Source of the DNA: an uncultured Bacteroidales bacterium
Lineage (GTDB): Bacteria; Bacteroidota; Bacteroidia; Bacteroidales; UBA932
Direction of reading: 5' to 3'
Length of the DNA stretch: 64,000 nucleotides
Assembly (NCBI GenBank): GCA_947168065.1
Contig: CAMVKH010000005.1
Coordinates: forward strand, 62,001-126,000
Made by a program: the position numbers and the translations under genes
Shown here: in pieces, positions 1 to 64,000 of the stretch
Position numbering within the stretch: the first letter of the stretch is position 1
How the letters are laid out: every line of letters begins with the position of its first letter
Notes under the pieces: model-generated
What the model saw: the letters and a program-made list of their open reading frames with translations, nothing else
The model's database searches: none
What the model was told of the DNA's origin: nothing

Positions 1-1925
1 TTTGCGCGGAACCAGTCCACAGCCACGCGGTTCACGTCGCTCTGCGGCACGTCGGCCACCGTCCAGCCCTTCACAAGCCGGAACGCGTTCCAGATCTTGT
101 TGCTGAAGTTGCGGCCCTGCTCCACCTGGGTTTCATCGAAGAGGATGTCGTTGCCCGCAGAGGTGCAGAGCAGGATGCCCAGACGCACGCCGTCGGCGCC
201 GTATTTCTCGATCAGGCCGATCGGATCGGGCGAGTTGCCCAGCTGCTTGCTCATCTTGCGGCCTTGCTTGTCACGCACGATGCCGGTGAAATAGACGTTG
301 CGGAACGGCACGTCGTGCATGTATTCCTCGCCGGCCATGATCATGCGGGCCACCCAGAAGAAGATGATGTCGGGGGCCGTCACCAGGTCGGAGGTCGGAT
401 AGTAGTAGTTGATCTCCGGGTTGCCGGGCTTGCGGATGCCGTCGAACAACGAGATGGGCCAGAGCCAGCTGCTGAACCAGGTATCGAGTGCATCCTCGTC
501 GTGGCGCAGTTCCCCGGCACCGATGTGCTCGTAGCCGGCGATCCGGCGCGCCTTTTCGAGGGCCTCCTCACGGCTGGCCGCCACCACGAAGCGTTCCTCC
601 TCCCCTTCCGGGGTCGGGAGATAGTACGCCGGGATGCGGTGTCCCCACCAGAGCTGGCGGCTGATGCACCAGTCATCGATGTTCTCGAGCCACTGGCGGT
701 AGCTGCCGACGAATTTTTCGGGATAGAACTTGATATCGCCGTCCAGCACGGGTTTCAGCGCGATTTCGGCCAGGTGCGGCATCTTCAGGTACCACTGCTT
801 GCACAGGCGCGGCTCCACGGCCGTGTCGGCGTTGCGCTCCGAGTATCCCACCTTGTTCACATAATCCTCCACCTTTTCCATCAGGCCGGCAGCTTCCAGG
901 TCCCTGGCGATCTGCTTGCGGACGACGTTGCGGTCCAGGCCCACATAGAGCGGCGACTGGTCGCTGATGGTGCCGTCGGGATTGAAGATGTCGATGGTCT
1001 CGAGATTGTGGGTCTTGCCGAGGTTGTAGTCGTTCACGTCGTGGGCAGGGGTCACCTTCAGGCAGCCCGTACCGAACTCGATGTCCACATAACGGTCCTC
1101 GATCACCGGCACTTCGCGTCCCACGAGGGGCACGATGACGCGGTGGCCGCGAAGCCACTGGTTCTTCGGGTCCTTGGGGTTGATGCACATGGCGGTATCG
1201 CCCATGATGGTTTCGGGACGCGTAGTGGCCACCACCGCGTAGTAGCGGCCTTCTTCATCCCGGTGAAGGACTTCGCCTTCCTCACCGGTCGGCTTGACGG
1301 CGGCCTGGTCGGCCACGTAGTATTTCAGGTAATAAAGTTTCGAATGTTCTTCCTTGTAGATCACCTCGATGTTCGACAGGGCCGTGCGGGCTTTCGGGTC
1401 CCAGTTCACCATGCGAAGGCCTCTGTAGATCAGACCCTTGTCATACAGGTCGCAGAATACGCGGATCACGCTTTCGGAGCGCGGCCCGTCCATCGTGAAG
1501 GCGGTACGGTCCCAGTCGCAGCTGGCACCCAGGCGACGCAGCTGCTTGAGGATGATGCCGCCGTGCTCGTTGGTCCAGTTCCAGGCATGCTCGAGGAACT
1601 GCTCACGCGTGAGGTCCTGTTTGCGGACGCCCTGCTCGGCGAGGCGACCCACCACCTTGGCCTCCGTGGCGATGGAAGCGTGGTCGGTACCCGGCACCCA
1701 GAGGGCGTTCTTGCCGAGCATGCGCGCACGGCGCACGAGCACATCCTGCAGGGTGTTGTTCATCATGTGGCCCATGTGGAGCACACCCGTCACATTCGGC
1801 GGCGGAATCACGATGGTGTATGGTTCACGTCCGTCGGGCTCGGAATGGAAGAAATGATGGTCCAGCCAGTACTGGTACCATTTGTCCTCGGTCTGCGAGG
1901 GATCGTATTTAGCAGAAATATCCAT
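1..1925 (-). CDS. valS: Valyl-tRNA synthetase, C-terminus cut off by window edge
   Basis: Class I aminoacyl-tRNA synthetase that charges tRNA-Val. The 641 visible residues start [20 protein letters not shown], followed by the ValS-type segment [15 protein letters not shown] with the HIGH-like motif HMGH, then [13 protein letters not shown], the inserted editing domain, and KMSKQLGN (KMSKS-class motif) near residue 553. The anticodon-binding and C-terminal coiled-coil parts lie beyond base 1. The start at 1925 gives the canonical N-terminus. The ATG lies 7 nt after a hairpin-rich repeat (1933-2008), and the best -7 box is at 2063-2070, so the mRNA probably has a leader of about 130 nt that contains the repeat. 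No T-box motif is visible in that leader. Confidence 0.97.
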
Positions 1926-1932
1926 TTGTGTC

Positions 1933-2008
1933 TACTGGGGCGCTGCCCCAAACCCTACCGCTGCGGCCTGCTATCACACGAATCCGCGCGACGGCCTCCG
2001 CTAGCGGC
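1933..2008 (-). repeat. Dispersed palindromic repeat, copy 1 (valS leader)
   Basis: Read on the minus strand, this 76-bp block begins with the palindromic segment GCCGCTAGCGG and ends with GGGGCAGCGCCCCAGTA, a 5-bp hairpin stem with an AGC loop. It aligns without gaps to 31768-31843 at about 60 of 76 positions. The two ends are conserved and a 16-bp middle is not. It occupies most of the predicted valS 5' leader. Confidence 0.75.
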
Positions 2009-2062
2009 TGATGCCGCTTTGACATCAATTGTTATAATTATTTTTTATCAACAATAATCCTG

Positions 2063-2070
2063 CAAATTTA
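2063..2070 (-). promoter_or_regulatory. Candidate valS -7 box (TAAATTTG)
   Basis: Matches the Bacteroidetes -7 consensus TAnnTTTG on the minus strand. It is the nearest such match upstream of valS and places the start site near 2056. It lies 12 bp from the divergent -7 box of the next gene. Confidence 0.4.
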
Positions 2071-2082
2071 ATGATTTTATAA

Positions 2083-2090
2083 TATCTTTG
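2083..2090 (+). promoter_or_regulatory. -7 box TATCTTTG, leaderless arrangement
   Basis: Exact TAnnTTTG match with only 6 nt between its last G and the ATG at 2097. The transcript should therefore start at or next to the start codon. Confidence 0.6.
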
Positions 2091-2096
2091 TAACTT

Positions 2097-3431
2097 ATGA
2101 AGAATAAACTCCGTCTCGTCATTTTCTCGTCCACCCTGCACGACGGCAACAGTGTCATGGGGTCCCGTCTGGAACTGCTCGAAGGGCTTCGCCGCTTCGC
2201 CGAACTCGATATTATCTACCCTTCCATGCTGGACACCTCCGCCGCCCTCAACAGCCAGATCGACGGCGGCACCCGGACAGGTCTGACCCTGGAAGACTCG
2301 GCGCACGAAAAGACGCTCTGCTTCATTGCCACCGGCGGTACGGAGGAAATCTTCCGCAACTATGCCGAGGTGCTCCCCCGCCCTGTCCTTCTCCTGAGCG
2401 ACGGCCTGCACAATTCTTTCGCCGCCGCTTTCGAGATCAAGTCCTATCTCGCGCAGCACGGCATTGCGAGCACCCTGTTCAACGCACCGCTCGACGAGAA
2501 TCCGGATTTCTACGCAGAGCTGGAGGAAAGTTTGTTCGGCAAGGGCGCTGTGGCTGATACCCTGACGCCCTCCGATCCGCTCCCCCGCTTTCCCAAGAAC
2601 GTGGTCAAGGCCTTCGAAAAGACGCGCATCGGACTGATCGGCGGAGCGAGCGACTGGCTCATCGCTTCCGGCATCGACCGGGAGGCCGTCTCGAAGACCT
2701 ACGGCACGACCTTCCTCGACATCCCGCTCCAGGAACTGGAGGAGGAATTTGCCGCGACGACAGACGATACGCCGGAACTGCGTTCCGTCGTCGCGCGGAC
2801 GGAGCGCTTCCTGACCGACGACCGGACGCCCGCGCAGCTGCGGGAAGCCGCCCGCATGTACCTGGCCCTGCGCAAACTGTGCACGAAGCACAACCTCAAC
2901 GCGCTTACGCTCAAATGCTTCGGACTACTCAACAGCTGCCGCACAACGGCCTGTCTGGCGCTGTCCCTCCTCAACGACGAGGGTATCGTCTCGGGCTGCG
3001 AGGGAGACATCCCTGCCCTCTGGAGCATGTTGTACACGCGTTATGCATTTGGTGAACCGGCCTTCATGGCCAATCCTTCGTCATCGAACCGCCGGGAGTG
3101 GACCATCGATTTCGCGCATTGCACCATTCCGCTGAGCATGGTACACGGCTACCGGCTTCCCTCGCACTTCGAATCGCAGACAGGCATCGGCATCGCGGGC
3201 AGCGTGCCGAGCGGACGCTATCGCATCATCAAATTGTTCGGAGAGCGGCTCGACCAGTACTACGAGGCCACGGGCGACATCATCATGAACACCAACATTC
3301 CGCAGCGCTGCCGCACACAGATCCGTTTCAGATTCAGCTCGGAGGCGGAATTCGACCGTTTCTTCCGGGTCAGCAAAGGAAACCACATAATTCTGTGTAG
3401 AGCCGCTGGACCGGGAGCCCCATCACGTTAA
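2097..3431 (+). CDS. L-fucose/L-arabinose isomerase-family protein
   Basis: A 444-residue cytoplasmic protein resembling the FucI/AraA-like family (COG2407). It has an N-terminal Rossmann-like region, then IGLIGGASDWLIAS near residue 182, a central helical part, and a C-terminal region with GCEGDIPALWSML and SGRYRIIKLFGERL. The family interconverts aldoses and ketoses or has unknown sugar-related roles; the substrate here cannot be named. The 3' end overlaps the convergent maf gene by 62 bp, and the tail GNHIILCRAAGPGAPSR is shorter and less regular than I expect for the family, so the C-terminus may be eroded. The ATG at 2097 is set by the -7 box 6 nt upstream. Confidence 0.65.
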   Translation: MKNKLRLVIFSSTLHDGNSVMGSRLELLEGLRRFAELDIIYPSMLDTSAALNSQIDGGTRTGLTLEDSAHEKTLCFIATGGTEEIFRNYAEVLPRPVLLLSDGLHNSFAAAFEIKSYLAQHGIASTLFNAPLDENPDFYAELEESLFGKGAVADTLTPSDPLPRFPKNVVKAFEKTRIGLIGGASDWLIASGIDREAVSKTYGTTFLDIPLQELEEEFAATTDDTPELRSVVARTERFLTDDRTPAQLREAARMYLALRKLCTKHNLNALTLKCFGLLNSCRTTACLALSLLNDEGIVSGCEGDIPALWSMLYTRYAFGEPAFMANPSSSNRREWTIDFAHCTIPLSMVHGYRLPSHFESQTGIGIAGSVPSGRYRIIKLFGERLDQYYEATGDIIMNTNIPQRCRTQIRFRFSSEAEFDRFFRVSKGNHIILCRAAGPGAPSR

Positions 3432-3948
3432 AATAGGAGCCGCGGATCGCGGTGATGCCCACATAGCCGATCCATTCCTGGATGCCGTATGCGCCTGCTT
3501 TGTCGAACGGTTTATACGTATCGACATAATAGGCTATCTCTTTATCTGTCAATGGCTTGAAATCAACTTCCGTCGTGACCGAAAAACTATGCATTTTTTC
3601 ACGGGTCCGCAAGGCGACACCCGTTGTCACCGTATGCGTACGTCCCGACAGCGCCCGGAGCATGGCAACGGCTTCTGCCCGGTCGCGGGGCTTGCCGAGG
3701 ATCTGTTCATCCAGGAACACCAGTGTATCGGCGGTGATCAGGACTTCTTTCGGGGCCAGTGCGCGGTGGAAGGTTTCGGATTTATGGCGGGCCAGAAAGG
3801 CCGGGATGGCGGCGTGGGGCTGGTCGGCGCTGTAGGCTTCTTTTTCGTCTTTTCCGGGTTCGACCGTGAATGCGATGTCGAGTCCCTTCAGCAGTTCCCT
3901 TCTGCGGGGGCTTGCCGATGCCAATGTAAATGTATATTCTTCAAACAT
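3370..3948 (-). CDS. maf: Maf-family nucleoside triphosphate pyrophosphatase
   Basis: A 192-residue Maf protein. Maf enzymes hydrolyse dTTP/UTP or modified NTPs to the monophosphate and PPi, which keeps non-canonical nucleotides out of nucleic acids. Visible motifs are the N-terminal LASASPRRRELL, ITADTLVFLDEQILGKP, TGVAL, and the C-terminal DKAGAYGIQEW with GSYFNVMGLPV. Length is normal. The stop lies inside the convergent fucose-isomerase-like gene. A 328-bp repeat-filled gap separates it from the gene string starting with NRPS1, so it is probably not simply co-transcribed with it. Confidence 0.95.
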   Translation of the reverse strand: MFEEYTFTLASASPRRRELLKGLDIAFTVEPGKDEKEAYSADQPHAAIPAFLARHKSETFHRALAPKEVLITADTLVFLDEQILGKPRDRAEAVAMLRALSGRTHTVTTGVALRTREKMHSFSVTTEVDFKPLTDKEIAYYVDTYKPFDKAGAYGIQEWIGYVGITAIRGSYFNVMGLPVQRLYTELCGFLC

Positions 3949-4000
3949 AATCTATTCGTCGCTTCTTCGCTTCGTGTGCTTTTGCTTGCTGGTGCGCTCT

Positions 4001-4107
4001 GGGTGTTGCTCCAGAACCGTCTCGCTCCGCTCGACCCCTCCCATGCTGCGCATGGGCCCCTCCCTCTTACAATGCCGAGGGTGGCATGGGTTCTGGAGCA
4101 AGCACCC
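4001..4107. repeat. Large inverted repeat A between maf and kdsC
   Basis: The arms at 4001-4018 (GGGTGTTGCTCCAGAACC) and 4089-4107 are reverse complements with a single one-base indel. Inside is a smaller hairpin at 4040-4056 (CCCATGC, TGC loop, GCATGGG) flanked on both sides by a CCCTCCC-type run. The gap 3949-4276 holds no credible gene; it consists of this element and inverted repeat B. Confidence 0.8.
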
Positions 4108-4168
4108 ACCCGCGCATGGCGCAAGCAAATACCTGCATATCCGAAAGCGAAGTGTGCGGTCAGTGAGA

Positions 4169-4254
4169 CAGGGTATGCCTTGCGAAACATGGCGCCCACG
4201 CCCCAGTGGGAGGGGCCCACGTAGTGGGAGGGTGGTTGAGCAAGGCATACCCTG
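4169..4254. repeat. Large inverted repeat B between maf and kdsC
   Basis: The arms CAGGGTATGCCTTGC (4169-4183) and GCAAGGCATACCCTG (4240-4254) are a perfect 15-bp inverted repeat. Within is the hairpin CCCAC-GTA-GTGGG (4216-4228) embedded in GGGAGGGG...GGGAGGG. The same core occurs in opposite orientation inside element A, so the two look like diverged copies of one family placed head to head. Confidence 0.8.
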
Positions 4255-4276
4255 CGAGCCAGCACACAAGCGTTAG

Positions 4277-4852
4277 TTATTGTGTATTTCTTCCGGTCAA
4301 CTTCGCAAACTTCGTGATGGCATCCGGATGCCCGCCTTTCCAGGGATCCTTCGGATCGAATTTCCACTGCCCCTGAGATTTCAGGACCCTTTCAACCAGG
4401 TCGCGGATGCAGCCGCGGCCACCATTGAAGCCCGACACGAGATCCGCAGCTTCGCGAACTTCGGCCACCGCATCAGCCGGGCAGACGCCGAGGCCGGCGA
4501 GACGGATGGCGGGGATGTCGGGGATGTCGTCACCGACAAAAGCCACCTGGGCCGGGTCGAGACCGATGCTCTGGCAATAATGCAGGAAATCCTCCGCTTT
4601 GTCTTTCGAAAGCATGTACAGATGCCGGTCCTCTACCCCGAGCGAGCGGGAGCGGTGCAGCAGGCTCTGCGAAACGCCGCCGGTGATGATGGCGCAGGGA
4701 TAGCCGTTGTTGACGGCGGTGCGCACCGAATAACAATCTTTCGAATTGAACTGCCGCAGCAGGTCGCCGTCAGGCATCGCCAGCACCAGTCCGTCGGTAA
4801 AGACCCCGTCCACATCGAACGCAAAGGCCTTGATATCTTCAAATCGCGTCAT
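4277..4852 (-). CDS. kdsC: KdsC-like HAD phosphatase (KDO-8-phosphate phosphatase family)
   Basis: A 191-residue HAD hydrolase. It most likely removes phosphate from KDO-8-phosphate in lipopolysaccharide core synthesis. HAD motif I is FDVDGVFTDG with the nucleophile Asp, motif II is ITGG, and motif IV is FVGDDIPDIPAI. It lacks a cap domain, as usual for KdsC tetramers. A longer frame exists upstream, but MTRFEDIKAF at 4852 is the family-like start; the extension would overlap the upstream membrane-protein gene. It is the last gene of the minus-strand string that begins with NRPS1. Related phosphatases act on other nonulosonates, so the substrate is inferred. Confidence 0.85.
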   Translation of the reverse strand: MTRFEDIKAFAFDVDGVFTDGLVLAMPDGDLLRQFNSKDCYSVRTAVNNGYPCAIITGGVSQSLLHRSRSLGVEDRHLYMLSKDKAEDFLHYCQSIGLDPAQVAFVGDDIPDIPAIRLAGLGVCPADAVAEVREAADLVSGFNGGRGCIRDLVERVLKSQGQWKFDPKDPWKGGHPDAITKFAKLTGRNTQ

Positions 4853-4872
4853 ATGCCGCAAAGGTACGCATT

Positions 4873-5760
4873 TTATTGCATGAAGATAGCAAGCAGCACC
4901 GTCAGCGAACTGACGACCAGCAAGACGGCGGCATACATCACGGCATACATGATGCCGGTGGAAATGGAGAGCCGCAGGCTCTTCTTCCAGCCCAGGCCCA
5001 GCCATTGCCGATAATCCACCACCAGGAGGATCAGCATCAAAAACGCATCGATGGACGTTTTCTTGCCCCAGCTGATCAACACCGCAAAGAGCATGAAAAA
5101 GCTGAACTGGCAAAGAATGTAGGCCGCCGCGGCCGCGTGCGCGGACGGCCGCATCTTATAGCGCCGCAACACCACCCCCATGGACAGCCAGAGGAAGAAG
5201 AAATCCCCGAGGAAGAGCGGAATGCCCTGGCTCCTAAGGGCGCCTTCCAGTGCCGCCAACGAAGCTTCATGCTGGGTATCCACCTCTTCCGGATACTGAT
5301 CCAAATGAAGCAGATTCCATCCTCGATGCACAATTATTACGGTGTTTCGGACCAGTTGGGCTCCGCGCGTATCGGGAATCGTCTCCGAAAGCTTCTCCTG
5401 ATCGAAACTGAGGGGTTTCTTCGGCACTTCCTTGATGGGCTGCAGCACCGATGAGACCAAGGCAAAAAAAGCATAGAAAACAATCAGGGAGGTCAGCGGC
5501 GCCAGGTAGATCTCATGCCTGCCCCGGATATAATCGCGGATCATGTATCCTGGCCGCAATAGGAGGTGTACGAAGGTACGCTTTGCGTCGTCGTTCAAGA
5601 AAGGGATGGCATCGAAAGCGCCTTTGTAGAAATCTCCGGATCCCGCCTTGCGCACTTTTTTCGGCCGGTGCCAGGGATTGAAACCCAGGTTCTGCCACAT
5701 CCGGAATGCGCGCCAGCAGACATTCCATGCGTGCTGTTTCTTATGCTTCTTCTCCGCCAT
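4873..5760 (-). CDS. DUF3667-like integral membrane protein
   Basis: A 295-residue protein with a basic N-terminal region, the signature FVHLLLRPGYMIRDYI near residue 64 typical of DUF3667-like proteins, and about five hydrophobic segments, the last close to the C-terminus. The usual N-terminal zinc-ribbon cysteines of the family are not visible. Function is unknown; an inner-membrane location is inferred. The start overlaps the 3' end of the potassium-channel gene by 20 bp, which suggests translational coupling. Confidence 0.75.
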   Translation of the reverse strand: MAEKKHKKQHAWNVCWRAFRMWQNLGFNPWHRPKKVRKAGSGDFYKGAFDAIPFLNDDAKRTFVHLLLRPGYMIRDYIRGRHEIYLAPLTSLIVFYAFFALVSSVLQPIKEVPKKPLSFDQEKLSETIPDTRGAQLVRNTVIIVHRGWNLLHLDQYPEEVDTQHEASLAALEGALRSQGIPLFLGDFFFLWLSMGVVLRRYKMRPSAHAAAAAYILCQFSFFMLFAVLISWGKKTSIDAFLMLILLVVDYRQWLGLGWKKSLRLSISTGIMYAVMYAAVLLVVSSLTVLLAIFMQ

Positions 5761-6526
5761 GCTCCGTCATTTCTTGTTCTTGTTCTGCTTTTTTCCGTTC
5801 GTTACGCAGTTCCTCCATATAACTGGCGGTAATCACACCGGAAGGAAGGGCGATGATGGCTACGCCGAAAAGCGAGGAAACCATGCTGATGAAACGCCCG
5901 ACGTTCGTCACGGGCGTCATGTCACCATAGCCCACGGTCGTCAGGGTCACGGTCGCCCAGTACAGGGCGTCGAAGAAAGAACCGAAAGTCTCTTCCCCGT
6001 TTTCCGGATTGAAATGCGGCTCCACATTGAACATGACGAGTGCAGTCAGGAACACGTAGAAAATGGAAATGGCCAGCACGGAAAACAAGACTTTCTTCTC
6101 CTTTCGAATCACCCGGATCAGCACTTCGAAACGGTCGGAATACCGGAAGAGCTTGAAAAGCCGGACCATGCGCAACGGGCGCGTCAGGCGCGTGAGACGG
6201 AGAACCTTGAAAGAGTCTGACAGGAGGGTAAGCCCGGGAAGGATGGACAGCAGGTCGATGATGGCCCAGCCCGTAAACGGATAGATCAGGAAGGACCAGG
6301 CCCCTTTCCCAAGATGATAATCGGCTGTGATCCAACGCAGGAAATAGTCAACGATAAAGAGACTGACCGTGACGAGTTCAATGTAGCGAAACACGGGATA
6401 ATATCGCGCGAACATCAGGGGAACAATACTCGCGATAATGGCCAGGAGCATCAAACTCTGGTAGGCAATGCCCAACTTGTCCTTGTTCGATGAACGATGA
6501 ATGATGTGATAGATTCTCTTACGCAT
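5741..6526 (-). CDS. Voltage-gated potassium channel, six-TM Kv type
   Basis: A 261-residue ion-channel protein. An S1-S4 voltage-sensor-like region precedes the pore. S4 is very regular, with basic residues every third position from R110 to R128 (R110, R113, R116, R119, R122, K125, R128). The pore loop carries the selectivity filter TTVGYGD at about 196-202, followed by S6 and a short charged cytoplasmic tail (EELRNERKKAEQEQ) with no RCK/TrkA-N domain. It should form a tetrameric K+ channel in the inner membrane. It begins 1 bp after trmO ends and overlaps the next gene, so it belongs to the NRPS1 gene string. Confidence 0.93.
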   Translation of the reverse strand: MRKRIYHIIHRSSNKDKLGIAYQSLMLLAIIASIVPLMFARYYPVFRYIELVTVSLFIVDYFLRWITADYHLGKGAWSFLIYPFTGWAIIDLLSILPGLTLLSDSFKVLRLTRLTRPLRMVRLFKLFRYSDRFEVLIRVIRKEKKVLFSVLAISIFYVFLTALVMFNVEPHFNPENGEETFGSFFDALYWATVTLTTVGYGDMTPVTNVGRFISMVSSLFGVAIIALPSGVITASYMEELRNERKKAEQEQEMTEHGGEEA

Positions 6527-6527
6527 G

Positions 6528-7178
6528 TCAAAAAGCCTTTATCAGTTGATCAACAACAGTAAAATGTATGTCACGGCCGGCATAGGACAAGCCATAGCTG
6601 CGGCCGGGATCGTCGTGGTAGGCAGGACGCGGGTCCTGTGCGAGGATCTCGCAAAGGGTCGCGCGCTGATTGTCTGTCAGGCAGGCAGCCAGCTCGGGTG
6701 CCAACTCGACGTCGAGCAGGGACTGGCGGTTGGCGCCGACAAAGCCATCCGTCGCTTCAGGATGGGCGTCTACGCCCGGCAGATAGGGTTTTATGTCGTA
6801 AATAGGCGTCCCGTCCATCAGGTCGGCGCCCGAAACGAGGAGCACCCGGCCGTCAGTCCCGTCATCCTCGATGGACTCGAGGCGGACACAGGACAGGCCG
6901 ATGGGATTCGGACGGAAGGGCGAGCGTGTGGCAAAAACGCCCATCCGTACGTTCCCCCCCAGACGCGGGGGACGCACCGTAGGGTTCCAGCCCTGCGATT
7001 CGGAGAATTCCCAGATCAGCCAGATATGGGAGAATCCCTCGAGCCCGCGCAGCGCCTCGGCCACGCGGTACGCCGGTTCAAAGACGATCTTTGCACGCAG
7101 CGACGGCGCCAGCGACGCCTGCCGCGGCAACCCGAACTTGGTCGGAAAATCGTTGTGTATCCGTGCGATGATCTCCAT
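6528..7178 (-). CDS. trmO: tRNA (t6A37) methyltransferase TrmO
   Basis: A 216-residue TrmO/TsaA/YaeB-family protein. The family uses S-adenosylmethionine to N6-methylate threonylcarbamoyl-A37 (m6t6A) in tRNA-Thr. The signature ATRSPFRPNPIGLS is at about 83-96, preceded by LEGFSHIWLIWEF; the C-terminal domain includes DIKPYLPGVD and DPRPAYHDDP. The start lies 5 bp after the NRPS1 stop, so it is likely read from the same mRNA. No functional link to the NRPS is implied by the family. Confidence 0.94.
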   Translation of the reverse strand: MEIIARIHNDFPTKFGLPRQASLAPSLRAKIVFEPAYRVAEALRGLEGFSHIWLIWEFSESQGWNPTVRPPRLGGNVRMGVFATRSPFRPNPIGLSCVRLESIEDDGTDGRVLLVSGADLMDGTPIYDIKPYLPGVDAHPEATDGFVGANRQSLLDVELAPELAACLTDNQRATLCEILAQDPRPAYHDDPGRSYGLSYAGRDIHFTVVDQLIKAF

Positions 7179-7183
7179 CCTGT

Positions 7184-10100
7184 TTATACCTCGAAGAACC
7201 GGAAGGAGTCAAGGACCTCGAATATCATATCCACATAGGAACTCGAGGTTTCATCCCAACGGAAGCCGAGCCTGTGCAACACGTTCATCGTGTAGGTGTT
7301 ATCCGCCTGGTTCTCCACCATCGGCGTCTGTCCTTCCGCCTGGTTGTAGGCGATGATGCTGGACAGGATCCGGGCCTTTTCGGGATCGGCGCCCGCCTTC
7401 TCCATCCGGCTTGCAAACGCATCCACTTCCAGATGGTCCAACGGACTGCCGTCATCTTTGTGCAGGCGGGACAACACGTCGTCCATCGGCAACAGGTGAT
7501 TGTTGGAGACGTGGAAGACGCAGTTGGCCGCCGGAGTGCCCGCGAGCAGCACCACGGCGCGGGCTGTCTCATCGATGGGAGAGAACTCCATCCGGCTCAC
7601 CATCAGCGGGTAAGGGACGGCGCCCAGCATGCGGAACGCCTTCATTCGCCCCATCGAGGCATTGGAGTTGAAATTAGCCTGGAATTCGCCGTCCGCGGCA
7701 CGCGGAGACAGGTTTCCTACACGGACGATCTTCGCATTCAGCCGGCCTTCCGCAACCTTTTCCAGGATACAGCGTTCGGCCAGGAACTTGGACACGACAT
7801 ACTGGTTATCCGTATTCTGTCCAAAGAACAGCATCTGTTCGTCCATGATTGTCGGGACAAGGCCTTCGGCCATGCCGCCGACGCTCTCGGTGGAAACCTG
7901 CATCAGCCGGGCACCGGAAGCCAGACAGAAGTCCACCAGGTTCTGCACCCCGTAATAATTTACCTGGAGAATATCGTCCCCACGGGAGAAGTGCTTGACA
8001 TTGGCCGCACAGTTCACGACCATGTCGAACGGGGTCCCTGAAGCAAGGATCGAGTCGAAGACTTCCTTGCTCGTGATGTCGCCCTGGATCAGGCGGATGC
8101 GTCCGCCCACCAGTTGACGGTAATTCTTTTCGAAATAATAAACGAGCATCTCCTTCAGACGCTGCTCAGCGGTGACGGAGCCCTTGCCCCGGAGGAGACA
8201 CCAGATGACCGTATCTTCACCCGTCTGCTCAATCAGCTCCCGCAGAACATGGATGCCCAGAAAGCCCGTGGCGCCCGTCAGCAGGATGTTCTTGCCCAGT
8301 TGCTGGGGCTCCCCTACCAGGAAGGCGTCGAGGGTATTGCCCGCCAGCAGGGCGTCAATGGCAGAATAATCGTATGCCGAGACATCATCTTTCTTGTCAT
8401 CGAGCTTCGGGCTGCCGCCTTCCAGAGAGGCGGCCAGGGCACGGGCTGTCGGAAAAACGAACACGTCGGCGTAGGAGAACTTCAGCCCGCGTTTTTCTGC
8501 GCTGACCAGCACGCTCGTAACCATGAGCGAAGTACCGCCCAGGTCGAAGAAACTGTCTGTAGCACCCACACGGTTCATTCCCAGCACTTCGGCGAAAATT
8601 TCGCACAAGGCGGTCTCAATTTTTCCCTCGGGCGGCACGTAATCTCCGTCGGAAGTCATCTCGGGAGCCGGGAGGGCCTTGCGGTCCACCTTCTGATTCA
8701 CATTCAACGGGATCTTGTCGAGCTGCGTAAAAGCAGCCGGGACCATGTAGGGCGGTTTCCGCTGCAGGATAAAATCCGACAGCGCCTTCTTGTCCAGTTC
8801 CCCGTCGCAAACGACGTAGGCCGCGATGAACTTGCCGCCGGAAGGGTTGTCGAAAGGCTGGACCGTAACATCGGTAACGCCCGGGAACTCACGGATCACG
8901 GCTTCCACTTCCTTGGTCTCGACACGGAAACCGCGGATCTTCACCTGGCCGTCGTTGCGGCCCACAAACTCGATGTTGCCGTCCATACGGTAACGGACGA
9001 TATCGCCGGTCCGATACACGCGGTCATAGGGGTACTCCCCGGCGAACGGATTGGAGATAAATGTTTCAGCGGTCTTTTCCGGCCGGTTGAGGTATCCACG
9101 GCTGACCTGGGGGCCGGAAACCCAAAGCTCGCCCACTGCGCCGGCGGGAAGCCGCCGGCCCTGGCCGTCCACCACATAGAGCCGGAAGTTGGACAACGGA
9201 TGGCCGATGGGAATGTTGGGCTCCTTCTTCTTCACTTCGAAGATCGTGGAGAAAATGGTGCACTCTGTCGGGCCATACCCGTTATGGAAGTGATAGGAAG
9301 GCGGATCCATCGAAATGAGTTTCTCGCCGCCCACCGACAGATGTTTCAAGGAAGGGTTCCCGGGGAAGTTCTTGGCGAACATGACGCCCACCTGGGTAGT
9401 CATGAAGCTGTGGGTGACTTTGTTGTCGGTGATGAGACTGCTCAGCAGGGACATGTCGTGCCGGGTCTCCTCCGGGACGATGCACACGCTGGCACCGGTC
9501 GTGAGGGCGGGATACATGTCCATCATGCATGCATCGAAGCCATAGCTGGCGTACGCCGCGACGCGGCTCTTTTCCGTAAGCTTATAGTAGTCCCGGTACC
9601 AGGCACAGAAATACACGAGATTGCGGTGCTCCAGCATACATCCCTTCGGAACGCCGGTGGAACCCGACGTGTAGAGGAGAATGAACAGGTCCTCCGGTGC
9701 CGGTCCCGTGGGAACGGATCCTGCCGGCAACGAAGCGATGTCGGCCGTATCCAGGACAGGACCCTGGTAGGAAGTGATGCGCTGCCGGTATTGCGCGTCG
9801 ACGATGAGCAGGCTCGCCGCAGCGTCCTCGACCATGAAGTTCAGGCGCTCTTCCGGATAGGAAGGGTCCAGGGGCTGATAGGCGCAGCCCGCTTTCAAGG
9901 CGCCGAGGGATGCGACGGCCATCAGTTCATTGCGGCCGATCAGGATGGAGACGACCTGTTCGCGCCCGAGTCCCAGCGAGGCGATGTACGATGCAATCCT
10001 GTCGGAAATATCATCCAGCTCCTTATACGTCAACGTCTTCGACTCAAAGAGAACAGCCGGTGCATCCGGGTGGGCGGCCGCCTGTGCGCGGAAGAGGGAA

Positions 10101-13100
10101 ACGATGGTCTGCTTGTCGTCCACAGGAAGCGTATAGGCATTGAAGCCGTCCAGCATCTTTTCCTGGGATTTTCCCACCAGCGCAAGTTTCCCGAGCGGCC
10201 CGTCGGAAAGCATTCCTTGCAGCAACTGCGTCAGCGTATCGGCAAAACTCTGCATCAGCTCCGGGCTGTAAAGGGTCTCGTCATACTGAACCAGAATATG
10301 CTCAGCCGCCTCGCCGCCGTTGACGAAGATACTTACGGGGAACATCGGGGTCTGGGTCGCCAGATCCTCGTAGGAGAGTTCCTTCCCGCCTATCCGGTAG
10401 GATTCCAGCAGACCGACCTGGTAGGCCAACATCACCTGCGGCTGGAAACCGTAGTCGGAAGACACTTTGGCGAAAGGATAGTATTCGTGCGACCGGGACT
10501 CGGCAAACACGCTGTCCGTTTCCCGCAAATAGTCCTCCACTTTGTCAACCCCGGTATCAGCCGACAGGGCGAGCGTATTGACGAACATACCGATGGTATC
10601 GGATACCCGCAGGTCGGAGCGGCCGTTGCTCACGGTGCACATATAGACGTTCCGGTTGCCGGAGAAGACGCCGACGGCCAGGTAGGCCGCACCGAGGAAA
10701 TAACTGGCCGGAGAAATGCCCAGCTGCTGGCAGCGGGCGGCGATGGCCGCATCCACAGGCAATTCCAGGGATGCCACCACACCGGCTTCCTCCCCTTTCT
10801 CCCGGTCGGGAAGAATGGCGCTGGCGCCTTCGCAGCCCGCCATCCGTTCCTGGAAGAAGGATGCCGCAGCGGTGAATTCCTCACCGCCTTCCGAAGCCTT
10901 CTGGCCGGCGGCATAGTCAAAGTAGGTGAAACTCTCCGGAACGGGGTCCGTGCCGTCCATCGTCGCGCAGAACTCCGTCATGAAGATGTCCATCGAACGG
11001 CCGTCGAAAACCAGGTGATGGAAGTCCGTCAAGAGATACAGACCCTTCCCCGCCTTGACAACGGTGGCCCGGAACAGCGGTCCCTCCGACAGGTTGAACG
11101 GCTCCAGGAAATGGGATTTGAAATCCGGGAGGTTCTCCGCCGGGATGGTCGCCAGACTAACCTCGGGTTCCTGCTCACAAGGGACCAGCATCACCTTGCC
11201 GTCCCGCATCTCGAAGCGGGAATTCAGCACGGGGTGGCATTTCACCACCTTCAGGAAAGCGCTGCGGACAGCCTCGGGATCGAGGGAAGCCGGAAGGGTC
11301 CAGCAGAGCGGCAGGTTGTACACCGTCTCGCTGGGATTCTTCATGCACTCGAAGTAGAGACCTTCCTGCTGGAAAGTCAGGGACTGCGCCGACACCGCGC
11401 CCTGGGAAGCACCCGGCTGCTTCGGGGCCTGTCCGGAGAACATGACGGAAAGCACCTCGTTCTCAATGCCCTGGAGCGTCGCCGTCTTGACGAAGGATTT
11501 CATATCCACCATGATGCCGAAGCGCTTGTTCAATTCGACCGCGAGCCGGAGTGCCGCAAGGGAGGTAAGGCCCGAATAGATGAGCGGCTCCGTCAACGAG
11601 AAGCCGTCGATATGGGTCGTCTCACGGATCAGGTCAGCGAGTTTCTGCTCCAACAGGTTGAAGGGCGCATCTTCCGCCGGCTTGTCCTTCTTGCGCGCCT
11701 CGGGCTTCGGCAGAGCTTTCCGATCCACTTTCTGGTTCACATTCAAGGGAATGGAATCGATCTGCATGGTCACCGACGGCACCATGTAAGGCGGTTTCCG
11801 GTCCAGGATAAAAGCATTCAGGGCGTCGATGTCCACCGGGGCGTCGCCGACGACATAGGCCGCCAGGAACTTGCCGCCTCCCTCACCCTCTTCGTCGAAA
11901 GCCTGGACGGTGACATCCGTGATGCCGGGGAACTCCCGGATAACACTTTCCACCTCCTTGAGTTCGATGCGGAAACCCCGGATCTTCACCTGCATGTCCT
12001 TGCGGCCGATGAACTCGATGTCGCCGTCGGCCCGGTAGCGGACGACATCGCCGGTCCGGTACATATGCCTGTAGGCAGGGTCGTCGGTGAAAGGGTTGTC
12101 AATGAACACCTCGGCGGTCTTGTCGGGCCGTCCCAGGTAGCCCACGCCCACCTGCCAGCCGGAAATCACCAGTTCTCCGGCGGCGCCAACCGGCAGTCGC
12201 CCTCCGCTCTTGCCCAGGATATAGGCATTGACGCCCGGCATGGGACGGCCGATGGGGATATCCGGTTCCTGCACGGTCACATGCTTGCTGACCACATAGG
12301 CCGTGGTCTCCGTGGGACCGTAGCAGTTGAATAACGCAAATTTGGGAGGTGCCAGACTGACCATTTTCTCACCGCCGGTGTACATGGCCTTCAAGGACTT
12401 GTTTTTCGGGAAATTGATGGCGAACTGCGTGGCGACCTGTGTCGTCATCAGGGTGTGGGTGATGCCGTTTTCCTCGAAGAAATCATTCAGGGCAAGCAGA
12501 TCCAGACGAATCTCCTCGGGAATGATATAGAGGGCGGCCCCTGCCATGAGGGCCGTTGCATAATCGCTCATGAAGGCATCGAAACCGAAGCTGGCGTACA
12601 CGGCCATACGGGAAGCTTCCGTGATGCCGAGATTGGCCTGGTTGTTCCGCCCGTAGACAGAGATGTTCCGGTGGATCAGCTGGACGCCCTTGGGAACGCC
12701 GGTCGTTCCACTGGTATAGAGCAGAATGAAGCGGTCGTCCGGCTTCGGTGCCGGAACCTTTGCCTTTCCTTCGGGAAGGGAGGCGATGTCCCGGGTCAGG
12801 AAGACTTTCCCTTCATAACCGCCGACCAGCTCTTCCAGCCCCGGATCCGCAATGAGCAGGGAGGCACCGGCGTCCTGCACCATGAAAGACAGGCGTTCGG
12901 CCGGATAGGAAGGGTCCAGCGGCTCGTACGCACAAGCGGCCTTGATGGCGGCCAGGGGTGCAACGGCCATATACTGGTTCCGGTTCAGGATGATGGCGAC
13001 CACACCGCCGGGTTTTACGACAGAAGCGATATAAGCGGCCAGGTTGTCAGTCAGCCGGTCGAGCTGGGCATAGGTGAGCGTCGTGTCCTGATACACCACG

Positions 13101-13876
13101 GCCGGATGGCCCGGGAAGCTTTTCACGTTTTCCCGGAAAGCGTCCAGGAAGGTCAGGTTGATGTCGCCGGAGAAGGGTTCCGGGTTGAAGGAATCCGTTT
13201 CCTTCAGCTGCGCGTCTGTTATAAAAGCGAGCTCTCCCACCGTTTCCGCCTTCCCCATCGACAGGAGACAAGCGGAGAAACTGTCCACAAACTGCCGGAG
13301 TATCTGTTCAGAGTACTGATCGGCCCGATAGCGGCATTCCATCTGGAAAGTGCCGTTCTTGCCAGCCGTCATGCGGAACGCCAGCGCATCGTCGCCGATG
13401 GCAGCTTCCGGATCATCCGGCCCGTCGAAAAAGCTTGAAACGCCCGGTTCCATCTCGCGGACGCAATCCGCATAGGAATAGCCTTTTCCGCGGAGAACGA
13501 GTTCCTGCTGTTGCTGCCGTCTGGCCAGCAGTTCCTTCAAAGGCATCTCCGGCGTCCATTCCACCAGCACCGGCCACTGGCCGCCGCCGGTCGGGAAAAA
13601 GGCCTTCGTATCTGCGCCCCATACCGAAACGGTGACACCGAATGCGCTGGTCAGCAGCACATCGGCCGGACAACCGAAACGTTTCTGGAGGGCCTCCAGC
13701 TCTTTCGGCCCGGACAGAAGAGGAAAGGCCACTTTTTTCATGGCGGGTTTCCCTCCCCCACGTATATCGGGAATCAGCCGCGTCTCCAATCCGGCACAGG
13801 CAGAAAACTGTTCGACATACGGGGAAGGAGTCTCTTTCTTGGCGGCCTTTTCAGGCGCATCACTCTGCTTTTTCAT
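7184..13876 (-). CDS. NRPS1: bimodular peptide synthetase with terminal reductase and truncated first C domain
   Basis: A 2230-residue nonribosomal peptide synthetase. Order: C-terminal lobe of a condensation domain only (about 60-235), A1 (about 240-740; LLYTSGTTGVPKG near 385), T1 (GLTSL, Ser near 771), complete C2 (HHLVFDG near 953), A2 (LLYTSGSTGVPKG near 1399), T2 (LGGTSL near 1780), thioester reductase (TGATGFLG near 1866; YVVSK near 2026). Both A domains keep the A8 and A10 motifs (NVNQKVDRKALP). Hand-aligned specificity residues are DASLYGCAYK for A1 and DAMFSGGIFK for A2; I cannot assign amino acids. Reductive release should give a dipeptide aldehyde. The missing lobe is physically absent: only 96 bp separate the ATG from the ABC-F stop. 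No 4'-phosphopantetheinyl transferase is nearby. It is paralogous to NRPS2. Confidence 0.95.
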   Translation of the reverse strand: MKKQSDAPEKAAKKETPSPYVEQFSACAGLETRLIPDIRGGGKPAMKKVAFPLLSGPKELEALQKRFGCPADVLLTSAFGVTVSVWGADTKAFFPTGGGQWPVLVEWTPEMPLKELLARRQQQQELVLRGKGYSYADCVREMEPGVSSFFDGPDDPEAAIGDDALAFRMTAGKNGTFQMECRYRADQYSEQILRQFVDSFSACLLSMGKAETVGELAFITDAQLKETDSFNPEPFSGDINLTFLDAFRENVKSFPGHPAVVYQDTTLTYAQLDRLTDNLAAYIASVVKPGGVVAIILNRNQYMAVAPLAAIKAACAYEPLDPSYPAERLSFMVQDAGASLLIADPGLEELVGGYEGKVFLTRDIASLPEGKAKVPAPKPDDRFILLYTSGTTGVPKGVQLIHRNISVYGRNNQANLGITEASRMAVYASFGFDAFMSDYATALMAGAALYIIPEEIRLDLLALNDFFEENGITHTLMTTQVATQFAINFPKNKSLKAMYTGGEKMVSLAPPKFALFNCYGPTETTAYVVSKHVTVQEPDIPIGRPMPGVNAYILGKSGGRLPVGAAGELVISGWQVGVGYLGRPDKTAEVFIDNPFTDDPAYRHMYRTGDVVRYRADGDIEFIGRKDMQVKIRGFRIELKEVESVIREFPGITDVTVQAFDEEGEGGGKFLAAYVVGDAPVDIDALNAFILDRKPPYMVPSVTMQIDSIPLNVNQKVDRKALPKPEARKKDKPAEDAPFNLLEQKLADLIRETTHIDGFSLTEPLIYSGLTSLAALRLAVELNKRFGIMVDMKSFVKTATLQGIENEVLSVMFSGQAPKQPGASQGAVSAQSLTFQQEGLYFECMKNPSETVYNLPLCWTLPASLDPEAVRSAFLKVVKCHPVLNSRFEMRDGKVMLVPCEQEPEVSLATIPAENLPDFKSHFLEPFNLSEGPLFRATVVKAGKGLYLLTDFHHLVFDGRSMDIFMTEFCATMDGTDPVPESFTYFDYAAGQKASEGGEEFTAAASFFQERMAGCEGASAILPDREKGEEAGVVASLELPVDAAIAARCQQLGISPASYFLGAAYLAVGVFSGNRNVYMCTVSNGRSDLRVSDTIGMFVNTLALSADTGVDKVEDYLRETDSVFAESRSHEYYPFAKVSSDYGFQPQVMLAYQVGLLESYRIGGKELSYEDLATQTPMFPVSIFVNGGEAAEHILVQYDETLYSPELMQSFADTLTQLLQGMLSDGPLGKLALVGKSQEKMLDGFNAYTLPVDDKQTIVSLFRAQAAAHPDAPAVLFESKTLTYKELDDISDRIASYIASLGLGREQVVSILIGRNELMAVASLGALKAGCAYQPLDPSYPEERLNFMVEDAAASLLIVDAQYRQRITSYQGPVLDTADIASLPAGSVPTGPAPEDLFILLYTSGSTGVPKGCMLEHRNLVYFCAWYRDYYKLTEKSRVAAYASYGFDACMMDMYPALTTGASVCIVPEETRHDMSLLSSLITDNKVTHSFMTTQVGVMFAKNFPGNPSLKHLSVGGEKLISMDPPSYHFHNGYGPTECTIFSTIFEVKKKEPNIPIGHPLSNFRLYVVDGQGRRLPAGAVGELWVSGPQVSRGYLNRPEKTAETFISNPFAGEYPYDRVYRTGDIVRYRMDGNIEFVGRNDGQVKIRGFRVETKEVEAVIREFPGVTDVTVQPFDNPSGGKFIAAYVVCDGELDKKALSDFILQRKPPYMVPAAFTQLDKIPLNVNQKVDRKALPAPEMTSDGDYVPPEGKIETALCEIFAEVLGMNRVGATDSFFDLGGTSLMVTSVLVSAEKRGLKFSYADVFVFPTARALAASLEGGSPKLDDKKDDVSAYDYSAIDALLAGNTLDAFLVGEPQQLGKNILLTGATGFLGIHVLRELIEQTGEDTVIWCLLRGKGSVTAEQRLKEMLVYYFEKNYRQLVGGRIRLIQGDITSKEVFDSILASGTPFDMVVNCAANVKHFSRGDDILQVNYYGVQNLVDFCLASGARLMQVSTESVGGMAEGLVPTIMDEQMLFFGQNTDNQYVVSKFLAERCILEKVAEGRLNAKIVRVGNLSPRAADGEFQANFNSNASMGRMKAFRMLGAVPYPLMVSRMEFSPIDETARAVVLLAGTPAANCVFHVSNNHLLPMDDVLSRLHKDDGSPLDHLEVDAFASRMEKAGADPEKARILSSIIAYNQAEGQTPMVENQADNTYTMNVLHRLGFRWDETSSSYVDMIFEVLDSFRFFEV

Positions 13877-13898
13877 AGGATCCAGCTAATATTATCCT

Positions 13899-13906
13899 CA
13901 AATTTA
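13899..13906 (-). promoter_or_regulatory. Candidate NRPS1 -7 box (TAAATTTG)
   Basis: Exact TAnnTTTG match on the minus strand, 22 nt before the NRPS1 ATG. It overlaps one arm of the small inverted repeat TTTACG-N7-CGTAAA (13903-13921). Confidence 0.45.
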
Positions 13907-13972
13907 CGAAAAAAACGTAAAAAGAAGAACGGAAAATTGGACCAGACTGCGCCGTCAGCTCAGATGCCGGGA

Positions 13973-15883
13973 TCACAGGCTCAGTTCGAGCCAGCGGGTT
14001 TCTTTTTCGTCGAGCTCGGCCTTAAGGGCTTCATAGCGTCCGGACGCTTCGCGGATTTGTTCGTAGGTGGCGGTGCCGGCGGCGAGGAGTTCCTCGATCT
14101 GTGTTTTCTCGGCATTGAGTCGCTCGAGTTCGGTCTCAAGGGCGTCGAATTCGCGCTGCTCTTTGTAGGACAAGCGTTTTTTCTCGCTCGCTTCGCGGCT
14201 CCGGTTGCCGTTTCGCTCGCTGAGAAATGCTCGCTCACCGGCAACGCGCCCGCCGCTACGCTCGTTATTTCGCGACAGGCGACGCTGTTCGACTTCGTAA
14301 TCCTTGATGAACGTACGATATTCGGTGTAGCCGCCGACGAAATCCTTGATCTGGCCGTCGCCGCAGAAGACCAGCAGGTGGTCGACGACGCGGTCGAGAA
14401 AATGGCGGTCGTGGGAAACGACGATCAGGGAGCCTTTGAAATCGAGCAGGTATTCTTCCAGGATGTTGAGGGTGACGATGTCGAGGTCGTTGGTGGGTTC
14501 GTCGAGAATCAGGAAGTTGGGCTGCTGCATGAGGATGGTCAGCAGGTAGAGCCGCCGTTTCTCGCCGCCGGATAGTTTCGACACGGGGTTGCCGAGCATG
14601 TCGTGCGGGAAGAGGAACTGGTTGAGCAGGCCAAGGTTGCTGACGGTCTCGAGGACGGTCTGGTCTTCATCGAACTGCATGCCGTCCTGGCGGTAGTAGC
14701 CGATCTTGAGGGACTCGCCGCGTTCGATGCGGCCTTCCGTCGGTTCGAGGGCACCGGTCAGCAGGTCGATGAATGTGCTTTTGCCCACGCCGTTCCGCCC
14801 CACGATACCAATGCGGTCGTAACGCTGAAACTTATAAGTGAAGTCTTTGATCAGCGACGCTGTGGGCGGCTGCGCACTGGCCTGGTGGAGCGTCGGGCGT
14901 TCCTCGTGGCGAGTGCCCGACAGCCACGAGGGTTCCCGACGCGCCTCAGAACGAGCCGTCCCACTGCGGAGCCCTTCATAGCTGAACGATACATCATAAC
15001 AGTCAATGATCTTCGTGCCCAGGCGGGTCGCGCCTTCCAGGGCTTCCATCGTGAGCTGGCGAACGGTGTGGGTCTGCTCGGCACGGCCTTTCAGTTCCCA
15101 GAAAGCCTGTTTCCGGTATTTGGCCTTGCCGGTGCGGGCACAGGGAGTCGCATGCATCCACTCGAGTTCCCGGCGCAGGAGGTTGCGGACCTTGTCGGTT
15201 TCTGCATTGTAGTTGGCGATGCGCTCCGCGCGTTTTTCCAGATAGTTCTCGTAGTCTCCCTTGTACACGTAGATCTGGCCGTGATCGAGTTCCATGACGA
15301 TGTTGCACACGCGGTCGAGGAAGTAGCGGTCGTGGGTCACCATGAAGAGGGTGCAGCGGGAACGGCGGAGGTAGTTTTCCAGGTATTCGATGGCGTCGAC
15401 GTCAAGATGGTTCGTCGGCTCGTCGAGGATCAGGAAATCGGCTTCGGAGGCGAGGACCTGCGTGATGGCCACGCGCTTGACCTCGCCGCCGGAGAGCTCG
15501 CGCATCCGCTGGTCGGGCCGCAGACCGAATTCGGTGAGGATGCGGACGATGCGGTGCTCGTACGCAAAGCGCCCTGTCTCGTCGAGCGGTTCCAGGAAAC
15601 GCGTACTGCCGCCGAGGACCTGACCGAGCAGGGTGGCTTCCGGATCATAGTCGTAGTCCTGCTCCAGAAAAGCGATGCGGATTTCCTGCAGGAAAGTGAT
15701 CCTGCCGCCGGAGTCGGACTTGTCCTTGCCGGCCAGGATGCGCATGAGCGAGGTCTTGCCGGTGCCGTTGGGCGCAATCAGGGCGATTTTGTCGCCCTCA
15801 TTTACATTGAAGCCGATGCGGTCGAAGAGGACCTTCGGCCCGTAGGACTTGGAGATGTTCTCGATCTGCAGGTAAGACGCCAT
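13973..15883 (-). CDS. ABC-F ATPase (Uup-like) with two palindrome-containing insertions
   Basis: A 636-residue soluble ABC-F protein with two ATPase domains and no membrane domain. Walker A motifs are APNGTGKTS and GRNGVGKST; signatures are LSGGEVKR and LSGGEKRR; Walker B motifs are LILDEPTNHLD and LILDEPTNDLD. The C-terminal coiled coil (about 575-635) points to the Uup branch. ABC-F proteins act on the ribosome, in translation or antibiotic protection. Two stretches look inserted. One is near residues 303-340, between SFSYEG and SLIKDF in the second ATPase domain. The other is near 535-570, in the linker before the coiled coil. Both are Arg/Ser/Glu-rich and contain DNA inverted repeats, yet the reading frame is kept. 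Confidence 0.9.
   Translation of the reverse strand: MASYLQIENISKSYGPKVLFDRIGFNVNEGDKIALIAPNGTGKTSLMRILAGKDKSDSGGRITFLQEIRIAFLEQDYDYDPEATLLGQVLGGSTRFLEPLDETGRFAYEHRIVRILTEFGLRPDQRMRELSGGEVKRVAITQVLASEADFLILDEPTNHLDVDAIEYLENYLRRSRCTLFMVTHDRYFLDRVCNIVMELDHGQIYVYKGDYENYLEKRAERIANYNAETDKVRNLLRRELEWMHATPCARTGKAKYRKQAFWELKGRAEQTHTVRQLTMEALEGATRLGTKIIDCYDVSFSYEGLRSGTARSEARREPSWLSGTRHEERPTLHQASAQPPTASLIKDFTYKFQRYDRIGIVGRNGVGKSTFIDLLTGALEPTEGRIERGESLKIGYYRQDGMQFDEDQTVLETVSNLGLLNQFLFPHDMLGNPVSKLSGGEKRRLYLLTILMQQPNFLILDEPTNDLDIVTLNILEEYLLDFKGSLIVVSHDRHFLDRVVDHLLVFCGDGQIKDFVGGYTEYRTFIKDYEVEQRRLSRNNERSGGRVAGERAFLSERNGNRSREASEKKRLSYKEQREFDALETELERLNAEKTQIEELLAAGTATYEQIREASGRYEALKAELDEKETRWLELSL
14204..14245. 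repeat. In-gene inverted repeat in the ABC-F linker
   Basis: GTTGCCG (14204-14210) pairs with CGGCAAC (14239-14245) across a 28-nt loop rich in CGCTCGCT. It sits in the variable linker before the coiled coil, so it could be ordinary low-complexity coding sequence. Confidence 0.4.
14893..14939. repeat. In-frame palindromic element inside the ABC-F gene
   Basis: The arms TCGGGCGTTCCTCGTGGC (14893-14910) and GCCACGAGGGTTCCCGA (14923-14939) are near-perfect reverse complements around a 12-nt loop. The element lies within an extra segment of roughly 38 codons between two conserved strands of the second ATPase domain, and it adds a multiple of three bases. Confidence 0.6.
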
Positions 15884-15913
15884 GGCATGGCAAAGGTAGG
15901 AAAAAAGGGCGGA

Positions 15914-17179
15914 TCATTTCACCGTCACGTGCGGAATCTCGCCCCAGTGCGTAGTCCGGCGGGGCGACTGCTGCTGACGGGCGCTCTGGACCCTGCCGTC
16001 CCCCTGGATGCCGAACAGCACCGTGCCGGGGCCATAGGTGGCCGTAAGGGTATCGAGGGCCCGCGACAGGCGCGCATCCCGCGCATCGGTTTCAGGATCG
16101 CGGAAAAGCGAGCCCGTGTGCCCCTCCCTGGGGGCGATGCGCGTAAATACGACGCCGGCTTTCTTGTAGCCGTAGCGCGGATTGAAGAAAGTGCGGACGG
16201 CGTCGGCAGCCGCCATGACTACGGCGGCATGGTCGTCGGTTCCGTCGGGAAAAACCACCACCTGGCTCGCGAAGGTCTGCGGATCGTCTTCGTGGAAACG
16301 GTTGGTCAGGGCGAACACGGCCATTTCGAAGGCCAGCGAACCCTGTCGCCGCAGCTTCGTCACGGCAGACTCAGCGAACGTGGCCACCTGGCCGCACAAC
16401 TCCCCCACCGCGCGGATCTCCTTGGCGAAACTGCGCGACACGCAGAGGCTCTGCCTGGGTTCGATATAGTCTTCAAATTCCACGCAGGGTACCCCCTGCA
16501 ATTCTTTCCAGGTGCGCCAGCCGGGCAGCGCGAACTGCCTGCGGACGTCATACTCCTTGAGTTGCACGTAATCCCAGGCCGTGTTCACGCCCAGCAGGGC
16601 TAGTTTCTTTACGGAGCGCCGGCCGATACCCCACACGTCCGCCGCAGGAAAGCGGCGGAGCACTTTCTCGATATCCTGCGGACGGTGCATGTAGCAGCCT
16701 CCCTGCAGTTTCGGATACTGCTTGCAGAGTTTCGACGCGATCTTGGCCAGGGTCTTGGTGGGTGCGATGCCTACGGACACGGGGATGCCAGTCAGTTTGC
16801 GGCAGGCCCGCGAGATCTCACGCGCATAGGCGGCCATATCCGATTTCTCCACGCCGCGCAGGTCGAGAAACGATTCATCGATGGAATACTGCTCGACCGA
16901 AGGGGCGAACGTACGCAGCACTTCCTGCACCCGGTGCGACATGTCGCCGTAGAGGGCGTAATTCGACGAGAACACCGTCACCTTGTTTTTCTCCACGATG
17001 TCGCGGATCTTGAAGAGCGGGGCGCCCATGGGAATGCCCAGCGCCTTGGCCTCGTTGCTCCGGGCCACGGCACAGCCGTCATTGTTGCTCAGCACGATCA
17101 CGGGCTTCCCCTCCAGGTCGGGACGGAACACCCGCTCGCACGAAGCGAAGAAATTGTTGCAGTCGGCCAGGGCGAACAT
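15914..17179 (-). CDS. umuC: Error-prone Y-family DNA polymerase, UmuC-type
   Basis: A 421-residue catalytic subunit of a PolV-like translesion polymerase. Motifs: N-terminal ALADCNNFFASCERVF with a metal-binding Asp, the palm motif YSIDESFLDL, SVGIAPTKTLAKIASK, the helix-hairpin-helix region VWGIGRRSVKKLALLG, and a C-terminal little-finger domain. It starts 8 bp after umuD ends, the classic umuDC order. Expected to copy damaged DNA when activated by processed UmuD and RecA. No clear LexA operator was found upstream. Confidence 0.93.
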   Translation of the reverse strand: MFALADCNNFFASCERVFRPDLEGKPVIVLSNNDGCAVARSNEAKALGIPMGAPLFKIRDIVEKNKVTVFSSNYALYGDMSHRVQEVLRTFAPSVEQYSIDESFLDLRGVEKSDMAAYAREISRACRKLTGIPVSVGIAPTKTLAKIASKLCKQYPKLQGGCYMHRPQDIEKVLRRFPAADVWGIGRRSVKKLALLGVNTAWDYVQLKEYDVRRQFALPGWRTWKELQGVPCVEFEDYIEPRQSLCVSRSFAKEIRAVGELCGQVATFAESAVTKLRRQGSLAFEMAVFALTNRFHEDDPQTFASQVVVFPDGTDDHAAVVMAAADAVRTFFNPRYGYKKAGVVFTRIAPREGHTGSLFRDPETDARDARLSRALDTLTATYGPGTVLFGIQGDGRVQSARQQQSPRRTTHWGEIPHVTVK

Positions 17180-17187
17180 GTCGGCGG

Positions 17188-17607
17188 CTAGGCTTTCTTG
17201 ATGATGAAGGTCACGACGCCCCAGATGACGAAGTCATTGTCGGGGCCGACCGGGATGGGCCTGAACTTCGTGTTGCGTTCGTTGCAGGGCAGCAGCACGA
17301 CGCCGTCACTGCCGATGGACACGCGCTTGACCGTGAATTCCCCGTCGATGAAGCAGACCGCCTTGCAGTCGTTGTACGGATCCACGGCCCGGTCGACGAT
17401 CAGGATGTCGCCTTCGTCCATGTCGGCATCAACCATCGACACGCCGTCCACCTGAAAGAAAAACGTGGAAGCCGTGTGCCGCACCAGCAGTTTGACCAGG
17501 TCGAGCTTTTCGCGCAGATCCTCGGCCGGCGACGGGAATCCCGCCTTGACGGCGCCGACAAGGATGCTCTCGAACGATTCGGAATCGGTGATCGGATGCG
17601 GTTTCAC
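17188..17607 (-). CDS. umuD: UmuD-like self-cleaving mutagenesis protein
   Basis: A 139-residue S24-family protein. RecA-stimulated self-cleavage converts UmuD to UmuD', which forms PolV with UmuC. The predicted cleavage site is Ala22-Gly23 in KAGFPSPAED. The catalytic dyad is Ser57 (DGVSMVDA) and Lys94 (FTVKRV). There is no N-terminal DNA-binding domain, which separates it from LexA. It lies between umuC (8 bp downstream) and the lipoprotein/flavin-reductase gene (2 bp upstream), so it is probably expressed from that gene's promoter. Confidence 0.93.
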   Translation of the reverse strand: MKPHPITDSESFESILVGAVKAGFPSPAEDLREKLDLVKLLVRHTASTFFFQVDGVSMVDADMDEGDILIVDRAVDPYNDCKAVCFIDGEFTVKRVSIGSDGVVLLPCNERNTKFRPIPVGPDNDFVIWGVVTFIIKKA

Positions 17608-17609
17608 GG

Positions 17610-18764
17610 CTACTCGCGGACCCAGACGTGCTCAATTTCGCCTACGTAGACAGAATGTACGCCCAGATTGCGGGAGGCATAGAACTGGGCGGGAACGTCT
17701 CCCATTCCCTCGGTGGAGAACGGAGCGCCATAGATCTTCCGTGCCTCGATCACCATCCGGGCCTCGGCGAAGGAAGGTTGGCCGCTGTCCAGGAACTCCA
17801 GCGTCAGCCCCGAAGCGGCAATCTTGTCGGAATCCCTGCCCGAATGAGTCCCCAGGTAATTGAGCGCCTGGCGGTAACGCTCCGGGAAGAAAGCGACGGT
17901 GAAGCGCCCGTTGCGTTCCATAAATTCGTGGGTGTACCGTGAACTGGACACATAGACCGTAACGACGGGCTTGTTCCACAATTCACCAAGCGAGCCCCAG
18001 GAGATGGTCATCGTGTTGAGCTTGCCGGGTACACCTGCCGTCACCAGGGCCCAGGTTTCGTCGAAAAGGCTTATGGGGTTCTCTTTGATCTCAGTAGGTT
18101 GAATTTCTCGCATAGTTCCAGGGGTTGATTTTGTAATTTTGTCTTTCAGTTCCTTGTCAAAAATCCGCCGGTCGACAATCCGGTAATGAGGGTGGTAGGT
18201 TTCGTTGAAGAGCTCGCTGTGGTGGAGAATCAACTGTCCGGAAGAGACCAGCGAGTCGATGGCGGCCAGGTCGCCCGAGCCCCCGGGTATCTCCGGAAAG
18301 TCTTCCCGGATCACGGCTTCCACCTCGCTCCATTTCTGTTGCCAGGCATCCCGGCTGATCACTTTCCCTTCGTTGGCGCTCCGGACGAAGGCATCCAGCA
18401 GGGTTTCGGCGTCAACAAGTCCGTCCAGTACGACAGACAGGTCAACCCGGACGTAGTTACCCTGGTCACCCACCGGCATATAGCGGAGCTGCGGCTTCCT
18501 GTACCTGCCCACGCTGAGGTCCTCGCGGTAGACTTTCAGTTCCGACATCAGGTACGCCCTGGCCTGCGCAGTATCGGGAATGAGGTGCCCGGGGCCCAGG
18601 TTGTCCTGACAGAAACTCTTGTAGATATCCTGGACGCGGGACGCCGGATACTGTTCCAGTTGGCGGGAGATAGCCTCCCGCGTGGCATCGCCCTGACAGG
18701 CGACGGTCAGCAGGCACAGCGCCCAGGCCGAAGCTACAGTCAAGAAAAGACGGTATCGTTTCAT
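17610..18764 (-). CDS. Lipoprotein fused to a flavin-reductase-like FMN-binding domain
   Basis: A 384-residue protein with two unrelated halves in one uninterrupted frame. Residues 1-23 are a lipoprotein signal ending in LLTVAC. Residues 24-215 match a Bacteroidetes lipoprotein type of unknown function (YPASRVQDIYKSFCQDNLGPGHL). Residues from about 218 look like a complete flavin-reductase/split-barrel protein starting at MREIQPTEIKENP, with FDETWALVTAG and NTMTISWGSLGELWNKPVV. Internal ATG at 18113 would start a normal-sized stand-alone reductase. So this is either a true fusion that exports the FMN domain or a recent stop-codon loss with internal initiation. It is followed 2 bp later by umuD. 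Confidence 0.8.
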   Translation of the reverse strand: MKRYRLFLTVASAWALCLLTVACQGDATREAISRQLEQYPASRVQDIYKSFCQDNLGPGHLIPDTAQARAYLMSELKVYREDLSVGRYRKPQLRYMPVGDQGNYVRVDLSVVLDGLVDAETLLDAFVRSANEGKVISRDAWQQKWSEVEAVIREDFPEIPGGSGDLAAIDSLVSSGQLILHHSELFNETYHPHYRIVDRRIFDKELKDKITKSTPGTMREIQPTEIKENPISLFDETWALVTAGVPGKLNTMTISWGSLGELWNKPVVTVYVSSSRYTHEFMERNGRFTVAFFPERYRQALNYLGTHSGRDSDKIAASGLTLEFLDSGQPSFAEARMVIEARKIYGAPFSTEGMGDVPAQFYASRNLGVHSVYVGEIEHVWVRE

Positions 18765-18783
18765 ACCAAAAGGGATTAACTGT

Positions 18784-18791
18784 CAAATATA
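18784..18791 (-). promoter_or_regulatory. -7 box TATATTTG upstream of the lipoprotein-umuDC genes
   Basis: Exact TAnnTTTG match on the minus strand, 19 nt before the ATG at 18764, in the 32-bp gap after the M28 peptidase gene. It allows the lipoprotein-umuD-umuC genes to be transcribed separately. Confidence 0.5.
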
Positions 18792-18796
18792 AGAAA

Positions 18797-20116
18797 TTAA
18801 CGGGCCACCGACGGGAGGCTGGGATGGCCCGCCGGCGAGACCGAGCGGACTGCAAAGAAATAATTGTCCTTGCTGAGCGGACATTGGAAAGAAGGGGCGG
18901 CGCCCGCTTCCACGACGCCGAGAACCGTCCAGTCGGGCTGGTCAGTCTCCCGGACGAGAACCTGGCAGGAAACAGCCGGATCGACAGGATCCCACGCGAT
19001 GACCGTATGGTTTTCCAGCTCACCGGCATTGGCAATGCGCGCATTCGCCGGGCTGGCGGGTGCGAGCGCCAGGCTCATCACCGTAGAGAGGTTGATGCGG
19101 ATGTTGCGCGTGAGCGACGGGAGGTCGACCCCCGTGAGCAGATCCCCGTAATCGATGCCGTTCTCCGTACGGATATCCTGGTGCGTACGGTCGTAATTCT
19201 CGCAGTATTCGCTCATACGCACGGCCGTGAATCCATTCCGCAGGAAAGGAGTATGGTCGCCGCTGCGGCGATACCGGTCGTTGCGATAGATCAGCTTGAC
19301 TTCCTGTTCGGGCACATAGCGGCCGGCCGTCTCCTTGATATAGCGCGCCAGCTGGCGGGGCCCGCTGTCTTCGCCGGTTCGGCTCTCGGAGAACACGCGG
19401 ACCTTATGGTCTTCTTTCAAACCGGTACCGCTGGCCACCGCATTGCCGATCATATCGTTGTTGATCATCGCCAGGATGGGCCAACCCTCTTCCCGGGCGC
19501 GCGCCGCCAGGAAGCTCGAGCCGTCGAGTCCCTGCTCCTCCCCGGAGACGAACAGGCACTTGACCGTCTGTTCCAGCGGGACGGACGACAGGATGCGTAC
19601 CACTTCGAGCAGGCATGCCAGGCCGCTCCCATCGTCATTGGCCCCCGGCGCAAAGGAAGTCGAGTCCATCACGTCGGCCACCCGTGTATCGATATGGGCC
19701 GACAGGAGTATCTCTCGTTCCCCTTTCGTTCCGGGCAGCGTGACCACCACCTCGGGGACCTCCAGCACACGGTCGTAACGGCCGCCCTTCTCCCCCGCCG
19801 TAAACCGGACCACCTCCACGACGGGCGCCGGACGTATCCCCTCCGCCTGCCGGCCCCAGTTTTCGCAGCGGCCGACGATATAGCGGACCGCGGCCCCGAT
19901 GCCCCGTTTCGGATCGGTCTGGCTGCTGAGCGTATGGCGGGTGTGGAAACCCACCAGTTCTTCAATCCAGGTCCGGACACTGTCGGGGTTGACTTCCGCC
20001 ACGGCGGCGGCGATGACCGGGTCGGGGGCCGGACGGGCCGTCCCCCCGGTCGGCGCCTGCCGGCAGGCAGCCAGCAGGCACAAGACCATGCAAATGGAAA
20101 AGAGACTACGCTTCAT
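18797..20116 (-). CDS. M28-family zinc aminopeptidase lipoprotein
   Basis: A 439-residue exported metallopeptidase. The signal ends in CLLAAC, so it is a lipoprotein. Zinc-ligand motifs of family M28 are all visible: SAHIDTR, GANDDGSG, SGEEQG, INNDMIG and SGDHTPF. A C-terminal region of about 90 residues (NHTVIAWDPVD...YFFAVRSVS) looks like a fibronectin type III domain. Likely removes N-terminal residues from peptides in the periplasm or at the cell surface. The gene starts 9 bp after the carbonic-anhydrase gene, so the two probably share a transcript. Confidence 0.92.
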   Translation of the reverse strand: MKRSLFSICMVLCLLAACRQAPTGGTARPAPDPVIAAAVAEVNPDSVRTWIEELVGFHTRHTLSSQTDPKRGIGAAVRYIVGRCENWGRQAEGIRPAPVVEVVRFTAGEKGGRYDRVLEVPEVVVTLPGTKGEREILLSAHIDTRVADVMDSTSFAPGANDDGSGLACLLEVVRILSSVPLEQTVKCLFVSGEEQGLDGSSFLAARAREEGWPILAMINNDMIGNAVASGTGLKEDHKVRVFSESRTGEDSGPRQLARYIKETAGRYVPEQEVKLIYRNDRYRRSGDHTPFLRNGFTAVRMSEYCENYDRTHQDIRTENGIDYGDLLTGVDLPSLTRNIRINLSTVMSLALAPASPANARIANAGELENHTVIAWDPVDPAVSCQVLVRETDQPDWTVLGVVEAGAAPSFQCPLSKDNYFFAVRSVSPAGHPSLPSVAR

Positions 20117-20125
20117 ATCCGGATT

Positions 20126-20665
20126 CTATGCTTCAATTTCGTTCAGCGCCCCGCTTCCGGAGTCCATGATAAAGCCGCGGACACAAATGTCAGCGGGCAC
20201 CAGCGGGTGGCTCACAATGGCGGCGACGGTCTTCCGCACGGAATCCTCCGTGTCGTGAAAGCCCTCCAGCCAGGAGGCGATCCCCTTCCCTTCCCACTCC
20301 TGCAGCACTTTTTCCGGAATGCCGCGCTCCAGCATATGCGGCCTGAACGCCGCATAGCTCATATGACAGGCGCCACAGCCGGAATGATGCACCACCATCA
20401 CTTCCTTCACACCCAGCTCATAGATAGCCACCAGCAGCGAACGGATGGCCGAATCGGTATCGGATGGAACCAGTCCGCCGGCATTCTTGATGACCTTTGC
20501 GTCACCGTTCCTGAGGCCGAGCGCCGCCTGCAGCAACACCGTCAAACGCGTATCCATGCTAGTGAGCACCGCCAGTTTCTTTTCGGGGTATTTGTCGGTC
20601 ACAAAGGGCTCGTAGCCCTTCCCCGCCACGAATTCTTTGTTGAATTGAATGATTTCGTCTATCAT
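20126..20665 (-). CDS. Beta-carbonic-anhydrase-like protein with a zinc Cys replaced by Ser
   Basis: A 179-residue cytoplasmic protein of the beta-carbonic anhydrase family (CO2/bicarbonate interconversion). The sequence around the first zinc motif is LAVLTSMDTRL, where the family has CxDxR: Cys is Ser36 (codon AGC), while Asp38 and Arg40 are kept. The second motif HHSGCGAC supplies His94 and Cys97. A single base change (TGC to AGC) explains the loss. The protein may be a weak enzyme, use another ligand, or have a non-catalytic role. The frame is open further upstream, but the ATG at 20665 gives the family-like N-terminus and lies 6 nt from a -7 box. Confidence 0.85.
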   Translation of the reverse strand: MIDEIIQFNKEFVAGKGYEPFVTDKYPEKKLAVLTSMDTRLTVLLQAALGLRNGDAKVIKNAGGLVPSDTDSAIRSLLVAIYELGVKEVMVVHHSGCGACHMSYAAFRPHMLERGIPEKVLQEWEGKGIASWLEGFHDTEDSVRKTVAAIVSHPLVPADICVRGFIMDSGSGALNEIEA

Positions 20666-20671
20666 ATCGTA

Positions 20672-20679
20672 CAAAGTTA
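20672..20679 (-). promoter_or_regulatory. -7 box TAACTTTG, leaderless arrangement
   Basis: Exact TAnnTTTG match with 6 nt between its last base and the carbonic-anhydrase ATG. Divergent from the HAD-gene promoter at 20725-20732. Confidence 0.55.
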
Positions 20680-20724
20680 TAAAAAAACGATTCAGCTCAC
20701 AAGAACCATACACAAAATAATGAC

Positions 20725-20732
20725 TATCTTTG
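20725..20732 (+). promoter_or_regulatory. -7 box TATCTTTG, leaderless arrangement
   Basis: Exact TAnnTTTG match, 6 nt before the ATG at 20739. The in-frame TTG at 20730 overlaps this box, which rules it out as the start. Confidence 0.6.
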
Positions 20733-20738
20733 CGAATT

Positions 20739-21587
20739 ATGAAGAAACAGCCTACAGTAGCCCTGATATACGACTTCGACGGCACGCTCTCGCCGGGTAA
20801 CATGCAAGAATTCGGCTTCATCCAGGCCATCGGGCAGACACCCGCTGAATTCTGGAGCAAGAGCAACCAGGTGCCCGAAGGGCAGGAAGTCAGCAGCATC
20901 CTCTCATACATGAAGCTCATGATCGATGAGGCCCGGAAGAAGGGTATCTCCCTGACCCGCGACTCTTTCGTCTCTTTCGGCCGGCACATTGAACTCTACG
21001 AAGGCGTCCATCACTGGTTCTCCCTGATCAACGAATACGGCCGCCGCCACGGCGTTGTGATCGAACACTATATCAATTCTTCCGGACAAACGGAACTCAT
21101 CGAAGGCACGAGCATCGCCCATGAGTTCAAGAAGATCTTCGCCTGCTCCTTCTGGTACGACGAGAACGGCGTCGCCGTATGGCCCGCCGTCGCCGTCGAC
21201 TACACCGGCAAGACCCAGTTTCTCTTCAAGATTGCCAAAGGCATCATGGACATCAGCGACAACACCAAGGTCAACGACAGCCAGAAAGAAGACGAGAAAC
21301 CCATTCCCTTCAGCCACATGATCTACTTCGGCGACGGCACTACCGACATCCCCTGCATGAAGATCGTCAAGATGTTCGGAGGCAACTCCATCGCCGTGTT
21401 TGATCCCCACAACCAGCATCAGATCGACACGGCCCGCACCCTGCTCAAGCAGGACCGCGTCAACTTCATCTGCGAAGCCGATTACCGCATCGGCAGCCAG
21501 ATATACGAAGTCGTGACCACCATCATCGACAAGATCAAAGCCGAGAACGACTTCCAGACCCTTCAACGCAAAAACCGCAGAAAATAA
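20739..21587 (+). CDS. HAD-family hydrolase
   Basis: A 282-residue haloacid-dehalogenase-type phosphatase. Motif I is IYDFDGTLSPGN with the nucleophile Asp near residue 11, the motif II region is NSSGQTELIEG, and motif IV is IYFGDGTTDIPCMK. A helical cap lies between motifs I and II. The substrate is unknown; the fold suggests a small phosphorylated molecule. The stop and the ATG of the VanZ gene share one base (TAATG), so translation is coupled. Confidence 0.88.
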   Translation: MKKQPTVALIYDFDGTLSPGNMQEFGFIQAIGQTPAEFWSKSNQVPEGQEVSSILSYMKLMIDEARKKGISLTRDSFVSFGRHIELYEGVHHWFSLINEYGRRHGVVIEHYINSSGQTELIEGTSIAHEFKKIFACSFWYDENGVAVWPAVAVDYTGKTQFLFKIAKGIMDISDNTKVNDSQKEDEKPIPFSHMIYFGDGTTDIPCMKIVKMFGGNSIAVFDPHNQHQIDTARTLLKQDRVNFICEADYRIGSQIYEVVTTIIDKIKAENDFQTLQRKNRRK

Positions 21588-21973
21588 TGAAATTCAATAC
21601 CCGGATCATCTGGGCCCTCGTCTTTTTCCTCTACGTGACGGCCGTCGCCTGGCTCTGCTTCGGCAACTTCAGCCCCAGCCCCGACATGCCCCGCGAACTA
21701 TTCGGTATCCCCCTCGACAAGTGCGTGCACTTCCTGATGTTCTTCCCCTTCCCTGTCCTGGGCACGCTCGCCTTCCGCGAGCATTCCTGGTGGCGGACCC
21801 TCTGCTGGATGACCCTGGCGGCCAATCTCATCGCCGCTTTGTTCGAGACCTTTCAGACCCGCATCAATCCCGAACGGTTCACTGACCCGGCCGACCTGAA
21901 CGCCAACCTGCTCGGCATCACCACGGGCCTGCTGCTCATGGCCGTCATCGGCCTGTTTTCCAAAAAGAAATAA
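21587..21973 (+). CDS. VanZ-family membrane protein
   Basis: A 128-residue inner-membrane protein with four predicted transmembrane segments. VanZ-like features are DKCVHFLMFFPFPVLG and the loop RFTDPADLNANLLGITTG near the last helix. VanZ homologues are linked to teicoplanin resistance in Gram-positives, but the general function is unknown, and resistance should not be inferred here. Second gene of a two-gene unit with the HAD hydrolase. Confidence 0.88.
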   Translation: MKFNTRIIWALVFFLYVTAVAWLCFGNFSPSPDMPRELFGIPLDKCVHFLMFFPFPVLGTLAFREHSWWRTLCWMTLAANLIAALFETFQTRINPERFTDPADLNANLLGITTGLLLMAVIGLFSKKK

Positions 21974-22009
21974 TCCGGCACGGAGCTACCCCGCCCCGAC
22001 CGGACAAGC

Positions 22010-23023
22010 CTACAGTTGAAAACTGCGTGACACCGGGAAAAGGCCGAAGAGACCGCCGGTGTGGATGAAGAGGATATTCTCGGAAGAGCGGAGGCGGCCG
22101 CCAGGTTTCAGTTCGTTGACCATGCCATATGTTGCCTTGCCCGTATAGACCGGGTCGAAGACCGTGGCTTCCAGCCGGGCCATCCGTGCGATGTGTGCCA
22201 GTTCTTCCGGACGGCTCAGCGCGTAGCCGATGCCTACATACTCTTCGAACAGTTCGAAATCAGTCGGTTCAAGGGTTTCCGCGACATGGTTTGCGCGGTC
22301 TTGCGAAAGCTCGCCCTGCGCCACCAGATATAGTAAAGCATCTCTTGAAATACGCGCTGCAATTTCCTGGAAATAAGCCGTATCATCACAAACACAGACA
22401 CCGATAACGCGCTTCCCATAACCATTTACCAGGTTGGAGAGCTGCAGGCCGGCAAGCGTTCCGCCGGAGCCGGTAGCCACGACAATCGTGTCGAAGGTGA
22501 TGCCCATTTCGCGCTCCTGCGCCACGATCTCCTTCATCGCGTGATAGTATCCCAGCGTTCCGATGCCGAAGGAGGCACCTTCCGGAATGATGTAAGGTTT
22601 GAAACCCTGCGCCATGTAAGCGTCGGCCATCACCTGCATGATCTCCGCCCGGTGGTCCCGGTATTCGTCACGCGTGCAGAAGCGGACATCCGCCCCCATC
22701 AGCCGGTCGAGGAAATAATTGCCCTCCAGGGGCGGCTGTTCGCTGATGCGCAGCAGCACAGCTGAACGCAGGCCCAGGCGCGTGGCGACCGCCACGGTGG
22801 CGCGGCAATGGTTCGACTGGATGCCGCCGCAGGTAATCAGCAGGTTGCGACCCTGGTCGATGGCTTCCTTCACGGCGAATTCCAGTTTCCGGATCTTGTT
22901 GCCGGACCATTCGCTGCCCGTCTGGTCATCGCGTTTGACGTAGATGTTCTTCCCGCATTCGGCCGACCAGCGGGACAGGTGCTGGATCTGCGTGGGGAGG
23001 TTGGCAAGGGATAATTTGTTCAT
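22010..23023 (-). CDS. PLP-dependent D-cysteine desulfhydrase / ACC deaminase family
   Basis: A 337-residue fold-type II PLP enzyme. The Schiff-base lysine is in SGNKIRKLEF near residue 43, the substrate-carboxylate loop is GGIQSNHCRA, the phosphate-binding glycine loop is ATGSGGTLAG, and the C-terminal segment is DPVYTGKATYGM. The family degrades D-cysteine to pyruvate, H2S and ammonia, or 1-aminocyclopropane-1-carboxylate; sequence alone does not separate these. The ATG at 23023 lies 31 nt downstream of a -7 box that abuts the divergent promoter of the next gene. Confidence 0.9.
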   Translation of the reverse strand: MNKLSLANLPTQIQHLSRWSAECGKNIYVKRDDQTGSEWSGNKIRKLEFAVKEAIDQGRNLLITCGGIQSNHCRATVAVATRLGLRSAVLLRISEQPPLEGNYFLDRLMGADVRFCTRDEYRDHRAEIMQVMADAYMAQGFKPYIIPEGASFGIGTLGYYHAMKEIVAQEREMGITFDTIVVATGSGGTLAGLQLSNLVNGYGKRVIGVCVCDDTAYFQEIAARISRDALLYLVAQGELSQDRANHVAETLEPTDFELFEEYVGIGYALSRPEELAHIARMARLEATVFDPVYTGKATYGMVNELKPGGRLRSSENILFIHTGGLFGLFPVSRSFQL

Positions 23024-23054
23024 ATCTTACAGTTCAATGGAATGCACGTTCTCA

Positions 23055-23072
23055 CAAATATACGTAAATTTG
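23055..23072. promoter_or_regulatory. Abutting divergent -7 boxes
   Basis: CAAATATAcgTAAATTTG holds a minus-strand box (TATATTTG, 23055-23062) for the PLP gene and a plus-strand box (TAAATTTG, 23065-23072) for the golvesin/amidase gene, only 2 bp apart. The two polymerases could not occupy the site together. Confidence 0.5.
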
Positions 23073-23093
23073 TCGGATAAAGCTTTACTTCGA

Positions 23094-26000
23094 ATGAAAC
23101 GTTTCTTCCCGCTTCTCCTGACAGTCCTCTGGCTCGCCGCATCCGCCGCTCCGGCACAGGCAGCCCGCGACAAGGACCTTCAGCCTATGGCCGATTCCCT
23201 TACCAACTACCTGAAGGAAAAGACCACGGTCCGCAGCTTCGTCAATGTGGAAAAGGCCACCATCCTGAACGACGGCACCCTCCGCCTGACCCTCAGCCGT
23301 GGCCTCGTGGACTTCCCCCTGCGCGAACAGGAGATCAAGGACATCTATGCGATTGCCCGGGCGACCCTTCCGAAAAAGTACGCCAAATACAAGAAGAAAC
23401 TCTCGCTCTACGCAGACAAAAAGCCCGTGGAGTATTACAAGAGCCGCTATTTTACCGGCCAGCGCGACCGCGGCGCCGTGGAAGAGCACCGGGAGTACGC
23501 CGGACGCTTCCATGACCAGCTTGCCGCTCCCCTGCTGACCCGCAGCTCTTCGCCCAACCAGCCGACCCGGGGTCTCCAGAAGCGCCACATCGCCCTCTGG
23601 CAGAGCCACGGATGGTACTATGAGCAGTCATTGGCCCGCTGGGAATGGCAGCGCGCCCGTATCTTCGAAACCGTGGAAGACCTCTATACCCAGAGTTACG
23701 TGGTGCCCTTCCTGGTGCCCATGCTCGAGAATGCCGGCGCCGTGGTGCTGCTGCCGCGCGAGCGTGACTGGAACGTCCGCGAAGTGATCGTCGACAACGA
23801 CCTGGATGCCAAAGGATACCATGAAACAGGCCAATGGCAGGCCGCCCCTGATACGGGCTTCGCCCACAACCGCTCCGTCTATCTCTACAAGGAAAACCCC
23901 TTCAAGATGGGTACCGCCCGGATGACGACCACCGACACCAAAGGCAGCAAGAGCATCCGGTGGATTCCCAACATCCCTGCAGACGGGGAATACGGCGTGT
24001 ACGTGTCCTACCAGACCGTACCGGGCAGCACCACCGCCGCCCAGTACGAAGTGCACCACAAAGGCGGCGTGACCCGCTACAGCGTCAACCAGCAAATGGG
24101 CGGCAGCACCTGGATCTATCTGGGGCGCTTTGGCTTCAGCAGAGGCAGCGATGAACAGCAGGGCGTGTTCCTCAGCAACCAGGGTGACGGCCAGAGCATC
24201 GTCACCGCCGATGCTGTCCGCTTCGGCGGCGGCATGGGCAATATGGCCCGCGAGCCGCTGGAAACCAAGGAGGGAGCATTCGACTTCGAGCCTGAAATCT
24301 CCGGCTATCCCCGTTTCACCGAAGGCTCGCGCTACTGGCTGCAGTGGGCCGGCTTCAACGACACCATCTACTCGCGCAACGCCGGTACCACCGATTACAA
24401 CGACGACTACATGTCGCGCGGCCTCTGGGTCAACACGATGTCGGACGGTTCCTACCTGAAGCCCGACAGGAAAGGCTACAATGTGCCCTTCGACCTTTCG
24501 TTCGCCTTCCACACGGACGCCGGCACCTACCTCAACGACTCGATCGTCGGTACACTGGCCATCTACACCCGCTTGTCGAACGACGAAGAGAAATACCCCA
24601 ACGGCGAAGACCGCTCCATCGGCCGGGACTATACCGACATCGTCCAGACCCAGGTCGTGGAAGACATCCGCGCGCTCTATGAACCCATCTGGAACCGTCG
24701 CCAGCTCTGGGACCGCTCCTATGCGGAAAGCCGCATGCCCGAAGTTCCCGGCATGCTTCTGGAGCTCCTCTCCCACCAGAACCTTGCCGACATGCGCTAT
24801 GGCCTCGATCCGGGGTTCCGCTTCAACGTATCGCGCGCCATCTACAAAGGCATGCTCAAGTTCCTGGCCTACATCAACGATTTCGACTATACCGTGCAGC
24901 CGCTGCCTGTGGAGGGCTTTGAAGCCCATTTCAATCCCGAAGGAAGCGTCAGCCTGAGCTGGACGCCCGTGGACGATCCGCTGGAGCCCACGGCCTCCCC
25001 CACCGCTTACATCCTCTACACCCGTCTCGACGACGGGGGCTTCGACAACGGACGCCCGCTCGACGAGACCCATGCCGAGCTGGATATCGAACCCGGGCAC
25101 ATCTACAGTTTCCGCGTCACGGCCACCAACGCCGGCGGCGAGAGTTTTCCGAGCGAGACCCTTTCGATCGGCCTGGTCTCGGAACAGGCGCCTACCGTAA
25201 TGATTGTCAACAATTTCGACCGTGTCAGCGCACCGGTGAGTTTTGCCAGCAGCGACTCGCTCTACGCCGGATTCGTGAACCGGGTCGACGGCGGCGTCCC
25301 CTATGTGTACGACATCTCCTTCATTGGCAACCAGCACGAATACCGCCGCCACATTCCCTGGATGGACGATGACAGCGCGGGCTTCGGCGCCTCGGACAGT
25401 GATTATGAGACGAAGGTCATCGCCGGCAACACGTTCGACTACCCCTATGTGCACGGCATGGCCTGGATGAACGCCGGCTACAACTTCGTCTCCGCCAGCC
25501 GCAGCGCCGTGGAGCACCGCCGCATCGCCCTCAACGACTATCCCGTTGCCGACATCATCTGCGGCAAGCAGATCACCACGCAGATCGGCCGGGAAGGTGC
25601 CTGCGCCCTGCGCTACCACGTCTTTCCGCAAGGCCTGCGCGAACAGATCGCAGACCTGACCCGCGTGGGCGGCAGCGTGCTCGTCTCCGGTGCATACGTA
25701 GGCTCGGATCTCTGGGAGCCGGTGTTCCGCTTCCCTGTCGACTCCACCCTGCAGGCTGATTACTTCACGCCGGCCAGGCAGTTCGCCACCGACGTGCTCC
25801 ATTACAAGTGGATGACCAACAGCGCCGCCGTAACGGGACAGGTGCGCGGAGAGCAGAATCCCTGCGGCATCACCCGCAACAGCCGCTACTACTTCAACCA
25901 GCAGCTCGGCGAGCATGTCTACTGCGTGGAATCACCCGACGGCCTGACGCCGGTCGGCCCGGGTGCCTGCACCATCTACCGCTACGCAGAAAACAACATC

Positions 26001-26132
26001 TCGGCCGGTGTGGCATACCAGGGCGATTATAAAACCGTGGTCCTGGGCTTCCCGGTCGAGACGCTGGAAACGCAAGAGCAGATCGATTGCCTGATCGGCG
26101 AAATCGCCCGCTTCTTCCGAAAAGAACGCTAG
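23094..26132 (+). CDS. Secreted amidase-3-like protein with golvesin-C and fibronectin III domains
   Basis: A 1012-residue exported protein; the signal peptide ends near PAQAA. Amidase-3-like elements are split along the chain: HIALWQSHGWYY near residue 163, FAFHTDAGTYLNDS near 470, and LLELLSHQN near 560. They resemble the zinc-binding His/Glu motifs of N-acetylmuramoyl-L-alanine amidases. A golvesin C-terminal-like domain (about 270-385) is inserted between them, and a fibronectin III domain follows (about 610-700). Similar proteins are often labelled xanthan lyase in Bacteroidetes, a name with little support. A cell-wall role is likely but inferred. The frame extends upstream, but the ATG at 23094 gives a clean signal peptide 21 nt after a -7 box. 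Its stop overlaps the convergent BACON gene by 4 bp. Confidence 0.78.
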   Translation: MKRFFPLLLTVLWLAASAAPAQAARDKDLQPMADSLTNYLKEKTTVRSFVNVEKATILNDGTLRLTLSRGLVDFPLREQEIKDIYAIARATLPKKYAKYKKKLSLYADKKPVEYYKSRYFTGQRDRGAVEEHREYAGRFHDQLAAPLLTRSSSPNQPTRGLQKRHIALWQSHGWYYEQSLARWEWQRARIFETVEDLYTQSYVVPFLVPMLENAGAVVLLPRERDWNVREVIVDNDLDAKGYHETGQWQAAPDTGFAHNRSVYLYKENPFKMGTARMTTTDTKGSKSIRWIPNIPADGEYGVYVSYQTVPGSTTAAQYEVHHKGGVTRYSVNQQMGGSTWIYLGRFGFSRGSDEQQGVFLSNQGDGQSIVTADAVRFGGGMGNMAREPLETKEGAFDFEPEISGYPRFTEGSRYWLQWAGFNDTIYSRNAGTTDYNDDYMSRGLWVNTMSDGSYLKPDRKGYNVPFDLSFAFHTDAGTYLNDSIVGTLAIYTRLSNDEEKYPNGEDRSIGRDYTDIVQTQVVEDIRALYEPIWNRRQLWDRSYAESRMPEVPGMLLELLSHQNLADMRYGLDPGFRFNVSRAIYKGMLKFLAYINDFDYTVQPLPVEGFEAHFNPEGSVSLSWTPVDDPLEPTASPTAYILYTRLDDGGFDNGRPLDETHAELDIEPGHIYSFRVTATNAGGESFPSETLSIGLVSEQAPTVMIVNNFDRVSAPVSFASSDSLYAGFVNRVDGGVPYVYDISFIGNQHEYRRHIPWMDDDSAGFGASDSDYETKVIAGNTFDYPYVHGMAWMNAGYNFVSASRSAVEHRRIALNDYPVADIICGKQITTQIGREGACALRYHVFPQGLREQIADLTRVGGSVLVSGAYVGSDLWEPVFRFPVDSTLQADYFTPARQFATDVLHYKWMTNSAAVTGQVRGEQNPCGITRNSRYYFNQQLGEHVYCVESPDGLTPVGPGACTIYRYAENNISAGVAYQGDYKTVVLGFPVETLETQEQIDCLIGEIARFFRKER

Positions 26133-26695
26133 AAGGCGCTCATGTCGATGGCAGATACGCCGGCGACGCTCTCCATCGCAAAGGAAGTGCCGCCGGCGGA
26201 TTCTATCACCACCTTGTGGGTGCCGGCGGCCGAATAATTCCATTTCAGGCCGGCGGCATAATTCTGTTTCTCCCCTTCCCCGAAGTCCACACGGCCCGTC
26301 AGGCCGTTGCCGGTGATGGTCGGCACCACGAACGTGGAAAGGTTGTGCGTGATGGTCAGGCGCTGGTTGAGCGGCTGTGCCTGGGAAACAGACACCGAAC
26401 GCGTCAGATCCCCGCATACAAAGTTGATGGCTCCTTTACGGATGGATGAGCCCGTATTGGCGGCAATCGTCACCGAAACCGTCGTCGAGCCCTTGTCACC
26501 CGACGAAGGACGGATGGTAATCCACGGATCGGCCGTGGCGGTCCACTTGTAATTGGTGGTGACGGTGACAGACGCCGAACCGCCTTCCGCCAGCATCGTG
26601 ATCTGGCCGGTGCTGAGCGTCATCTCAGGATCTTCCCTCTGGCAGGAGGCAAAGGTCAGGACACAAAGGAATAACAGCGAGATATATCTTTTCAT
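26129..26695 (-). CDS. BACON-domain lipoprotein
   Basis: A 188-residue lipoprotein (signal ending in LTFASC). The N-terminal half is a BACON domain, recognisable by YKWTATADPWITIRPSSGDKG and the closing strand SVSVSQAQ. This immunoglobulin-like module is common on Bacteroidetes surface and glycan-handling proteins. The C-terminal half (FVVPTITGNGLTGRVDFGEG) is a second beta-rich region. It lies 6 bp downstream of the C10 protease gene; proteins of this kind sometimes accompany C10 proteases, possibly as inhibitors or partners, which is inference here. Confidence 0.85.
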   Translation of the reverse strand: MKRYISLLFLCVLTFASCQREDPEMTLSTGQITMLAEGGSASVTVTTNYKWTATADPWITIRPSSGDKGSTTVSVTIAANTGSSIRKGAINFVCGDLTRSVSVSQAQPLNQRLTITHNLSTFVVPTITGNGLTGRVDFGEGEKQNYAAGLKWNYSAAGTHKVVIESAGGTSFAMESVAGVSAIDMSAF

Positions 26696-26701
26696 GGCGT
26701 A

Positions 26702-28495
26702 TCAGAAAGTAAGATTGAGGGAAAATTGGTCGCTGCCGCGCTTGAGCGTCAGGGTATAGGCGCCTTTCAGCTTCGCGGCGTCGATGTTCATCTGCACGCC
26801 AGCATAGGTGACACAGTCAGATGCGTCTGCGCCGGAAGAGGACTTGAACGTCCAGCTGACATGGTCCTTCGTATCGATCGTGACGATCTTGAGCGTCTTC
26901 GCATAGGAGAATGTGGTCGCCTCGGCAAGCGTCTGGTTGTCGTAGACCGGAATCTCCGCCACCGTTCCGTCGGTCGTGTCGTAGAGGAAAGGTGTCCACT
27001 GGTTCTCGCCCCAGTTTTCGCCGCGGTAGAAGCCGCGGATCCGGTCGCCTTCGAGGGGGAAAGTATTGAGGATGCAGCTGACGCTGGGATAACCGCGCCA
27101 GCTGTGCGAGTTCGTCTGCTCATAGTACTGCGAACCGCTCACGAAATCCTTGATGTTGCCTTCCGCATCGGTAAGCGCAAGGATGAAATAGCCCGCGAAC
27201 GGCTGGTTGCTGCCGTTGCAGATGCCACCGACCTTCATGGTAAAATTCTTGCGGGGAACAATCTCACCGCTTGACTCCAGACCTTTGTACTCGGTGCCGC
27301 TGGACGAGGTTCCGGTCAGCAGGTAGAGGTATTCCACCGGCATGCCGCCCTTGTCCGGCACAAGCCCGAAGATGGCGGAATGATCGAGAACATACTGCCG
27401 CGTCGGAGTCGGCACGAAAGCCGAGAGCGCATAATAGCCGTTGCTGGAGCCTTCCCAGCCCCAGTTGACGCTCAGATTGCCCGCTTCGTCGTAGCCGTCC
27501 ACCAGGAAGGCGTGTCCGCCCCCCTCGCGGTGCGCCGCATAAATCAGCGGATGGTCCTGCAGTTCAGCTTTGAGCATGTCGAGCCAGACTTCATCCGTAT
27601 AGTAGGCGCGGTAGTAGTATGTCGCGGACGCATCGTAGCCCAGGTGGTCGACGGCCTTGCTGCACGCCCTGTAGGTATTGGCGCTGGTGGACGCGTTGAA
27701 TTTGGCCTGTACCATCACGCCGCACTCGTAGACCAGCTGCGCCACGGCGTCAGCTTCTGCCTCGGTAAAGCCTTCGCTGTAATCCATCCTGATGTTCGCC
27801 CAGTCGTACGGCTGGCCCAGTTCCATGCCCGGAATGGTGACGTTGGTTCCGTCGGCCGTATAGGAATAGCTCGGCAGGGTTCCCTTGCCCGCAGCCGGAT
27901 AGCCGAAGTAACGTGCCAGCATGCCCATGGACAACGGAACGCAGCCGGCCACGGCCTGCTTACCGCCCACTTCGGGTGCCAGTCTGTTGAAAGGTGCGCC
28001 CTGCCCCCAGAGCGGCGTGTCATACTTGACAGCCGGCTTGTAGGCAGTGCCGCCCTTCGTCCGCACGAAGACGGCATCCCACTTCCGCAGAGCCTTCGCC
28101 CGTTCGTCGGCAGTCGCTTCACGCGCCAGGGTCACCTGATCGGCCAACTCGTCGAGCCAGGCCCGCAGGTTGTCCGGCATATCGGCGCCATGGCCGAAAG
28201 AATGGGTAAACGAATAGCCCAGGATGGGGTTGCAGGCATCGTCGGCCGCCACGATCACGAAGCCGCCGCCGGCACGGTTGAAGATATGGAAAGGAGGCTG
28301 CTCTTCTCCCGCCTTGGTCAAAGGAGCTGCGGCCCGTTCCACGGGCTGCAGCGGGGCCATCCGCAAGGCCACGTTGCGGTCGTTCTGGAAGAAGGCGCGG
28401 GCCACCTCGGCGGCACGCCGCGCATCGACCGAATTCGCTCGCAGGGGCAGCATGGACAGCAGGATGAGTGAAATCAATAAAGAGAAGTATTTCAT
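26702..28495 (-). CDS. C10-family (streptopain-like) cysteine protease precursor
   Basis: A 597-residue secreted protease. After a signal peptide (ILLSMLPLRA) comes a Spi/C10 propeptide (about 20-135) with FVIVAADDACNPILGYS. The papain-like catalytic domain follows, with nucleophile Cys near 185 in QAVAGCVPLSMG, catalytic His near 327 in GGGHAFLVDGYD, and the downstream NWGW motif. The roughly 200-residue C-terminal extension is beta-rich. C10 proteases of Bacteroides and Prevotella degrade host or dietary proteins. The start overlaps nhaC by 4 bp (ATGA). Confidence 0.92.
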   Translation of the reverse strand: MKYFSLLISLILLSMLPLRANSVDARRAAEVARAFFQNDRNVALRMAPLQPVERAAAPLTKAGEEQPPFHIFNRAGGGFVIVAADDACNPILGYSFTHSFGHGADMPDNLRAWLDELADQVTLAREATADERAKALRKWDAVFVRTKGGTAYKPAVKYDTPLWGQGAPFNRLAPEVGGKQAVAGCVPLSMGMLARYFGYPAAGKGTLPSYSYTADGTNVTIPGMELGQPYDWANIRMDYSEGFTEAEADAVAQLVYECGVMVQAKFNASTSANTYRACSKAVDHLGYDASATYYYRAYYTDEVWLDMLKAELQDHPLIYAAHREGGGHAFLVDGYDEAGNLSVNWGWEGSSNGYYALSAFVPTPTRQYVLDHSAIFGLVPDKGGMPVEYLYLLTGTSSSGTEYKGLESSGEIVPRKNFTMKVGGICNGSNQPFAGYFILALTDAEGNIKDFVSGSQYYEQTNSHSWRGYPSVSCILNTFPLEGDRIRGFYRGENWGENQWTPFLYDTTDGTVAEIPVYDNQTLAEATTFSYAKTLKIVTIDTKDHVSWTFKSSSGADASDCVTYAGVQMNIDAAKLKGAYTLTLKRGSDQFSLNLTF

Positions 28496-29928
28496 TGTCC
28501 AGATGGTTTAATTCGATGGATCCTGAAGTTGGTATAACCGAAGATAATGGCGATCAACGGCGTGATGAAGCAGAAGATCGCAAAGGGAAAATAAGCCAGG
28601 GTGGCGATGCCCAGCACGCTGGACTGCACCACGGCGCAGGTATTCCAAGGTACCAGCACGGAACTCACCGTGGCGGAGTCTTCCAGGGTACGGCTCAGCA
28701 CCTCGGGCGCCAGGCCGAAACGCCGGTAAGAATCTTTGAACATGTTGCCCGGCAGGAGAATGGCCATGAACTGGTCGGACAGGGTCACGTTGCAGAAGAT
28801 GCAGCTGACCACCGTAGCCAGGATCAGGCCGCCGGTGCCTTTGACAGAGCGGACAATGCGCTCCGTGATGGTTTCCACCATGCCGCAGGCCGAGAGGCAG
28901 CCCCCGAAAAGCATCACCGAGAGAATGATCCAGACGGTGTTGATCATCGCCTTCATGCCGCCGGTCGACGCCAGGTGCGTGACCAGCGGGTCGGCCGTCT
29001 CGAGCGAGACATCGGCCGACATCATCCGGAAGAGCGAGCCGAAGAAACGCTGGAAGGACGTCGCGTCGGGTCCGGCAATGCGGTCGATGATCTGCGGCTG
29101 GGCGAAATAGGCCAGCAGGCCGCCCGCCAGGGCCGAGAGAAACAGGGTAACGATGGCCGGCACTTTCTTGTAGATCATGAAGATCGTCAGGCCCGGCACC
29201 AGCAGATACCAGGGCGAGATATTGAAAACCTCCTGCAAGACCGTCAACTGACCATCCATCTCAAGGCTCGAAGTCACAGGCACGACCAGGCCGACCACCG
29301 TATAGAAGGCCAGGCAGATGATGAGGGCTGGTATGGTGGTCACAAAGGTATAGCGTACATGCGTATAGAGGTTCACGCCGGCGATCGACGCCGCCAGGTT
29401 GGTGGTGTCACTCAGGGGCGAGACCTTGTCACCCAGGTAGGCGCCGGAAATGATGGCGCCGGCCAGCCAGCCCGAGGGCAGCCCGATGAAGCTGCCGGCG
29501 CCGAACATGGCCAGTCCCACGGTCGCCACCGTGGTCCATGAGCTGCCCGCCAGCATTGAAACCACGGCGCACAGCAGGAAGGACATCACGATGAAGATGC
29601 GCGGATGAATGAGTTTCAATCCGTAGATAATCATCGACGGTACGATGCCCGAAAGCATCCACGTAGCCGTCAACGCGCCGATGGACAGCAGAATGATGAT
29701 GGCCGGAGCCGTATTCTTGTAATTCTCCCCTATTTTCTCCTCGAACTGATGCCAGGGTACCTTGAGGTAATACAGACCGATGAGGGCCGCCACCACAGAC
29801 GCGCCGAAGAGGGCCAGCTGTGACGGGCCGCCCGTCAGTTCGTCGCCGAAAATCACGACACCGATCACCAGCAGGGCGATCAGGGTCAGGACGGGCACCA
29901 ACGACAGGAAGAAACCGGGCTTCTTCAT
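28492..29928 (-). CDS. nhaC: NhaC-family Na+/H+ antiporter
   Basis: A 478-residue polytopic inner-membrane protein with about 11-12 hydrophobic segments. NhaC features include GAYLGDKVSPLSDTTNLA near residue 165, the conserved ion-path segment, and CNVTLSDQFMAILLPG in the C-terminal half. Expected to exchange external H+ for internal Na+ for pH and sodium homeostasis. It starts 3 bp after corA ends and overlaps the C10 protease start, within the mqnA-corA-nhaC-protease-BACON string. Confidence 0.93.
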   Translation of the reverse strand: MKKPGFFLSLVPVLTLIALLVIGVVIFGDELTGGPSQLALFGASVVAALIGLYYLKVPWHQFEEKIGENYKNTAPAIIILLSIGALTATWMLSGIVPSMIIYGLKLIHPRIFIVMSFLLCAVVSMLAGSSWTTVATVGLAMFGAGSFIGLPSGWLAGAIISGAYLGDKVSPLSDTTNLAASIAGVNLYTHVRYTFVTTIPALIICLAFYTVVGLVVPVTSSLEMDGQLTVLQEVFNISPWYLLVPGLTIFMIYKKVPAIVTLFLSALAGGLLAYFAQPQIIDRIAGPDATSFQRFFGSLFRMMSADVSLETADPLVTHLASTGGMKAMINTVWIILSVMLFGGCLSACGMVETITERIVRSVKGTGGLILATVVSCIFCNVTLSDQFMAILLPGNMFKDSYRRFGLAPEVLSRTLEDSATVSSVLVPWNTCAVVQSSVLGIATLAYFPFAIFCFITPLIAIIFGYTNFRIHRIKPSGQ

Positions 29929-29931
29929 GGC

Positions 29932-30879
29932 CTACATCATTTTTTTCCTACGGAAGAACAGGAAGACCCCCACGACGATCAGCAGCATCGCGCCCAGCAC
30001 GATAATCATGTCCCAGGCCCCGCCGACCAGCGGCAGCTGGATGTTCATGCCGTAGATGCTCGCGATCAGGGTCGGCGGCATGAGCAGCAGCGACACCATG
30101 GTGAAGATCTTCATGATCTTGTTCTGCTCAAGGTCGATCAGACCGAGCACGGTATTCTGCAGGTACTCCAGTCGTTCGAAACTGAAATCCGTATGGTTGA
30201 TCAGGGACGTGATGTCTTTCAGCAGCACACCCAGTTTTCCGTTGATCACGTCGGGCGTCTTGTCGGAGCGCAGGATGCTTGAAATCATGCGCTGCTTGTC
30301 GACGATGTTCTCGCGGACCAGCATGGTGTTTTCCTGCAGCTGGTTGATGTCGAGGAGGAACTCTTCGTTGACATCTTCACCCAGGCTCACGCGCTTGCTG
30401 TACTGGCCGATCTCTTTCGACATGAGCTCGATCATGTCCGCATCCAGGTCGATGCGGTTTTCCAGGATGCCCACCAGCACATGGAAACCCGTGGGATAGA
30501 GTTTCGCATTGAAGAGGATGCGGCGCTGGATGTCGGTGAAGCTGCGCAGGGGCACCTGCCGGATGGAGGTGATGGTATGGCCTGTCAGCACGAAGGAGAC
30601 CGACTCCATGGTGTAGTTTTCGGCGCTCGGAATCAGGAAGTTCGTGTTGGCGAAGATCGCATCGAGCGTCTCAGAGTAGCGCGATGAACTCTCGATCTCC
30701 TCTGCCTGCGCACGGCTCTGCAGGGTGGTGTGCAGGAAAAGCTCCACAGCCCGCTTCTCTTCTCCCGTAGGATTGAAGAGGTCGAGCCACAGGGCATCCT
30801 CCATCGTGATCTGATTCAGGATCGCAATCGATTCGGAGACTTCCGCCTGTCCGTTAAGCGTATAAAAGATTTTGATCAT
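29932..30879 (-). CDS. corA: CorA-family magnesium/cobalt transporter
   Basis: A 315-residue protein: a large cytoplasmic alpha/beta funnel domain (1-255) and two C-terminal transmembrane helices. The ion-selectivity signature GMN (YGMNIQLP, about 277-279) closes the first helix, and the tail is basic (FFRRKKMM). Works as a pentameric Mg2+/Co2+ channel in the inner membrane. It is 54 bp downstream of mqnA and 3 bp upstream of nhaC. Confidence 0.94.
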   Translation of the reverse strand: MIKIFYTLNGQAEVSESIAILNQITMEDALWLDLFNPTGEEKRAVELFLHTTLQSRAQAEEIESSSRYSETLDAIFANTNFLIPSAENYTMESVSFVLTGHTITSIRQVPLRSFTDIQRRILFNAKLYPTGFHVLVGILENRIDLDADMIELMSKEIGQYSKRVSLGEDVNEEFLLDINQLQENTMLVRENIVDKQRMISSILRSDKTPDVINGKLGVLLKDITSLINHTDFSFERLEYLQNTVLGLIDLEQNKIMKIFTMVSLLLMPPTLIASIYGMNIQLPLVGGAWDMIIVLGAMLLIVVGVFLFFRRKKMM

Positions 30880-30933
30880 GTTCCTCGAGTTTAAGTGTGT
30901 ATGATTCCGTGAAGCGGACCTAGCGTCCGGGCA

Positions 30934-31695
30934 TCAGCACACACATTCTCGAGGGGTCAGCTTCTCCAGGGCCACGCGACGGAACTCCGACAGTCCGGCG
31001 CGTTTCTCGCTATCGAGCGTGAAGGAAATGTTGTCCCGCAGATATCTGTAGGCATACTCCCTGGGAAACTGATGATTGTATTTTTCTACGGCCTCGGGGA
31101 TATGGCGGATGCCATATTCGAGGGCCTGGTTGAACGATTCGATGAAAGACGGTTCGAGGGGCCGCGAAGCGGTCCAGCACGCGAACACGAAGGGCAGCTG
31201 TTTGAGGGCGATCCACTCGGAGGCCAGGTCGTACACATGGCGGAACTCCCCGCCGTGCAAGAGGGCCTTGTCGCCGATGAGCAGGTAGCAGCGGGACGGA
31301 TCGAGGGTTTCGCGCGAGAAATCGAAGGGCTTCAGGCGCGGGGCGATGTGCCACTTCTCGCGGCAGAGATACTGCGTCAGGAGCACGGAGGTACGGCTGT
31401 CCACATCGAGCAGAATCTCATCGACTTCCTGGATGGGACGGCCGGAGACCACCAGCACACTGGCCACGGGCCCCGTGGCACCGATGCAGAAGTCCGACAC
31501 GATGGACGGGTTCTTCAGGTCGCCCAGGGCGCCTACGGGCATGATGCCGATGTCGGCCTTCCCTTCCCGCAGCAGGGCGGCGGAAACCGACGGCGTGCAG
31601 AACTGCATGACAATCTCGCCGGGGGCCATCCTGGCCTCCAGCCCGTACAGGAACGGGATCGTGTTCAAGTAGTTGATCGCAGCTATTCTCACCAT
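30934..31695 (-). CDS. mqnA: Chorismate dehydratase MqnA (futalosine menaquinone pathway)
   Basis: A 253-residue periplasmic-binding-protein-fold enzyme. MqnA dehydrates chorismate to 3-enolpyruvylbenzoate, the first step of futalosine-dependent menaquinone synthesis. Family markers are the N-terminal VRIAAINYLNTIPFLYGL, DIGIMPVGAL and LLTQYLCREKWHI. It implies the futalosine route rather than the classical men route, although the other mqn genes are not in the window. The ATG at 31695 is preferred over the in-frame TTG at 31704, because a -7 box (31702-31709) overlaps that TTG and lies 6 nt before the ATG. Confidence 0.92.
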   Translation of the reverse strand: MVRIAAINYLNTIPFLYGLEARMAPGEIVMQFCTPSVSAALLREGKADIGIMPVGALGDLKNPSIVSDFCIGATGPVASVLVVSGRPIQEVDEILLDVDSRTSVLLTQYLCREKWHIAPRLKPFDFSRETLDPSRCYLLIGDKALLHGGEFRHVYDLASEWIALKQLPFVFACWTASRPLEPSFIESFNQALEYGIRHIPEAVEKYNHQFPREYAYRYLRDNISFTLDSEKRAGLSEFRRVALEKLTPRECVC

Positions 31696-31701
31696 ATCTT
31701 G

Positions 31702-31709
31702 CAAAGGTA
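31702..31709 (-). promoter_or_regulatory. -7 box TACCTTTG, leaderless arrangement
   Basis: Exact TAnnTTTG match on the minus strand, 6 nt before the mqnA ATG. Confidence 0.55.
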
Positions 31710-31756
31710 AGAATATTTTGTCATTCTAGCAATTTGGGGTATTACATTTTCTCACC

Positions 31757-31843
31757 TATCGCCTGCAGGCGATAGCGGAGGCCGTGAGGGAAGGACGTGG
31801 CATAGCAGGCCGGAGCGGCGGGGTTTGGGGCAGCGCCCCAGTA
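31757..31843 (+). repeat. Dispersed palindromic repeat, copy 2 (mqnA / symporter gap)
   Basis: Starts with a perfect 18-bp palindrome TATCGCCTGCAGGCGATA (31757-31774) and ends with GGGGCAGCGCCCCAGTA. Bases 31768-31843 match copy 1 near valS at about 60 of 76 positions without gaps. It lies between the symporter stop and the mqnA promoter. Confidence 0.75.
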
Positions 31844-31891
31844 ACACAGGCCACGGGCGGCTACGTTCGCAATAGTATTACTCCGGAGGTA

Positions 31892-33415
31892 TTATGCTTT
31901 CTTCACACGGAACAGCCACATGCCGAAGAAGGTCAGCAGGCCGTTGACAATCAGCAAGGTGAAGCCCAGGTCAAAGCCCCAGTAATGCTTGCTCACCAGG
32001 TTGAAGACCAGGCAGAGCACAGGCGCCGCCACGGCGATCCACGGTGTGGCGCCGTCGCGCACCTTCACTTTCGTCAGGATGCCGAAGAAGAACATGCCCA
32101 GCAACGGCCCGTAGGTATAGGAAGCCAGCTTGTAGACAAGGTTCACCACCGCATCGCTGCTGACCACGAAGAGCACGACGATGATCACGAGGAAGAGCAG
32201 GGCCACGCCGGCGTGTACGCGCTTGCGGATGCTTTCCTTGCGGTCATCGGTCAGTTCCTTGCGGCCGTTGAAATTCAGGTAGTCCACACAGAAGCTGGTA
32301 GTCAGCGAGGTCATGGCCGCGCCGGCGCTCGGATACGAGGCCGAAATCAGGCCGATCAGGAAGAAAACGCCCGCCCATACGCCGAAATACTGGCTGGCGA
32401 TGGTCGGGAAGAGTTCGTCGGTCTTGTCGATGCCCAGGGCTTCGAAGCCACCCAGGTGCTGGGCGTATACGCAGAGCAGCGCGCCCATCAGCAGGAAGAA
32501 GAAATTGGCCACCACGATGATGATGGAGGTCGTATACATATTCTTCTGGGCAGCCTTGATATCCTTGCAGGCCAGGTTTTTCTGCATCATGGCCTGGTCG
32601 AGGCCCGTCATGGCGATGGTCACGAAGATACCGGCGACGAACTGCTTGATGGCGTTGGTGCCGTGGCTCCAGTCCCAGTCGAACCAGCTGGTGAAACTGT
32701 GTCCATAACCCACGGTGCCGGCGTTCTCATTGACGGTGGACCCCACGACCGAGAACATCTGGCCGAAGTTCCAGCCCATGTTCTTGCAGATGTAGAAGAT
32801 CGTCATTCCCACGGCCAGCAGCATGAAAGTGGTCTGCAGCACGTCGGTCCAGATAATGGTCTTCACGCCGCCCTTGAAGGTATAGAGGTAAAGCAGCAGC
32901 AGGAACACCGCCGTGATGAGCGTAAACAGGAGCACCGGCGACATACGTTGCGACAGGCTGTGCGGCATGAAAGCGAAGAAGACCACGATGACCACGAACA
33001 CGCGCACGGCGGCGCCCAGGATACGCGACACCATGAACACCGTGGTGCCGGTCTTGTGCGACCTGGGTCCGAAACGCTCTCCCAGATACGTATAGATCGA
33101 GGTCAGGTTCATCTTGTAGTAGAGCGGCAGCAGCACCTTGGCGATGATGATATAGCCCCCCACGAAACCCAGCACCAGCGGCATGTAAAAAAAGTTCTGC
33201 ACCCACACGTTGCCGGGAACGGAGATAAAAGTGACGCCCGAAATGGACGCGCCGATCATACCATAGGCCACCACGGGCCAGGGGGCCTTCTTGTCACCGG
33301 AGAAGAAAGAGTTCGATCCGGCCTTGCGCCCCGTGAGCCAGGATATCAGGAAGAGGAGCGCGGTATAGGCAGCAAAGGCCACGAGGAACCAGACAAAGGG
33401 AAATTCGTGTCGCAT
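31892..33415 (-). CDS. Sodium:solute symporter (SSS family), probable MurNAc uptake
   Basis: A 507-residue inner-membrane protein with about 13 hydrophobic segments of the LeuT-like SSS family. Recognisable segments are GMIGASISGVTFISVPG, the GERFGPRSHKTGT loop, MTGLDQAMMQKNLACKD, and ISASYPSAGAAMTSLTTSF near the sodium site. Sequence alone does not give the substrate. It is the last gene of the kinase-murQ-recR-symporter operon, 3 bp after recR. The murQ/kinase context resembles the reported Tannerella forsythia MurNAc salvage genes, so N-acetylmuramic acid is the favoured substrate; this is inference. Confidence 0.85.
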   Translation of the reverse strand: MRHEFPFVWFLVAFAAYTALLFLISWLTGRKAGSNSFFSGDKKAPWPVVAYGMIGASISGVTFISVPGNVWVQNFFYMPLVLGFVGGYIIIAKVLLPLYYKMNLTSIYTYLGERFGPRSHKTGTTVFMVSRILGAAVRVFVVIVVFFAFMPHSLSQRMSPVLLFTLITAVFLLLLYLYTFKGGVKTIIWTDVLQTTFMLLAVGMTIFYICKNMGWNFGQMFSVVGSTVNENAGTVGYGHSFTSWFDWDWSHGTNAIKQFVAGIFVTIAMTGLDQAMMQKNLACKDIKAAQKNMYTTSIIIVVANFFFLLMGALLCVYAQHLGGFEALGIDKTDELFPTIASQYFGVWAGVFFLIGLISASYPSAGAAMTSLTTSFCVDYLNFNGRKELTDDRKESIRKRVHAGVALLFLVIIVVLFVVSSDAVVNLVYKLASYTYGPLLGMFFFGILTKVKVRDGATPWIAVAAPVLCLVFNLVSKHYWGFDLGFTLLIVNGLLTFFGMWLFRVKKA

Positions 33416-33418
33416 GGG

Positions 33419-34033
33419 TCAAGGTTTAAAGGGTTGTCGGTTGGTGATGGAGCGACCCAGGGTCAGCTCGTCGGTATATTCAAGGTCGTCGCCGAAACCC
33501 ACGCCGCGCGCGATGGACGTCACGGTCACGGGGTATTGGGCGATCTGTTTGTACAGGTAATAAGCAGTGGTCTCCCCTTCCATGCTGGTGCTCAAGGCCA
33601 GCACGACCTCCTGGATGCCGCCCTGTGCGAGGCGCTCACCCAGTTCACGGATGCGGAGATCTCCGGGGCCGACCCCGTCGATGGGAGAAATGATGCCGCC
33701 CAGGATGTGGTACAGGCCGTTGTACTGTCCGGTGTTCTCGATGCTGAGTACATCGCGCAGGCTCTCCACCACACAGACCACCGTAGCGTCGCGACGCGTA
33801 TCGCCGCACAGGGGGCAGACGCCGTCGTCGGAGATCATGCCGCAGACGGGGCAATGGCGGACATCCTGCCGCAGGCGCATCAGCGCACCGGAGAATTGCT
33901 CCACGTTCTCGCGAGGCTGGTCCAGCAGATGCAGTGCCAGACGCAGGGCGGTCCGGCGACCGACCCCGGGCAGCGTGGCGAGCTGGTCCACGGCCTCTTC
34001 GAGCAGTGCGGAGGAATAATTCCGGCGGAACAT
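33419..34033 (-). CDS. recR: Recombination mediator RecR
   Basis: A 204-residue RecR. An N-terminal helix-hairpin-helix (QLATLPGVGRRTALRLALHLL) is followed by a C4 zinc finger (CPVCGMISDDGVCPLCGD, about 60-77), then a Toprim domain (VVCVVESLRDVLSIE and LALSTSMEGETTAYYL). Works with RecO/RecF to load RecA on gapped DNA. It sits inside an operon otherwise devoted to amino-sugar use, 15 bp after murQ and 3 bp before the symporter. Confidence 0.96.
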   Translation of the reverse strand: MFRRNYSSALLEEAVDQLATLPGVGRRTALRLALHLLDQPRENVEQFSGALMRLRQDVRHCPVCGMISDDGVCPLCGDTRRDATVVCVVESLRDVLSIENTGQYNGLYHILGGIISPIDGVGPGDLRIRELGERLAQGGIQEVVLALSTSMEGETTAYYLYKQIAQYPVTVTSIARGVGFGDDLEYTDELTLGRSITNRQPFKP

Positions 34034-34048
34034 CGGCGGAAAAAGCGC

Positions 34049-34885
34049 TTACCTGCGCTTGTCAGGGTTCTGTGCGAAATACGTGTCGACCGCGCTGCGG
34101 ACGGAGCCATAGCGCAACAGCATGGCCTTGGCTTCGCCATAATCCTCGATGCCGGTCTCGTCCATGATCATCTTGGTGCCGCGGTCCACCAGCTTCTTGT
34201 TGGTGAGCTGCATGTCGACCATCTTGTTGCCTTTCACGTGTCCCATGCGGATCATCGTGGAAGTGGAGATCATGTTGAGGATGAGTTTCTGGGCGGTACC
34301 CGATTTCATGCGGGTGCTGCCGGTCACGAATTCGGGGCCGACGACGGCCACGATGGGAATCTCCGCGGCGGCGGCCACGGGGGCGTCCGGGTTGCAGGTG
34401 ATGCAGCCGGTGAGCAGACCGCGCTTGCGGGCTTCCTCGATGGCGCCGATCACATAAGGCGTAGTGCCGGAAGCGGCGATGCCGATGACGATGTCTTCTT
34501 TCGTCGGGCGGTACGGCTCGATGTCCTTCCAGCCCTGTTCCTTATTGTCTTCCGCACCTTCGGCGGCCCGGCGGATGGCGCTGTCGCCACCGGCCATCAG
34601 GCCGATGAACAGGTCGTACGGCGCACCGTAAGTCGGCGGAATCTCTGAAGCGTCGAGGATGCCGAGGCGGCCACTCGTGCCGGCGCCCATATAGAAGACG
34701 CGGCCATTGCAGCGCATGCGCTCCACGATGCCGTCGACGAGTTTCTCGATCTGCGGGATGCATTCGGCGACGACTTCCGGGACGTGGCGGTCTTCGCGGT
34801 TCATGTTCTCGAGCAGCTCCCGCGTGCTCATCTGGTCGAGGTTCGAATAGTTCGAACTCTGTTCGGTTACTTTCATGGCTGTCAT
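34049..34885 (-). CDS. murQ: N-acetylmuramic acid 6-phosphate etherase MurQ
   Basis: A 278-residue SIS-domain enzyme. It cleaves the lactyl ether of MurNAc-6-phosphate to give GlcNAc-6-phosphate and D-lactate in cell-wall recycling. Markers are TEQSSNYSNLDQMS, the sugar-phosphate loop FYMGAGTSGRLGILDASE, the catalytic region SAIRRAAEGAED, and GPEFVTGSTRMKSGTAQK. The start could be 34885 or the second ATG at 34876 (MKVTEQ), which fits homologues slightly better. It lies 19 bp after the BadF-type kinase. Confidence 0.96.
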   Translation of the reverse strand: MTAMKVTEQSSNYSNLDQMSTRELLENMNREDRHVPEVVAECIPQIEKLVDGIVERMRCNGRVFYMGAGTSGRLGILDASEIPPTYGAPYDLFIGLMAGGDSAIRRAAEGAEDNKEQGWKDIEPYRPTKEDIVIGIAASGTTPYVIGAIEEARKRGLLTGCITCNPDAPVAAAAEIPIVAVVGPEFVTGSTRMKSGTAQKLILNMISTSTMIRMGHVKGNKMVDMQLTNKKLVDRGTKMIMDETGIEDYGEAKAMLLRYGSVRSAVDTYFAQNPDKRR

Positions 34886-34904
34886 TCTGAGCGAAGTGAA
34901 GAAG

Positions 34905-35744
34905 CTATTTCACATTCTTATGATATTCGACAAGGCCGTCGATGGGGCCCTTGAGGACGATGCCCATGCGCATGCCGGCGGCATTCACGGCCTTCTCCAG
35001 AATATCCTTGTAGTAGAAGGCGATGGAGCCGACGAAGTTGACGGGATATTTCTTGTAGTCGTAGTGGACAATGTTCCGATGCAGGAATTCCTCGAAGCTG
35101 CTCTTCAGAAGATTGGCCATGTGCGGATGGTTCTTGAACTCGCTGATGAACGGCGAGAACGAAGCGAGGAAGCGGCTCGGCATCGGTTCGCGGTATACTT
35201 TCTGGACGATGGCCATGTAATCGAGGCCATAGCGTTTCGTGAATTCGTTTTCAATGGCCGGCGGAAGCAGGCCCTTGATGAAGTCGGAGATCAGGCGTTT
35301 GCCCAGGTAGGCGCCGCTGGCCTCGTCGCCGAGGATGAAGCCGCCGGCACGCACGTTCTGCGCAATCCCCTCCCCATCATAGAAACAACTGTTCGAACCC
35401 GTGCCGAGGATGCAAGCGATGCCCGGCTTGTGGCCGCAGAGCGCGCGGGCAGCCGCCAGCACATCGGATGAGGCTTCACAGGTCGATCCGGGGAACACCT
35501 TGCCGAAGCAACGTTCCAGCTTGGCGGAAATCTCACCACCCACCATACCGGCACCGTAAAAATAGATCCGGTCGACCTTCGTGCCGATCTCAGGCACCAG
35601 ATTCTCGTTCAGGATCTTTTCGATTTCGGCATCTTCCATGAAAACCGGATTGATGCCCACGGTCTCGACGGTCTTCACAGACCCGTCTTCCGCAATGGCC
35701 CGCCACGATACCTTGGTGGACCCGCTGTCAGCGATCAGTTGCAT
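34905..35744 (-). CDS. BadF/BadG-type amino-sugar kinase, probable MurNAc kinase
   Basis: A 279-residue ASKHA-fold kinase with the phosphate-1 motif LIADSGSTKVSW at the N-terminus, ACILGTGSNSCFY (phosphate-2) and GGFILGDEASGAYLGKRL. Homologues are annotated N-acetylglucosamine kinase. Because the next gene is murQ, which needs MurNAc-6-phosphate, and a sugar symporter shares the operon, a MurK-like role (MurNAc plus ATP) is likely; it may also act on GlcNAc. The in-frame TTG at 35768 is rejected because it lies too close to the -7 box at 35773-35780; the ATG at 35744 is used. Confidence 0.85.
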   Translation of the reverse strand: MQLIADSGSTKVSWRAIAEDGSVKTVETVGINPVFMEDAEIEKILNENLVPEIGTKVDRIYFYGAGMVGGEISAKLERCFGKVFPGSTCEASSDVLAAARALCGHKPGIACILGTGSNSCFYDGEGIAQNVRAGGFILGDEASGAYLGKRLISDFIKGLLPPAIENEFTKRYGLDYMAIVQKVYREPMPSRFLASFSPFISEFKNHPHMANLLKSSFEEFLHRNIVHYDYKKYPVNFVGSIAFYYKDILEKAVNAAGMRMGIVLKGPIDGLVEYHKNVK

Positions 35745-35772
35745 ATCTGTATCAAAATAATAATTCAATCTA

Positions 35773-35780
35773 CAAAAGTA
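35773..35780 (-). promoter_or_regulatory. -7 box TACTTTTG of the MurNAc salvage operon
   Basis: Exact TAnnTTTG match, 28 nt before the kinase ATG at 35744 and downstream of the tRNA terminators, so the operon has its own promoter. Confidence 0.5.
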
Positions 35781-35812
35781 ATAAAAAAGGGCATATGCCC
35801 GACAAAAAAAGC

Positions 35813-35864
35813 CCGCAAAGCGTGTCGCGCAGGGCGCGAGGGGTCCGGGGATGTGCCCCGGTAG
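35813..35864 (+). repeat. Possible diverged copy 3 of the palindromic repeat
   Basis: Contains GGGGTCCGGGGATGTGCCCC followed by GGTAGA, comparable to the GGGTTTGGGGCAGCGCCCCAGTA end of copies 1 and 2. The left part is only loosely similar. Confidence 0.35.
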
Positions 35865-35867
35865 AAA

Positions 35868-35888
35868 AGAGGCGGCTCAGCCGCCTCT
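35868..35888 (-). terminator. Rho-independent terminator downstream of tRNA-Thr
   Basis: AGAGGCGGCT / AGCCGCCTCT forms a 10-bp stem with a one-base loop, or 9 bp with three, followed on the minus strand by TTT. Confidence 0.7.
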
Positions 35889-35890
35889 GC

Positions 35891-35931
35891 TCATAAAGAA
35901 AGAGAGGCCGAAAGCCTCTCTTTCTTTATGA
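35891..35931 (-). terminator. 18-bp perfect hairpin abutting the tRNA 3' end
   Basis: Two perfect 18-bp arms (35891-35908 and 35914-35931) surround a 5-nt loop. The first base of the hairpin on the minus strand is the tRNA discriminator base. It may act in termination or 3'-end processing together with the GC-rich hairpin 3 nt further on. Confidence 0.65.
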
Positions 35932-36003
35932 GCCACTTGGCAGACTTGAACTGCCGACCTGCGCGTTACGAATGCGCTGCTCTACCGACTGAGCTAAAGT
36001 GGC
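35931..36003 (-). tRNA. tRNA-Thr (anticodon CGT)
   Basis: A 73-nt cloverleaf: acceptor GCCACTT/AAGTGGC fully paired, D arm GCTC...GAGC, anticodon stem GCGCA/CGCGC with an A-C mismatch at the loop-proximal pair, loop TTCGTAA giving anticodon CGT (codon ACG), and T arm GGCAG-TTCAAGT-CTGCC. The discriminator is T and CCA is not encoded. Confidence 0.95.
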
Positions 36004-36036
36004 TGATATTTGTATCCCGCGTTAAACTTGGGACTG

Positions 36037-36044
36037 CAAAAATA
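36037..36044 (-). promoter_or_regulatory. Candidate tRNA-Thr -7 box (TATTTTTG)
   Basis: Exact TAnnTTTG match on the minus strand, 33 nt before the tRNA 5' end, in the gap after the DUF1460 gene. Confidence 0.4.
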
Positions 36045-36078
36045 GTCAAAAGTCCGGGAAACGAAAAATTTTTTTCAT

Positions 36079-36930
36079 TTATTTCAGCCGGATAACCCGC
36101 AGGCCGTTGTGCGACTTGATGCCGTTGGTGTACGGCACCAGCGGCGTCTTGTTGATCACGACTTTCTTGTCCGTGTAAGAGGCGTGGATGAAGGTCAGGG
36201 TGTCGCCTTCCCAGTAGGCATAGGCCACGTGGGCGATGTCGAGGCCGGGTGTGGCGCTGTTGAAGCCGATGATGTCGCCGGTCTTGATGTTCCTGATGCA
36301 CTTCGGCAGGTCTTCCTTTGGAATGTACCAGTAGTTCCAGCTGTCCAGATTCTGCTCGACGGCCTTGATTTTTTCAACATTCACCGGGTTGTCCTTAAGC
36401 TGCTTGTAGGAGGCCGGATGCGTGGACATGAAGAAAAAACGCTGGTCGAGGGGACTGCCGCCGCATTCCCGGCTGACTTCCCGGAAAATGCCGCGGAGCT
36501 CGCCCTGGATGATCCATTCCGAAGTGTAGTGGATGCGCGAAGTGTAGCCGTCCACCTTGCCGTTGCGGTAGCGCAGCTGCCGCAGGTTGTCTACATATTT
36601 TTCGAAGGTCGGTTCTGCCTCTTTCGCCGTCAGTGACATCGCCAGGCACATCTCCACAAAGAGGATGCAGTCGGTCTCGCGCGTGTTGACCGTCAGGCGC
36701 TCAGGCTCCTGTTCCAGTGTGCCGGCCACGTAGGGCGTGCCGAGGAAGTGCTTGGCTACCTTGATCACCAGCTCGCTCACCGGACGCTCGCGGTCCGGGG
36801 CCAGCAGGGTCATGACTTCATAGAAATTGTCCACGTCTTTCTGTGTGAAGCGCGCGTCCTTCTTGTCGAAGGCGGCGGCGCTAAAGACGAGCCCGAAAAC
36901 GGCGGTGAATAGTATGATGGTGCGTTTCAT
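36079..36930 (-). CDS. DUF1460 family, N-acetylmuramoyl-L-alanine amidase-like exported protein
   Basis: A 283-residue exported protein with signal peptide TIILFTAVFGLVFSAAA. DUF1460 has a papain/NlpC-like fold; the likely nucleophile Cys is in NTRETDCILFVEM near residue 88, with a catalytic His candidate in GLDIAHVAYAY. Characterised relatives are linked to murein-fragment amidase activity, which fits the MurNAc salvage genes beyond the tRNA. An in-frame TTG six bases upstream overlaps a TATTTTTG box, so the ATG at 36930 is used. Confidence 0.85.
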   Translation of the reverse strand: MKRTIILFTAVFGLVFSAAAFDKKDARFTQKDVDNFYEVMTLLAPDRERPVSELVIKVAKHFLGTPYVAGTLEQEPERLTVNTRETDCILFVEMCLAMSLTAKEAEPTFEKYVDNLRQLRYRNGKVDGYTSRIHYTSEWIIQGELRGIFREVSRECGGSPLDQRFFFMSTHPASYKQLKDNPVNVEKIKAVEQNLDSWNYWYIPKEDLPKCIRNIKTGDIIGFNSATPGLDIAHVAYAYWEGDTLTFIHASYTDKKVVINKTPLVPYTNGIKSHNGLRVIRLK

Positions 36931-36942
36931 AGTCAAAAATAA

Positions 36943-37279
36943 GGCAAGCCGATAAGCCGAATTCTGTACCCTTGCGGGCTTCTGTCATTTATCTGATGCA
37001 GCCTACCCCTCGGCTCAGGCGAGCAGCCCTCAGACGCCGATATATTTGGCCTTGCAGCCCTCCGGTGCGTACCCCGACGGCGTCGCCGCCGCCGGTCGTG
37101 CGCTCTTGCCGCACGTTTTCACCCTTGCCGGCCCCGGAACAAGTCCGGGCCAAACCGGCGGTTGTTTTCTGTTACGCGATCCATAAACTTTCGCCCATCT
37201 GTGCTTTCCACAGGGAGGTGCTCTATGCTGTCCGGACTTTCCTCACCGCTCATCGCGGCGCGACAGAATGGCTTGCCCT
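36943..37279 (-). ncRNA. rnpB: RNase P RNA (bacterial class A)
   Basis: On the minus strand the universally conserved 5' region GAGGAAAGTCCGGACAGC is present (about 37247-37230), and the 3' region contains the equivalent of ACAGAATTCGGCTTAT. The P1 helix is visible as GGCAAGCC (37277-37270) pairing with GGCTTGCC (36950-36943). The length of about 337 nt is normal. It is the ribozyme that matures tRNA 5' ends. The exact ends are estimated from P1. Confidence 0.93.
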
Positions 37280-37306
37280 TGCTATCGCCTGATGGCGATT
37301 TTGATG

Positions 37307-37314
37307 CAAAGTTA
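37307..37314 (-). promoter_or_regulatory. -7 box TAACTTTG of rnpB
   Basis: Exact TAnnTTTG match upstream of RNase P RNA. The predicted start near 37300 places a small hairpin (TATCGCC-TGAT-GGCGAT, 37283-37299) at the 5' end of the precursor. Confidence 0.5.
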
Positions 37315-37345
37315 GTCTTTTTCATTATATCTCGCAGTTTTTTTG

Positions 37346-37353
37346 TAGCTTTG
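37346..37353 (+). promoter_or_regulatory. -7 box TAGCTTTG of the DUF1846 gene
   Basis: Exact TAnnTTTG match, 27 nt before the ATG at 37381, divergent from the rnpB promoter. Confidence 0.5.
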
Positions 37354-37380
37354 TGACCCGTTAATACATCTAACGGGACT

Positions 37381-38871
37381 ATGAAAATCGGCTTCGACAA
37401 CGACAAGTACCTGAAGATCCAGTCGGATCATATCAAGGAACGCATTGCATTATTCGGGGACAAGCTTTACATGGAATTCGGCGGCAAACTGTTCGACGAT
37501 TTCCACGCCAGCCGCGTCCTCCCCGGCTTTGAACCTGATTCCAAACTCAAGATGCTGATGCAACTGCGTGATGTCGCGGAGATCATCATCGTCGTGTCGG
37601 CCGTCGACATCGAGAAGAACAAGATCCGCAACGATCTGGGCATTACCTACGATGTGGACGTGCTGCGCCTGCGTGAAGAGTTTGAAAGCCGCAACCTGAG
37701 CGTCAACTCGGTGGTCATCACCCACTACAACGGCCAGGCCAGCGCCAGCGCCTTCCGGGCCCGGCTCGAAAAAATGGGCATCAAGGCCTACTACCATTAT
37801 ATCATCGAGGGCTATCCGACCAACGTGGATCTCATCGCTTCGGACGAGGGCTTCGGCAAGAACGACTATGTGGAGACCACCCGTCCCCTCGTCGTGGTGA
37901 CGGCCCCCGGCCCTGGCAGCGGCAAGATGGCTGTTTGCCTGAGCCAGCTCTACAACGAGCGCAAGCGCGGCGTTAAGGCCGGTTATGCGAAATTCGAGAC
38001 CTTCCCGATCTGGAACCTGCCTTTGAAACACCCCGTGAACATCGCCTACGAGGCGGCTACCGCCGACCTGGACGATGTCAACATGATCGACCCGTTCCAC
38101 GTCGAGGCCTACGGCAAGATTGCCGTCAACTACAACCGGGATATCGAGATCTTCCCCGTGCTGGACGCGCTGTTCACCCAGATTTACGGCAGCAATCCCT
38201 ACAAGTCTCCCACCGACATGGGCGTCAATATGGTGGGTTTCTGCATCAGCGACGACGACGTTTGCCGCGAGGCCGCCAACAACGAAATCATCCGGCGCTA
38301 CTACACCGGCCTCTGCAACCTGGCCGAAGGTGACGAGAACGAAGATGAAGTCAACAAGCTCACGCTGCTCCTCAAGCAGGCAAACCTGGCCGCCGAATAC
38401 CGTCGCGTTACCGTAGCGGCCAAGCAGAAACAGGAAAGCGCCGGCGAGTACGCCGCCGCCATCGAGCTGCCCGACGGAACCGTGATCACGGCCAAGCAGA
38501 GTTCGCTCCTGGGCCCGAGCGCGGCACTGATTTTGAACGCTCTCAAGCATTTGGCCGGCATTCCGCATCCGGTCAAGCTTATCCCGGCTGAAATGATCGA
38601 ACCGATCCAGAAGACCAAGGTGTCGTATCTCCACGGGCACAATCCGCGCTTGCACACCGACGAGGTGCTGGTGGCCATTTCCATGCTCAGCCTGACCGAC
38701 GAGAACTGCCGCAAGGCCATCGACTGCCTTCCCCAGCTGGAAGGCTGCCAGGTGCACTGCACCGTGATGCTGACGGAAGTGGACCGGAAAGTCTTCAAGA
38801 AGCTCGGCGTCGGCCTGACCTGTGAACCGGTCAAGAAGAGCAGCAACTACCGAAAATATTCCTTGCAGTAA
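37381..38871 (+). CDS. DUF1846 family protein
   Basis: A 496-residue cytoplasmic protein matching DUF1846 over its length, with the N-terminal segment KIGFDNDKYLKIQSDHI and a glycine-rich loop APGPGSGKMAVCLSQLY near residue 178 that resembles a nucleotide-binding P-loop. Function is unknown; an ATP-dependent role is suggested only by the loop. The stop is directly followed by the ATG of the glutaminyl-cyclase gene with no gap. Confidence 0.88.
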   Translation: MKIGFDNDKYLKIQSDHIKERIALFGDKLYMEFGGKLFDDFHASRVLPGFEPDSKLKMLMQLRDVAEIIIVVSAVDIEKNKIRNDLGITYDVDVLRLREEFESRNLSVNSVVITHYNGQASASAFRARLEKMGIKAYYHYIIEGYPTNVDLIASDEGFGKNDYVETTRPLVVVTAPGPGSGKMAVCLSQLYNERKRGVKAGYAKFETFPIWNLPLKHPVNIAYEAATADLDDVNMIDPFHVEAYGKIAVNYNRDIEIFPVLDALFTQIYGSNPYKSPTDMGVNMVGFCISDDDVCREAANNEIIRRYYTGLCNLAEGDENEDEVNKLTLLLKQANLAAEYRRVTVAAKQKQESAGEYAAAIELPDGTVITAKQSSLLGPSAALILNALKHLAGIPHPVKLIPAEMIEPIQKTKVSYLHGHNPRLHTDEVLVAISMLSLTDENCRKAIDCLPQLEGCQVHCTVMLTEVDRKVFKKLGVGLTCEPVKKSSNYRKYSLQ

Positions 38872-39645
38872 ATGAAAGCGTTCGTACGATATCTCCTCCT
38901 CCTTTGTTTCCTCCTGGCGCTGCCGGCCTGCCAGGCCAGGGGCCAGCAGGTCAAGACCTATGGCTACAAGGTGGACGAGGTGCTGCCGCACGACGCGGGT
39001 TCTTACACCCAGGGGCTCTTTTTTGAAAACGGCATCCTCTACGAGTCGGCGGGGCAGTACGGCCAGTCCAGCTTCCGCCAGGTGGATCTCAAGTCCGGCC
39101 GCGTGGAGCGTCGCATGGATTTTGACCGCCGCTATTTCGCCGAAGGGTCCTGCGTGCTGAACGGGCGGCTCTATGTGCTGACCTGGCAGGAGCACGAGTG
39201 CCTCGTCTATGATTTCCATACCTGGAAAAAACTGGGCACGCACCGCTACCAGGGAGAAGGCTGGGGCCTGACGACCGACGGCAGGCAGCTCATCATGAGC
39301 AACGGTACTTCCGAAATCACCTTCCGGGATCCCGGGACCTTTCAGGTCCGGCGCAGCATAACCGTGACGCTGCGCGGACAGAAAGTGCTCTATCTCAACG
39401 AACTGGAGTATATCAAGGGAGAAATCTGGGCCAATGTATACGGCAACGACCAGATTGTCCGCATCGACCCGGCCACGGGACAGGTGCTGGGCGTGATCAA
39501 CCTGCGGGGCATCCTTCCCGCCCAGCTGCGTTCCGGCACCGACGTGCTCAACGGCATTGCCTACGAAGCGCGCAGCGGCGCCATTTACGTCACGGGCAAG
39601 TACTGGCCGAAAATGTATCGCATATCCTTAGTTGAAAAGAAATAG
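38872..39645 (+). CDS. Glutaminyl-peptide cyclotransferase, lipoprotein-like signal
   Basis: A 257-residue exported protein. The signal LLLLCFLLALPAC suggests a lipoprotein. The body is a five-bladed propeller of the plant/bacterial glutamine cyclotransferase family: SYTQGLFFENGILYESAG, GWGLTTDGRQLIMSNG, LNELEYIKGEIWANVY and VLNGIAYEARSGAIYVTGK. It converts N-terminal Gln of exported peptides to pyroglutamate. It overlaps nothing but sits between DUF1846 (0 bp) and apt (4 bp), within one transcription unit. Confidence 0.92.
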   Translation: MKAFVRYLLLLCFLLALPACQARGQQVKTYGYKVDEVLPHDAGSYTQGLFFENGILYESAGQYGQSSFRQVDLKSGRVERRMDFDRRYFAEGSCVLNGRLYVLTWQEHECLVYDFHTWKKLGTHRYQGEGWGLTTDGRQLIMSNGTSEITFRDPGTFQVRRSITVTLRGQKVLYLNELEYIKGEIWANVYGNDQIVRIDPATGQVLGVINLRGILPAQLRSGTDVLNGIAYEARSGAIYVTGKYWPKMYRISLVEKK

Positions 39646-39649
39646 TACC

Positions 39650-40183
39650 ATGAGCAAAGAGAGTCTGATCGCCAGTCTGCGGACTGTTGCCGATTACCCC
39701 AAGCCCGGCATAAAATTCTGGGATGTCACCACGCTCTTCAAGAATCCCGTCGCCTTCAAGGAGGTTGAAGACATTCTCTATGAAGTATACAAGGACAAGG
39801 GCATCACGAAGGTGGCCGGCATCGAGAGCCGCGGCTTCGTGATGGGCGCCGCCCTGGCGTCCCGCCTGAACGCCGGCTTCGTACTGATCCGCAAGCCGGG
39901 CAAGCTGCCCTACGAGACGGTGGCCCTCGAATATGAACTGGAATACGGTCGCGACAAGATCGAGATCCATACCGACGCCATCACGCCCGACGACGTAGTG
40001 CTGGTGCACGATGACCTCCTGGCCACCGGCGGCACTGCCAACGCCGCGGTGAAGCTGGTCCGTTTCTTCCATCCCAAGCAGGTCTATGCCAGCTTCATCA
40101 TCTATCTGCAGGATTTCGGTTCCATCGAGCGCTTCCCCAAGGACGTGCCGGTGACCACGGTGCTTAATCTTCGCGGGGCCTAG
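39650..40183 (+). CDS. apt: Adenine phosphoribosyltransferase
   Basis: A 177-residue type I phosphoribosyltransferase: adenine plus PRPP gives AMP in purine salvage. The PRPP-binding loop is VVLVHDDLLATGGTA near residue 120; family markers are DYPKPGIKFWDVTTL and GIESRGFVMGAALA. The ATG at 39650 (MSKESL) is preferred over an earlier start inside the preceding gene. It is 3 bp upstream of pnuC. Confidence 0.96.
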   Translation: MSKESLIASLRTVADYPKPGIKFWDVTTLFKNPVAFKEVEDILYEVYKDKGITKVAGIESRGFVMGAALASRLNAGFVLIRKPGKLPYETVALEYELEYGRDKIEIHTDAITPDDVVLVHDDLLATGGTANAAVKLVRFFHPKQVYASFIIYLQDFGSIERFPKDVPVTTVLNLRGA

Positions 40184-40186
40184 GAC

Positions 40187-40846
40187 ATGGACGGAATCAG
40201 CGCTTATTTCGCCGGTCTGGACGTCTGGGGCTGGCTTGAGATTTTCGCCATGATGGCGGGCATCTATTATGTCTTTCTGCAGATACGGAAGAGCCGGAAG
40301 CTCTGGTATGTATGTATCCTGACTTCCGTGCTCAACATTTTCGTGTACTGGCACAACAACTATGTCTCGATGACGGTCATCCAGTTCTATTACATCGTGA
40401 TGGCCTTCTATGGCATCCACGCCTTCCGGGAGATCAAGGAGGAAGCGATTGAAGAATACGGGGAGGGACGCAACCCCACCGGCCAGAAAGTGGCCATCCG
40501 CCGTTTCGACTGGATGACCGGCGCGTGGACCCTGGGCATCGCCATCCCGGTTTATTTCGCCATGGTGCACATCATCCGGGCGTATGCCGTCACGCATGGC
40601 GGCCTGCTCTTCCCGAGCCAGCCCTGGTGGGATGCCTTCATCGCCGTGGGCAGCATGGTCGGCACCTTCTTCCTGAGCAAATCCTACATGTGCCAGTGGT
40701 ATATCTGGCTCGTGCTCAATACCATTTCGGTCGGCGTATTCGTCTACAGCGGCATGTACTGGATTGCCCTCATGTACGTGGTGTACATCGTCCTGGGCCT
40801 TATCGGCCTCCGCAACTGGCGGATCAACGGAGTCTACGTTGACTGA
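40187..40846 (+). CDS. pnuC: PnuC-family nicotinamide riboside/vitamin transporter
   Basis: A 219-residue inner-membrane protein with about seven hydrophobic segments. PnuC features are WLEIFAMMAGIYYVFLQI, FYYIVMAFYGIHAF, and the aromatic-rich SKSYMCQWYIWLVLN lining the vitamin site. Moves nicotinamide riboside by facilitated diffusion; some relatives carry thiamine or riboflavin. Last gene of the DUF1846-QC-apt-pnuC unit, followed by a strong terminator. No THI or NAD riboswitch was seen. Confidence 0.92.
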   Translation: MDGISAYFAGLDVWGWLEIFAMMAGIYYVFLQIRKSRKLWYVCILTSVLNIFVYWHNNYVSMTVIQFYYIVMAFYGIHAFREIKEEAIEEYGEGRNPTGQKVAIRRFDWMTGAWTLGIAIPVYFAMVHIIRAYAVTHGGLLFPSQPWWDAFIAVGSMVGTFFLSKSYMCQWYIWLVLNTISVGVFVYSGMYWIALMYVVYIVLGLIGLRNWRINGVYVD

Positions 40847-40850
40847 CAAA

Positions 40851-40884
40851 AAAACGGCCGGCGGAATGATCCGTCGGCCGTTTT
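40851..40884. terminator. Bidirectional terminator between pnuC and bL38
   Basis: A 15-bp stem (AAAACGGCCGGCGGA pairs with TCCGTCGGCCGTTTT through one G-U) with a 4-nt loop, bounded by A and T tracts, so it works on both strands between two convergent genes. Confidence 0.85.
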
Positions 40885-40902
40885 CAAACATTACCTACTT
40901 TA

Positions 40903-41061
40903 TTATTTCTTGAAGTAGTCGGCTACTTCGTCGGTAGGAACGAGTTCCTCTTGGAACGCGTAGGCACCCGTGCGCTCAGATTTGACCATCTTGATGCACT
41001 TCACCACATTTTTCAGCTGGGATTTGTCGCCGGAGAACGTTGCGACCGCTTTCTTTGCCAT
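40903..41061 (-). CDS. Bacteroidetes-specific ribosomal protein bL38 (DUF4295)
   Basis: A 52-residue basic protein starting MAKKAVATFSGDK and ending EVADYFKK. It belongs to DUF4295, which I recall was identified as a large-subunit protein (bL38) in a Flavobacterium ribosome structure. It lies 19 bp downstream of rpmG in the order rpmB-rpmG-bL38 that is characteristic of the phylum. Confidence 0.88.
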   Translation of the reverse strand: MAKKAVATFSGDKSQLKNVVKCIKMVKSERTGAYAFQEELVPTDEVADYFKK

Positions 41062-41080
41062 GGTATAATAAAGTTAGATG

Positions 41081-41263
41081 TTACTTGATCTCTTTGTGAA
41101 CGGTGTAGCGCTTGAGGTACGGATTGTACTTCTTGAGCTCCAGACGCTCGTTCGTGTTCTTCTTGTTCTTGGTCGTGATATACCGGGAGATGCCGGGAAC
41201 ACCGCTTTCTCTCTGTTCGGTGCATTCGAGGATGACCTGAACTCTGTTACCTTTCTTTGCCAT
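41081..41263 (-). CDS. rpmG: Ribosomal protein bL33
   Basis: A 60-residue L33 of the zinc-free type: [28 protein letters not shown] and [13 protein letters not shown]. It lacks the paired CxxC motifs of zinc-binding paralogues, so it does not depend on zinc. Second gene of the rpmB-rpmG-bL38 operon. Confidence 0.97.
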
Positions 41264-41275
41264 TTCAGTAAAAAA

Positions 41276-41518
41276 TTAAACGATGTTGATCAAACCTTTC
41301 TCACGGGATTCCTTCAGGGTTTCAGCCAGACCGTTCTTGTAGATGGTCTTCATACCCTTGCAGGACACTTTCAGGGTCACGAAACGCTGCTCCTCTTCGA
41401 GCCAGAAACGTTTGGTCTTGAGGTTCGGGGCGAATTCGCGTTTAGTACGTCTCTTGGAGTGGGAAACGTTGTTTCCGATCACTCTCTTCTTTCCGGTAAC
41501 TTGACAAACTCGTGCCAT
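41276..41518 (-). CDS. rpmB: Ribosomal protein bL28
   Basis: An 80-residue L28: MARVCQVTGKKRVIGNNVSH, then KRRTKREFAPNLKTKRFW. Normal length for the phylum, without the zinc-binding Cys pairs. First gene of the operon; an AT-rich 84-bp gap separates it from lepB upstream, where its promoter should lie, but no perfect -7 box is visible. Confidence 0.97.
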   Translation of the reverse strand: MARVCQVTGKKRVIGNNVSHSKRRTKREFAPNLKTKRFWLEEEQRFVTLKVSCKGMKTIYKNGLAETLKESREKGLINIV

Positions 41519-41602
41519 TGTCTTATATTTTTTATTTTCTATTTTTCAAAGGGGCTGCAAATATCTTGAATTTTCTGCAAAAATCCAAATAAAATTACTC
41601 AT

Positions 41603-42949
41603 TTACAAAAACTTCAGCAAACGCCGCCAGCGGATGTTCCGGGGGAACTTCTGGTTCGCGTCGGTCGACATCCAGATCACCCGGGGCTTGCCCACGATGT
41701 GGTCTTCGGGGACGAAACCCCAGTAACGCGAGTCGAGCGAATTGTGGCGGTTGTCGCCCATCATGAAGTAGTAGTCCATCCGGAAGGTGTAGCGGTCGGT
41801 CTCTTCGCCGTTGATGGCGTAGCGGCCTTCGCCCAGTTCTTCAAAACGGTTGCCTTCATAGACTTCGATGATGCGGCGGTAGAGCGGCAGATTGTCGGCG
41901 GTCAGCACCACGGACTCCCCCTTTGCCGGAATCCACAGCGGACCGTAGTTGTCGCGCGTCCAACCCGTAGCCACGAAGGGGAACAGCATCTCCTGCGAGT
42001 CGGGGTAGTCGGGGGGATAGATATCGACATTCTGTTCAACGCTCACGACGTTGGCCAAAGTCTGGATCTTCTCTTTTCTTTCGTCGGTCAGCGGCAGGGC
42101 CGGATAACCGGGCAGCGTCTGGCTGAACCAGATCTCGCCCAGGTTGAAGCCCATGTCACGCAGCAGGACCGGATTGACCGGCGTGCCGTCCGTCACCACC
42201 TGATAGGTGTTCTGGATGCCCGGCCAGCTTTCCTGTGCCTGTCCGTTGACATATACCTGCCCGTTGATGACACGCAGGGTGTCGCCGGCCACCGCCACGC
42301 AACGCTTCACATAATGATCCTTCTTGTCCACCGGACGAACCCGTATGGGGCCGTAGGTCTTGATGGCGTAGTCGCGCGAAGTCAGCCGCACATGGGTGTA
42401 GTAGTCTTCGGCGGGCGCCTTCGACAGCACCGTATCGCCGTGCGGGAACGAGAACACGACATAGTCGTCGCGCTCGACATGGCCGAGGCCCTTGATCCGC
42501 CGATACTTGAACTGCAGGGCGGTCGAGTAGCTCTCTTTCCCGGAGAAAGGCATGGTGTTGTGGACAAAAGGCATGGAAAGCGGTGTCTGGGGCAGCTTCG
42601 GGCCGTAGGCCGTCTTGCTGACGAAGAGATAGTCACCTGTCAGCAGGGAACTCTCCATGGAAGAGGAAGGAATCTTGAACGCCTGGAAGAAGAAGATGTT
42701 GATGAAAGTGACCACGACCACGGCGAAAATGATGGCATCCAGCCATCCCGTCGCCACCTTGACGGCGCGGCTCTTTGCAGACATCCGGTCAATCCAGGCC
42801 TTAAGCCGGCGGCTCACGCAGAACTCGAAAATCACGGGCAGCCCGAAGAGCCACCACCAGTTTCCGTGCCACGCGATCCAAGCGACATAAAGTGCGGTCC
42901 AAAGGACGAACCGCACCCAGGATTTCCTATCAGTTCCCTTGACAGTCAA
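41603..42949 (-). CDS. lepB: Signal peptidase I
   Basis: A 448-residue membrane protease that removes signal peptides from exported proteins. Hydrophobic segments at about 12-45 and 68-90 anchor it. The nucleophile Ser is in IPSSSMESSLL near residue 96, the general-base Lys in HYVKRCVAVAGD near 215, and the C-terminal box is MMGDNRHNSLDSRYWG. It is longer than E. coli LepB because of an insertion between the Lys region and the last box, common in Bacteroidetes. It starts 9 bp after rplT, so it is the tail of the thrS-infC-rpmI-rplT operon. Confidence 0.95.
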   Translation of the reverse strand: MTVKGTDRKSWVRFVLWTALYVAWIAWHGNWWWLFGLPVIFEFCVSRRLKAWIDRMSAKSRAVKVATGWLDAIIFAVVVVTFINIFFFQAFKIPSSSMESSLLTGDYLFVSKTAYGPKLPQTPLSMPFVHNTMPFSGKESYSTALQFKYRRIKGLGHVERDDYVVFSFPHGDTVLSKAPAEDYYTHVRLTSRDYAIKTYGPIRVRPVDKKDHYVKRCVAVAGDTLRVINGQVYVNGQAQESWPGIQNTYQVVTDGTPVNPVLLRDMGFNLGEIWFSQTLPGYPALPLTDERKEKIQTLANVVSVEQNVDIYPPDYPDSQEMLFPFVATGWTRDNYGPLWIPAKGESVVLTADNLPLYRRIIEVYEGNRFEELGEGRYAINGEETDRYTFRMDYYFMMGDNRHNSLDSRYWGFVPEDHIVGKPRVIWMSTDANQKFPRNIRWRRLLKFL

Positions 42950-42958
42950 TGCACGAAA

Positions 42959-43303
42959 CTATTTTACCGAATTGACGATAGCTTCGAAAGCCTTCGGATT
43001 GTTCATCGCCAGGTCGGCGAGGACCTTGCGGTTCAGACCCACGTTCTGCTGTGCGAGCTTGCCCATGAACTGGGAGTAGTTCATCCCGTGCTGACGGGCG
43101 GCTGCATTGATGCGGGTGATCCAAAGGGAGCGGAAATTGCGCTTCTTGGTCTTGCGGTCGCGGTACGCGTAGGTGAGACCCTTCTCATAGGTATTCTTCG
43201 CTACGGTCCAGACATTTTTCCGGGCGAGGAAGTTACCGCGGGTTTCCTTCAGGACTTTCTTACGGCGTGCCCTTGATGCGACACTGTTTACACTTCTAGG
43301 CAT
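42959..43303 (-). CDS. rplT: Ribosomal protein bL20
   Basis: A 114-residue L20: [40 protein letters not shown] and the C-terminal [17 protein letters not shown]. It is an assembly protein of the large subunit and a repressor of its own operon in E. coli. The 79-bp gap to rpmI holds only a weak CCCTG/CAGGG hairpin. Confidence 0.97.
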
Positions 43304-43382
43304 AATCTTTGGGTTTTTTGGAAGTCAGCGCCCTGTCTCGCAGGGTCTTTTCGGCTGATCATCCGGTTCAACAATAATAAAA

Positions 43383-43577
43383 CTACTTGACTAACAAAGC
43401 TTTTACGCGACCGACGTCGGCCTTGTCGATCAAGGACACGTGGGCGAGGTTTCTCTTCTGCTTCTTCGTCTTCTTGGTGAGGATGTGGCTGTGATAAGCG
43501 TGTTTCCTCTTGATCTTACCCGAGCCGGTGAGCGTGAAACGCTTCTTTGAACCGGTGTTCGTTTTCAATTTAGGCAT
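43383..43577 (-). CDS. rpmI: Ribosomal protein bL35
   Basis: A 64-residue L35: [20 protein letters not shown] and [19 protein letters not shown]. Lies 29 bp after infC and before rplT, the conserved infC-rpmI-rplT order. Confidence 0.97.
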
Positions 43578-43606
43578 AATACTGTGTTTATAATAAGTTG
43601 TGTAGT

Positions 43607-44206
43607 TTACTTCTTCTTGTTCGGGGCGAGCATCATGATCATCCGCTTGCCTTCCAGTTTCGGCATCTGCTCGGCTTTTCCGTATTCCTCCAACTCGAGG
43701 GCAAAGCGCAGCAGCAGCTTCTCGCCCTGCTCGGAGAAGAGGATGGAACGGCCGCGGAAGAACACGTAGGCTTTCACCTTGGAACCTTCCTGGAGGAAGC
43801 TCTTCGCATGGTTGAGCTTGAACTGGAAGTCGTGTTCATCGGTCTGCGGGCCGAAGCGGATCTCCTTGATGACCACCTTCGAAGCATTCGACTTCTGCTC
43901 TTTCGCCTTCTTTTTCTGCTGATAGACGTACTTCTGGTAGTCGAGGATCTTGCACACGGGAGGATCGGACGAAGGAGCGATCTCCACCAGATCCAATTCC
44001 CGTTCTTCCGCCATCCGCAATGCTTCCGAGAGCGAATAGATTCCCTGCTCGGGCACATTGTCACCTACCACGCGGACGCGCGGTGCGGTGATGGCATCGT
44101 TGATTCTGAGTCCGTCCTCCTTGTCATGCCGGTTCTGCGGCAGTCGCTGATCCGGTTTGCGGGGGCCTTGCGGTCTCGGTTTCGGGGGTCTGTAGTTCGT
44201 TGCTAT
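43607..44206 (-). CDS. infC: Translation initiation factor IF-3 with AUA start codon
   Basis: A 199-residue IF-3. It binds the 30S subunit, prevents premature joining and checks the start codon. The N-domain motif [13 protein letters not shown] and the C-domain ([18 protein letters not shown]) are both complete. In this frame no ATG, GTG or TTG lies between the in-frame stop at 44222-44224 and the N-domain; a GTG start at 44071 would delete the conserved RIN region. The best start is ATA at 44204-44206 with a perfect AGGAGG 8 nt upstream. E. coli infC uses AUU and is thereby autoregulated, so a similar control is likely. It lies 44 bp after thrS. Confidence 0.93.
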
Positions 44207-44214
44207 GGTCTGGT

Positions 44215-44220
44215 CCTCCT
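44215..44220 (-). promoter_or_regulatory. Perfect Shine-Dalgarno AGGAGG of infC
   Basis: AGGAGG with an 8-nt spacer to the ATA start. Most genes here have no such sequence, in line with the sequestered anti-Shine-Dalgarno of Bacteroidetes ribosomes. Confidence 0.75.
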
Positions 44221-44250
44221 GTTATTAAAAGGTTTGTATGCGTTATATCG

Positions 44251-46185
44251 TTATTTCAATTCGTCGGCGATATCTTCCTTGATCATCGCCACAAAATCGC
44301 CTACCGTCATCACGCCTTTGTCTTCCCCACCCTGCTTGCGCACTGATACTGTGTCAGTTGCCTGCTCTTTTTCACCAACAATCAGCAAGAAAGGCATCCG
44401 TTTGAGCTCATTCTCGCGGATCTTCTTGCCAATCGTGACGTTACGATCGTCGATTGAGGCGCGAATATCGGAATTATTCAACAAATCGCAAACTTTTTTT
44501 GCAAAATCGTTAAATTTTTCACTGACAGGCAGTATCGACACCTGGTCGGGGGCGAGCCAGAGCGGAAGCTTTCCGCCCGTGTGCTCGAGCAGCACGGCCA
44601 CGAAGCGCTCCATCGAGCCGAAGGGGGCGCGGTGGATCATCACCGGACGGTGACGTTTGTCGTCGGCGCCCACATATTCGAGCTCGAAGCGCTCGGGCAG
44701 GTTGTAGTCCACCTGGATGGTACCCAGCTGCCAGCTGCGGCCGATGGCGTCCTTTACCATGAAGTCGAGCTTCGGGCCGTAGAAGGCGGCCTCGCCGTAT
44801 TCGACCACGGTGGGCAGGCCCTTCTCGGCAGCGGCCTCGATGATGGCGGCTTCCGCCTTCTCCCAGTTCTCGTCGGAACCGATGTACTTGCTGCGGTCCA
44901 CCTTGTCACGCAGGGACACCTGGGCGGTGAACTTGTCGAACTTCAGCGTGCGGAAGATGTAGAGCACGATGTCGATGACCTTGCAGAATTCCTCTTTCAG
45001 CTGGTCGGGACGGCAGAAGAGGTGGGCGTCGTCCTGCGTGAAACCGCGGACACGGGTCAGGCCGTGAAGCTCACCGCTCTGCTCATAACGGTATACCGTG
45101 CCGAACTCCGCGAATCGCAGCGGCAGGTCGCGGTACGAGCGGGGCTTGGACTTGTAGATCTCGCAGTGGTGCGGGCAGTTCATCGGCTTGAGCAGGTACT
45201 CCTCCCCTTCCTGCGGCGTGGTGATGGGACGGAACGAATCCTTGCCATACTTGGCCCAGTGACCGGAAGTGATGTACAGTTCCTTGTTGCCGATGTGCGG
45301 CGTGATCACCTGCTGGTAGCCGTACTCTTTCTGGACCTTGCGCAGGAACTGTTCGAGACGTTCGCGCAGCGCGGCGCCCTTGGGCAGCCAGAGCGGCAGG
45401 CCCATGCCCACCTTGGGCGAGAAGGTGAAGAGTTCCATCTCCTTGCCGAGTTTGCGGTGGTCGCGTTTCTTGGCTTCCTCGAGCAGTACGAGGTATTCGT
45501 CGAGCATGCTCTTCTTGGGGAAGGTGATGCCGTAGATGCGGGTCAACTGCTTGTTGTGCTCGTCGCCACGCCAGTAAGCGCCTGCGATGTTGAGCAGCTT
45601 GACCGCCTTGATGACGGAAGTGTCGCGCAGGTGCGGTCCGCGGCACAGGTCGGTGAAGGCGCCGTTCTGGTAGAAGGTGATGGTGCCGTCCTGCAGGTCG
45701 CCGATCAGTTCGCACTTGTACTGGTCGCCTTTTTCCGTATATTTCTTGAGCGCATCGGCTTTCGAGACGTCGGTGCGGACAAAACGCTCGCCGCTGCGGG
45801 CCAGCTCAAGCATCTTGTCTTCGATTTTCCTGAGGTCAGCTTCCACGAGCTGCCGGTCGCCCAGGTCCACGTCATAATAAAAGCCGTTCTCGATGGAAGG
45901 GCCGATGCCGAACTTGACGCCGGGATACAGCGCTTCGAGCGCCTCGGCCATCAGGTGGCTGGAAGAGTGCCAGAACGTGGCTTTCGCCTCGCGGTCTTCC
46001 CATTTGTGGAGTTTGAGCGTCGCGTCTTCAAGGATGGGGCGCTCGAGATCGTAGACTTGATCGCCGACCGATGCACACAATACATCGTTGGCGAGCCGGG
46101 GGCTGATGCTCGACGCGATCTGGTAAGCCGTCGTCCCCTTCTCGAACTCTTTGACGTTGCCGTCAGGAAATGTGATCTTAATCAT
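44251..46185 (-). CDS. thrS: Threonyl-tRNA synthetase
   Basis: A 644-residue class II synthetase. Domains: TGS (about 1-62), editing domain with [12 protein letters not shown] and the later second editing part, catalytic core (about 240-535) with the zinc-site segment [12 protein letters not shown] and [13 protein letters not shown], and the C-terminal anticodon-binding domain from about 540. First gene of thrS-infC-rpmI-rplT-lepB. Its start is 56 bp from the M23 peptidase stop; only a one-mismatch -7 box (TCAATTTG) is visible there. Confidence 0.98.
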
Positions 46186-46241
46186 TACAAATTGATTTAT
46201 GGATAGTTCAGTTTTATGGTCAGTAGCAAGGTGGCCGGGCG

Positions 46242-47219
46242 TCAGCGCACGCGGAGCCGCTGCCCGATCCGGAGGACCTTCTTCGGCGTGATGCCGTTGA
46301 GCCGGCAGATGGCGTTGACGGTGGTGCCGTATTTCTTCGCGATCTTGCCCAGCGTGTCGCCCTTCTTCACTTTATAATATACCGCATCGGTCACGGCTTT
46401 CGACTGGGCGTCAGTCATGCCGTAGTGGGAACCTACATTGAAATAGTGGCGCTTGAGGGTAAGCAGCGTATCACGGAGCGTACCATTGTCGAAATTGATG
46501 ACGCGTTCCGGATCGAAGGGCTTGCCCATGTAGCGGGTCTCCATGTGGAGGTGCGGCCCGGTGCTGCGACCGGTGCTGCCGCCCAGTCCGATCGGGTCGC
46601 CGGCCGCCACCAGGTCGTTCTCCATCACCAGTCGCTGGGAGAGATGGCCGTAGTAGGTTTCCAGGCCGTTGGAGTGCCGGATCACCACCAGGTTGCCGTA
46701 ACCGCCCGTGGCCTTGCCGCCGCCCACATAGCGCACCACCCCGTCGAAGGGGCTGCGGATGGTGTCGCCGACGCGCAGCGGGATGTCGATGCCGTTGTGC
46801 GGGCGGCCCTTGCGGAATTTGAAGGTGGAGCTGCGACGGCCCACGTAGGGCGCGACGAAATGGTGGATGGAGTCGGCCAGCAGGAGATCCACTTCTTCCG
46901 GCAGGTCGGAGATCTTCACATCGCGGTAGGCGTGGATCGACTCGATGTTCCAGTCTTCGAACAGGCCGGTCGTGTCGATGTCCGGACGTTCCAGCTCGAT
47001 ATAGTCCCAGGTATGGTCGTCGAAGAGGACGATTTTCACGTATTTGTCGGGCGTGGCCAGCGTGTCGATCGCCTTGGCCAGCATCATCGTCGAGTCGCTC
47101 TCATCGTTTACCTCATTCATTTCAGGATGCGAGAAATAGGAAGTGTCGGGTTCCTGGGCCGAGAGACTGAAAGTGCTCAGCAACAGCAAGAAAAGGATAA
47201 GGACGCAATGCTTGGCCAT
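46242..47219 (-). CDS. M23 peptidase with C-terminal LysM domain
   Basis: A 325-residue exported murein hydrolase. After the signal peptide ([12 protein letters not shown]) comes a linker, then an M23/LytM domain with the zinc motif RPHNGIDIP near 141 and the catalytic [17 protein letters not shown] near 223. A LysM peptidoglycan-binding domain at about 279-325 ends in [11 protein letters not shown]. Likely cleaves peptide crosslinks or acts as an amidase activator. The first HxxxD and the HxH are both present, so it should be active. Confidence 0.93.
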
Positions 47220-47239
47220 ATGATGTTGATATATTTTGG

Positions 47240-47247
47240 CAAAAGTA
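47240..47247 (-). promoter_or_regulatory. -7 box TACTTTTG of the M23 gene
   Basis: Exact TAnnTTTG match, 20 nt before the ATG at 47219, divergent from the box at 47271. Confidence 0.5.
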
Positions 47248-47270
47248 ACAAAATTGTTTCAAAGAATGAT

Positions 47271-47278
47271 TATATTTG
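47271..47278 (+). promoter_or_regulatory. -7 box TATATTTG of the DUF4421 gene
   Basis: Exact TAnnTTTG match, 17 nt before the ATG at 47296. Confidence 0.5.
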
Positions 47279-47295
47279 CTAAATTTTTATTTGTC

Positions 47296-48315
47296 ATGCG
47301 ACGTTTCCTGCTTCTGTTTTCGCTGTTCATCTCCCTGGCCGCCGCCGGCCAGAACAAAAAAGACAGCTTCTGGAGGGACCTCAACGATTTCCTCAACATG
47401 CGCGAAGACAAGAGCTATGCGAAACTCGATTCCAACTACATAGGCCGCTACCCCTATCACTGGGACGCCCGCCTGTTTTACAATTCCACGAGCCTGCGCA
47501 TCAGAGTCGACGGCCTCAACGACGTCGACCTGGCGACAGGCATGAACCACCGGGCAGGCATCGGTCTGAGTTACAGAGGCCTCGGCCTGAGCTACTCCCG
47601 CGCCATCGGCAAAAAGCTCAACTTCAACTTTTCCCTCGACAGTTACGGCAAGAATTTCGGCTTCGAATACGCGCTGCGCTTCACCACCGCCCTGAAAGGC
47701 ACGGTCAAGACGCCTTCGTCGGAAAGCCCGATGGAGAATCTGGTCCTGGGAGAATCACGCCTGAACCTGTTCTACAGTTTCAATTCTCGTTTCTCGTATG
47801 CGGCCGCCATGAAGCAGTCGAAGATCCAGCGCCGCAGCGCGGGCAGTTTCATCGCTTCCGCATCCTGGTCCGTGTGGGACGTCGTCTCCCTCGACGGCTT
47901 CGGCACCGTGACGGACCCGGAAGAGGTGGAATCCGTCTTTGACCTGCTGCAGTCCAACCTGCTGTACAACCGCGTATCCATCGGTGCAGGCTACGGATAC
48001 AACTGGGTACTCGGCAACCGGCACTGGCTGATACACGGTTCCCTGGTTCCGATGTGGACGGTATACGAAGCCACGACCGACTGGGAAAAGGGGAAACGGA
48101 GCCATCACCCCTATCCCTACGGATGGGTCACTTTCTGCGCCACGGGAAGGGCGGCTGTCTCCTATCAATGGGGCGAACGCTGGTCCCTGGGGCTGAACGG
48201 CGTGATCAACCAGATGGTTTCCCGCAACACCAAGAAGGGTAATGACTTTCATCGCTTCGGCGCGCAGGACTGGCAGATCCGCTTGTCGCTGAGTTTTCGT
48301 TTCGGTTCGCGCTAA
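47296..48315 (+). CDS. DUF4421 family outer-membrane beta-barrel-like protein
   Basis: A 339-residue exported protein with signal FSLFISLAAAGQ. The early segment YIGRYPYHWDARLFYNSTSL and repeated amphipathic beta strands with aromatic ends (LSLSFRFGSR at the C-terminus) fit DUF4421, predicted outer-membrane barrels of Bacteroidetes with no known function. The ATG at 47296 gives the signal peptide; earlier in-frame codons lie within the promoter. The stop overlaps the convergent STAS gene by 4 bp. Confidence 0.82.
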   Translation: MRRFLLLFSLFISLAAAGQNKKDSFWRDLNDFLNMREDKSYAKLDSNYIGRYPYHWDARLFYNSTSLRIRVDGLNDVDLATGMNHRAGIGLSYRGLGLSYSRAIGKKLNFNFSLDSYGKNFGFEYALRFTTALKGTVKTPSSESPMENLVLGESRLNLFYSFNSRFSYAAAMKQSKIQRRSAGSFIASASWSVWDVVSLDGFGTVTDPEEVESVFDLLQSNLLYNRVSIGAGYGYNWVLGNRHWLIHGSLVPMWTVYEATTDWEKGKRSHHPYPYGWVTFCATGRAAVSYQWGERWSLGLNGVINQMVSRNTKKGNDFHRFGAQDWQIRLSLSFRFGSR

Positions 48316-48614
48316 TCCCGGAAGAAACTGGCCGAAAGGCCTGTCATGTCAAATACCTCCTGGACCGTGTCGGTCACTTTCGTGATCGAGAAAGAGCCGC
48401 CATTCCTCATGACAGCCTGCTGGAAGGCCACGAGGATGCGCAGGGCCTTGGAAGACATATATTCCAGTTTCGAAAGGTCCATTTCGACCTTCGTATCCTT
48501 GCGCTCCATCAAAGGCTCGATGTCACGCTGGAACTGTGCGCTCGTGTCCGTATCCAGTTCACCCTGGACAGATACGACCACTACCCCGTTTTTTTCTTCG
48601 ATGATCGTTTTCAT
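48312..48614 (-). CDS. STAS-domain anti-sigma factor antagonist-like protein
   Basis: A 100-residue single STAS domain (SpoIIAA/RsbV-like): VVVSVQGELDTDTSAQF, then the phosphorylation-site segment KLEYMSSKALRILVAF with Ser 54/55 as the expected target. Such proteins bind an anti-sigma kinase when unphosphorylated. The start overlaps the PP2C phosphatase gene by 4 bp (ATGA), which makes a phosphatase/substrate pair nearly certain. No RsbW-type kinase or sigma factor is nearby. Confidence 0.92.
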   Translation of the reverse strand: MKTIIEEKNGVVVVSVQGELDTDTSAQFQRDIEPLMERKDTKVEMDLSKLEYMSSKALRILVAFQQAVMRNGGSFSITKVTDTVQEVFDMTGLSASFFRD

Positions 48615-49915
48615 ACTATTTTGATATAAATAATTGCAATATCGTCATTCTGCAAGGCGTTGCCGCGGAAGGCCGCCAGCGTATCCAGCAGGGATTGGCA
48701 GGCCTCCTCGCTGGAGATGGCGGGATCCAGCCCGTTCATCCATTCCTGCAGCCGCTTCTCCCCGAAGAAGGAGCGGTCCGCGCCGCGCGCCTCGGTCACG
48801 CCGTCCGTGTACAGCAGCAAACGGTCTCCATGATGCAACTGCACGGTCTGCGTATGATAGGGATAATCCCGGTCCAGGCCGGCGAGCAGCTGCGAATCCT
48901 GGTCAAGGAAGTCCCCGTTGACCATCGTCCGCGTATGCCCGGCATTGCAATATTCCATTTTCAGCGTTTCAGGATCGATGTGTCCCAGGAACAGCGTACA
49001 GAGCATCTCGTACTCCGAATTGTCACAGATCAGGTAGTTCAGTTCTTTCATCAGTTCACAGACAGGAACCTCGCCGCGAGTACGGGAATGAATAAAGGAA
49101 CTGATCGTAAACATCAGCAGCGCGGCTGTCGTGCCCTTGTCCGATACATCGCCGATTACGTACTGGAACTTGCCGTCCTGCATCCCGAAACGATAGATGT
49201 CGCCGCCCACCTCGCGGGCCGGCCGGAGCACGGCATGCGAATCGAAAAAGGAATTCTTGGGAAAGACCGTCGTCACCGCTTTCTGCTGCAGGTCGCGTGC
49301 CTCGTTGAGCTCGTTTTCAGCCAGGCGCTTGCGTTCGAGGACACGTTCCACGACAGGAATGATCCAGAACCACGAGACAGCCAGCAGCAGCAGGAAAAGG
49401 AGGACCAGCACCATGATAAAGTCTTTCGCGGTCTCCTCGCGATCACTGAAAATATAATCATAGTCGTAGACGCCGATCAATTCCAGGGGACGTGTCGGGA
49501 AGGGATGGATGATGATGAAGCAGCGGTCGCCCCAGACGTCCGCCAGCCAGCAGGTACCCGTTTTGTCAAGTTGCTTGACCTTCTTCATCTTCAAGGTACG
49601 CCCCGCGGCAAAAGAAGGCGCGATGACTTCACCTTCCTTGTCCCTCACCACATAGGAATACTCTCTCTCTTCGTGCTGCACGCTTGAAACCAGTTCCAGG
49701 TAGGCGAAGCAGTCCTTGTCCCCCTGGTCCATACGCAACTCGAGATAGGGAGCAATGGTCTTCAGATCGTCCTCCAGATCTTCGTAATTCAAGTTGTAAG
49801 ATTGTTCCAGCGAGACATGCAGCACCCACAGGGTAACACCCGTCGTCAACAAGCCATAAAGGGCCAGCAACAAGATAATCAGCAGGCGTGGAGAGTCAGA
49901 TATCCGCTTTTTCAT
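48611..49915 (-). CDS. Membrane-bound PP2C (SpoIIE/RsbU-type) phosphatase
   Basis: A 434-residue protein with two transmembrane segments (about 11-32 and 165-188) enclosing an extracytoplasmic sensor region, a short coiled linker (ERKRLAENELNEARDLQQ), then a SpoIIE-type phosphatase (about 215-434). Metal-site motifs are REVGGDIYRF, VIGDVSDKGTTAALLM, YCNAGHTR and LLYTDGVTEARG. It should dephosphorylate the STAS protein in response to an external signal. It is divergent from NRPS2 across a 160-bp gap. Confidence 0.92.
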   Translation of the reverse strand: MKKRISDSPRLLIILLLALYGLLTTGVTLWVLHVSLEQSYNLNYEDLEDDLKTIAPYLELRMDQGDKDCFAYLELVSSVQHEEREYSYVVRDKEGEVIAPSFAAGRTLKMKKVKQLDKTGTCWLADVWGDRCFIIIHPFPTRPLELIGVYDYDYIFSDREETAKDFIMVLVLLFLLLLAVSWFWIIPVVERVLERKRLAENELNEARDLQQKAVTTVFPKNSFFDSHAVLRPAREVGGDIYRFGMQDGKFQYVIGDVSDKGTTAALLMFTISSFIHSRTRGEVPVCELMKELNYLICDNSEYEMLCTLFLGHIDPETLKMEYCNAGHTRTMVNGDFLDQDSQLLAGLDRDYPYHTQTVQLHHGDRLLLYTDGVTEARGADRSFFGEKRLQEWMNGLDPAISSEEACQSLLDTLAAFRGNALQNDDIAIIYIKIV

Positions 49916-50013
49916 CTCCGAAATTTACGAATAAATCACAATTCGAGCAAATTTAATTGACTGGGATATACATCCGGTTGTTCTGAATCCGTTCCATACG
50001 TTCAAAAAAATAT

Positions 50014-50054
50014 GGGGAATCCCCGACAAACACAAGCCATTTTTTTTATATTTG
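50014..50054 (+). promoter_or_regulatory. NRPS2 promoter region: palindrome and -7 box
   Basis: The -7 box TATATTTG (50047-50054) lies 21 nt before the ATG at 50076. About 23 bp upstream of it is the palindromic GGGGAATCCCC (50014-50024), close to where a -33 element or an operator would lie. The rest of the gap 49916-50075 shows nothing else. Confidence 0.5.
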
Positions 50055-50075
50055 AAAGTTAAAAATACTGAGATT

Positions 50076-53000
50076 ATGAGTTACCCCCTATCCCAGTCTC
50101 AACTGAGCATCTTCCTGGCTTGCCAGGGACTGAATGAGAACGACGGCAACTATCAGCAGGCATCGCTGTACCGCCTTCCCGACAGCGTTGACATCAAACG
50201 GCTCGTCGCAGCCTTCGAAGCATTGATCAAGGCACATCCCTATGTCCTTTCCCGCATCGTCCTGGAGGAAGGAATGCCGCGGATAGAAGACCACTCGATC
50301 GACGAGTGGCACCCTCTCGTGAAGGAAATCACCTCCATCGACGAGGTTCGCCCGACTTTCTGCCGGACGATGAACCTCCTCAAGGATCCGCTGCTCCGCA
50401 TCGAGATCTACAAAACCAAAAAAGGAAATTATCTCTATTGTGATTTACACCATATCATTTTCGACGGTGCCTCCACCATCTTGCTGACAGACCACCTGAC
50501 ACGTGCGTATGCTGGGGAAGAACTGCCTCCGGAGCCCCTCAACGGCTTTGACATCGCCACCCGGGAAGAGGCGCAGCGACAGGGAGAAACCTACGAAGAA
50601 GCGAAAAAGTGGTATGCCGAGACCTTCGGGGAAGGCGCCCAGCTCTACTCGAACATCCGGCCCGATGTGTACGACGCCCAGCCGCAGCCCTATCGCGAAC
50701 TGCTCATCGACCTGCCGGTCAAGGGCTCTGTCGTCAAGGCGCTCCTGGCCAAATACCGCTGCGCCGACAGCGTGCTTTTCACAGCCGCCTTCGGCGTGAC
50801 TCTCGCCGCATGGAGCGCCGAGCCGAAAGCCGCCTTCAGCACCATCTGGAACGGCCGGAAAGGCCCTTCGATGAACGCCCTCACCATGAGCGTCCATACC
50901 ATGCCCGTCCTGGTGAACGCAGACCCTTCCCAGACGGTGCCCGGCCTGCTTGAAGAACTCCGCCAGCAGATCAGCGGATCCCGCAGCCGCGCCTTCTACT
51001 CTTTCGCCGACTGCGTCCGTGATTTCGACTTCAATCCTCCCATCAATTTCGGTTATCAGGGCAAATTCGCCGCCGCCACCGTGACCATCCGGCTGGAAGG
51101 AGTAGACATTCCCGCCGAAGACCTGCGTACCAACCCGCCGGGTCTCGGCCTTACGGTCGAACTTTTCGGACACGACGACGGCAGCCAGCTGCTCCGTTTC
51201 TGGCACCGGCCCGACCAATACTCCGAAAAGATCCTCCGCGAGTTCGCAGAAAGCTTCTCCGCCGTGCTCATCTCCATGGAGAAGGCCGAAACGCTGGCCG
51301 ACCTGCAATATGTTACGGCGAAGCAGCGGAAACAGCTGGACCTTTTCCAGCCGGCCGAGGCGGCCATCGATACGGGAAAGACGGTCCTGGACTACTTCAA
51401 GGAATGTGCGTCCAGGACGCCCGATAAGGTAGCGGTGGTCTACGGCGACAAACGGCTCACCTACGCGGAACTGGACCGGCTCTCCGACAACCTGGCCGCT
51501 GAAATCAACAAGACCGTGAAGCCCGGCGGCGTGGTGTCGATCATCCTGGGGCGCAATGAGCACATGGCCACCACGCCCGTCGCGGCCATCAAGGCCGGCT
51601 GCACCTACCAGCCCCTCGACCCCACCTATCCCTCCGAACGCCTGGGCTATATGGTGCAGGACGCGAAGGCGGGCCTGCTGATCGCCGATCCGGGCCTTGA
51701 ACAGCTCGTGGAAGGGTACAAGGGCCCCGTCCTCCTCACCGACAAGATAGCCGGACTGCCCAAAGGCAATGGCAAGGGTGCGCCCAAGGCGGACGACTGC
51801 ATCATTCTGCTCTATACCAGCGGCACCACAGGAAAGCCCAAGGGCTGCATGCTTTCCCACACAAACCTCCTGACCTTCTGCCTCCAGTCCAACAAGCAGT
51901 TTGCACTCGGGCCGGACTCCGCCATGACGGGCTACGCCAGTTTCGGCTTCGATGCCTTCATGGGCGATATGTGGCGGACCCTGTGCGCCGGCGCCACGCT
52001 TCACATCATTCCCGAAGAAATCCGGCTCGACCTGGTGGCCCTGAACGAATACTTCGAGAAGAACGGCGTCACCCACGCCTTCATGACCACCCAGGTGGCC
52101 ACCCAGTTCGCCCTCACGTTCCCGCGCTGCAAGGGTCTCAAAGTCCTGTCAACGGGCGGCGAGAAACTGGCCAGCATCACGCCCCCGGGCTTCAGGTTCT
52201 ACAACTGCTACGGCCCGACCGAATGCTGCTGCTACGTGGTGAGCAAGCTCGTTGAGAAAAAGGAAACCAACATCCCCATCGGACGCCCCTCGTCGGGCAT
52301 ACACGTCCATATCGCCACGAAGAACGGGCAGCTGCTGCCAGTCGGCGCCGCCGGCGAACTGCTGGTCGCCGGACGGCAGGTGGGCCTGGGCTACCTGGGC
52401 CTGCCTGACAAGACCGGCGAAGCTTTCATTCCCAACCCCTATGAGAAGGAGGCTGCCTACAGCCGTATCTACCGTACCGGCGACATCGTGCGCTGGCGCG
52501 AGGACGGCGACATCGAATTCATCGGCCGCAAGGATTCCCAGGTGAAGATCCGCGGCTTCCGCATCGAGCTCAAGGAAGTTGAAACCGTGATCCTGGCGTA
52601 TCCAGGCATCACCGACGTCACCGTGCAGGCCTTCGACGAAGAGGGCGGCGGCAAGTATCTGGCCGCCTACGTCGTGTCGGAACAGCCCGTCGACGTCGAA
52701 AAGCTGAACGCCTTCATCCAGGAGCAGAAACCGCCGTATATGGTGCCGGCCGTCACGATGCAGATCGACAAGATTCCGCTCAACGTCAACCAGAAGGTGG
52801 ACCGCAAGGCCCTGCCCAAGCCCCAGCCGCAACAGCAGGAGCACAAAGCTGTCGACGCGCCTTTCAACATCCTCGAACAGGAGATCGCCGACCTGATCCG
52901 CGACACGGTCAATATCGAGGGCTTCTCGCTCACCGAACCGCTGCTCTACTACGGCCTGAGTTCCCTCTCCGCCCTGCGTCTGGCCACGGAGCTCTACAAG

Positions 53001-56000
53001 AAATACGGCGTCCAGATGAACATGGACTCCTTCGTCAAGACCGCGTCGCTGCAGACCATCGAGAATGAGGTGATCAAAGCGCTGATCGCGGGCCGCGGTG
53101 CGGCCGCACAGAGCGCGATGCAGCAGGCCGACACGCCGCAGCCGCTGACCTTCCAGCAGACCGGCGTCTATTTCGACTGCATGAAGGCCCCGCAGGAGAC
53201 CATGTATAACATTCCCATGTTGTGGACCTTCCCCGGGGAAGTATCGGCCCAGGCCCTGAAGAAAGCCGTCGAAAAGGTGCTCGCCGCCCATCCTGCCCTG
53301 CAGTCTCACTTTGAGCAGAAAGACGGGCAGATCTGCCAGGTGCCTTCCGACGTGCCCATCCCGGTGAGCATCAACGAGACGGACATCCAGTCCCGTAAAG
53401 AGCATTTCATCCTTCCCTTCAACCTGGGCAAGGGCCCGCTGGGCAAGGTGGAAATCGTGCCCGGAAAGGACAAGACCTACATGCTGAGCGACTTCCACCA
53501 CCTGGTGTTCGACGGCCGTAGCTACGACATCTTCATCGAGGAAGTCTGTGCTGCGCTGGAAGGCAGGGAAATCGCCCCTGAAAACTACAACTATTTCCAG
53601 TATGCCGCCTGGCAGAAGGAATCCGAAGGCAGCGAGGCCTTTGCCCAGGCCCAGGACTTCTTTGCCCGGCAAATGGGCGGCCTGGAGAGTCCTTCGACCG
53701 TCATTCCCGACCTCGAACACGGCGACCATCCCGGCCGCGAAGTGTTCCTGAGAAAGTTTGTCGAGGCCGACATCCATCCGCTCTGCAAAAAGCTGGGCAT
53801 CTCGCCCGCCAGCTTCTACCTGGGCGCCGCCTACCTCACCCTCAGCGCCTACAACGCCAATAAGCAAGTATACATCTGCACCGTCAGCAACGGTCGCGGC
53901 AACCTGAAGACGGCCGACAGTTTCGGCATGTTCGTCAATACCCTGGCCCTCGCCGGGGACTGTTCCGTCGAACGCACCGGCGACTTCCTGAAACAGTGTG
54001 ACCAGGACTTCCAGGCCACCCTGCAGCACCAGGACTACCCCTTCGCCAGGATTGCCGCCGATTTCGGCTTCCAGCCGCAGGTGATGCTGGCCTATCAGGT
54101 GGGCGTCCTGGCCGACTACCGCGTGAACGGACAGCCCGTCACGGGCGAGAACCTGGACGCCGGCGCGCCCAAGTTCCCGCTGAGCATCTATATCGACGGC
54201 AGCGAGGGCAAGGAAGCCATCGTGCTGGGCTACGACAACAGCAAATACAGCGAAGCCCTCATGCAGGCCTTCGCCGACGCCATGGAATGCGTGGTAAGGG
54301 GGCTGCTGCAGCATGAGAAGCTCTCCGAGGTGCCGTTCGTGGACGGCGAACGCCTGAAAGAGCTGGATGGCTTCAACCATTTCAGCCAGAAGGTGGATGC
54401 CACCCAGACCATCGTCAGTCTCTTCCGCGAGCAGGCCCGCCGGACGCCCGACGCGCCCGCCGTCTGCTACGAAGACTATCGCTGCACCTATGCGGAGGCC
54501 GACGCCCTCACCGACCGCATCGCCGCCGCCATCGCCGCCAGGGGCCTGAAGAACGAAGACGTGGTCTCGGTACTCATCGGCCGAAGCCAGTGGATGCCGC
54601 TGGCTTCGCTGGGCATCCTCAAGGCCGGCTGCGCCTACCAGCCGCTGGATCCATCCTACCCGGAAGAGCGCCTCAACTTCATGGTGGCCGACGCATCGGC
54701 CCGCCTGGTCATCGCAGAGAAGGAACTCCTGCCCGTGCTGAAAGACTACAAGGGGCCCGTGCTCACCACCGATGAACTGGAGTCCCTGCCCGAAGGCCCC
54801 GTTCCGGAGGGTCCCAAGCCGGAAAACCTCTTTATCCTGCTGTACACCTCCGGCTCCACGGGCGTGCCCAAGGGCGTGATGCTCGAACACCACAATCTGG
54901 TGAATTTCTGTGCCTGGTACCGGAAGTACTTTGACCTGAACGAGCACAGCCGGGCGTCGGCCTACGCCAGCTATGGCTTCGACTGCTGCCAGATGGACAT
55001 GTATCCGACCCTCACCACGGGCGCCTGCCTGTACATCATCCCCGAGGAGACCCGCCACGACATGAGCCTGCTGAACAGCTTCCTCGTCAACAACGGCATC
55101 ACCCACAGCTTCATGACCACCCAGGTGGGCGTGATGTACGCCAGGAACTACCCGGATAACCCGACCCTGCAGCATCTCACCGTGGCCGGCGAAAAGCTGG
55201 TTTCCATGGACCCGCCTTCCTACGGCTTCCACAACGGCTACGGCCCTACGGAATGCACCATCCTCTGCACCATTTTCGACGTGAAGAAACGGGAAGCCAA
55301 CATCCCCATCGGCCATGCACTGGACAATACTTATATGTATGTAGTGGACAAAGACTTGCGCCGGGTACCCGTGGGTGCGGACGGCGAGCTGCTCATTACC
55401 GGCGACGCCTGCGTGGGCCGCGGCTACCTGAACCGCCCCGAGAAAACGGCCGAGGTCTTCATTGAGAATCCGTTCCGGAAAGGCATGCGGGCCTATCGCA
55501 GCGGTGACATCGTCCGCTGGCGCACCGACGGCAACATCGAGTATGTGGGCCGCAACGACGGCCAGGTGAAAATCCGCGGCTTCCGCGTCGAGACTAAGGA
55601 GGTAGAGGCTGTCATCCGGGAATTCCCCGGCGTGAAGGACGTGACCGTCCAGGCCTTCGACGCATCCTCCGGCGGCAAGTTCATCGCCGCCTACGTGGTA
55701 AGCGAGGGTAATCTCGACACGAAGGCCCTGAGCGCCTTCATCCTCGAGCGCAAGCCGCCCTACATGGTGCCCGCTTCCATCAACGCCCTCGACAGCATCC
55801 CGCTCAACGTCAACCAGAAAGTGGACCGCAAGGCGTTGCCCGCCCCCGTGCTTTCCGCTTCCGACGACTACGTGGAGCCTGCCACCGACACGGAGCGAAC
55901 GCTCTGCGAGGTGTTTGCACACGTGCTCGATGTGGAGAAGGTGGGTGCGCTCGACAACTTCTTCGATATGGGCGGTTCCTCGCTCATGGTGACCAATGTC

Positions 56001-57347
56001 ATGGTGGAAGCCGAGAAGCGCGGCCTCAAGTTCAGCTACGCCGAAGTCTTCATCTTCCCCACCGCCCGTGCCCTGGCCGCTCACATCACGGGAGAAAAGG
56101 TCCCCGATGCAGCGGGAGCTGAAGCCAGCGCTCCGGCGGAGGACGTGGCGCACTACGATTACACGGCCATCGACCAGCTGCTGGCCGCCAATACGCTGGA
56201 ATCCCTCGCAACCGGCAAGATGCAGAAGCTGGGCAGGAACATCCTGCTGACGGGCGCCACCGGCTTCCTTGGGATTCACCTGTTGCGGACACTGATTGAC
56301 TGTACGCCCAAGAGCACGGTGATCTGGTGCCTGCTGCGCGGCAAGGGAGCAAACCTGACGGCCGAGCAGCGCCTCGCCGGGATGCTCATCTATTATTTTG
56401 AGCAGAAATACCGCAAGCTTATCGGCACGCGCATCCGGGTGATCGAGGGCGACATCACCAGGCCCGCCTCGTTCGAAGCCCTCCAGGCCACCGGCACGAC
56501 CTTCGACCTGGTCATCAACTGCGCCGCCAACGTGAAGCACTTCTCCAAGGGCAACGACATCGAGGAGATCAACTACGTCGGCGTGAAGAATCTCGTGGAT
56601 TTCTGCGAGAAGGCCGGGGCCCGGTTCATCCAGGTCTCCACCGAGAGCATCTGCGGCATGACCGCGGACGGCCAGCCCAAGTTGTTCACCGAACAGCAGC
56701 TCTGGATCGGCCAGAACACCGACAACCAGTATATCCACTCCAAGTTCCTGGCCGAGCGCCATGTTCTGGAGCACGTGGCGGCAGGTACGCTGCGGGCCAA
56801 GATCATGCGTGCCGGCAACCTGTCACCCCGTGCGGAAGACGGTGAGTTCCAGGCGAATTTCAATGCCAACACCACGATGGGACGCCTCAAGGCATACCGG
56901 ATGCTGGGAGCCTTCCCGTATCCGTTGCTCGACATGAAGATGGAATTCTCCCCCATCGACGAGACGGCACACGCCATCGCGCTGCTGGCGACTACGCCTG
57001 ACGCGAACTGCGTGTTCCACATATCGAACGACCACCTGCTGCCGATGGACGACATTCTCTCGCGCATCCACCAGGACGACGGTTCACCGATTGCATACGT
57101 GGAACTTCCCGACTTCGCCGCCCGCATGGAAGCCGCCAAGGCGGATCCGGAGAAAGCCAAGGTGCTTTCGAGCATCATCGCCTACGCCAGCGCTCCCGAC
57201 GGACCCCATACGATGCCCAACATAGCATCCACCTCCTACACGATGCAGGTGCTTCACCGGCTCGGCTTCCGCTGGAATGCCACGGCCAGCGACTATGTGG
57301 ACATGATCTTCGAGATGCTGGCTTCACTCAGATATTTTGACATTTGA
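50076..57347 (+). CDS. NRPS2: complete C-A-T-C-A-T-reductase peptide synthetase
   Basis: A 2423-residue nonribosomal peptide synthetase. Order: C1 (about 1-430; HHIIFDG near 125), A1 (about 445-930; LLYTSGTTGKPKG near 578), T1 (GLSSL, Ser near 962), C2 (HHLVFDG near 1140), A2 (LLYTSGSTGVPKG near 1588), T2 (MGGSSL near 1967), thioester reductase (TGATGFLG near 2058; YIHSK near 2220). All core motifs are intact. Hand-aligned specificity residues are DAGFSGCCYK (A1) and DCMFTAGILK (A2), unassigned. No upstream module exists, so C1 may act as a starter domain that loads an acyl group. Reductive release predicts an N-acyl dipeptide aldehyde. A TTG at 50052 lies in the -7 box, so the ATG at 50076 is the start. 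Paralogous to NRPS1. Confidence 0.96.
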   Translation: MSYPLSQSQLSIFLACQGLNENDGNYQQASLYRLPDSVDIKRLVAAFEALIKAHPYVLSRIVLEEGMPRIEDHSIDEWHPLVKEITSIDEVRPTFCRTMNLLKDPLLRIEIYKTKKGNYLYCDLHHIIFDGASTILLTDHLTRAYAGEELPPEPLNGFDIATREEAQRQGETYEEAKKWYAETFGEGAQLYSNIRPDVYDAQPQPYRELLIDLPVKGSVVKALLAKYRCADSVLFTAAFGVTLAAWSAEPKAAFSTIWNGRKGPSMNALTMSVHTMPVLVNADPSQTVPGLLEELRQQISGSRSRAFYSFADCVRDFDFNPPINFGYQGKFAAATVTIRLEGVDIPAEDLRTNPPGLGLTVELFGHDDGSQLLRFWHRPDQYSEKILREFAESFSAVLISMEKAETLADLQYVTAKQRKQLDLFQPAEAAIDTGKTVLDYFKECASRTPDKVAVVYGDKRLTYAELDRLSDNLAAEINKTVKPGGVVSIILGRNEHMATTPVAAIKAGCTYQPLDPTYPSERLGYMVQDAKAGLLIADPGLEQLVEGYKGPVLLTDKIAGLPKGNGKGAPKADDCIILLYTSGTTGKPKGCMLSHTNLLTFCLQSNKQFALGPDSAMTGYASFGFDAFMGDMWRTLCAGATLHIIPEEIRLDLVALNEYFEKNGVTHAFMTTQVATQFALTFPRCKGLKVLSTGGEKLASITPPGFRFYNCYGPTECCCYVVSKLVEKKETNIPIGRPSSGIHVHIATKNGQLLPVGAAGELLVAGRQVGLGYLGLPDKTGEAFIPNPYEKEAAYSRIYRTGDIVRWREDGDIEFIGRKDSQVKIRGFRIELKEVETVILAYPGITDVTVQAFDEEGGGKYLAAYVVSEQPVDVEKLNAFIQEQKPPYMVPAVTMQIDKIPLNVNQKVDRKALPKPQPQQQEHKAVDAPFNILEQEIADLIRDTVNIEGFSLTEPLLYYGLSSLSALRLATELYKKYGVQMNMDSFVKTASLQTIENEVIKALIAGRGAAAQSAMQQADTPQPLTFQQTGVYFDCMKAPQETMYNIPMLWTFPGEVSAQALKKAVEKVLAAHPALQSHFEQKDGQICQVPSDVPIPVSINETDIQSRKEHFILPFNLGKGPLGKVEIVPGKDKTYMLSDFHHLVFDGRSYDIFIEEVCAALEGREIAPENYNYFQYAAWQKESEGSEAFAQAQDFFARQMGGLESPSTVIPDLEHGDHPGREVFLRKFVEADIHPLCKKLGISPASFYLGAAYLTLSAYNANKQVYICTVSNGRGNLKTADSFGMFVNTLALAGDCSVERTGDFLKQCDQDFQATLQHQDYPFARIAADFGFQPQVMLAYQVGVLADYRVNGQPVTGENLDAGAPKFPLSIYIDGSEGKEAIVLGYDNSKYSEALMQAFADAMECVVRGLLQHEKLSEVPFVDGERLKELDGFNHFSQKVDATQTIVSLFREQARRTPDAPAVCYEDYRCTYAEADALTDRIAAAIAARGLKNEDVVSVLIGRSQWMPLASLGILKAGCAYQPLDPSYPEERLNFMVADASARLVIAEKELLPVLKDYKGPVLTTDELESLPEGPVPEGPKPENLFILLYTSGSTGVPKGVMLEHHNLVNFCAWYRKYFDLNEHSRASAYASYGFDCCQMDMYPTLTTGACLYIIPEETRHDMSLLNSFLVNNGITHSFMTTQVGVMYARNYPDNPTLQHLTVAGEKLVSMDPPSYGFHNGYGPTECTILCTIFDVKKREANIPIGHALDNTYMYVVDKDLRRVPVGADGELLITGDACVGRGYLNRPEKTAEVFIENPFRKGMRAYRSGDIVRWRTDGNIEYVGRNDGQVKIRGFRVETKEVEAVIREFPGVKDVTVQAFDASSGGKFIAAYVVSEGNLDTKALSAFILERKPPYMVPASINALDSIPLNVNQKVDRKALPAPVLSASDDYVEPATDTERTLCEVFAHVLDVEKVGALDNFFDMGGSSLMVTNVMVEAEKRGLKFSYAEVFIFPTARALAAHITGEKVPDAAGAEASAPAEDVAHYDYTAIDQLLAANTLESLATGKMQKLGRNILLTGATGFLGIHLLRTLIDCTPKSTVIWCLLRGKGANLTAEQRLAGMLIYYFEQKYRKLIGTRIRVIEGDITRPASFEALQATGTTFDLVINCAANVKHFSKGNDIEEINYVGVKNLVDFCEKAGARFIQVSTESICGMTADGQPKLFTEQQLWIGQNTDNQYIHSKFLAERHVLEHVAAGTLRAKIMRAGNLSPRAEDGEFQANFNANTTMGRLKAYRMLGAFPYPLLDMKMEFSPIDETAHAIALLATTPDANCVFHISNDHLLPMDDILSRIHQDDGSPIAYVELPDFAARMEAAKADPEKAKVLSSIIAYASAPDGPHTMPNIASTSYTMQVLHRLGFRWNATASDYVDMIFEMLASLRYFDI

Positions 57348-57364
57348 CAAATTGCAATCCCGCT

Positions 57365-57874
57365 ATGAAGAAAATTCTCACCCTCACACTGTTGCTGGCC
57401 CTGCTGCCTTTCCTGGCCGGTGCCCAGGAAGGCGTCAAGAAAGTCTATGACGGAACGCTCAACCAGATGGATCAAATCGACAAGGCTGTCCGGCAGGCCA
57501 AGGCGGACGGCAAGTTCGTGGTCTGCCAGGTGGGCGGCAACTGGTGCCCCTGGTGCCTCCGCTTCGCCGACTTCATCACCAAAGACGCCGAGATCCATCA
57601 ACTGATCAGCGACAATTTCGTCTACATCCACGTGGACTATTCGCCCAAGGAATTCAAGAACGACCCCGCCCGGAAGGAGCGCTCCGAGAAGATGATGAAA
57701 CGCCTGGGCAATCCGGGACGATTCGGCTATCCCGTGTTCGTGGTCCTCGACGAGAAGGGCAAGGTCATCCACACCCAGGACTCCAGTTTTCTGGAAGAGG
57801 GCAAGGGTTACGACAAGGCCAAGGTCGTCCGTTTCTTCAAGAACTGGACGCCTGAAGCGGTCCGTCAGCAGTAA
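57365..57874 (+). CDS. Exported thioredoxin-like protein (CPWC)
   Basis: A 169-residue protein: signal peptide TLTLLLALLPFLAGAQ, then a thioredoxin fold with the redox motif GGNWCPWCLRF and the cis-Pro segment GYPVFVVLDEKGK. Probably a periplasmic disulfide reductase or a DsbD-gamma-like domain. It starts 17 bp after the NRPS2 stop and is probably co-transcribed; a role in handling the NRPS product is not shown by the sequence. The earlier in-frame TTG at 57344 overlaps the NRPS2 stop and would spoil the signal peptide. Confidence 0.88.
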   Translation: MKKILTLTLLLALLPFLAGAQEGVKKVYDGTLNQMDQIDKAVRQAKADGKFVVCQVGGNWCPWCLRFADFITKDAEIHQLISDNFVYIHVDYSPKEFKNDPARKERSEKMMKRLGNPGRFGYPVFVVLDEKGKVIHTQDSSFLEEGKGYDKAKVVRFFKNWTPEAVRQQ

Positions 57875-57892
57875 GGATCTCCGCCGGTTTCG

Positions 57893-58204
57893 CTACGCTT
57901 CGTCAACGAGTTCCTGCAGGTGCTCGTTGACGCGTACGATATCGGCCAGCAGGTTGTAGAGGCCGTCCTCCGAGAGGACGCCGCGTTTGAGGTCGCCCGG
58001 CACCAGGCCGGCTTCATCGGCCTCGAAATCTTCGCGCCAGGCGCCGCTTTCCAGATAGTCCGTCAGGCGGTCTATGTCGACCTTGACGGTTTCATAGGTA
58101 TCCAGAGCCGCTTCCAGCATCTGTACGGCCAGTGCGGTCCGGTCGAACGCCGCTTCCATGGCGACGATGCGCTGGATGGTATATTCGTTGAGTGCCATGC
58201 TCAT
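57893..58204 (-). CDS. DUF4298 family protein
   Basis: A 103-residue acidic helical protein with IVAMEAAFDRTALAV, then the DUF4298 core WREDFEADEAGLVPGDLKRG and VLSEDGLYNLLADI. Function unknown. Start at 58204 (MSMAL); an alternative ATG is at 58198. Convergent with the thioredoxin gene and divergent from the GH2 gene. Confidence 0.85.
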   Translation of the reverse strand: MSMALNEYTIQRIVAMEAAFDRTALAVQMLEAALDTYETVKVDIDRLTDYLESGAWREDFEADEAGLVPGDLKRGVLSEDGLYNLLADIVRVNEHLQELVDEA

Positions 58205-58220
58205 GCGTTTTCTTCCGCTA

Positions 58221-58249
58221 CAAAATTACAGATTTATTTGTTATATTTG
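58221..58249. promoter_or_regulatory. Divergent -7 boxes, DUF4298 and GH2 genes
   Basis: Minus-strand TAATTTTG (58221-58228) lies 16 nt before the DUF4298 ATG, and plus-strand TATATTTG (58242-58249) lies 32 nt before the GH2 ATG. They are 13 bp apart. Confidence 0.5.
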
Positions 58250-58281
58250 TAAGGTAGAATCCCTTAACGGCAACCCCGACC

Positions 58282-61200
58282 ATGAGATTGTCTTCCATCC
58301 CCGGCTCATTCCGCAGCCTTCTGCTGCTGAGCGTCCTGACGGTTGCCTGCTCGCCGCAGGGCCCTTCCACGAACTTCGCGCTGCGGCACCGCGCCTATCA
58401 CTCCAGTGCCATCGACTTCAACGCTACGGCCCAGCTGGCCGTGGACGGTATCATCGAGACCGACATGCCCTACTGGATCGAAGTGTGGAAGAATGAGGAC
58501 GAAAAGCTGTCGAAAATCGAGCACGACATACCCTTCGACCCGCGGCCGTGGAGCACCGTAACCGCAGAAGGGCCGCACGCTGAATTGTCCGTACGCACCT
58601 TCGGCTTCCGGGAGCCGGTCGACCGGATCACCATGACCTTTTCGGCAGGTCTGCGAGACGGGGTACAGCAGAGTCCGTATAAAGCCTGCCTGATGAGCCA
58701 GGACGGCAGCGGACAATGGAAAGTGGAAAAACGCTTTCAGGGCGTCTACGGCGGAAAGGCCCTCACCCTGCCCTGGGATGCCCCGCGCAGGATGGCGCCC
58801 GAGCGATGGAAGTTCATCGTGGACATGCCGGAAGCCGAGACGGTCGTCTGGCAGGAATGGCTCTTTTTCAGGGACGGCAAACGGCTGACGATGCTCACCT
58901 CGGAACATTTCAGCAGTGTCTGGACCTCCGCCACCGGCGGCCGGGAATGGCTGTCGGTCGATCTGGGGAAGACGCGCAGTTTCCGGGAGATCCGCCTGCA
59001 CTGGCTCAACGCCCCGAAGCACGGCGCGCTGCAGGTCGGAACGGATTCCTCCAGCTGGCACACCGTGGCGGAGCTGGGCGGCGACGATGCCGTGCGATGC
59101 GACACGCTGCGCATCAGCGGTCGCGGCCGCTGGATACGGATCCTGCTCGACGCTTCGACCGACGGGATGCCCTACATGCTCAGTGAATGCGAAGTGCTGG
59201 GACGCGGAAGGCAGAAAGCGCTGGTTACGCCCGAAGGCTGGCCTGTGGACGCCTCAGTCCATCACGACCTCGACCACCGTTTCGACCTCGACCGGAACTG
59301 GCTTGTCGCCCGTCAGCCGGAGGCCAACAATCCCGGGAGCTGGATTCCCGCCACGGTGCCCGGCACGGTCCTGTCGAGCTACCTGGACAACGGCATGCTC
59401 CCGAATCCGAATTTCGGTGACAACCAGCAGTATATCAGCGAATCCTACTTCTTGTCGCCCTTCATCTACCGCACCCGCTTCGCCCTCCCCCGCAGCTACC
59501 GCTCCGGCGTTGAAGACGAACGCATGCTGCTGCATTTTGACGGCATCAACTGGAAGGCCATCGTCTTCCTGAACGGATCGCCGGTCGGAACCATCGAAGG
59601 CGCTTTTACCGATGCCACCTTCGACATCACGCCCCTGCTGACGGCGGACAACCGACTCGAGGTGATTGTCATGCCGCCGGACCATCCGGGCATGACCAAG
59701 GCGAACACCCTGGAGCGATGTGCCCCCAACGGCGGCGTGCTGGGTGCCGACAACCCCACTTTCCACGCCTCCATCGGCTGGGACTGGATTCCGACCATCC
59801 GCGGACGCAACATGGGCATCTGGAACGACGTGTGGCTCGAACGCATCGGTCCCGTACAGCTCACCGAACCGAGCGCCACGCCCCTCTTTGCGGCGCTGGA
59901 GACCCTTCCTCCCATCCTCGACACCAGCCAGGTGCGGGTACGGCTCAGCGCCACGCTGGTCAACCGGGCAGAATATGCCGTGGAAGCCCTGTGGGAAGGC
60001 AGCTACGGCGACGTCCCCTTCAGCCAGTCCGTCTGGCTGCCTGCGGGCGGATCACAGCGCGTCACGACCGAAATCACCCTCAAGAACCCGCGGCTCTGGT
60101 GGCCCAACGGCTACGGCGAACCGCATCTCTATACGGTCGACATGCGTATCCGCGGCAGCGATGCGCTCCGGTTCCATTCCGGCATCCGACACTTCGACTA
60201 CGACACTTCTGACGGTACGCTCCGCATCTGGGTCAACGGCCGGCGGCTGGTGGGGCGCGGCGGGAACTGGGGTTTCAGCGAGAGCAACCTGCGCTACCGG
60301 GCGGAAGATTATGAGCGGGCGATGCAGCTGCACCGCCATGAGAACTTCAATCTGGTCCGCAACTGGGTGGGCATGACCGGTGACGAAGAATTCTATGAGG
60401 CCGCCGACCGCAACGGCATCCTCGTGTGGCAGGACTTCTGGCTGGCCAATCCCGCCGACGGTCCGGATCCCACCGACGAGGCCCTCTTCATGGCCAATGC
60501 CGAAAACTTGCTGAAACGCATCCGCAATCACCCGAGTCTCCTGCTCTGGTGCGGACGCAACGAGGGCTATCCGCCCGTCTCGCTCGACACGGCGCTGCGC
60601 GCGCTCGTGGCCCGCGAAGATCCGCACAGCTTTTACATCTCCTCCTCGGCCGACGACGTGGTGTCGGGCCGCGGGCCCTACCGCCGCCTCCCTTCCAAAG
60701 ACTACTGGCAACTCGACCGGATCCCCGGGTACCCGAACGAAAGCCGCATGTTCCACAGCGAACGCGGCATGCCCAACTTCCCGAACTACGAGAGCCTGAT
60801 CGAGATGATGCCGGCTTCCCAGGCCTGGCCGCCTACCCGCCTCTGGGGCGTCCATGACTTTGCGCTGCAAAGCGCCCAGCGAGGACAGACCTTCATCGAT
60901 GCCGTCAATGCCTATTTCGGGCCCTCTCCCGACGGCGAGACCTTCGCCCGGCGGGCCCAATGGGTCAACTACGACGGCTATCGGGCCATGTTCGAGAGCC
61001 GCAGCCTCGAGCGGCGCGGACTCCTGCTCTGGATGAGCCACCCGGCCTGGCCCTCCATGGCCTTCTGCACCTACGACTGGTTCCTCGACGGCACAGCCGC
61101 CTACTACGCCTGCCGCAAGGCCTGCGAACCCCTGCATATCCAATGGAACCCGGTCAGCCGGCGGGTGGAAGTCGTGAACTACAGCGCCGGCGATCAGAGC

Positions 61201-61743
61201 GGGCTGCGTGCCGTGGCCACGCTCTTCACGGAAGACGGCCAGGTGGCCAGCCTCCGCGACACGACGCTGGCCCTGCGGGAAGATACGACCACGGAACTTT
61301 TCACCATGGATTTCCAGCGCGCCGGTCTCAACGGAAACCCGCGCTGGGGCCATCAGGTCTGCTTCCTCCGGCTCCAGCTGTTCGACGGCAGCGAAGTGGT
61401 GTCGCACAACGACTACGCCATCGCGGCTGAAGAAGACAATTACCGGCAGCTCAACGGCATGCCCAACGCCCATGTCAAACTGTCCCGCCAGCGCGCCCGC
61501 AACGGAAAGCCGGCCGCTGTCACGGTAATCAACACCTCCGACGTCCCGGCCCTGATGCTCCACTTCGTGGCCCGCCGCGGTGACGGCACCCGCATGCTTC
61601 CCGCCCTCTGGTCGGACAACTACATCCACCTGATGCCCGGCGAGGAACGCGTGCTGCACTTCGAGACCCCGGGGGACGACGCACATGCCCTCGTTGAAGT
61701 CCGCGGTTTCAATGTGCCGGTCAGCGAGATACTCGTACGCTAA
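58282..61743 (+). CDS. GH2-family glycosidase lipoprotein with discoidin-like region
   Basis: An 1153-residue lipoprotein (signal ending in LTVACS). An N-terminal region (about 30-330) includes a discoidin/F5-8C-like module (WLSVDLGKTRSFREIRLHW). It is followed by a GH2 sugar-binding domain (about 340-560), an immunoglobulin-like domain, and the TIM barrel from about 690. The acid/base Glu is in LLWCGRNEGYPP near 761 and the probable nucleophile Glu in FHSERGMPNFPNY near 826. It resembles beta-mannosidase / exo-beta-glucosaminidase branches of GH2; the substrate is uncertain. No SusC/SusD genes are adjacent, so it is not an obvious polysaccharide utilisation locus. Confidence 0.88.
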   Translation: MRLSSIPGSFRSLLLLSVLTVACSPQGPSTNFALRHRAYHSSAIDFNATAQLAVDGIIETDMPYWIEVWKNEDEKLSKIEHDIPFDPRPWSTVTAEGPHAELSVRTFGFREPVDRITMTFSAGLRDGVQQSPYKACLMSQDGSGQWKVEKRFQGVYGGKALTLPWDAPRRMAPERWKFIVDMPEAETVVWQEWLFFRDGKRLTMLTSEHFSSVWTSATGGREWLSVDLGKTRSFREIRLHWLNAPKHGALQVGTDSSSWHTVAELGGDDAVRCDTLRISGRGRWIRILLDASTDGMPYMLSECEVLGRGRQKALVTPEGWPVDASVHHDLDHRFDLDRNWLVARQPEANNPGSWIPATVPGTVLSSYLDNGMLPNPNFGDNQQYISESYFLSPFIYRTRFALPRSYRSGVEDERMLLHFDGINWKAIVFLNGSPVGTIEGAFTDATFDITPLLTADNRLEVIVMPPDHPGMTKANTLERCAPNGGVLGADNPTFHASIGWDWIPTIRGRNMGIWNDVWLERIGPVQLTEPSATPLFAALETLPPILDTSQVRVRLSATLVNRAEYAVEALWEGSYGDVPFSQSVWLPAGGSQRVTTEITLKNPRLWWPNGYGEPHLYTVDMRIRGSDALRFHSGIRHFDYDTSDGTLRIWVNGRRLVGRGGNWGFSESNLRYRAEDYERAMQLHRHENFNLVRNWVGMTGDEEFYEAADRNGILVWQDFWLANPADGPDPTDEALFMANAENLLKRIRNHPSLLLWCGRNEGYPPVSLDTALRALVAREDPHSFYISSSADDVVSGRGPYRRLPSKDYWQLDRIPGYPNESRMFHSERGMPNFPNYESLIEMMPASQAWPPTRLWGVHDFALQSAQRGQTFIDAVNAYFGPSPDGETFARRAQWVNYDGYRAMFESRSLERRGLLLWMSHPAWPSMAFCTYDWFLDGTAAYYACRKACEPLHIQWNPVSRRVEVVNYSAGDQSGLRAVATLFTEDGQVASLRDTTLALREDTTTELFTMDFQRAGLNGNPRWGHQVCFLRLQLFDGSEVVSHNDYAIAAEEDNYRQLNGMPNAHVKLSRQRARNGKPAAVTVINTSDVPALMLHFVARRGDGTRMLPALWSDNYIHLMPGEERVLHFETPGDDAHALVEVRGFNVPVSEILVR

Positions 61744-61749
61744 TTTTGC

Positions 61750-61757
61750 TATCTTTG
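61750..61757 (+). promoter_or_regulatory. -7 box TATCTTTG of the M13 peptidase gene
   Basis: Exact TAnnTTTG match, 30 nt before the ATG at 61788. The in-frame TTG at 61746 lies upstream of the box and so cannot be the start on this transcript. Confidence 0.5.
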
Positions 61758-61787
61758 CGGCCACGAGAATCCATACATCTTCATAAC

Positions 61788-63812
61788 ATGAAAAAAATGT
61801 TGTTCTTTCTGGCCGCTGCCGGACTCATCGCAGTCTCCTGCAGCACCAAACCCGCCAAATCGGCCGGTCTCAACTACGACTACATGGACACCACCGCCCG
61901 CCCGGGCGATGATTTTGCGAAGTACGCCACCGGACACTGGGGCGACTTCAACCCGCAGCCGCCGGAGTATCCTTCCTGGGGCGCTTTCACCAAACTCGCT
62001 GAAGAGAACACCAAGACCCTGGCCAGCCTGATCCAGGAAATCGCAGCCCAGGACAATGAAAAAGGCAGCGTCGCCCAGAAGATCGGCGACCTCTACAACA
62101 TGGCCATGGACTCGGCACGCCTGAATGCCGAAGGTGCCGCGCCGCTGAAGGCACACCTCGCCGAGATTGACGCCCTCAGCAGCCGCGAAGCGCTCCTGCA
62201 ATACTGCGCCAAGGAGCACGACAACCTCCTCTTCGGCATGTATGTCGACGCCGACGAGAAGGATTCCGACAACAACATCGTCGCCATCGTCCAGGGCGGT
62301 CTGACCCTCCGCAACAAGGAATACTACTCCTCCAAGGATCCGCAGAACGTGATGGTCCGCGAAGCCACGAAAGAGCATATGCAGAAGCTATTCGAACTGG
62401 CCGGCTACCCGGAGAAAGAAGCGGCCGCCAAAGTTGCCCGCATCTGGGCACTGGAGACCGAACTGGCCGCTACGCACTACTCCATGGAAGAGCAGCGCAT
62501 CCCTGAAAAGAACTACCACAAGATGAGCGTGGACGAGCTGATGGCTGCCTGCGCTCCCTTCGACTGGAAGAGCTACCTCAAGGATTATCGCTATGACAAG
62601 ACGACGGAGGTTGATCTCGGCCAGCCCGAGCCGGTGGCCAAGGCTTGCCGTCTGCTCATGAGCGCTCCGCTCGAGACCCTCAAGGATGTCTATCGCTGGA
62701 AGCTCATCAACAGCGCCTCCTCCCTGCTGTCCGATGATTTCGCACAGGAGAATTTCGAATACAGCCGCAAGATTTATGGCACCCAGGAGATCACGCCGCG
62801 TTGGAAACGCGCCGTCAACCTGGTGGACGGCCTGATGTCCGACGCTGTCGGTCAGCTGTACGTCGAGAAGTTCTTCCCGCCGGAGGCCAAGACCGAGATG
62901 GTCGAACTGGTCGGCAAACTCCAGAAATCGCTGGGTGAGCGCATCCAGGCACAGGAATGGATGACCGAAGAGACCAAGGCCAAAGCCCTCGAAAAACTTG
63001 CCGCCTTCCACGTGAAAGTGGGCTATCCCGACAAGTGGGACGATCTGACGCCGCTGGTCATCGACCCGGAGAAGTCGCTCTATGAAAACGCTCGCGCCGC
63101 TTCCGATTTCTATTGGGACCTGAATTACGACAAGCGCTACAACAAGCCGGTCGACAAGGACGAATGGCTGATGCCCGCCCAGATGGTCAATGCCTACTAC
63201 AACCCGACCAGCAACGAAATCTGCTTCCCTGCCGGTATCCTGCAGCCGCCGTTCTTCGACCTGCAGGCTGACGCCGCCGCCAACTATGGTGCCATCGGCG
63301 TGGTCATCGGCCACGAGATGACCCACGGCTTCGACGACCAGGGCCGCCTCTACACGAAGGAAGGCAACCTCCAGAACTGGTGGACCGATGCCGACGCCGA
63401 GGCCTTCAAGAAGCCCTGCGACGCCATGACGGACTACTTCGACAGCCTCTGGGTCATTCCGAACGAACTCCACGCCAACGGCAAGCTCACCCTGGGTGAG
63501 AACCTGGCGGATCACGGCGGCCTCAACATCGCCTACAACGCCTTCCAGATGTGGCAGAAAGAGCATGGCCGCCTCGGCGACGACCACGGTTTCACGCCCG
63601 AGCAGCGCTTCTTCCTCGCCTATGCGAACGTGTGGGCCGGCAGCACCTCCGAAGAGATGCTCCGCTACCAGACCATGATGGACGTGCACTCCGTGCATTA
63701 CCTCCGCATCAACGGCGCTCTCGCCCAGTGCGACTACTGGTATGACGCCTTCGGCGTTCAGCCCGGTGACGCCTATTATGTGGCACCCGAGAACCGCGTG
63801 AAAGTCTGGTAA
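61788..63812 (+). CDS. M13-family (neprilysin-like) zinc endopeptidase lipoprotein
   Basis: A 674-residue exported metalloendopeptidase. The signal LAAAGLIAVSC makes it a lipoprotein. The zinc site is VIGHEMTHGFDDQG near 508 (HExxH), the third ligand is in GENLADHGGLNIAY near 570, and the substrate-binding NAYYNPTSNEICFPAGILQPPF precedes it. Full length for PepO-like bacterial enzymes, which cut small peptides. Followed by a strong terminator. Confidence 0.95.
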   Translation: MKKMLFFLAAAGLIAVSCSTKPAKSAGLNYDYMDTTARPGDDFAKYATGHWGDFNPQPPEYPSWGAFTKLAEENTKTLASLIQEIAAQDNEKGSVAQKIGDLYNMAMDSARLNAEGAAPLKAHLAEIDALSSREALLQYCAKEHDNLLFGMYVDADEKDSDNNIVAIVQGGLTLRNKEYYSSKDPQNVMVREATKEHMQKLFELAGYPEKEAAAKVARIWALETELAATHYSMEEQRIPEKNYHKMSVDELMAACAPFDWKSYLKDYRYDKTTEVDLGQPEPVAKACRLLMSAPLETLKDVYRWKLINSASSLLSDDFAQENFEYSRKIYGTQEITPRWKRAVNLVDGLMSDAVGQLYVEKFFPPEAKTEMVELVGKLQKSLGERIQAQEWMTEETKAKALEKLAAFHVKVGYPDKWDDLTPLVIDPEKSLYENARAASDFYWDLNYDKRYNKPVDKDEWLMPAQMVNAYYNPTSNEICFPAGILQPPFFDLQADAAANYGAIGVVIGHEMTHGFDDQGRLYTKEGNLQNWWTDADAEAFKKPCDAMTDYFDSLWVIPNELHANGKLTLGENLADHGGLNIAYNAFQMWQKEHGRLGDDHGFTPEQRFFLAYANVWAGSTSEEMLRYQTMMDVHSVHYLRINGALAQCDYWYDAFGVQPGDAYYVAPENRVKVW

Positions 63813-63861
63813 CGACGCCCGTCACGTGGCGCTTCGCCATCTGACTATCAGTCGTTTAAAT

Positions 63862-63895
63862 AAAACCGCTTGCGTAAAAATACGCAAGCGGTTTT
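63862..63895 (+). terminator. Terminator of the M13 peptidase gene
   Basis: A perfect 15-bp stem (AAAACCGCTTGCGTA and its complement) with an AAAA loop, followed by a T-rich tail. Nearly symmetrical, so it may also serve the convergent partial gene. Confidence 0.85.
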
Positions 63896-63934
63896 TATTA
63901 ATACGCTGATACACAAGTACCCTTCTGCCACGCA

Positions 63935-64000
63935 TCAGTCGCGTTCAGGGCGGGCTTCGCGGGCGAAGCGGAAGAGTTCGAGCGGGAGATGGCAATAGCC
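63935..64000 (-). CDS. C-terminal fragment of an unidentified protein
   Basis: The last 21 codons of a minus-strand frame that enters from beyond base 64000, ending LFRFAREARPERD and a TGA stop. It lies convergent to the M13 peptidase, behind the terminator, where a gene end is expected. Too short to identify. Confidence 0.4.
   Translation of the reverse strand, partial: GYCHLPLELFRFAREARPERD

Follow-up and report, generated by a model that had tools for sequence, protein, structure and literature searches.

Two giant nonribosomal peptide synthetases (NRPSs), each ending in a reductase domain, lie some 36 kb apart in one Bacteroidales genome, which raises the question of whether the pair arose by simple duplication, what two such enzymes would make, and what controls them. 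The window, i.e. the whole stretch of 64,000 nucleotides that was analysed, belongs to a metagenome-assembled genome (MAG) of 2.02 Mb in 17 contigs that is 76.9% complete. The nearest relatives with names are MAGs of uncultured Bacteroidales or Bacteroidia, many of which carry rumen isolate names. In the reading we favour, which we consider fairly probable, both synthetases, termed N1 and N2, are working reductase-ended bimodular NRPSs that would form distinct dipeptide aldehydes, N1 is not a recent copy, and N2 is part of a mobile cassette bearing a regulatory switch; the substrates, products and regulation discussed below are predicted from sequence.

N1 (7184..13876, minus strand) is a 2230-aa ORF in which only the C-lobe of a first condensation domain precedes A1-T1-C2-A2-T2-R, while N2 (50076..57347, plus strand) shows the layout C1-A1-T1-C2-A2-T2-R within an ORF of 2431 aa running from a TTG at 50052 to 57347. 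Since this TTG falls inside a promoter-like box of the form TAnnTTTG (TATATTTG, 50047..50054, plus strand), which we take to be the consensus of Bacteroidota -7-like boxes, the ATG at 50076 is probably the true start. Such boxes numbered 28 in a scan of the window, against 10.9 expected. Pfam searches of both proteins returned two AMP-binding domains, two PP-binding domains and a C-terminal NAD_binding_4 reductase, and matched Condensation once in N1 and twice in N2. The window therefore does hold two real reductase-ended bimodular NRPS genes, as a sequence-only reading had claimed; the A-T-C-A-T-R core of the order (C)-A-T-C-A-T-R given there is present with intact motifs in both, and C1 is complete in N2, but N1 lacks the N-lobe of C1. 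BLASTP aligned the two proteins with 57.5% identity across 2273 columns, and identities by domain (C1 C-lobe 35%, A1 65%, T1 61%, C2 47%, A2 70%, T2 68%, R 65%) far exceed chance, in agreement with the claim that corresponding domains are more alike than those of unrelated synthetases. A search of the whole 76.9%-complete MAG recovered three C domains, every one inside N1 or N2. R domains at E ≤ 1e-50 occurred in 8 of 393 genomes of an even sample of the order, in which the genus is represented by the source genome alone and in most genomes at most four candidates were scored; among the matches listed, only the source genome had two. Within the genus, 17 of 40 genomes had an R domain at E ≤ 1e-20, with two matches in three of them (the source genome G000, G020 and G037).

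The clearest difference between the two enzymes concerns their N-termini. N1 starts at the equivalent of residue ~175 of N2, and the first HHxxxDG motif is absent; residues 1-236 (13169..13876, minus strand) constitute a remnant C-lobe, which can be aligned to the C-lobe of 12 further C1 domains, with two segments missing, and is predicted by AlphaFold2 to adopt a compact fold (mean pLDDT 79, pTM 0.80). A tblastn search with the C1 domain of N2 as query detected no N-lobe remnant adjoining N1 in the window, and a frameshifted full-length gene was ruled out on this ground. The remainder of N1 (all on the minus strand) comprises A1 (11687..13165), C2 with an intact HHLVFDG motif (10142..11389), A2 (8657..10117) and the terminal thioester reductase with intact TGATGFLG and YxxxK motifs (7187..8329). 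At the positions that we take, from GrsA PheA, to line the pockets of A domains, A1 reads DASLYGCAYK, and A2 reads DAMFSGGIFK, more frequent in the set than any other A2 pocket.

The loss of half the first C domain including HHxxxDG, the two further gaps in the C-lobe, and the occurrence of the N1 type in only two of the 40 genomes of the genus (G000 and G020) might indicate a dead or dying duplicate that is drifting. We regard this as highly improbable, because the copy in G020 has an identical layout, neither genome shows a break in the reading frame, the A, T, C2 and R motifs are intact, the gene has its own -7-like box upstream of the ATG (TAAATTTG, 13899..13906, minus strand), and relatives devoid of C1 keep full-length A-T-C-A-T-R genes. 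Between G000 and G020, dN/dS was 0.18 in the remnant C-lobe (198 codons, 15 non-synonymous changes) and 0.078 in the rest of the gene (1993 codons). N1 is thus under purifying selection and not simply decaying; the low ratios indicate that it is maintained, the remnant C-lobe more loosely so, and this lobe, being still constrained, may do something.

N2 was found to be a mosaic. Its domains, all on the plus strand, comprise a complete C1 with the motif HHIIFDG (50079..51362), A1 with the pocket DAGFSGCCYK (51369..52826), the C2 domain plus the core of A2 (53199..55511; residues ~1050-1820, with approximate edges), and the terminal thioester reductase (56199..57344). The best PDB match of C1 was a C domain of PvdL (construct residues 128-519), a weak one of 53 bits followed by TycC with 49 bits, and C2 preferred TycC and LgrA. 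Compared with five orthologues, N2 is 76% identical in A1-T1 (78% among the orthologues) and 77% from the end of A2 through R (79%), dropping to 56% in C2 (75%) and 70% in the A2 core (83%). In these latter segments it is closer to L045, a partial synthetase of MAG Tb.RUG.181 that spans only the later part of C2, with 80% identity in C2 and 78% in the A2 core versus 65% downstream. Segment trees of 22 to 24 rows were built from 22 cores plus the two partial proteins L038 and L045. For C2 and the A2 core, the N2 orthologues as a single clade were rejected (p = 6e-6); clades and segments for the AU tests were chosen after the trees and identities had been inspected, so that the p-values given here and below are somewhat favourable. 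The N2 lineage grouped with L045 in this segment (100/100), and the same grouping was rejected downstream (p = 1e-9). The C2-A2 core unit of N2 has been replaced from another, L045-like synthetase, and the A2 pocket has changed as a result of the swap: DCMFTAGILK is read in N2, two close copies and a copy in G037, whereas N1 and all ten other N2 orthologues read show DAMFSGGIFK. A similar A2 pocket, DCMFIAGILK, is found in a Prevotellaceae enzyme (L058). The A1 pockets of some relatives resemble DAMFLGCTYK, a code for leucine given in one paper as far as its excerpted text goes (PMC12283262).

Since N2 is a mosaic, the unswapped segments carry most weight for placing N1. The simplest account of the pair would be a duplication within the lineage, leaving sister copies that diverged fast, as the sequence-only reading had it; the identity of 57.5% and the joint position of N1 and N2 in one 17-row clade (100/100) would fit, and yet we consider it improbable. 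A tree of the A-T-C-A-T-R core was built from 28 of 82 cores (a separate 79-row tree was drawn from the same 82 with L044, L121 and L122 left out). There, N1 and its G020 copy are the sister of all 11 N2 orthologues in a 13-row clade (100/99), next to which branches a clade of A-T-C-A-T-R enzymes without any C1. Grouping N1 with the N2 of its own species group was rejected (AU test, p = 7e-5), and the N2 orthologues form a clade excluding N1 both in A1-T1 and in the segment from the downstream part of A2 through T2 to R (100/99 each). On these results, a recent duplication giving sister enzymes was rejected. The single-domain trees were mixed: that of A1 places N1 outside the N2 orthologues, as does the core tree, those of C2 and A2 group N1 with the unswapped orthologues and leave N2 outside, and that of R gives N1 no firm placement among the N2 orthologues and the C1-less clade. 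Grouping of N1 with the C1-less clade was likewise rejected (AU test, p = 0.004), which speaks against a single loss of C1 common to both and makes at least two losses of C1 probable.

The chromosomal site of N1 also speaks against simple duplication. The gene is flanked by trmO and an ABC-F gene in G000 and G020, and at this site no N1 match (E ≤ 1e-4) was obtained in any of the 11 relatives whose region was checked; no direct or inverted repeats were found at the edges of N1. N1 would represent either an old paralogue that one lineage has retained or a homologue transferred from a close relative and inserted between the two genes; both origins fit, the transfer needing fewer losses than retention.

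The surroundings of N2 are of a different kind. Divergent from N2 is a gene for a SpoIIE-type phosphatase (48611..49915, minus strand) with N-terminal membrane segments recognised by eye and a -7-like box upstream (TAAATTTG, 49948..49955, minus strand). It is accompanied by a gene for a single-domain STAS protein of the anti-sigma-antagonist type with an SS loop (48312..48614, minus strand), by a gene for a DUF4421 protein that by eye resembles an outer-membrane barrel (47296..48315, plus strand), and, directly after N2, by a thioredoxin-like gene (57365..57874, plus strand), which is present at the N2 locus of some members of the genus (L025, L027, L035, L036 and L038) and absent in others. 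In a comparison of 15 genes in one species pair, G000 and G036, dS was 0.06-0.15 for the DUF4421, STAS, SpoIIE, N2 and thioredoxin-like genes, 0.31-0.48 for the ThrRS, M23 and GH2 genes just beyond, and, at the trmO/ABC-F locus, 0.61-1.19 for seven genes. A 762-aa ORF whose dN exceeded its dS is probably an antisense frame and was set aside. The low dS across five contiguous genes suggests that they passed between species together; the block so defined likely marks the limits of the N2 cluster.

A SpoIIE phosphatase and a STAS protein with a phosphorylatable serine loop are the parts expected of a partner switch, and the only SpoIIE and the only STAS gene found in the MAG are these two. There is no HATPase_c_2 kinase at the N2 locus, and the 77%-complete MAG yielded only a match below the cut-off; since such a kinase is present beside many relatives, the switch appears locally incomplete. 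G037 contains, adjoining the first unit, a second one consisting of STAS, SpoIIE-HATPase and an A-T-C-A-T-R NRPS, suggesting that each of its synthetases has its own switch. SpoIIE lies within 5.5 kb in 14 of 18 loci of the genus, the others being the N1 locus of G020 and three in which a contig ends inside the NRPS on the 5' side. The picture of two synthetases with nothing dedicated to them nearby is incomplete: no SpoIIE gene was found near N1 in the window or in G020, but N2 has the SpoIIE-STAS pair, which is conserved beside its orthologues and appears to have been exchanged with the synthetase. It is also true that no 4'-phosphopantetheinyl transferase gene adjoins N1 or N2; this had been called unusual, but the proposed genome search gave one match, a 230-aa ORF of Sfp size elsewhere in the MAG, and a gene of this kind stands within 5.5 kb in just 24 of the 97 related loci, so that we reject its local absence as an oddity.

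These 97 loci (18 of the genus and 79 from named genomes, the latter from the best 80 R-domain matches among the matches listed, many of them related and no random sample; L044, which shares a contig with L036, was excluded from the flank counts) allowed the linkage to be followed beyond the genus by profile searches of the flanking genes. Within 5.5 kb of the NRPS, SpoIIE occurs in 63 and STAS in 65 of the 97, both in 61 and either in 67; the 30 loci with neither include some cut by contig ends. For SpoIIE and STAS, respectively, the counts are 14 and 13 of 18 in the genus, 34 and 35 of 53 in other Bacteroidota, 10 and 10 of 18 in Bacillota, 5 and 6 of 6 in Methanobacteriota, 0 and 0 of 1 in Planctomycetota, and 0 and 1 in one further locus. 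As an internal control, the frequency of SpoIIE per kb of flank is 0.14-0.15 within 3 kb, 0.02 at 3-4.5 kb, and ≤0.01 beyond.

A MATE exporter gene lies within 3 kb of the NRPS in 36 of the 97 loci, and in 21, by profiles trained on these same loci, the exporter carries a C-terminal RsbW-like ATPase domain. These fusions comprise four from Bacteroidota (one, in the genus, weak), 11 from Bacillota and six from Methanobacteriota, and in 18 of them the distance to the NRPS frame is at most 10 bases. In an independent Pfam check of 12 of the 21 proteins (L107, L119 and ten more), HATPase_c_2 was detected in 11, eight above the curated cut-off. Among the methanogens, the Methanobrevibacter fusion L119 had no HATPase_c_2 match and L116 and L122 scored below the cut-off, and L109 of Methanofilum scored above it; the protein of L084 was negative for HATPase by both profile and Pfam. 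A phmmer search of one fused domain against the PDB reached RsbW only at E = 0.22, and the assignment as HATPase therefore rests on Pfam. By eye, the ExxxN box is kept in 16 of the 21 fusions and the glycine-rich lid is variable, which makes kinase activity of the fused domain uncertain.

In the reading we favour, SpoIIE and STAS would gate synthesis or export of the NRPS product upon a signal from outside the cell. It is quite possible that they do so by ordinary pathway-specific gene regulation, acting on transcription through a sigma or other factor as do RsbU and RsbV of Bacillus. Sigma-70 factors, the possible targets, were present in all 16 bacterial genomes searched (Sigma70_r2), the boxes at N2 and SpoIIE are divergent, and SpoIIE and STAS are classical parts of sigma switches, systems of the kind that the excerpted text of PMC8256260 catalogues. 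The module also flanks the NRPS in Methanobacteriota, however, and none of the four methanogen genomes searched had a Sigma70_r2 match, as expected for archaea, so that in these organisms the module must act on something else, for which the exporter and the NRPS are obvious candidates. The RsbW-like domain fused to the exporter likewise points away from transcription. A more far-reaching proposal, which we advance as rather doubtful, is a switch common to bacteria and archaea in which SpoIIE, STAS and the RsbW-like ATPase would act sigma-free on the NRPS or the exporter, gating peptide-aldehyde output post-translationally in response to an extracellular signal, with the N2 locus as a stripped-down form and N1 freed from the switch. 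If so, a single mechanism would switch the production of these compounds in Bacteroidota, Clostridia and methanogens alike, and the SpoIIE/STAS/RsbW toolkit would gain a target outside transcription.

As to the products, a complete N-terminal C domain with HHxxxDG, as expected of N-acylating NRPSs, is present in N2 and absent from N1. The C1 domain of N2 would, judging from the architecture and the weak PDB preference, acylate residue 1, giving an N-acyl-dipeptide aldehyde. The usual C-domain chemistry for acylating residue 1 is not available to N1, which lacks the HHxxxDG lobe; N1 would instead take a free amino acid as its starter, like the aureusimine synthetase AusA, which we take to have the layout A-T-C-A-T-R and to yield pyrazinones; the dipeptide aldehyde from N1 could then cyclise to a dihydropyrazinone or pyrazinone. 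NRPS R domains are capable of two- or four-electron reductions, and alcohols formed by two reductions, or other products than free aldehydes, are conceivable for N1 and N2; we think this unlikely, given that aldehydes are the products of the most similar gut enzymes so far characterised. With half a C1 in N1 and different A1 and A2 pockets, the two products are predicted to differ in the cap, in residue 1 and in residue 2. The pair amounts to a natural experiment on one enzyme family, in which one member lost half a domain and the other exchanged a C-A unit.

Peptide aldehydes act as inhibitors of the proteasome and of cysteine and serine proteases, as stated in the excerpted text of PMC8518294, so that their producers in the gut and the timing of production matter for host and microbes; the host bacterium of N1 and N2 is probably gut-dwelling. 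What is new here is the conserved switch cassette together with the MATE-HATPase fusion, the NRPS type itself being already known. In open-licence PMC literature, represented mostly by titles and abstracts, no description of a general linkage of NRPSs with SpoIIE/STAS or of the MATE-HATPase fusion was found.

Several known systems invite comparison. The layout of AusA is effectively matched by N1, except that N1 has half a C domain in front; among NCBIfam models, that of AusA (NF047350) scores highest with N1 and with N2, at 951.7 and 1026.6 bits, respectively, which is below its curated cut-off of 2500. According to the excerpted texts of PMC8518294 and PMC12327764, gut NRPSs of this type form N-acyl dipeptide aldehydes, isolated partly as pyrazinones; N-octanoyl-Met-Phe-H was obtained from a gut Clostridium NRPS cluster expressed in E. 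coli, and ruminopeptin is another product. The layout of N2 fits the N-acylated products of BGC0001686 from gut Clostridium and of the ruminopeptin NRPS of Ruminococcus bromii; these enzymes are from Clostridia and are likened to N1 and N2 by description, not by sequence. The earlier assignment of the pair to the gut dipeptide-aldehyde type is supported by layout and domain homology, the products being predicted. A rumen survey reported, in its excerpted text, that NRPS clusters are abundant in Firmicutes, Bacteroidota and methanogens and similar between phyla (PMC8241843); its main text does not contain the words reductase, aldehyde or SpoIIE. In Methanobrevibacter ruminantium, the bimodular C-A-T-C-A-T NRPS mru0068 is flanked by two serine phosphatases, an anti-sigma factor antagonist and MatE (Leahy 2010, PMC2812497); this is one archaeal genome, for which the text gives a thioesterase and the figure legend a thioester reductase, and the excerpted text mentions neither recurrence across phyla nor the MATE-HATPase fusion. 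Finally, the N2 locus, like RsbU/RsbV/RsbW and the non-canonical switches of SypA and BtrU/V/W as far as these are described in the excerpted literature, combines SpoIIE with a STAS protein that has a conserved serine loop; it differs from them in having no kinase and in being linked to an NRPS, and its relatives often have a MATE exporter as well.

A back-to-back pair of NRPS-plus-switch units, the putative switch comprising SpoIIE phosphatase and STAS functions, is located at L039 (G037:C33:1–19000) in a genome of the same genus. One unit has SpoIIE and STAS genes beside an N2-type NRPS that runs off the contig; the other contains an A-T-C-A-T-R synthetase with a SpoIIE-HATPase and a STAS protein of its own. 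Two reductase-ended NRPSs in tandem, A-T-C-A-T-R followed by C-A-T-C-A-T-R, are encoded at L059:3–13231, separated by about 45 bases. At L107:11457–13211 and at 20 further loci, the MATE exporter carries an RsbW-like HATPase_c_2 domain as a fusion. These loci belong to Clostridia, to methanogens and in a few cases to Bacteroidota, and the fusion abuts the NRPS in 18 of the 21. Since the first C domains of the L110 and L108 synthetases are alignable only from about their middle (C 162/163 onwards), N-terminal half C domains may recur beyond N1.

In the window, the position of a umuDC-like pair (15914–17607, minus strand) relative to trmO and the ABC-F gene varies among genus members; this spot is rearranged, and N1 arrived there too. 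Between N1 and N2, a Peptidase C10 with a Spi propeptide inhibitor is encoded (26702–28495, minus strand), a cysteine protease whose class could be open to inhibition by peptide aldehydes. A BACON protein comes next.

Two long ORFs overlap in antisense orientation, at 23628–25916 (minus strand) and 22944–26132 (plus strand, 1062 aa). Because the minus-strand ORF has no Pfam match and shows odd substitution ratios, the plus-strand ORF is probably the real gene.

The -7-like box TAnnTTTG occurs 28 times in the whole window, compared to 10.9 expected occurrences, and several copies are located just 5' of starts, a pattern to be expected of Bacteroidota promoters.
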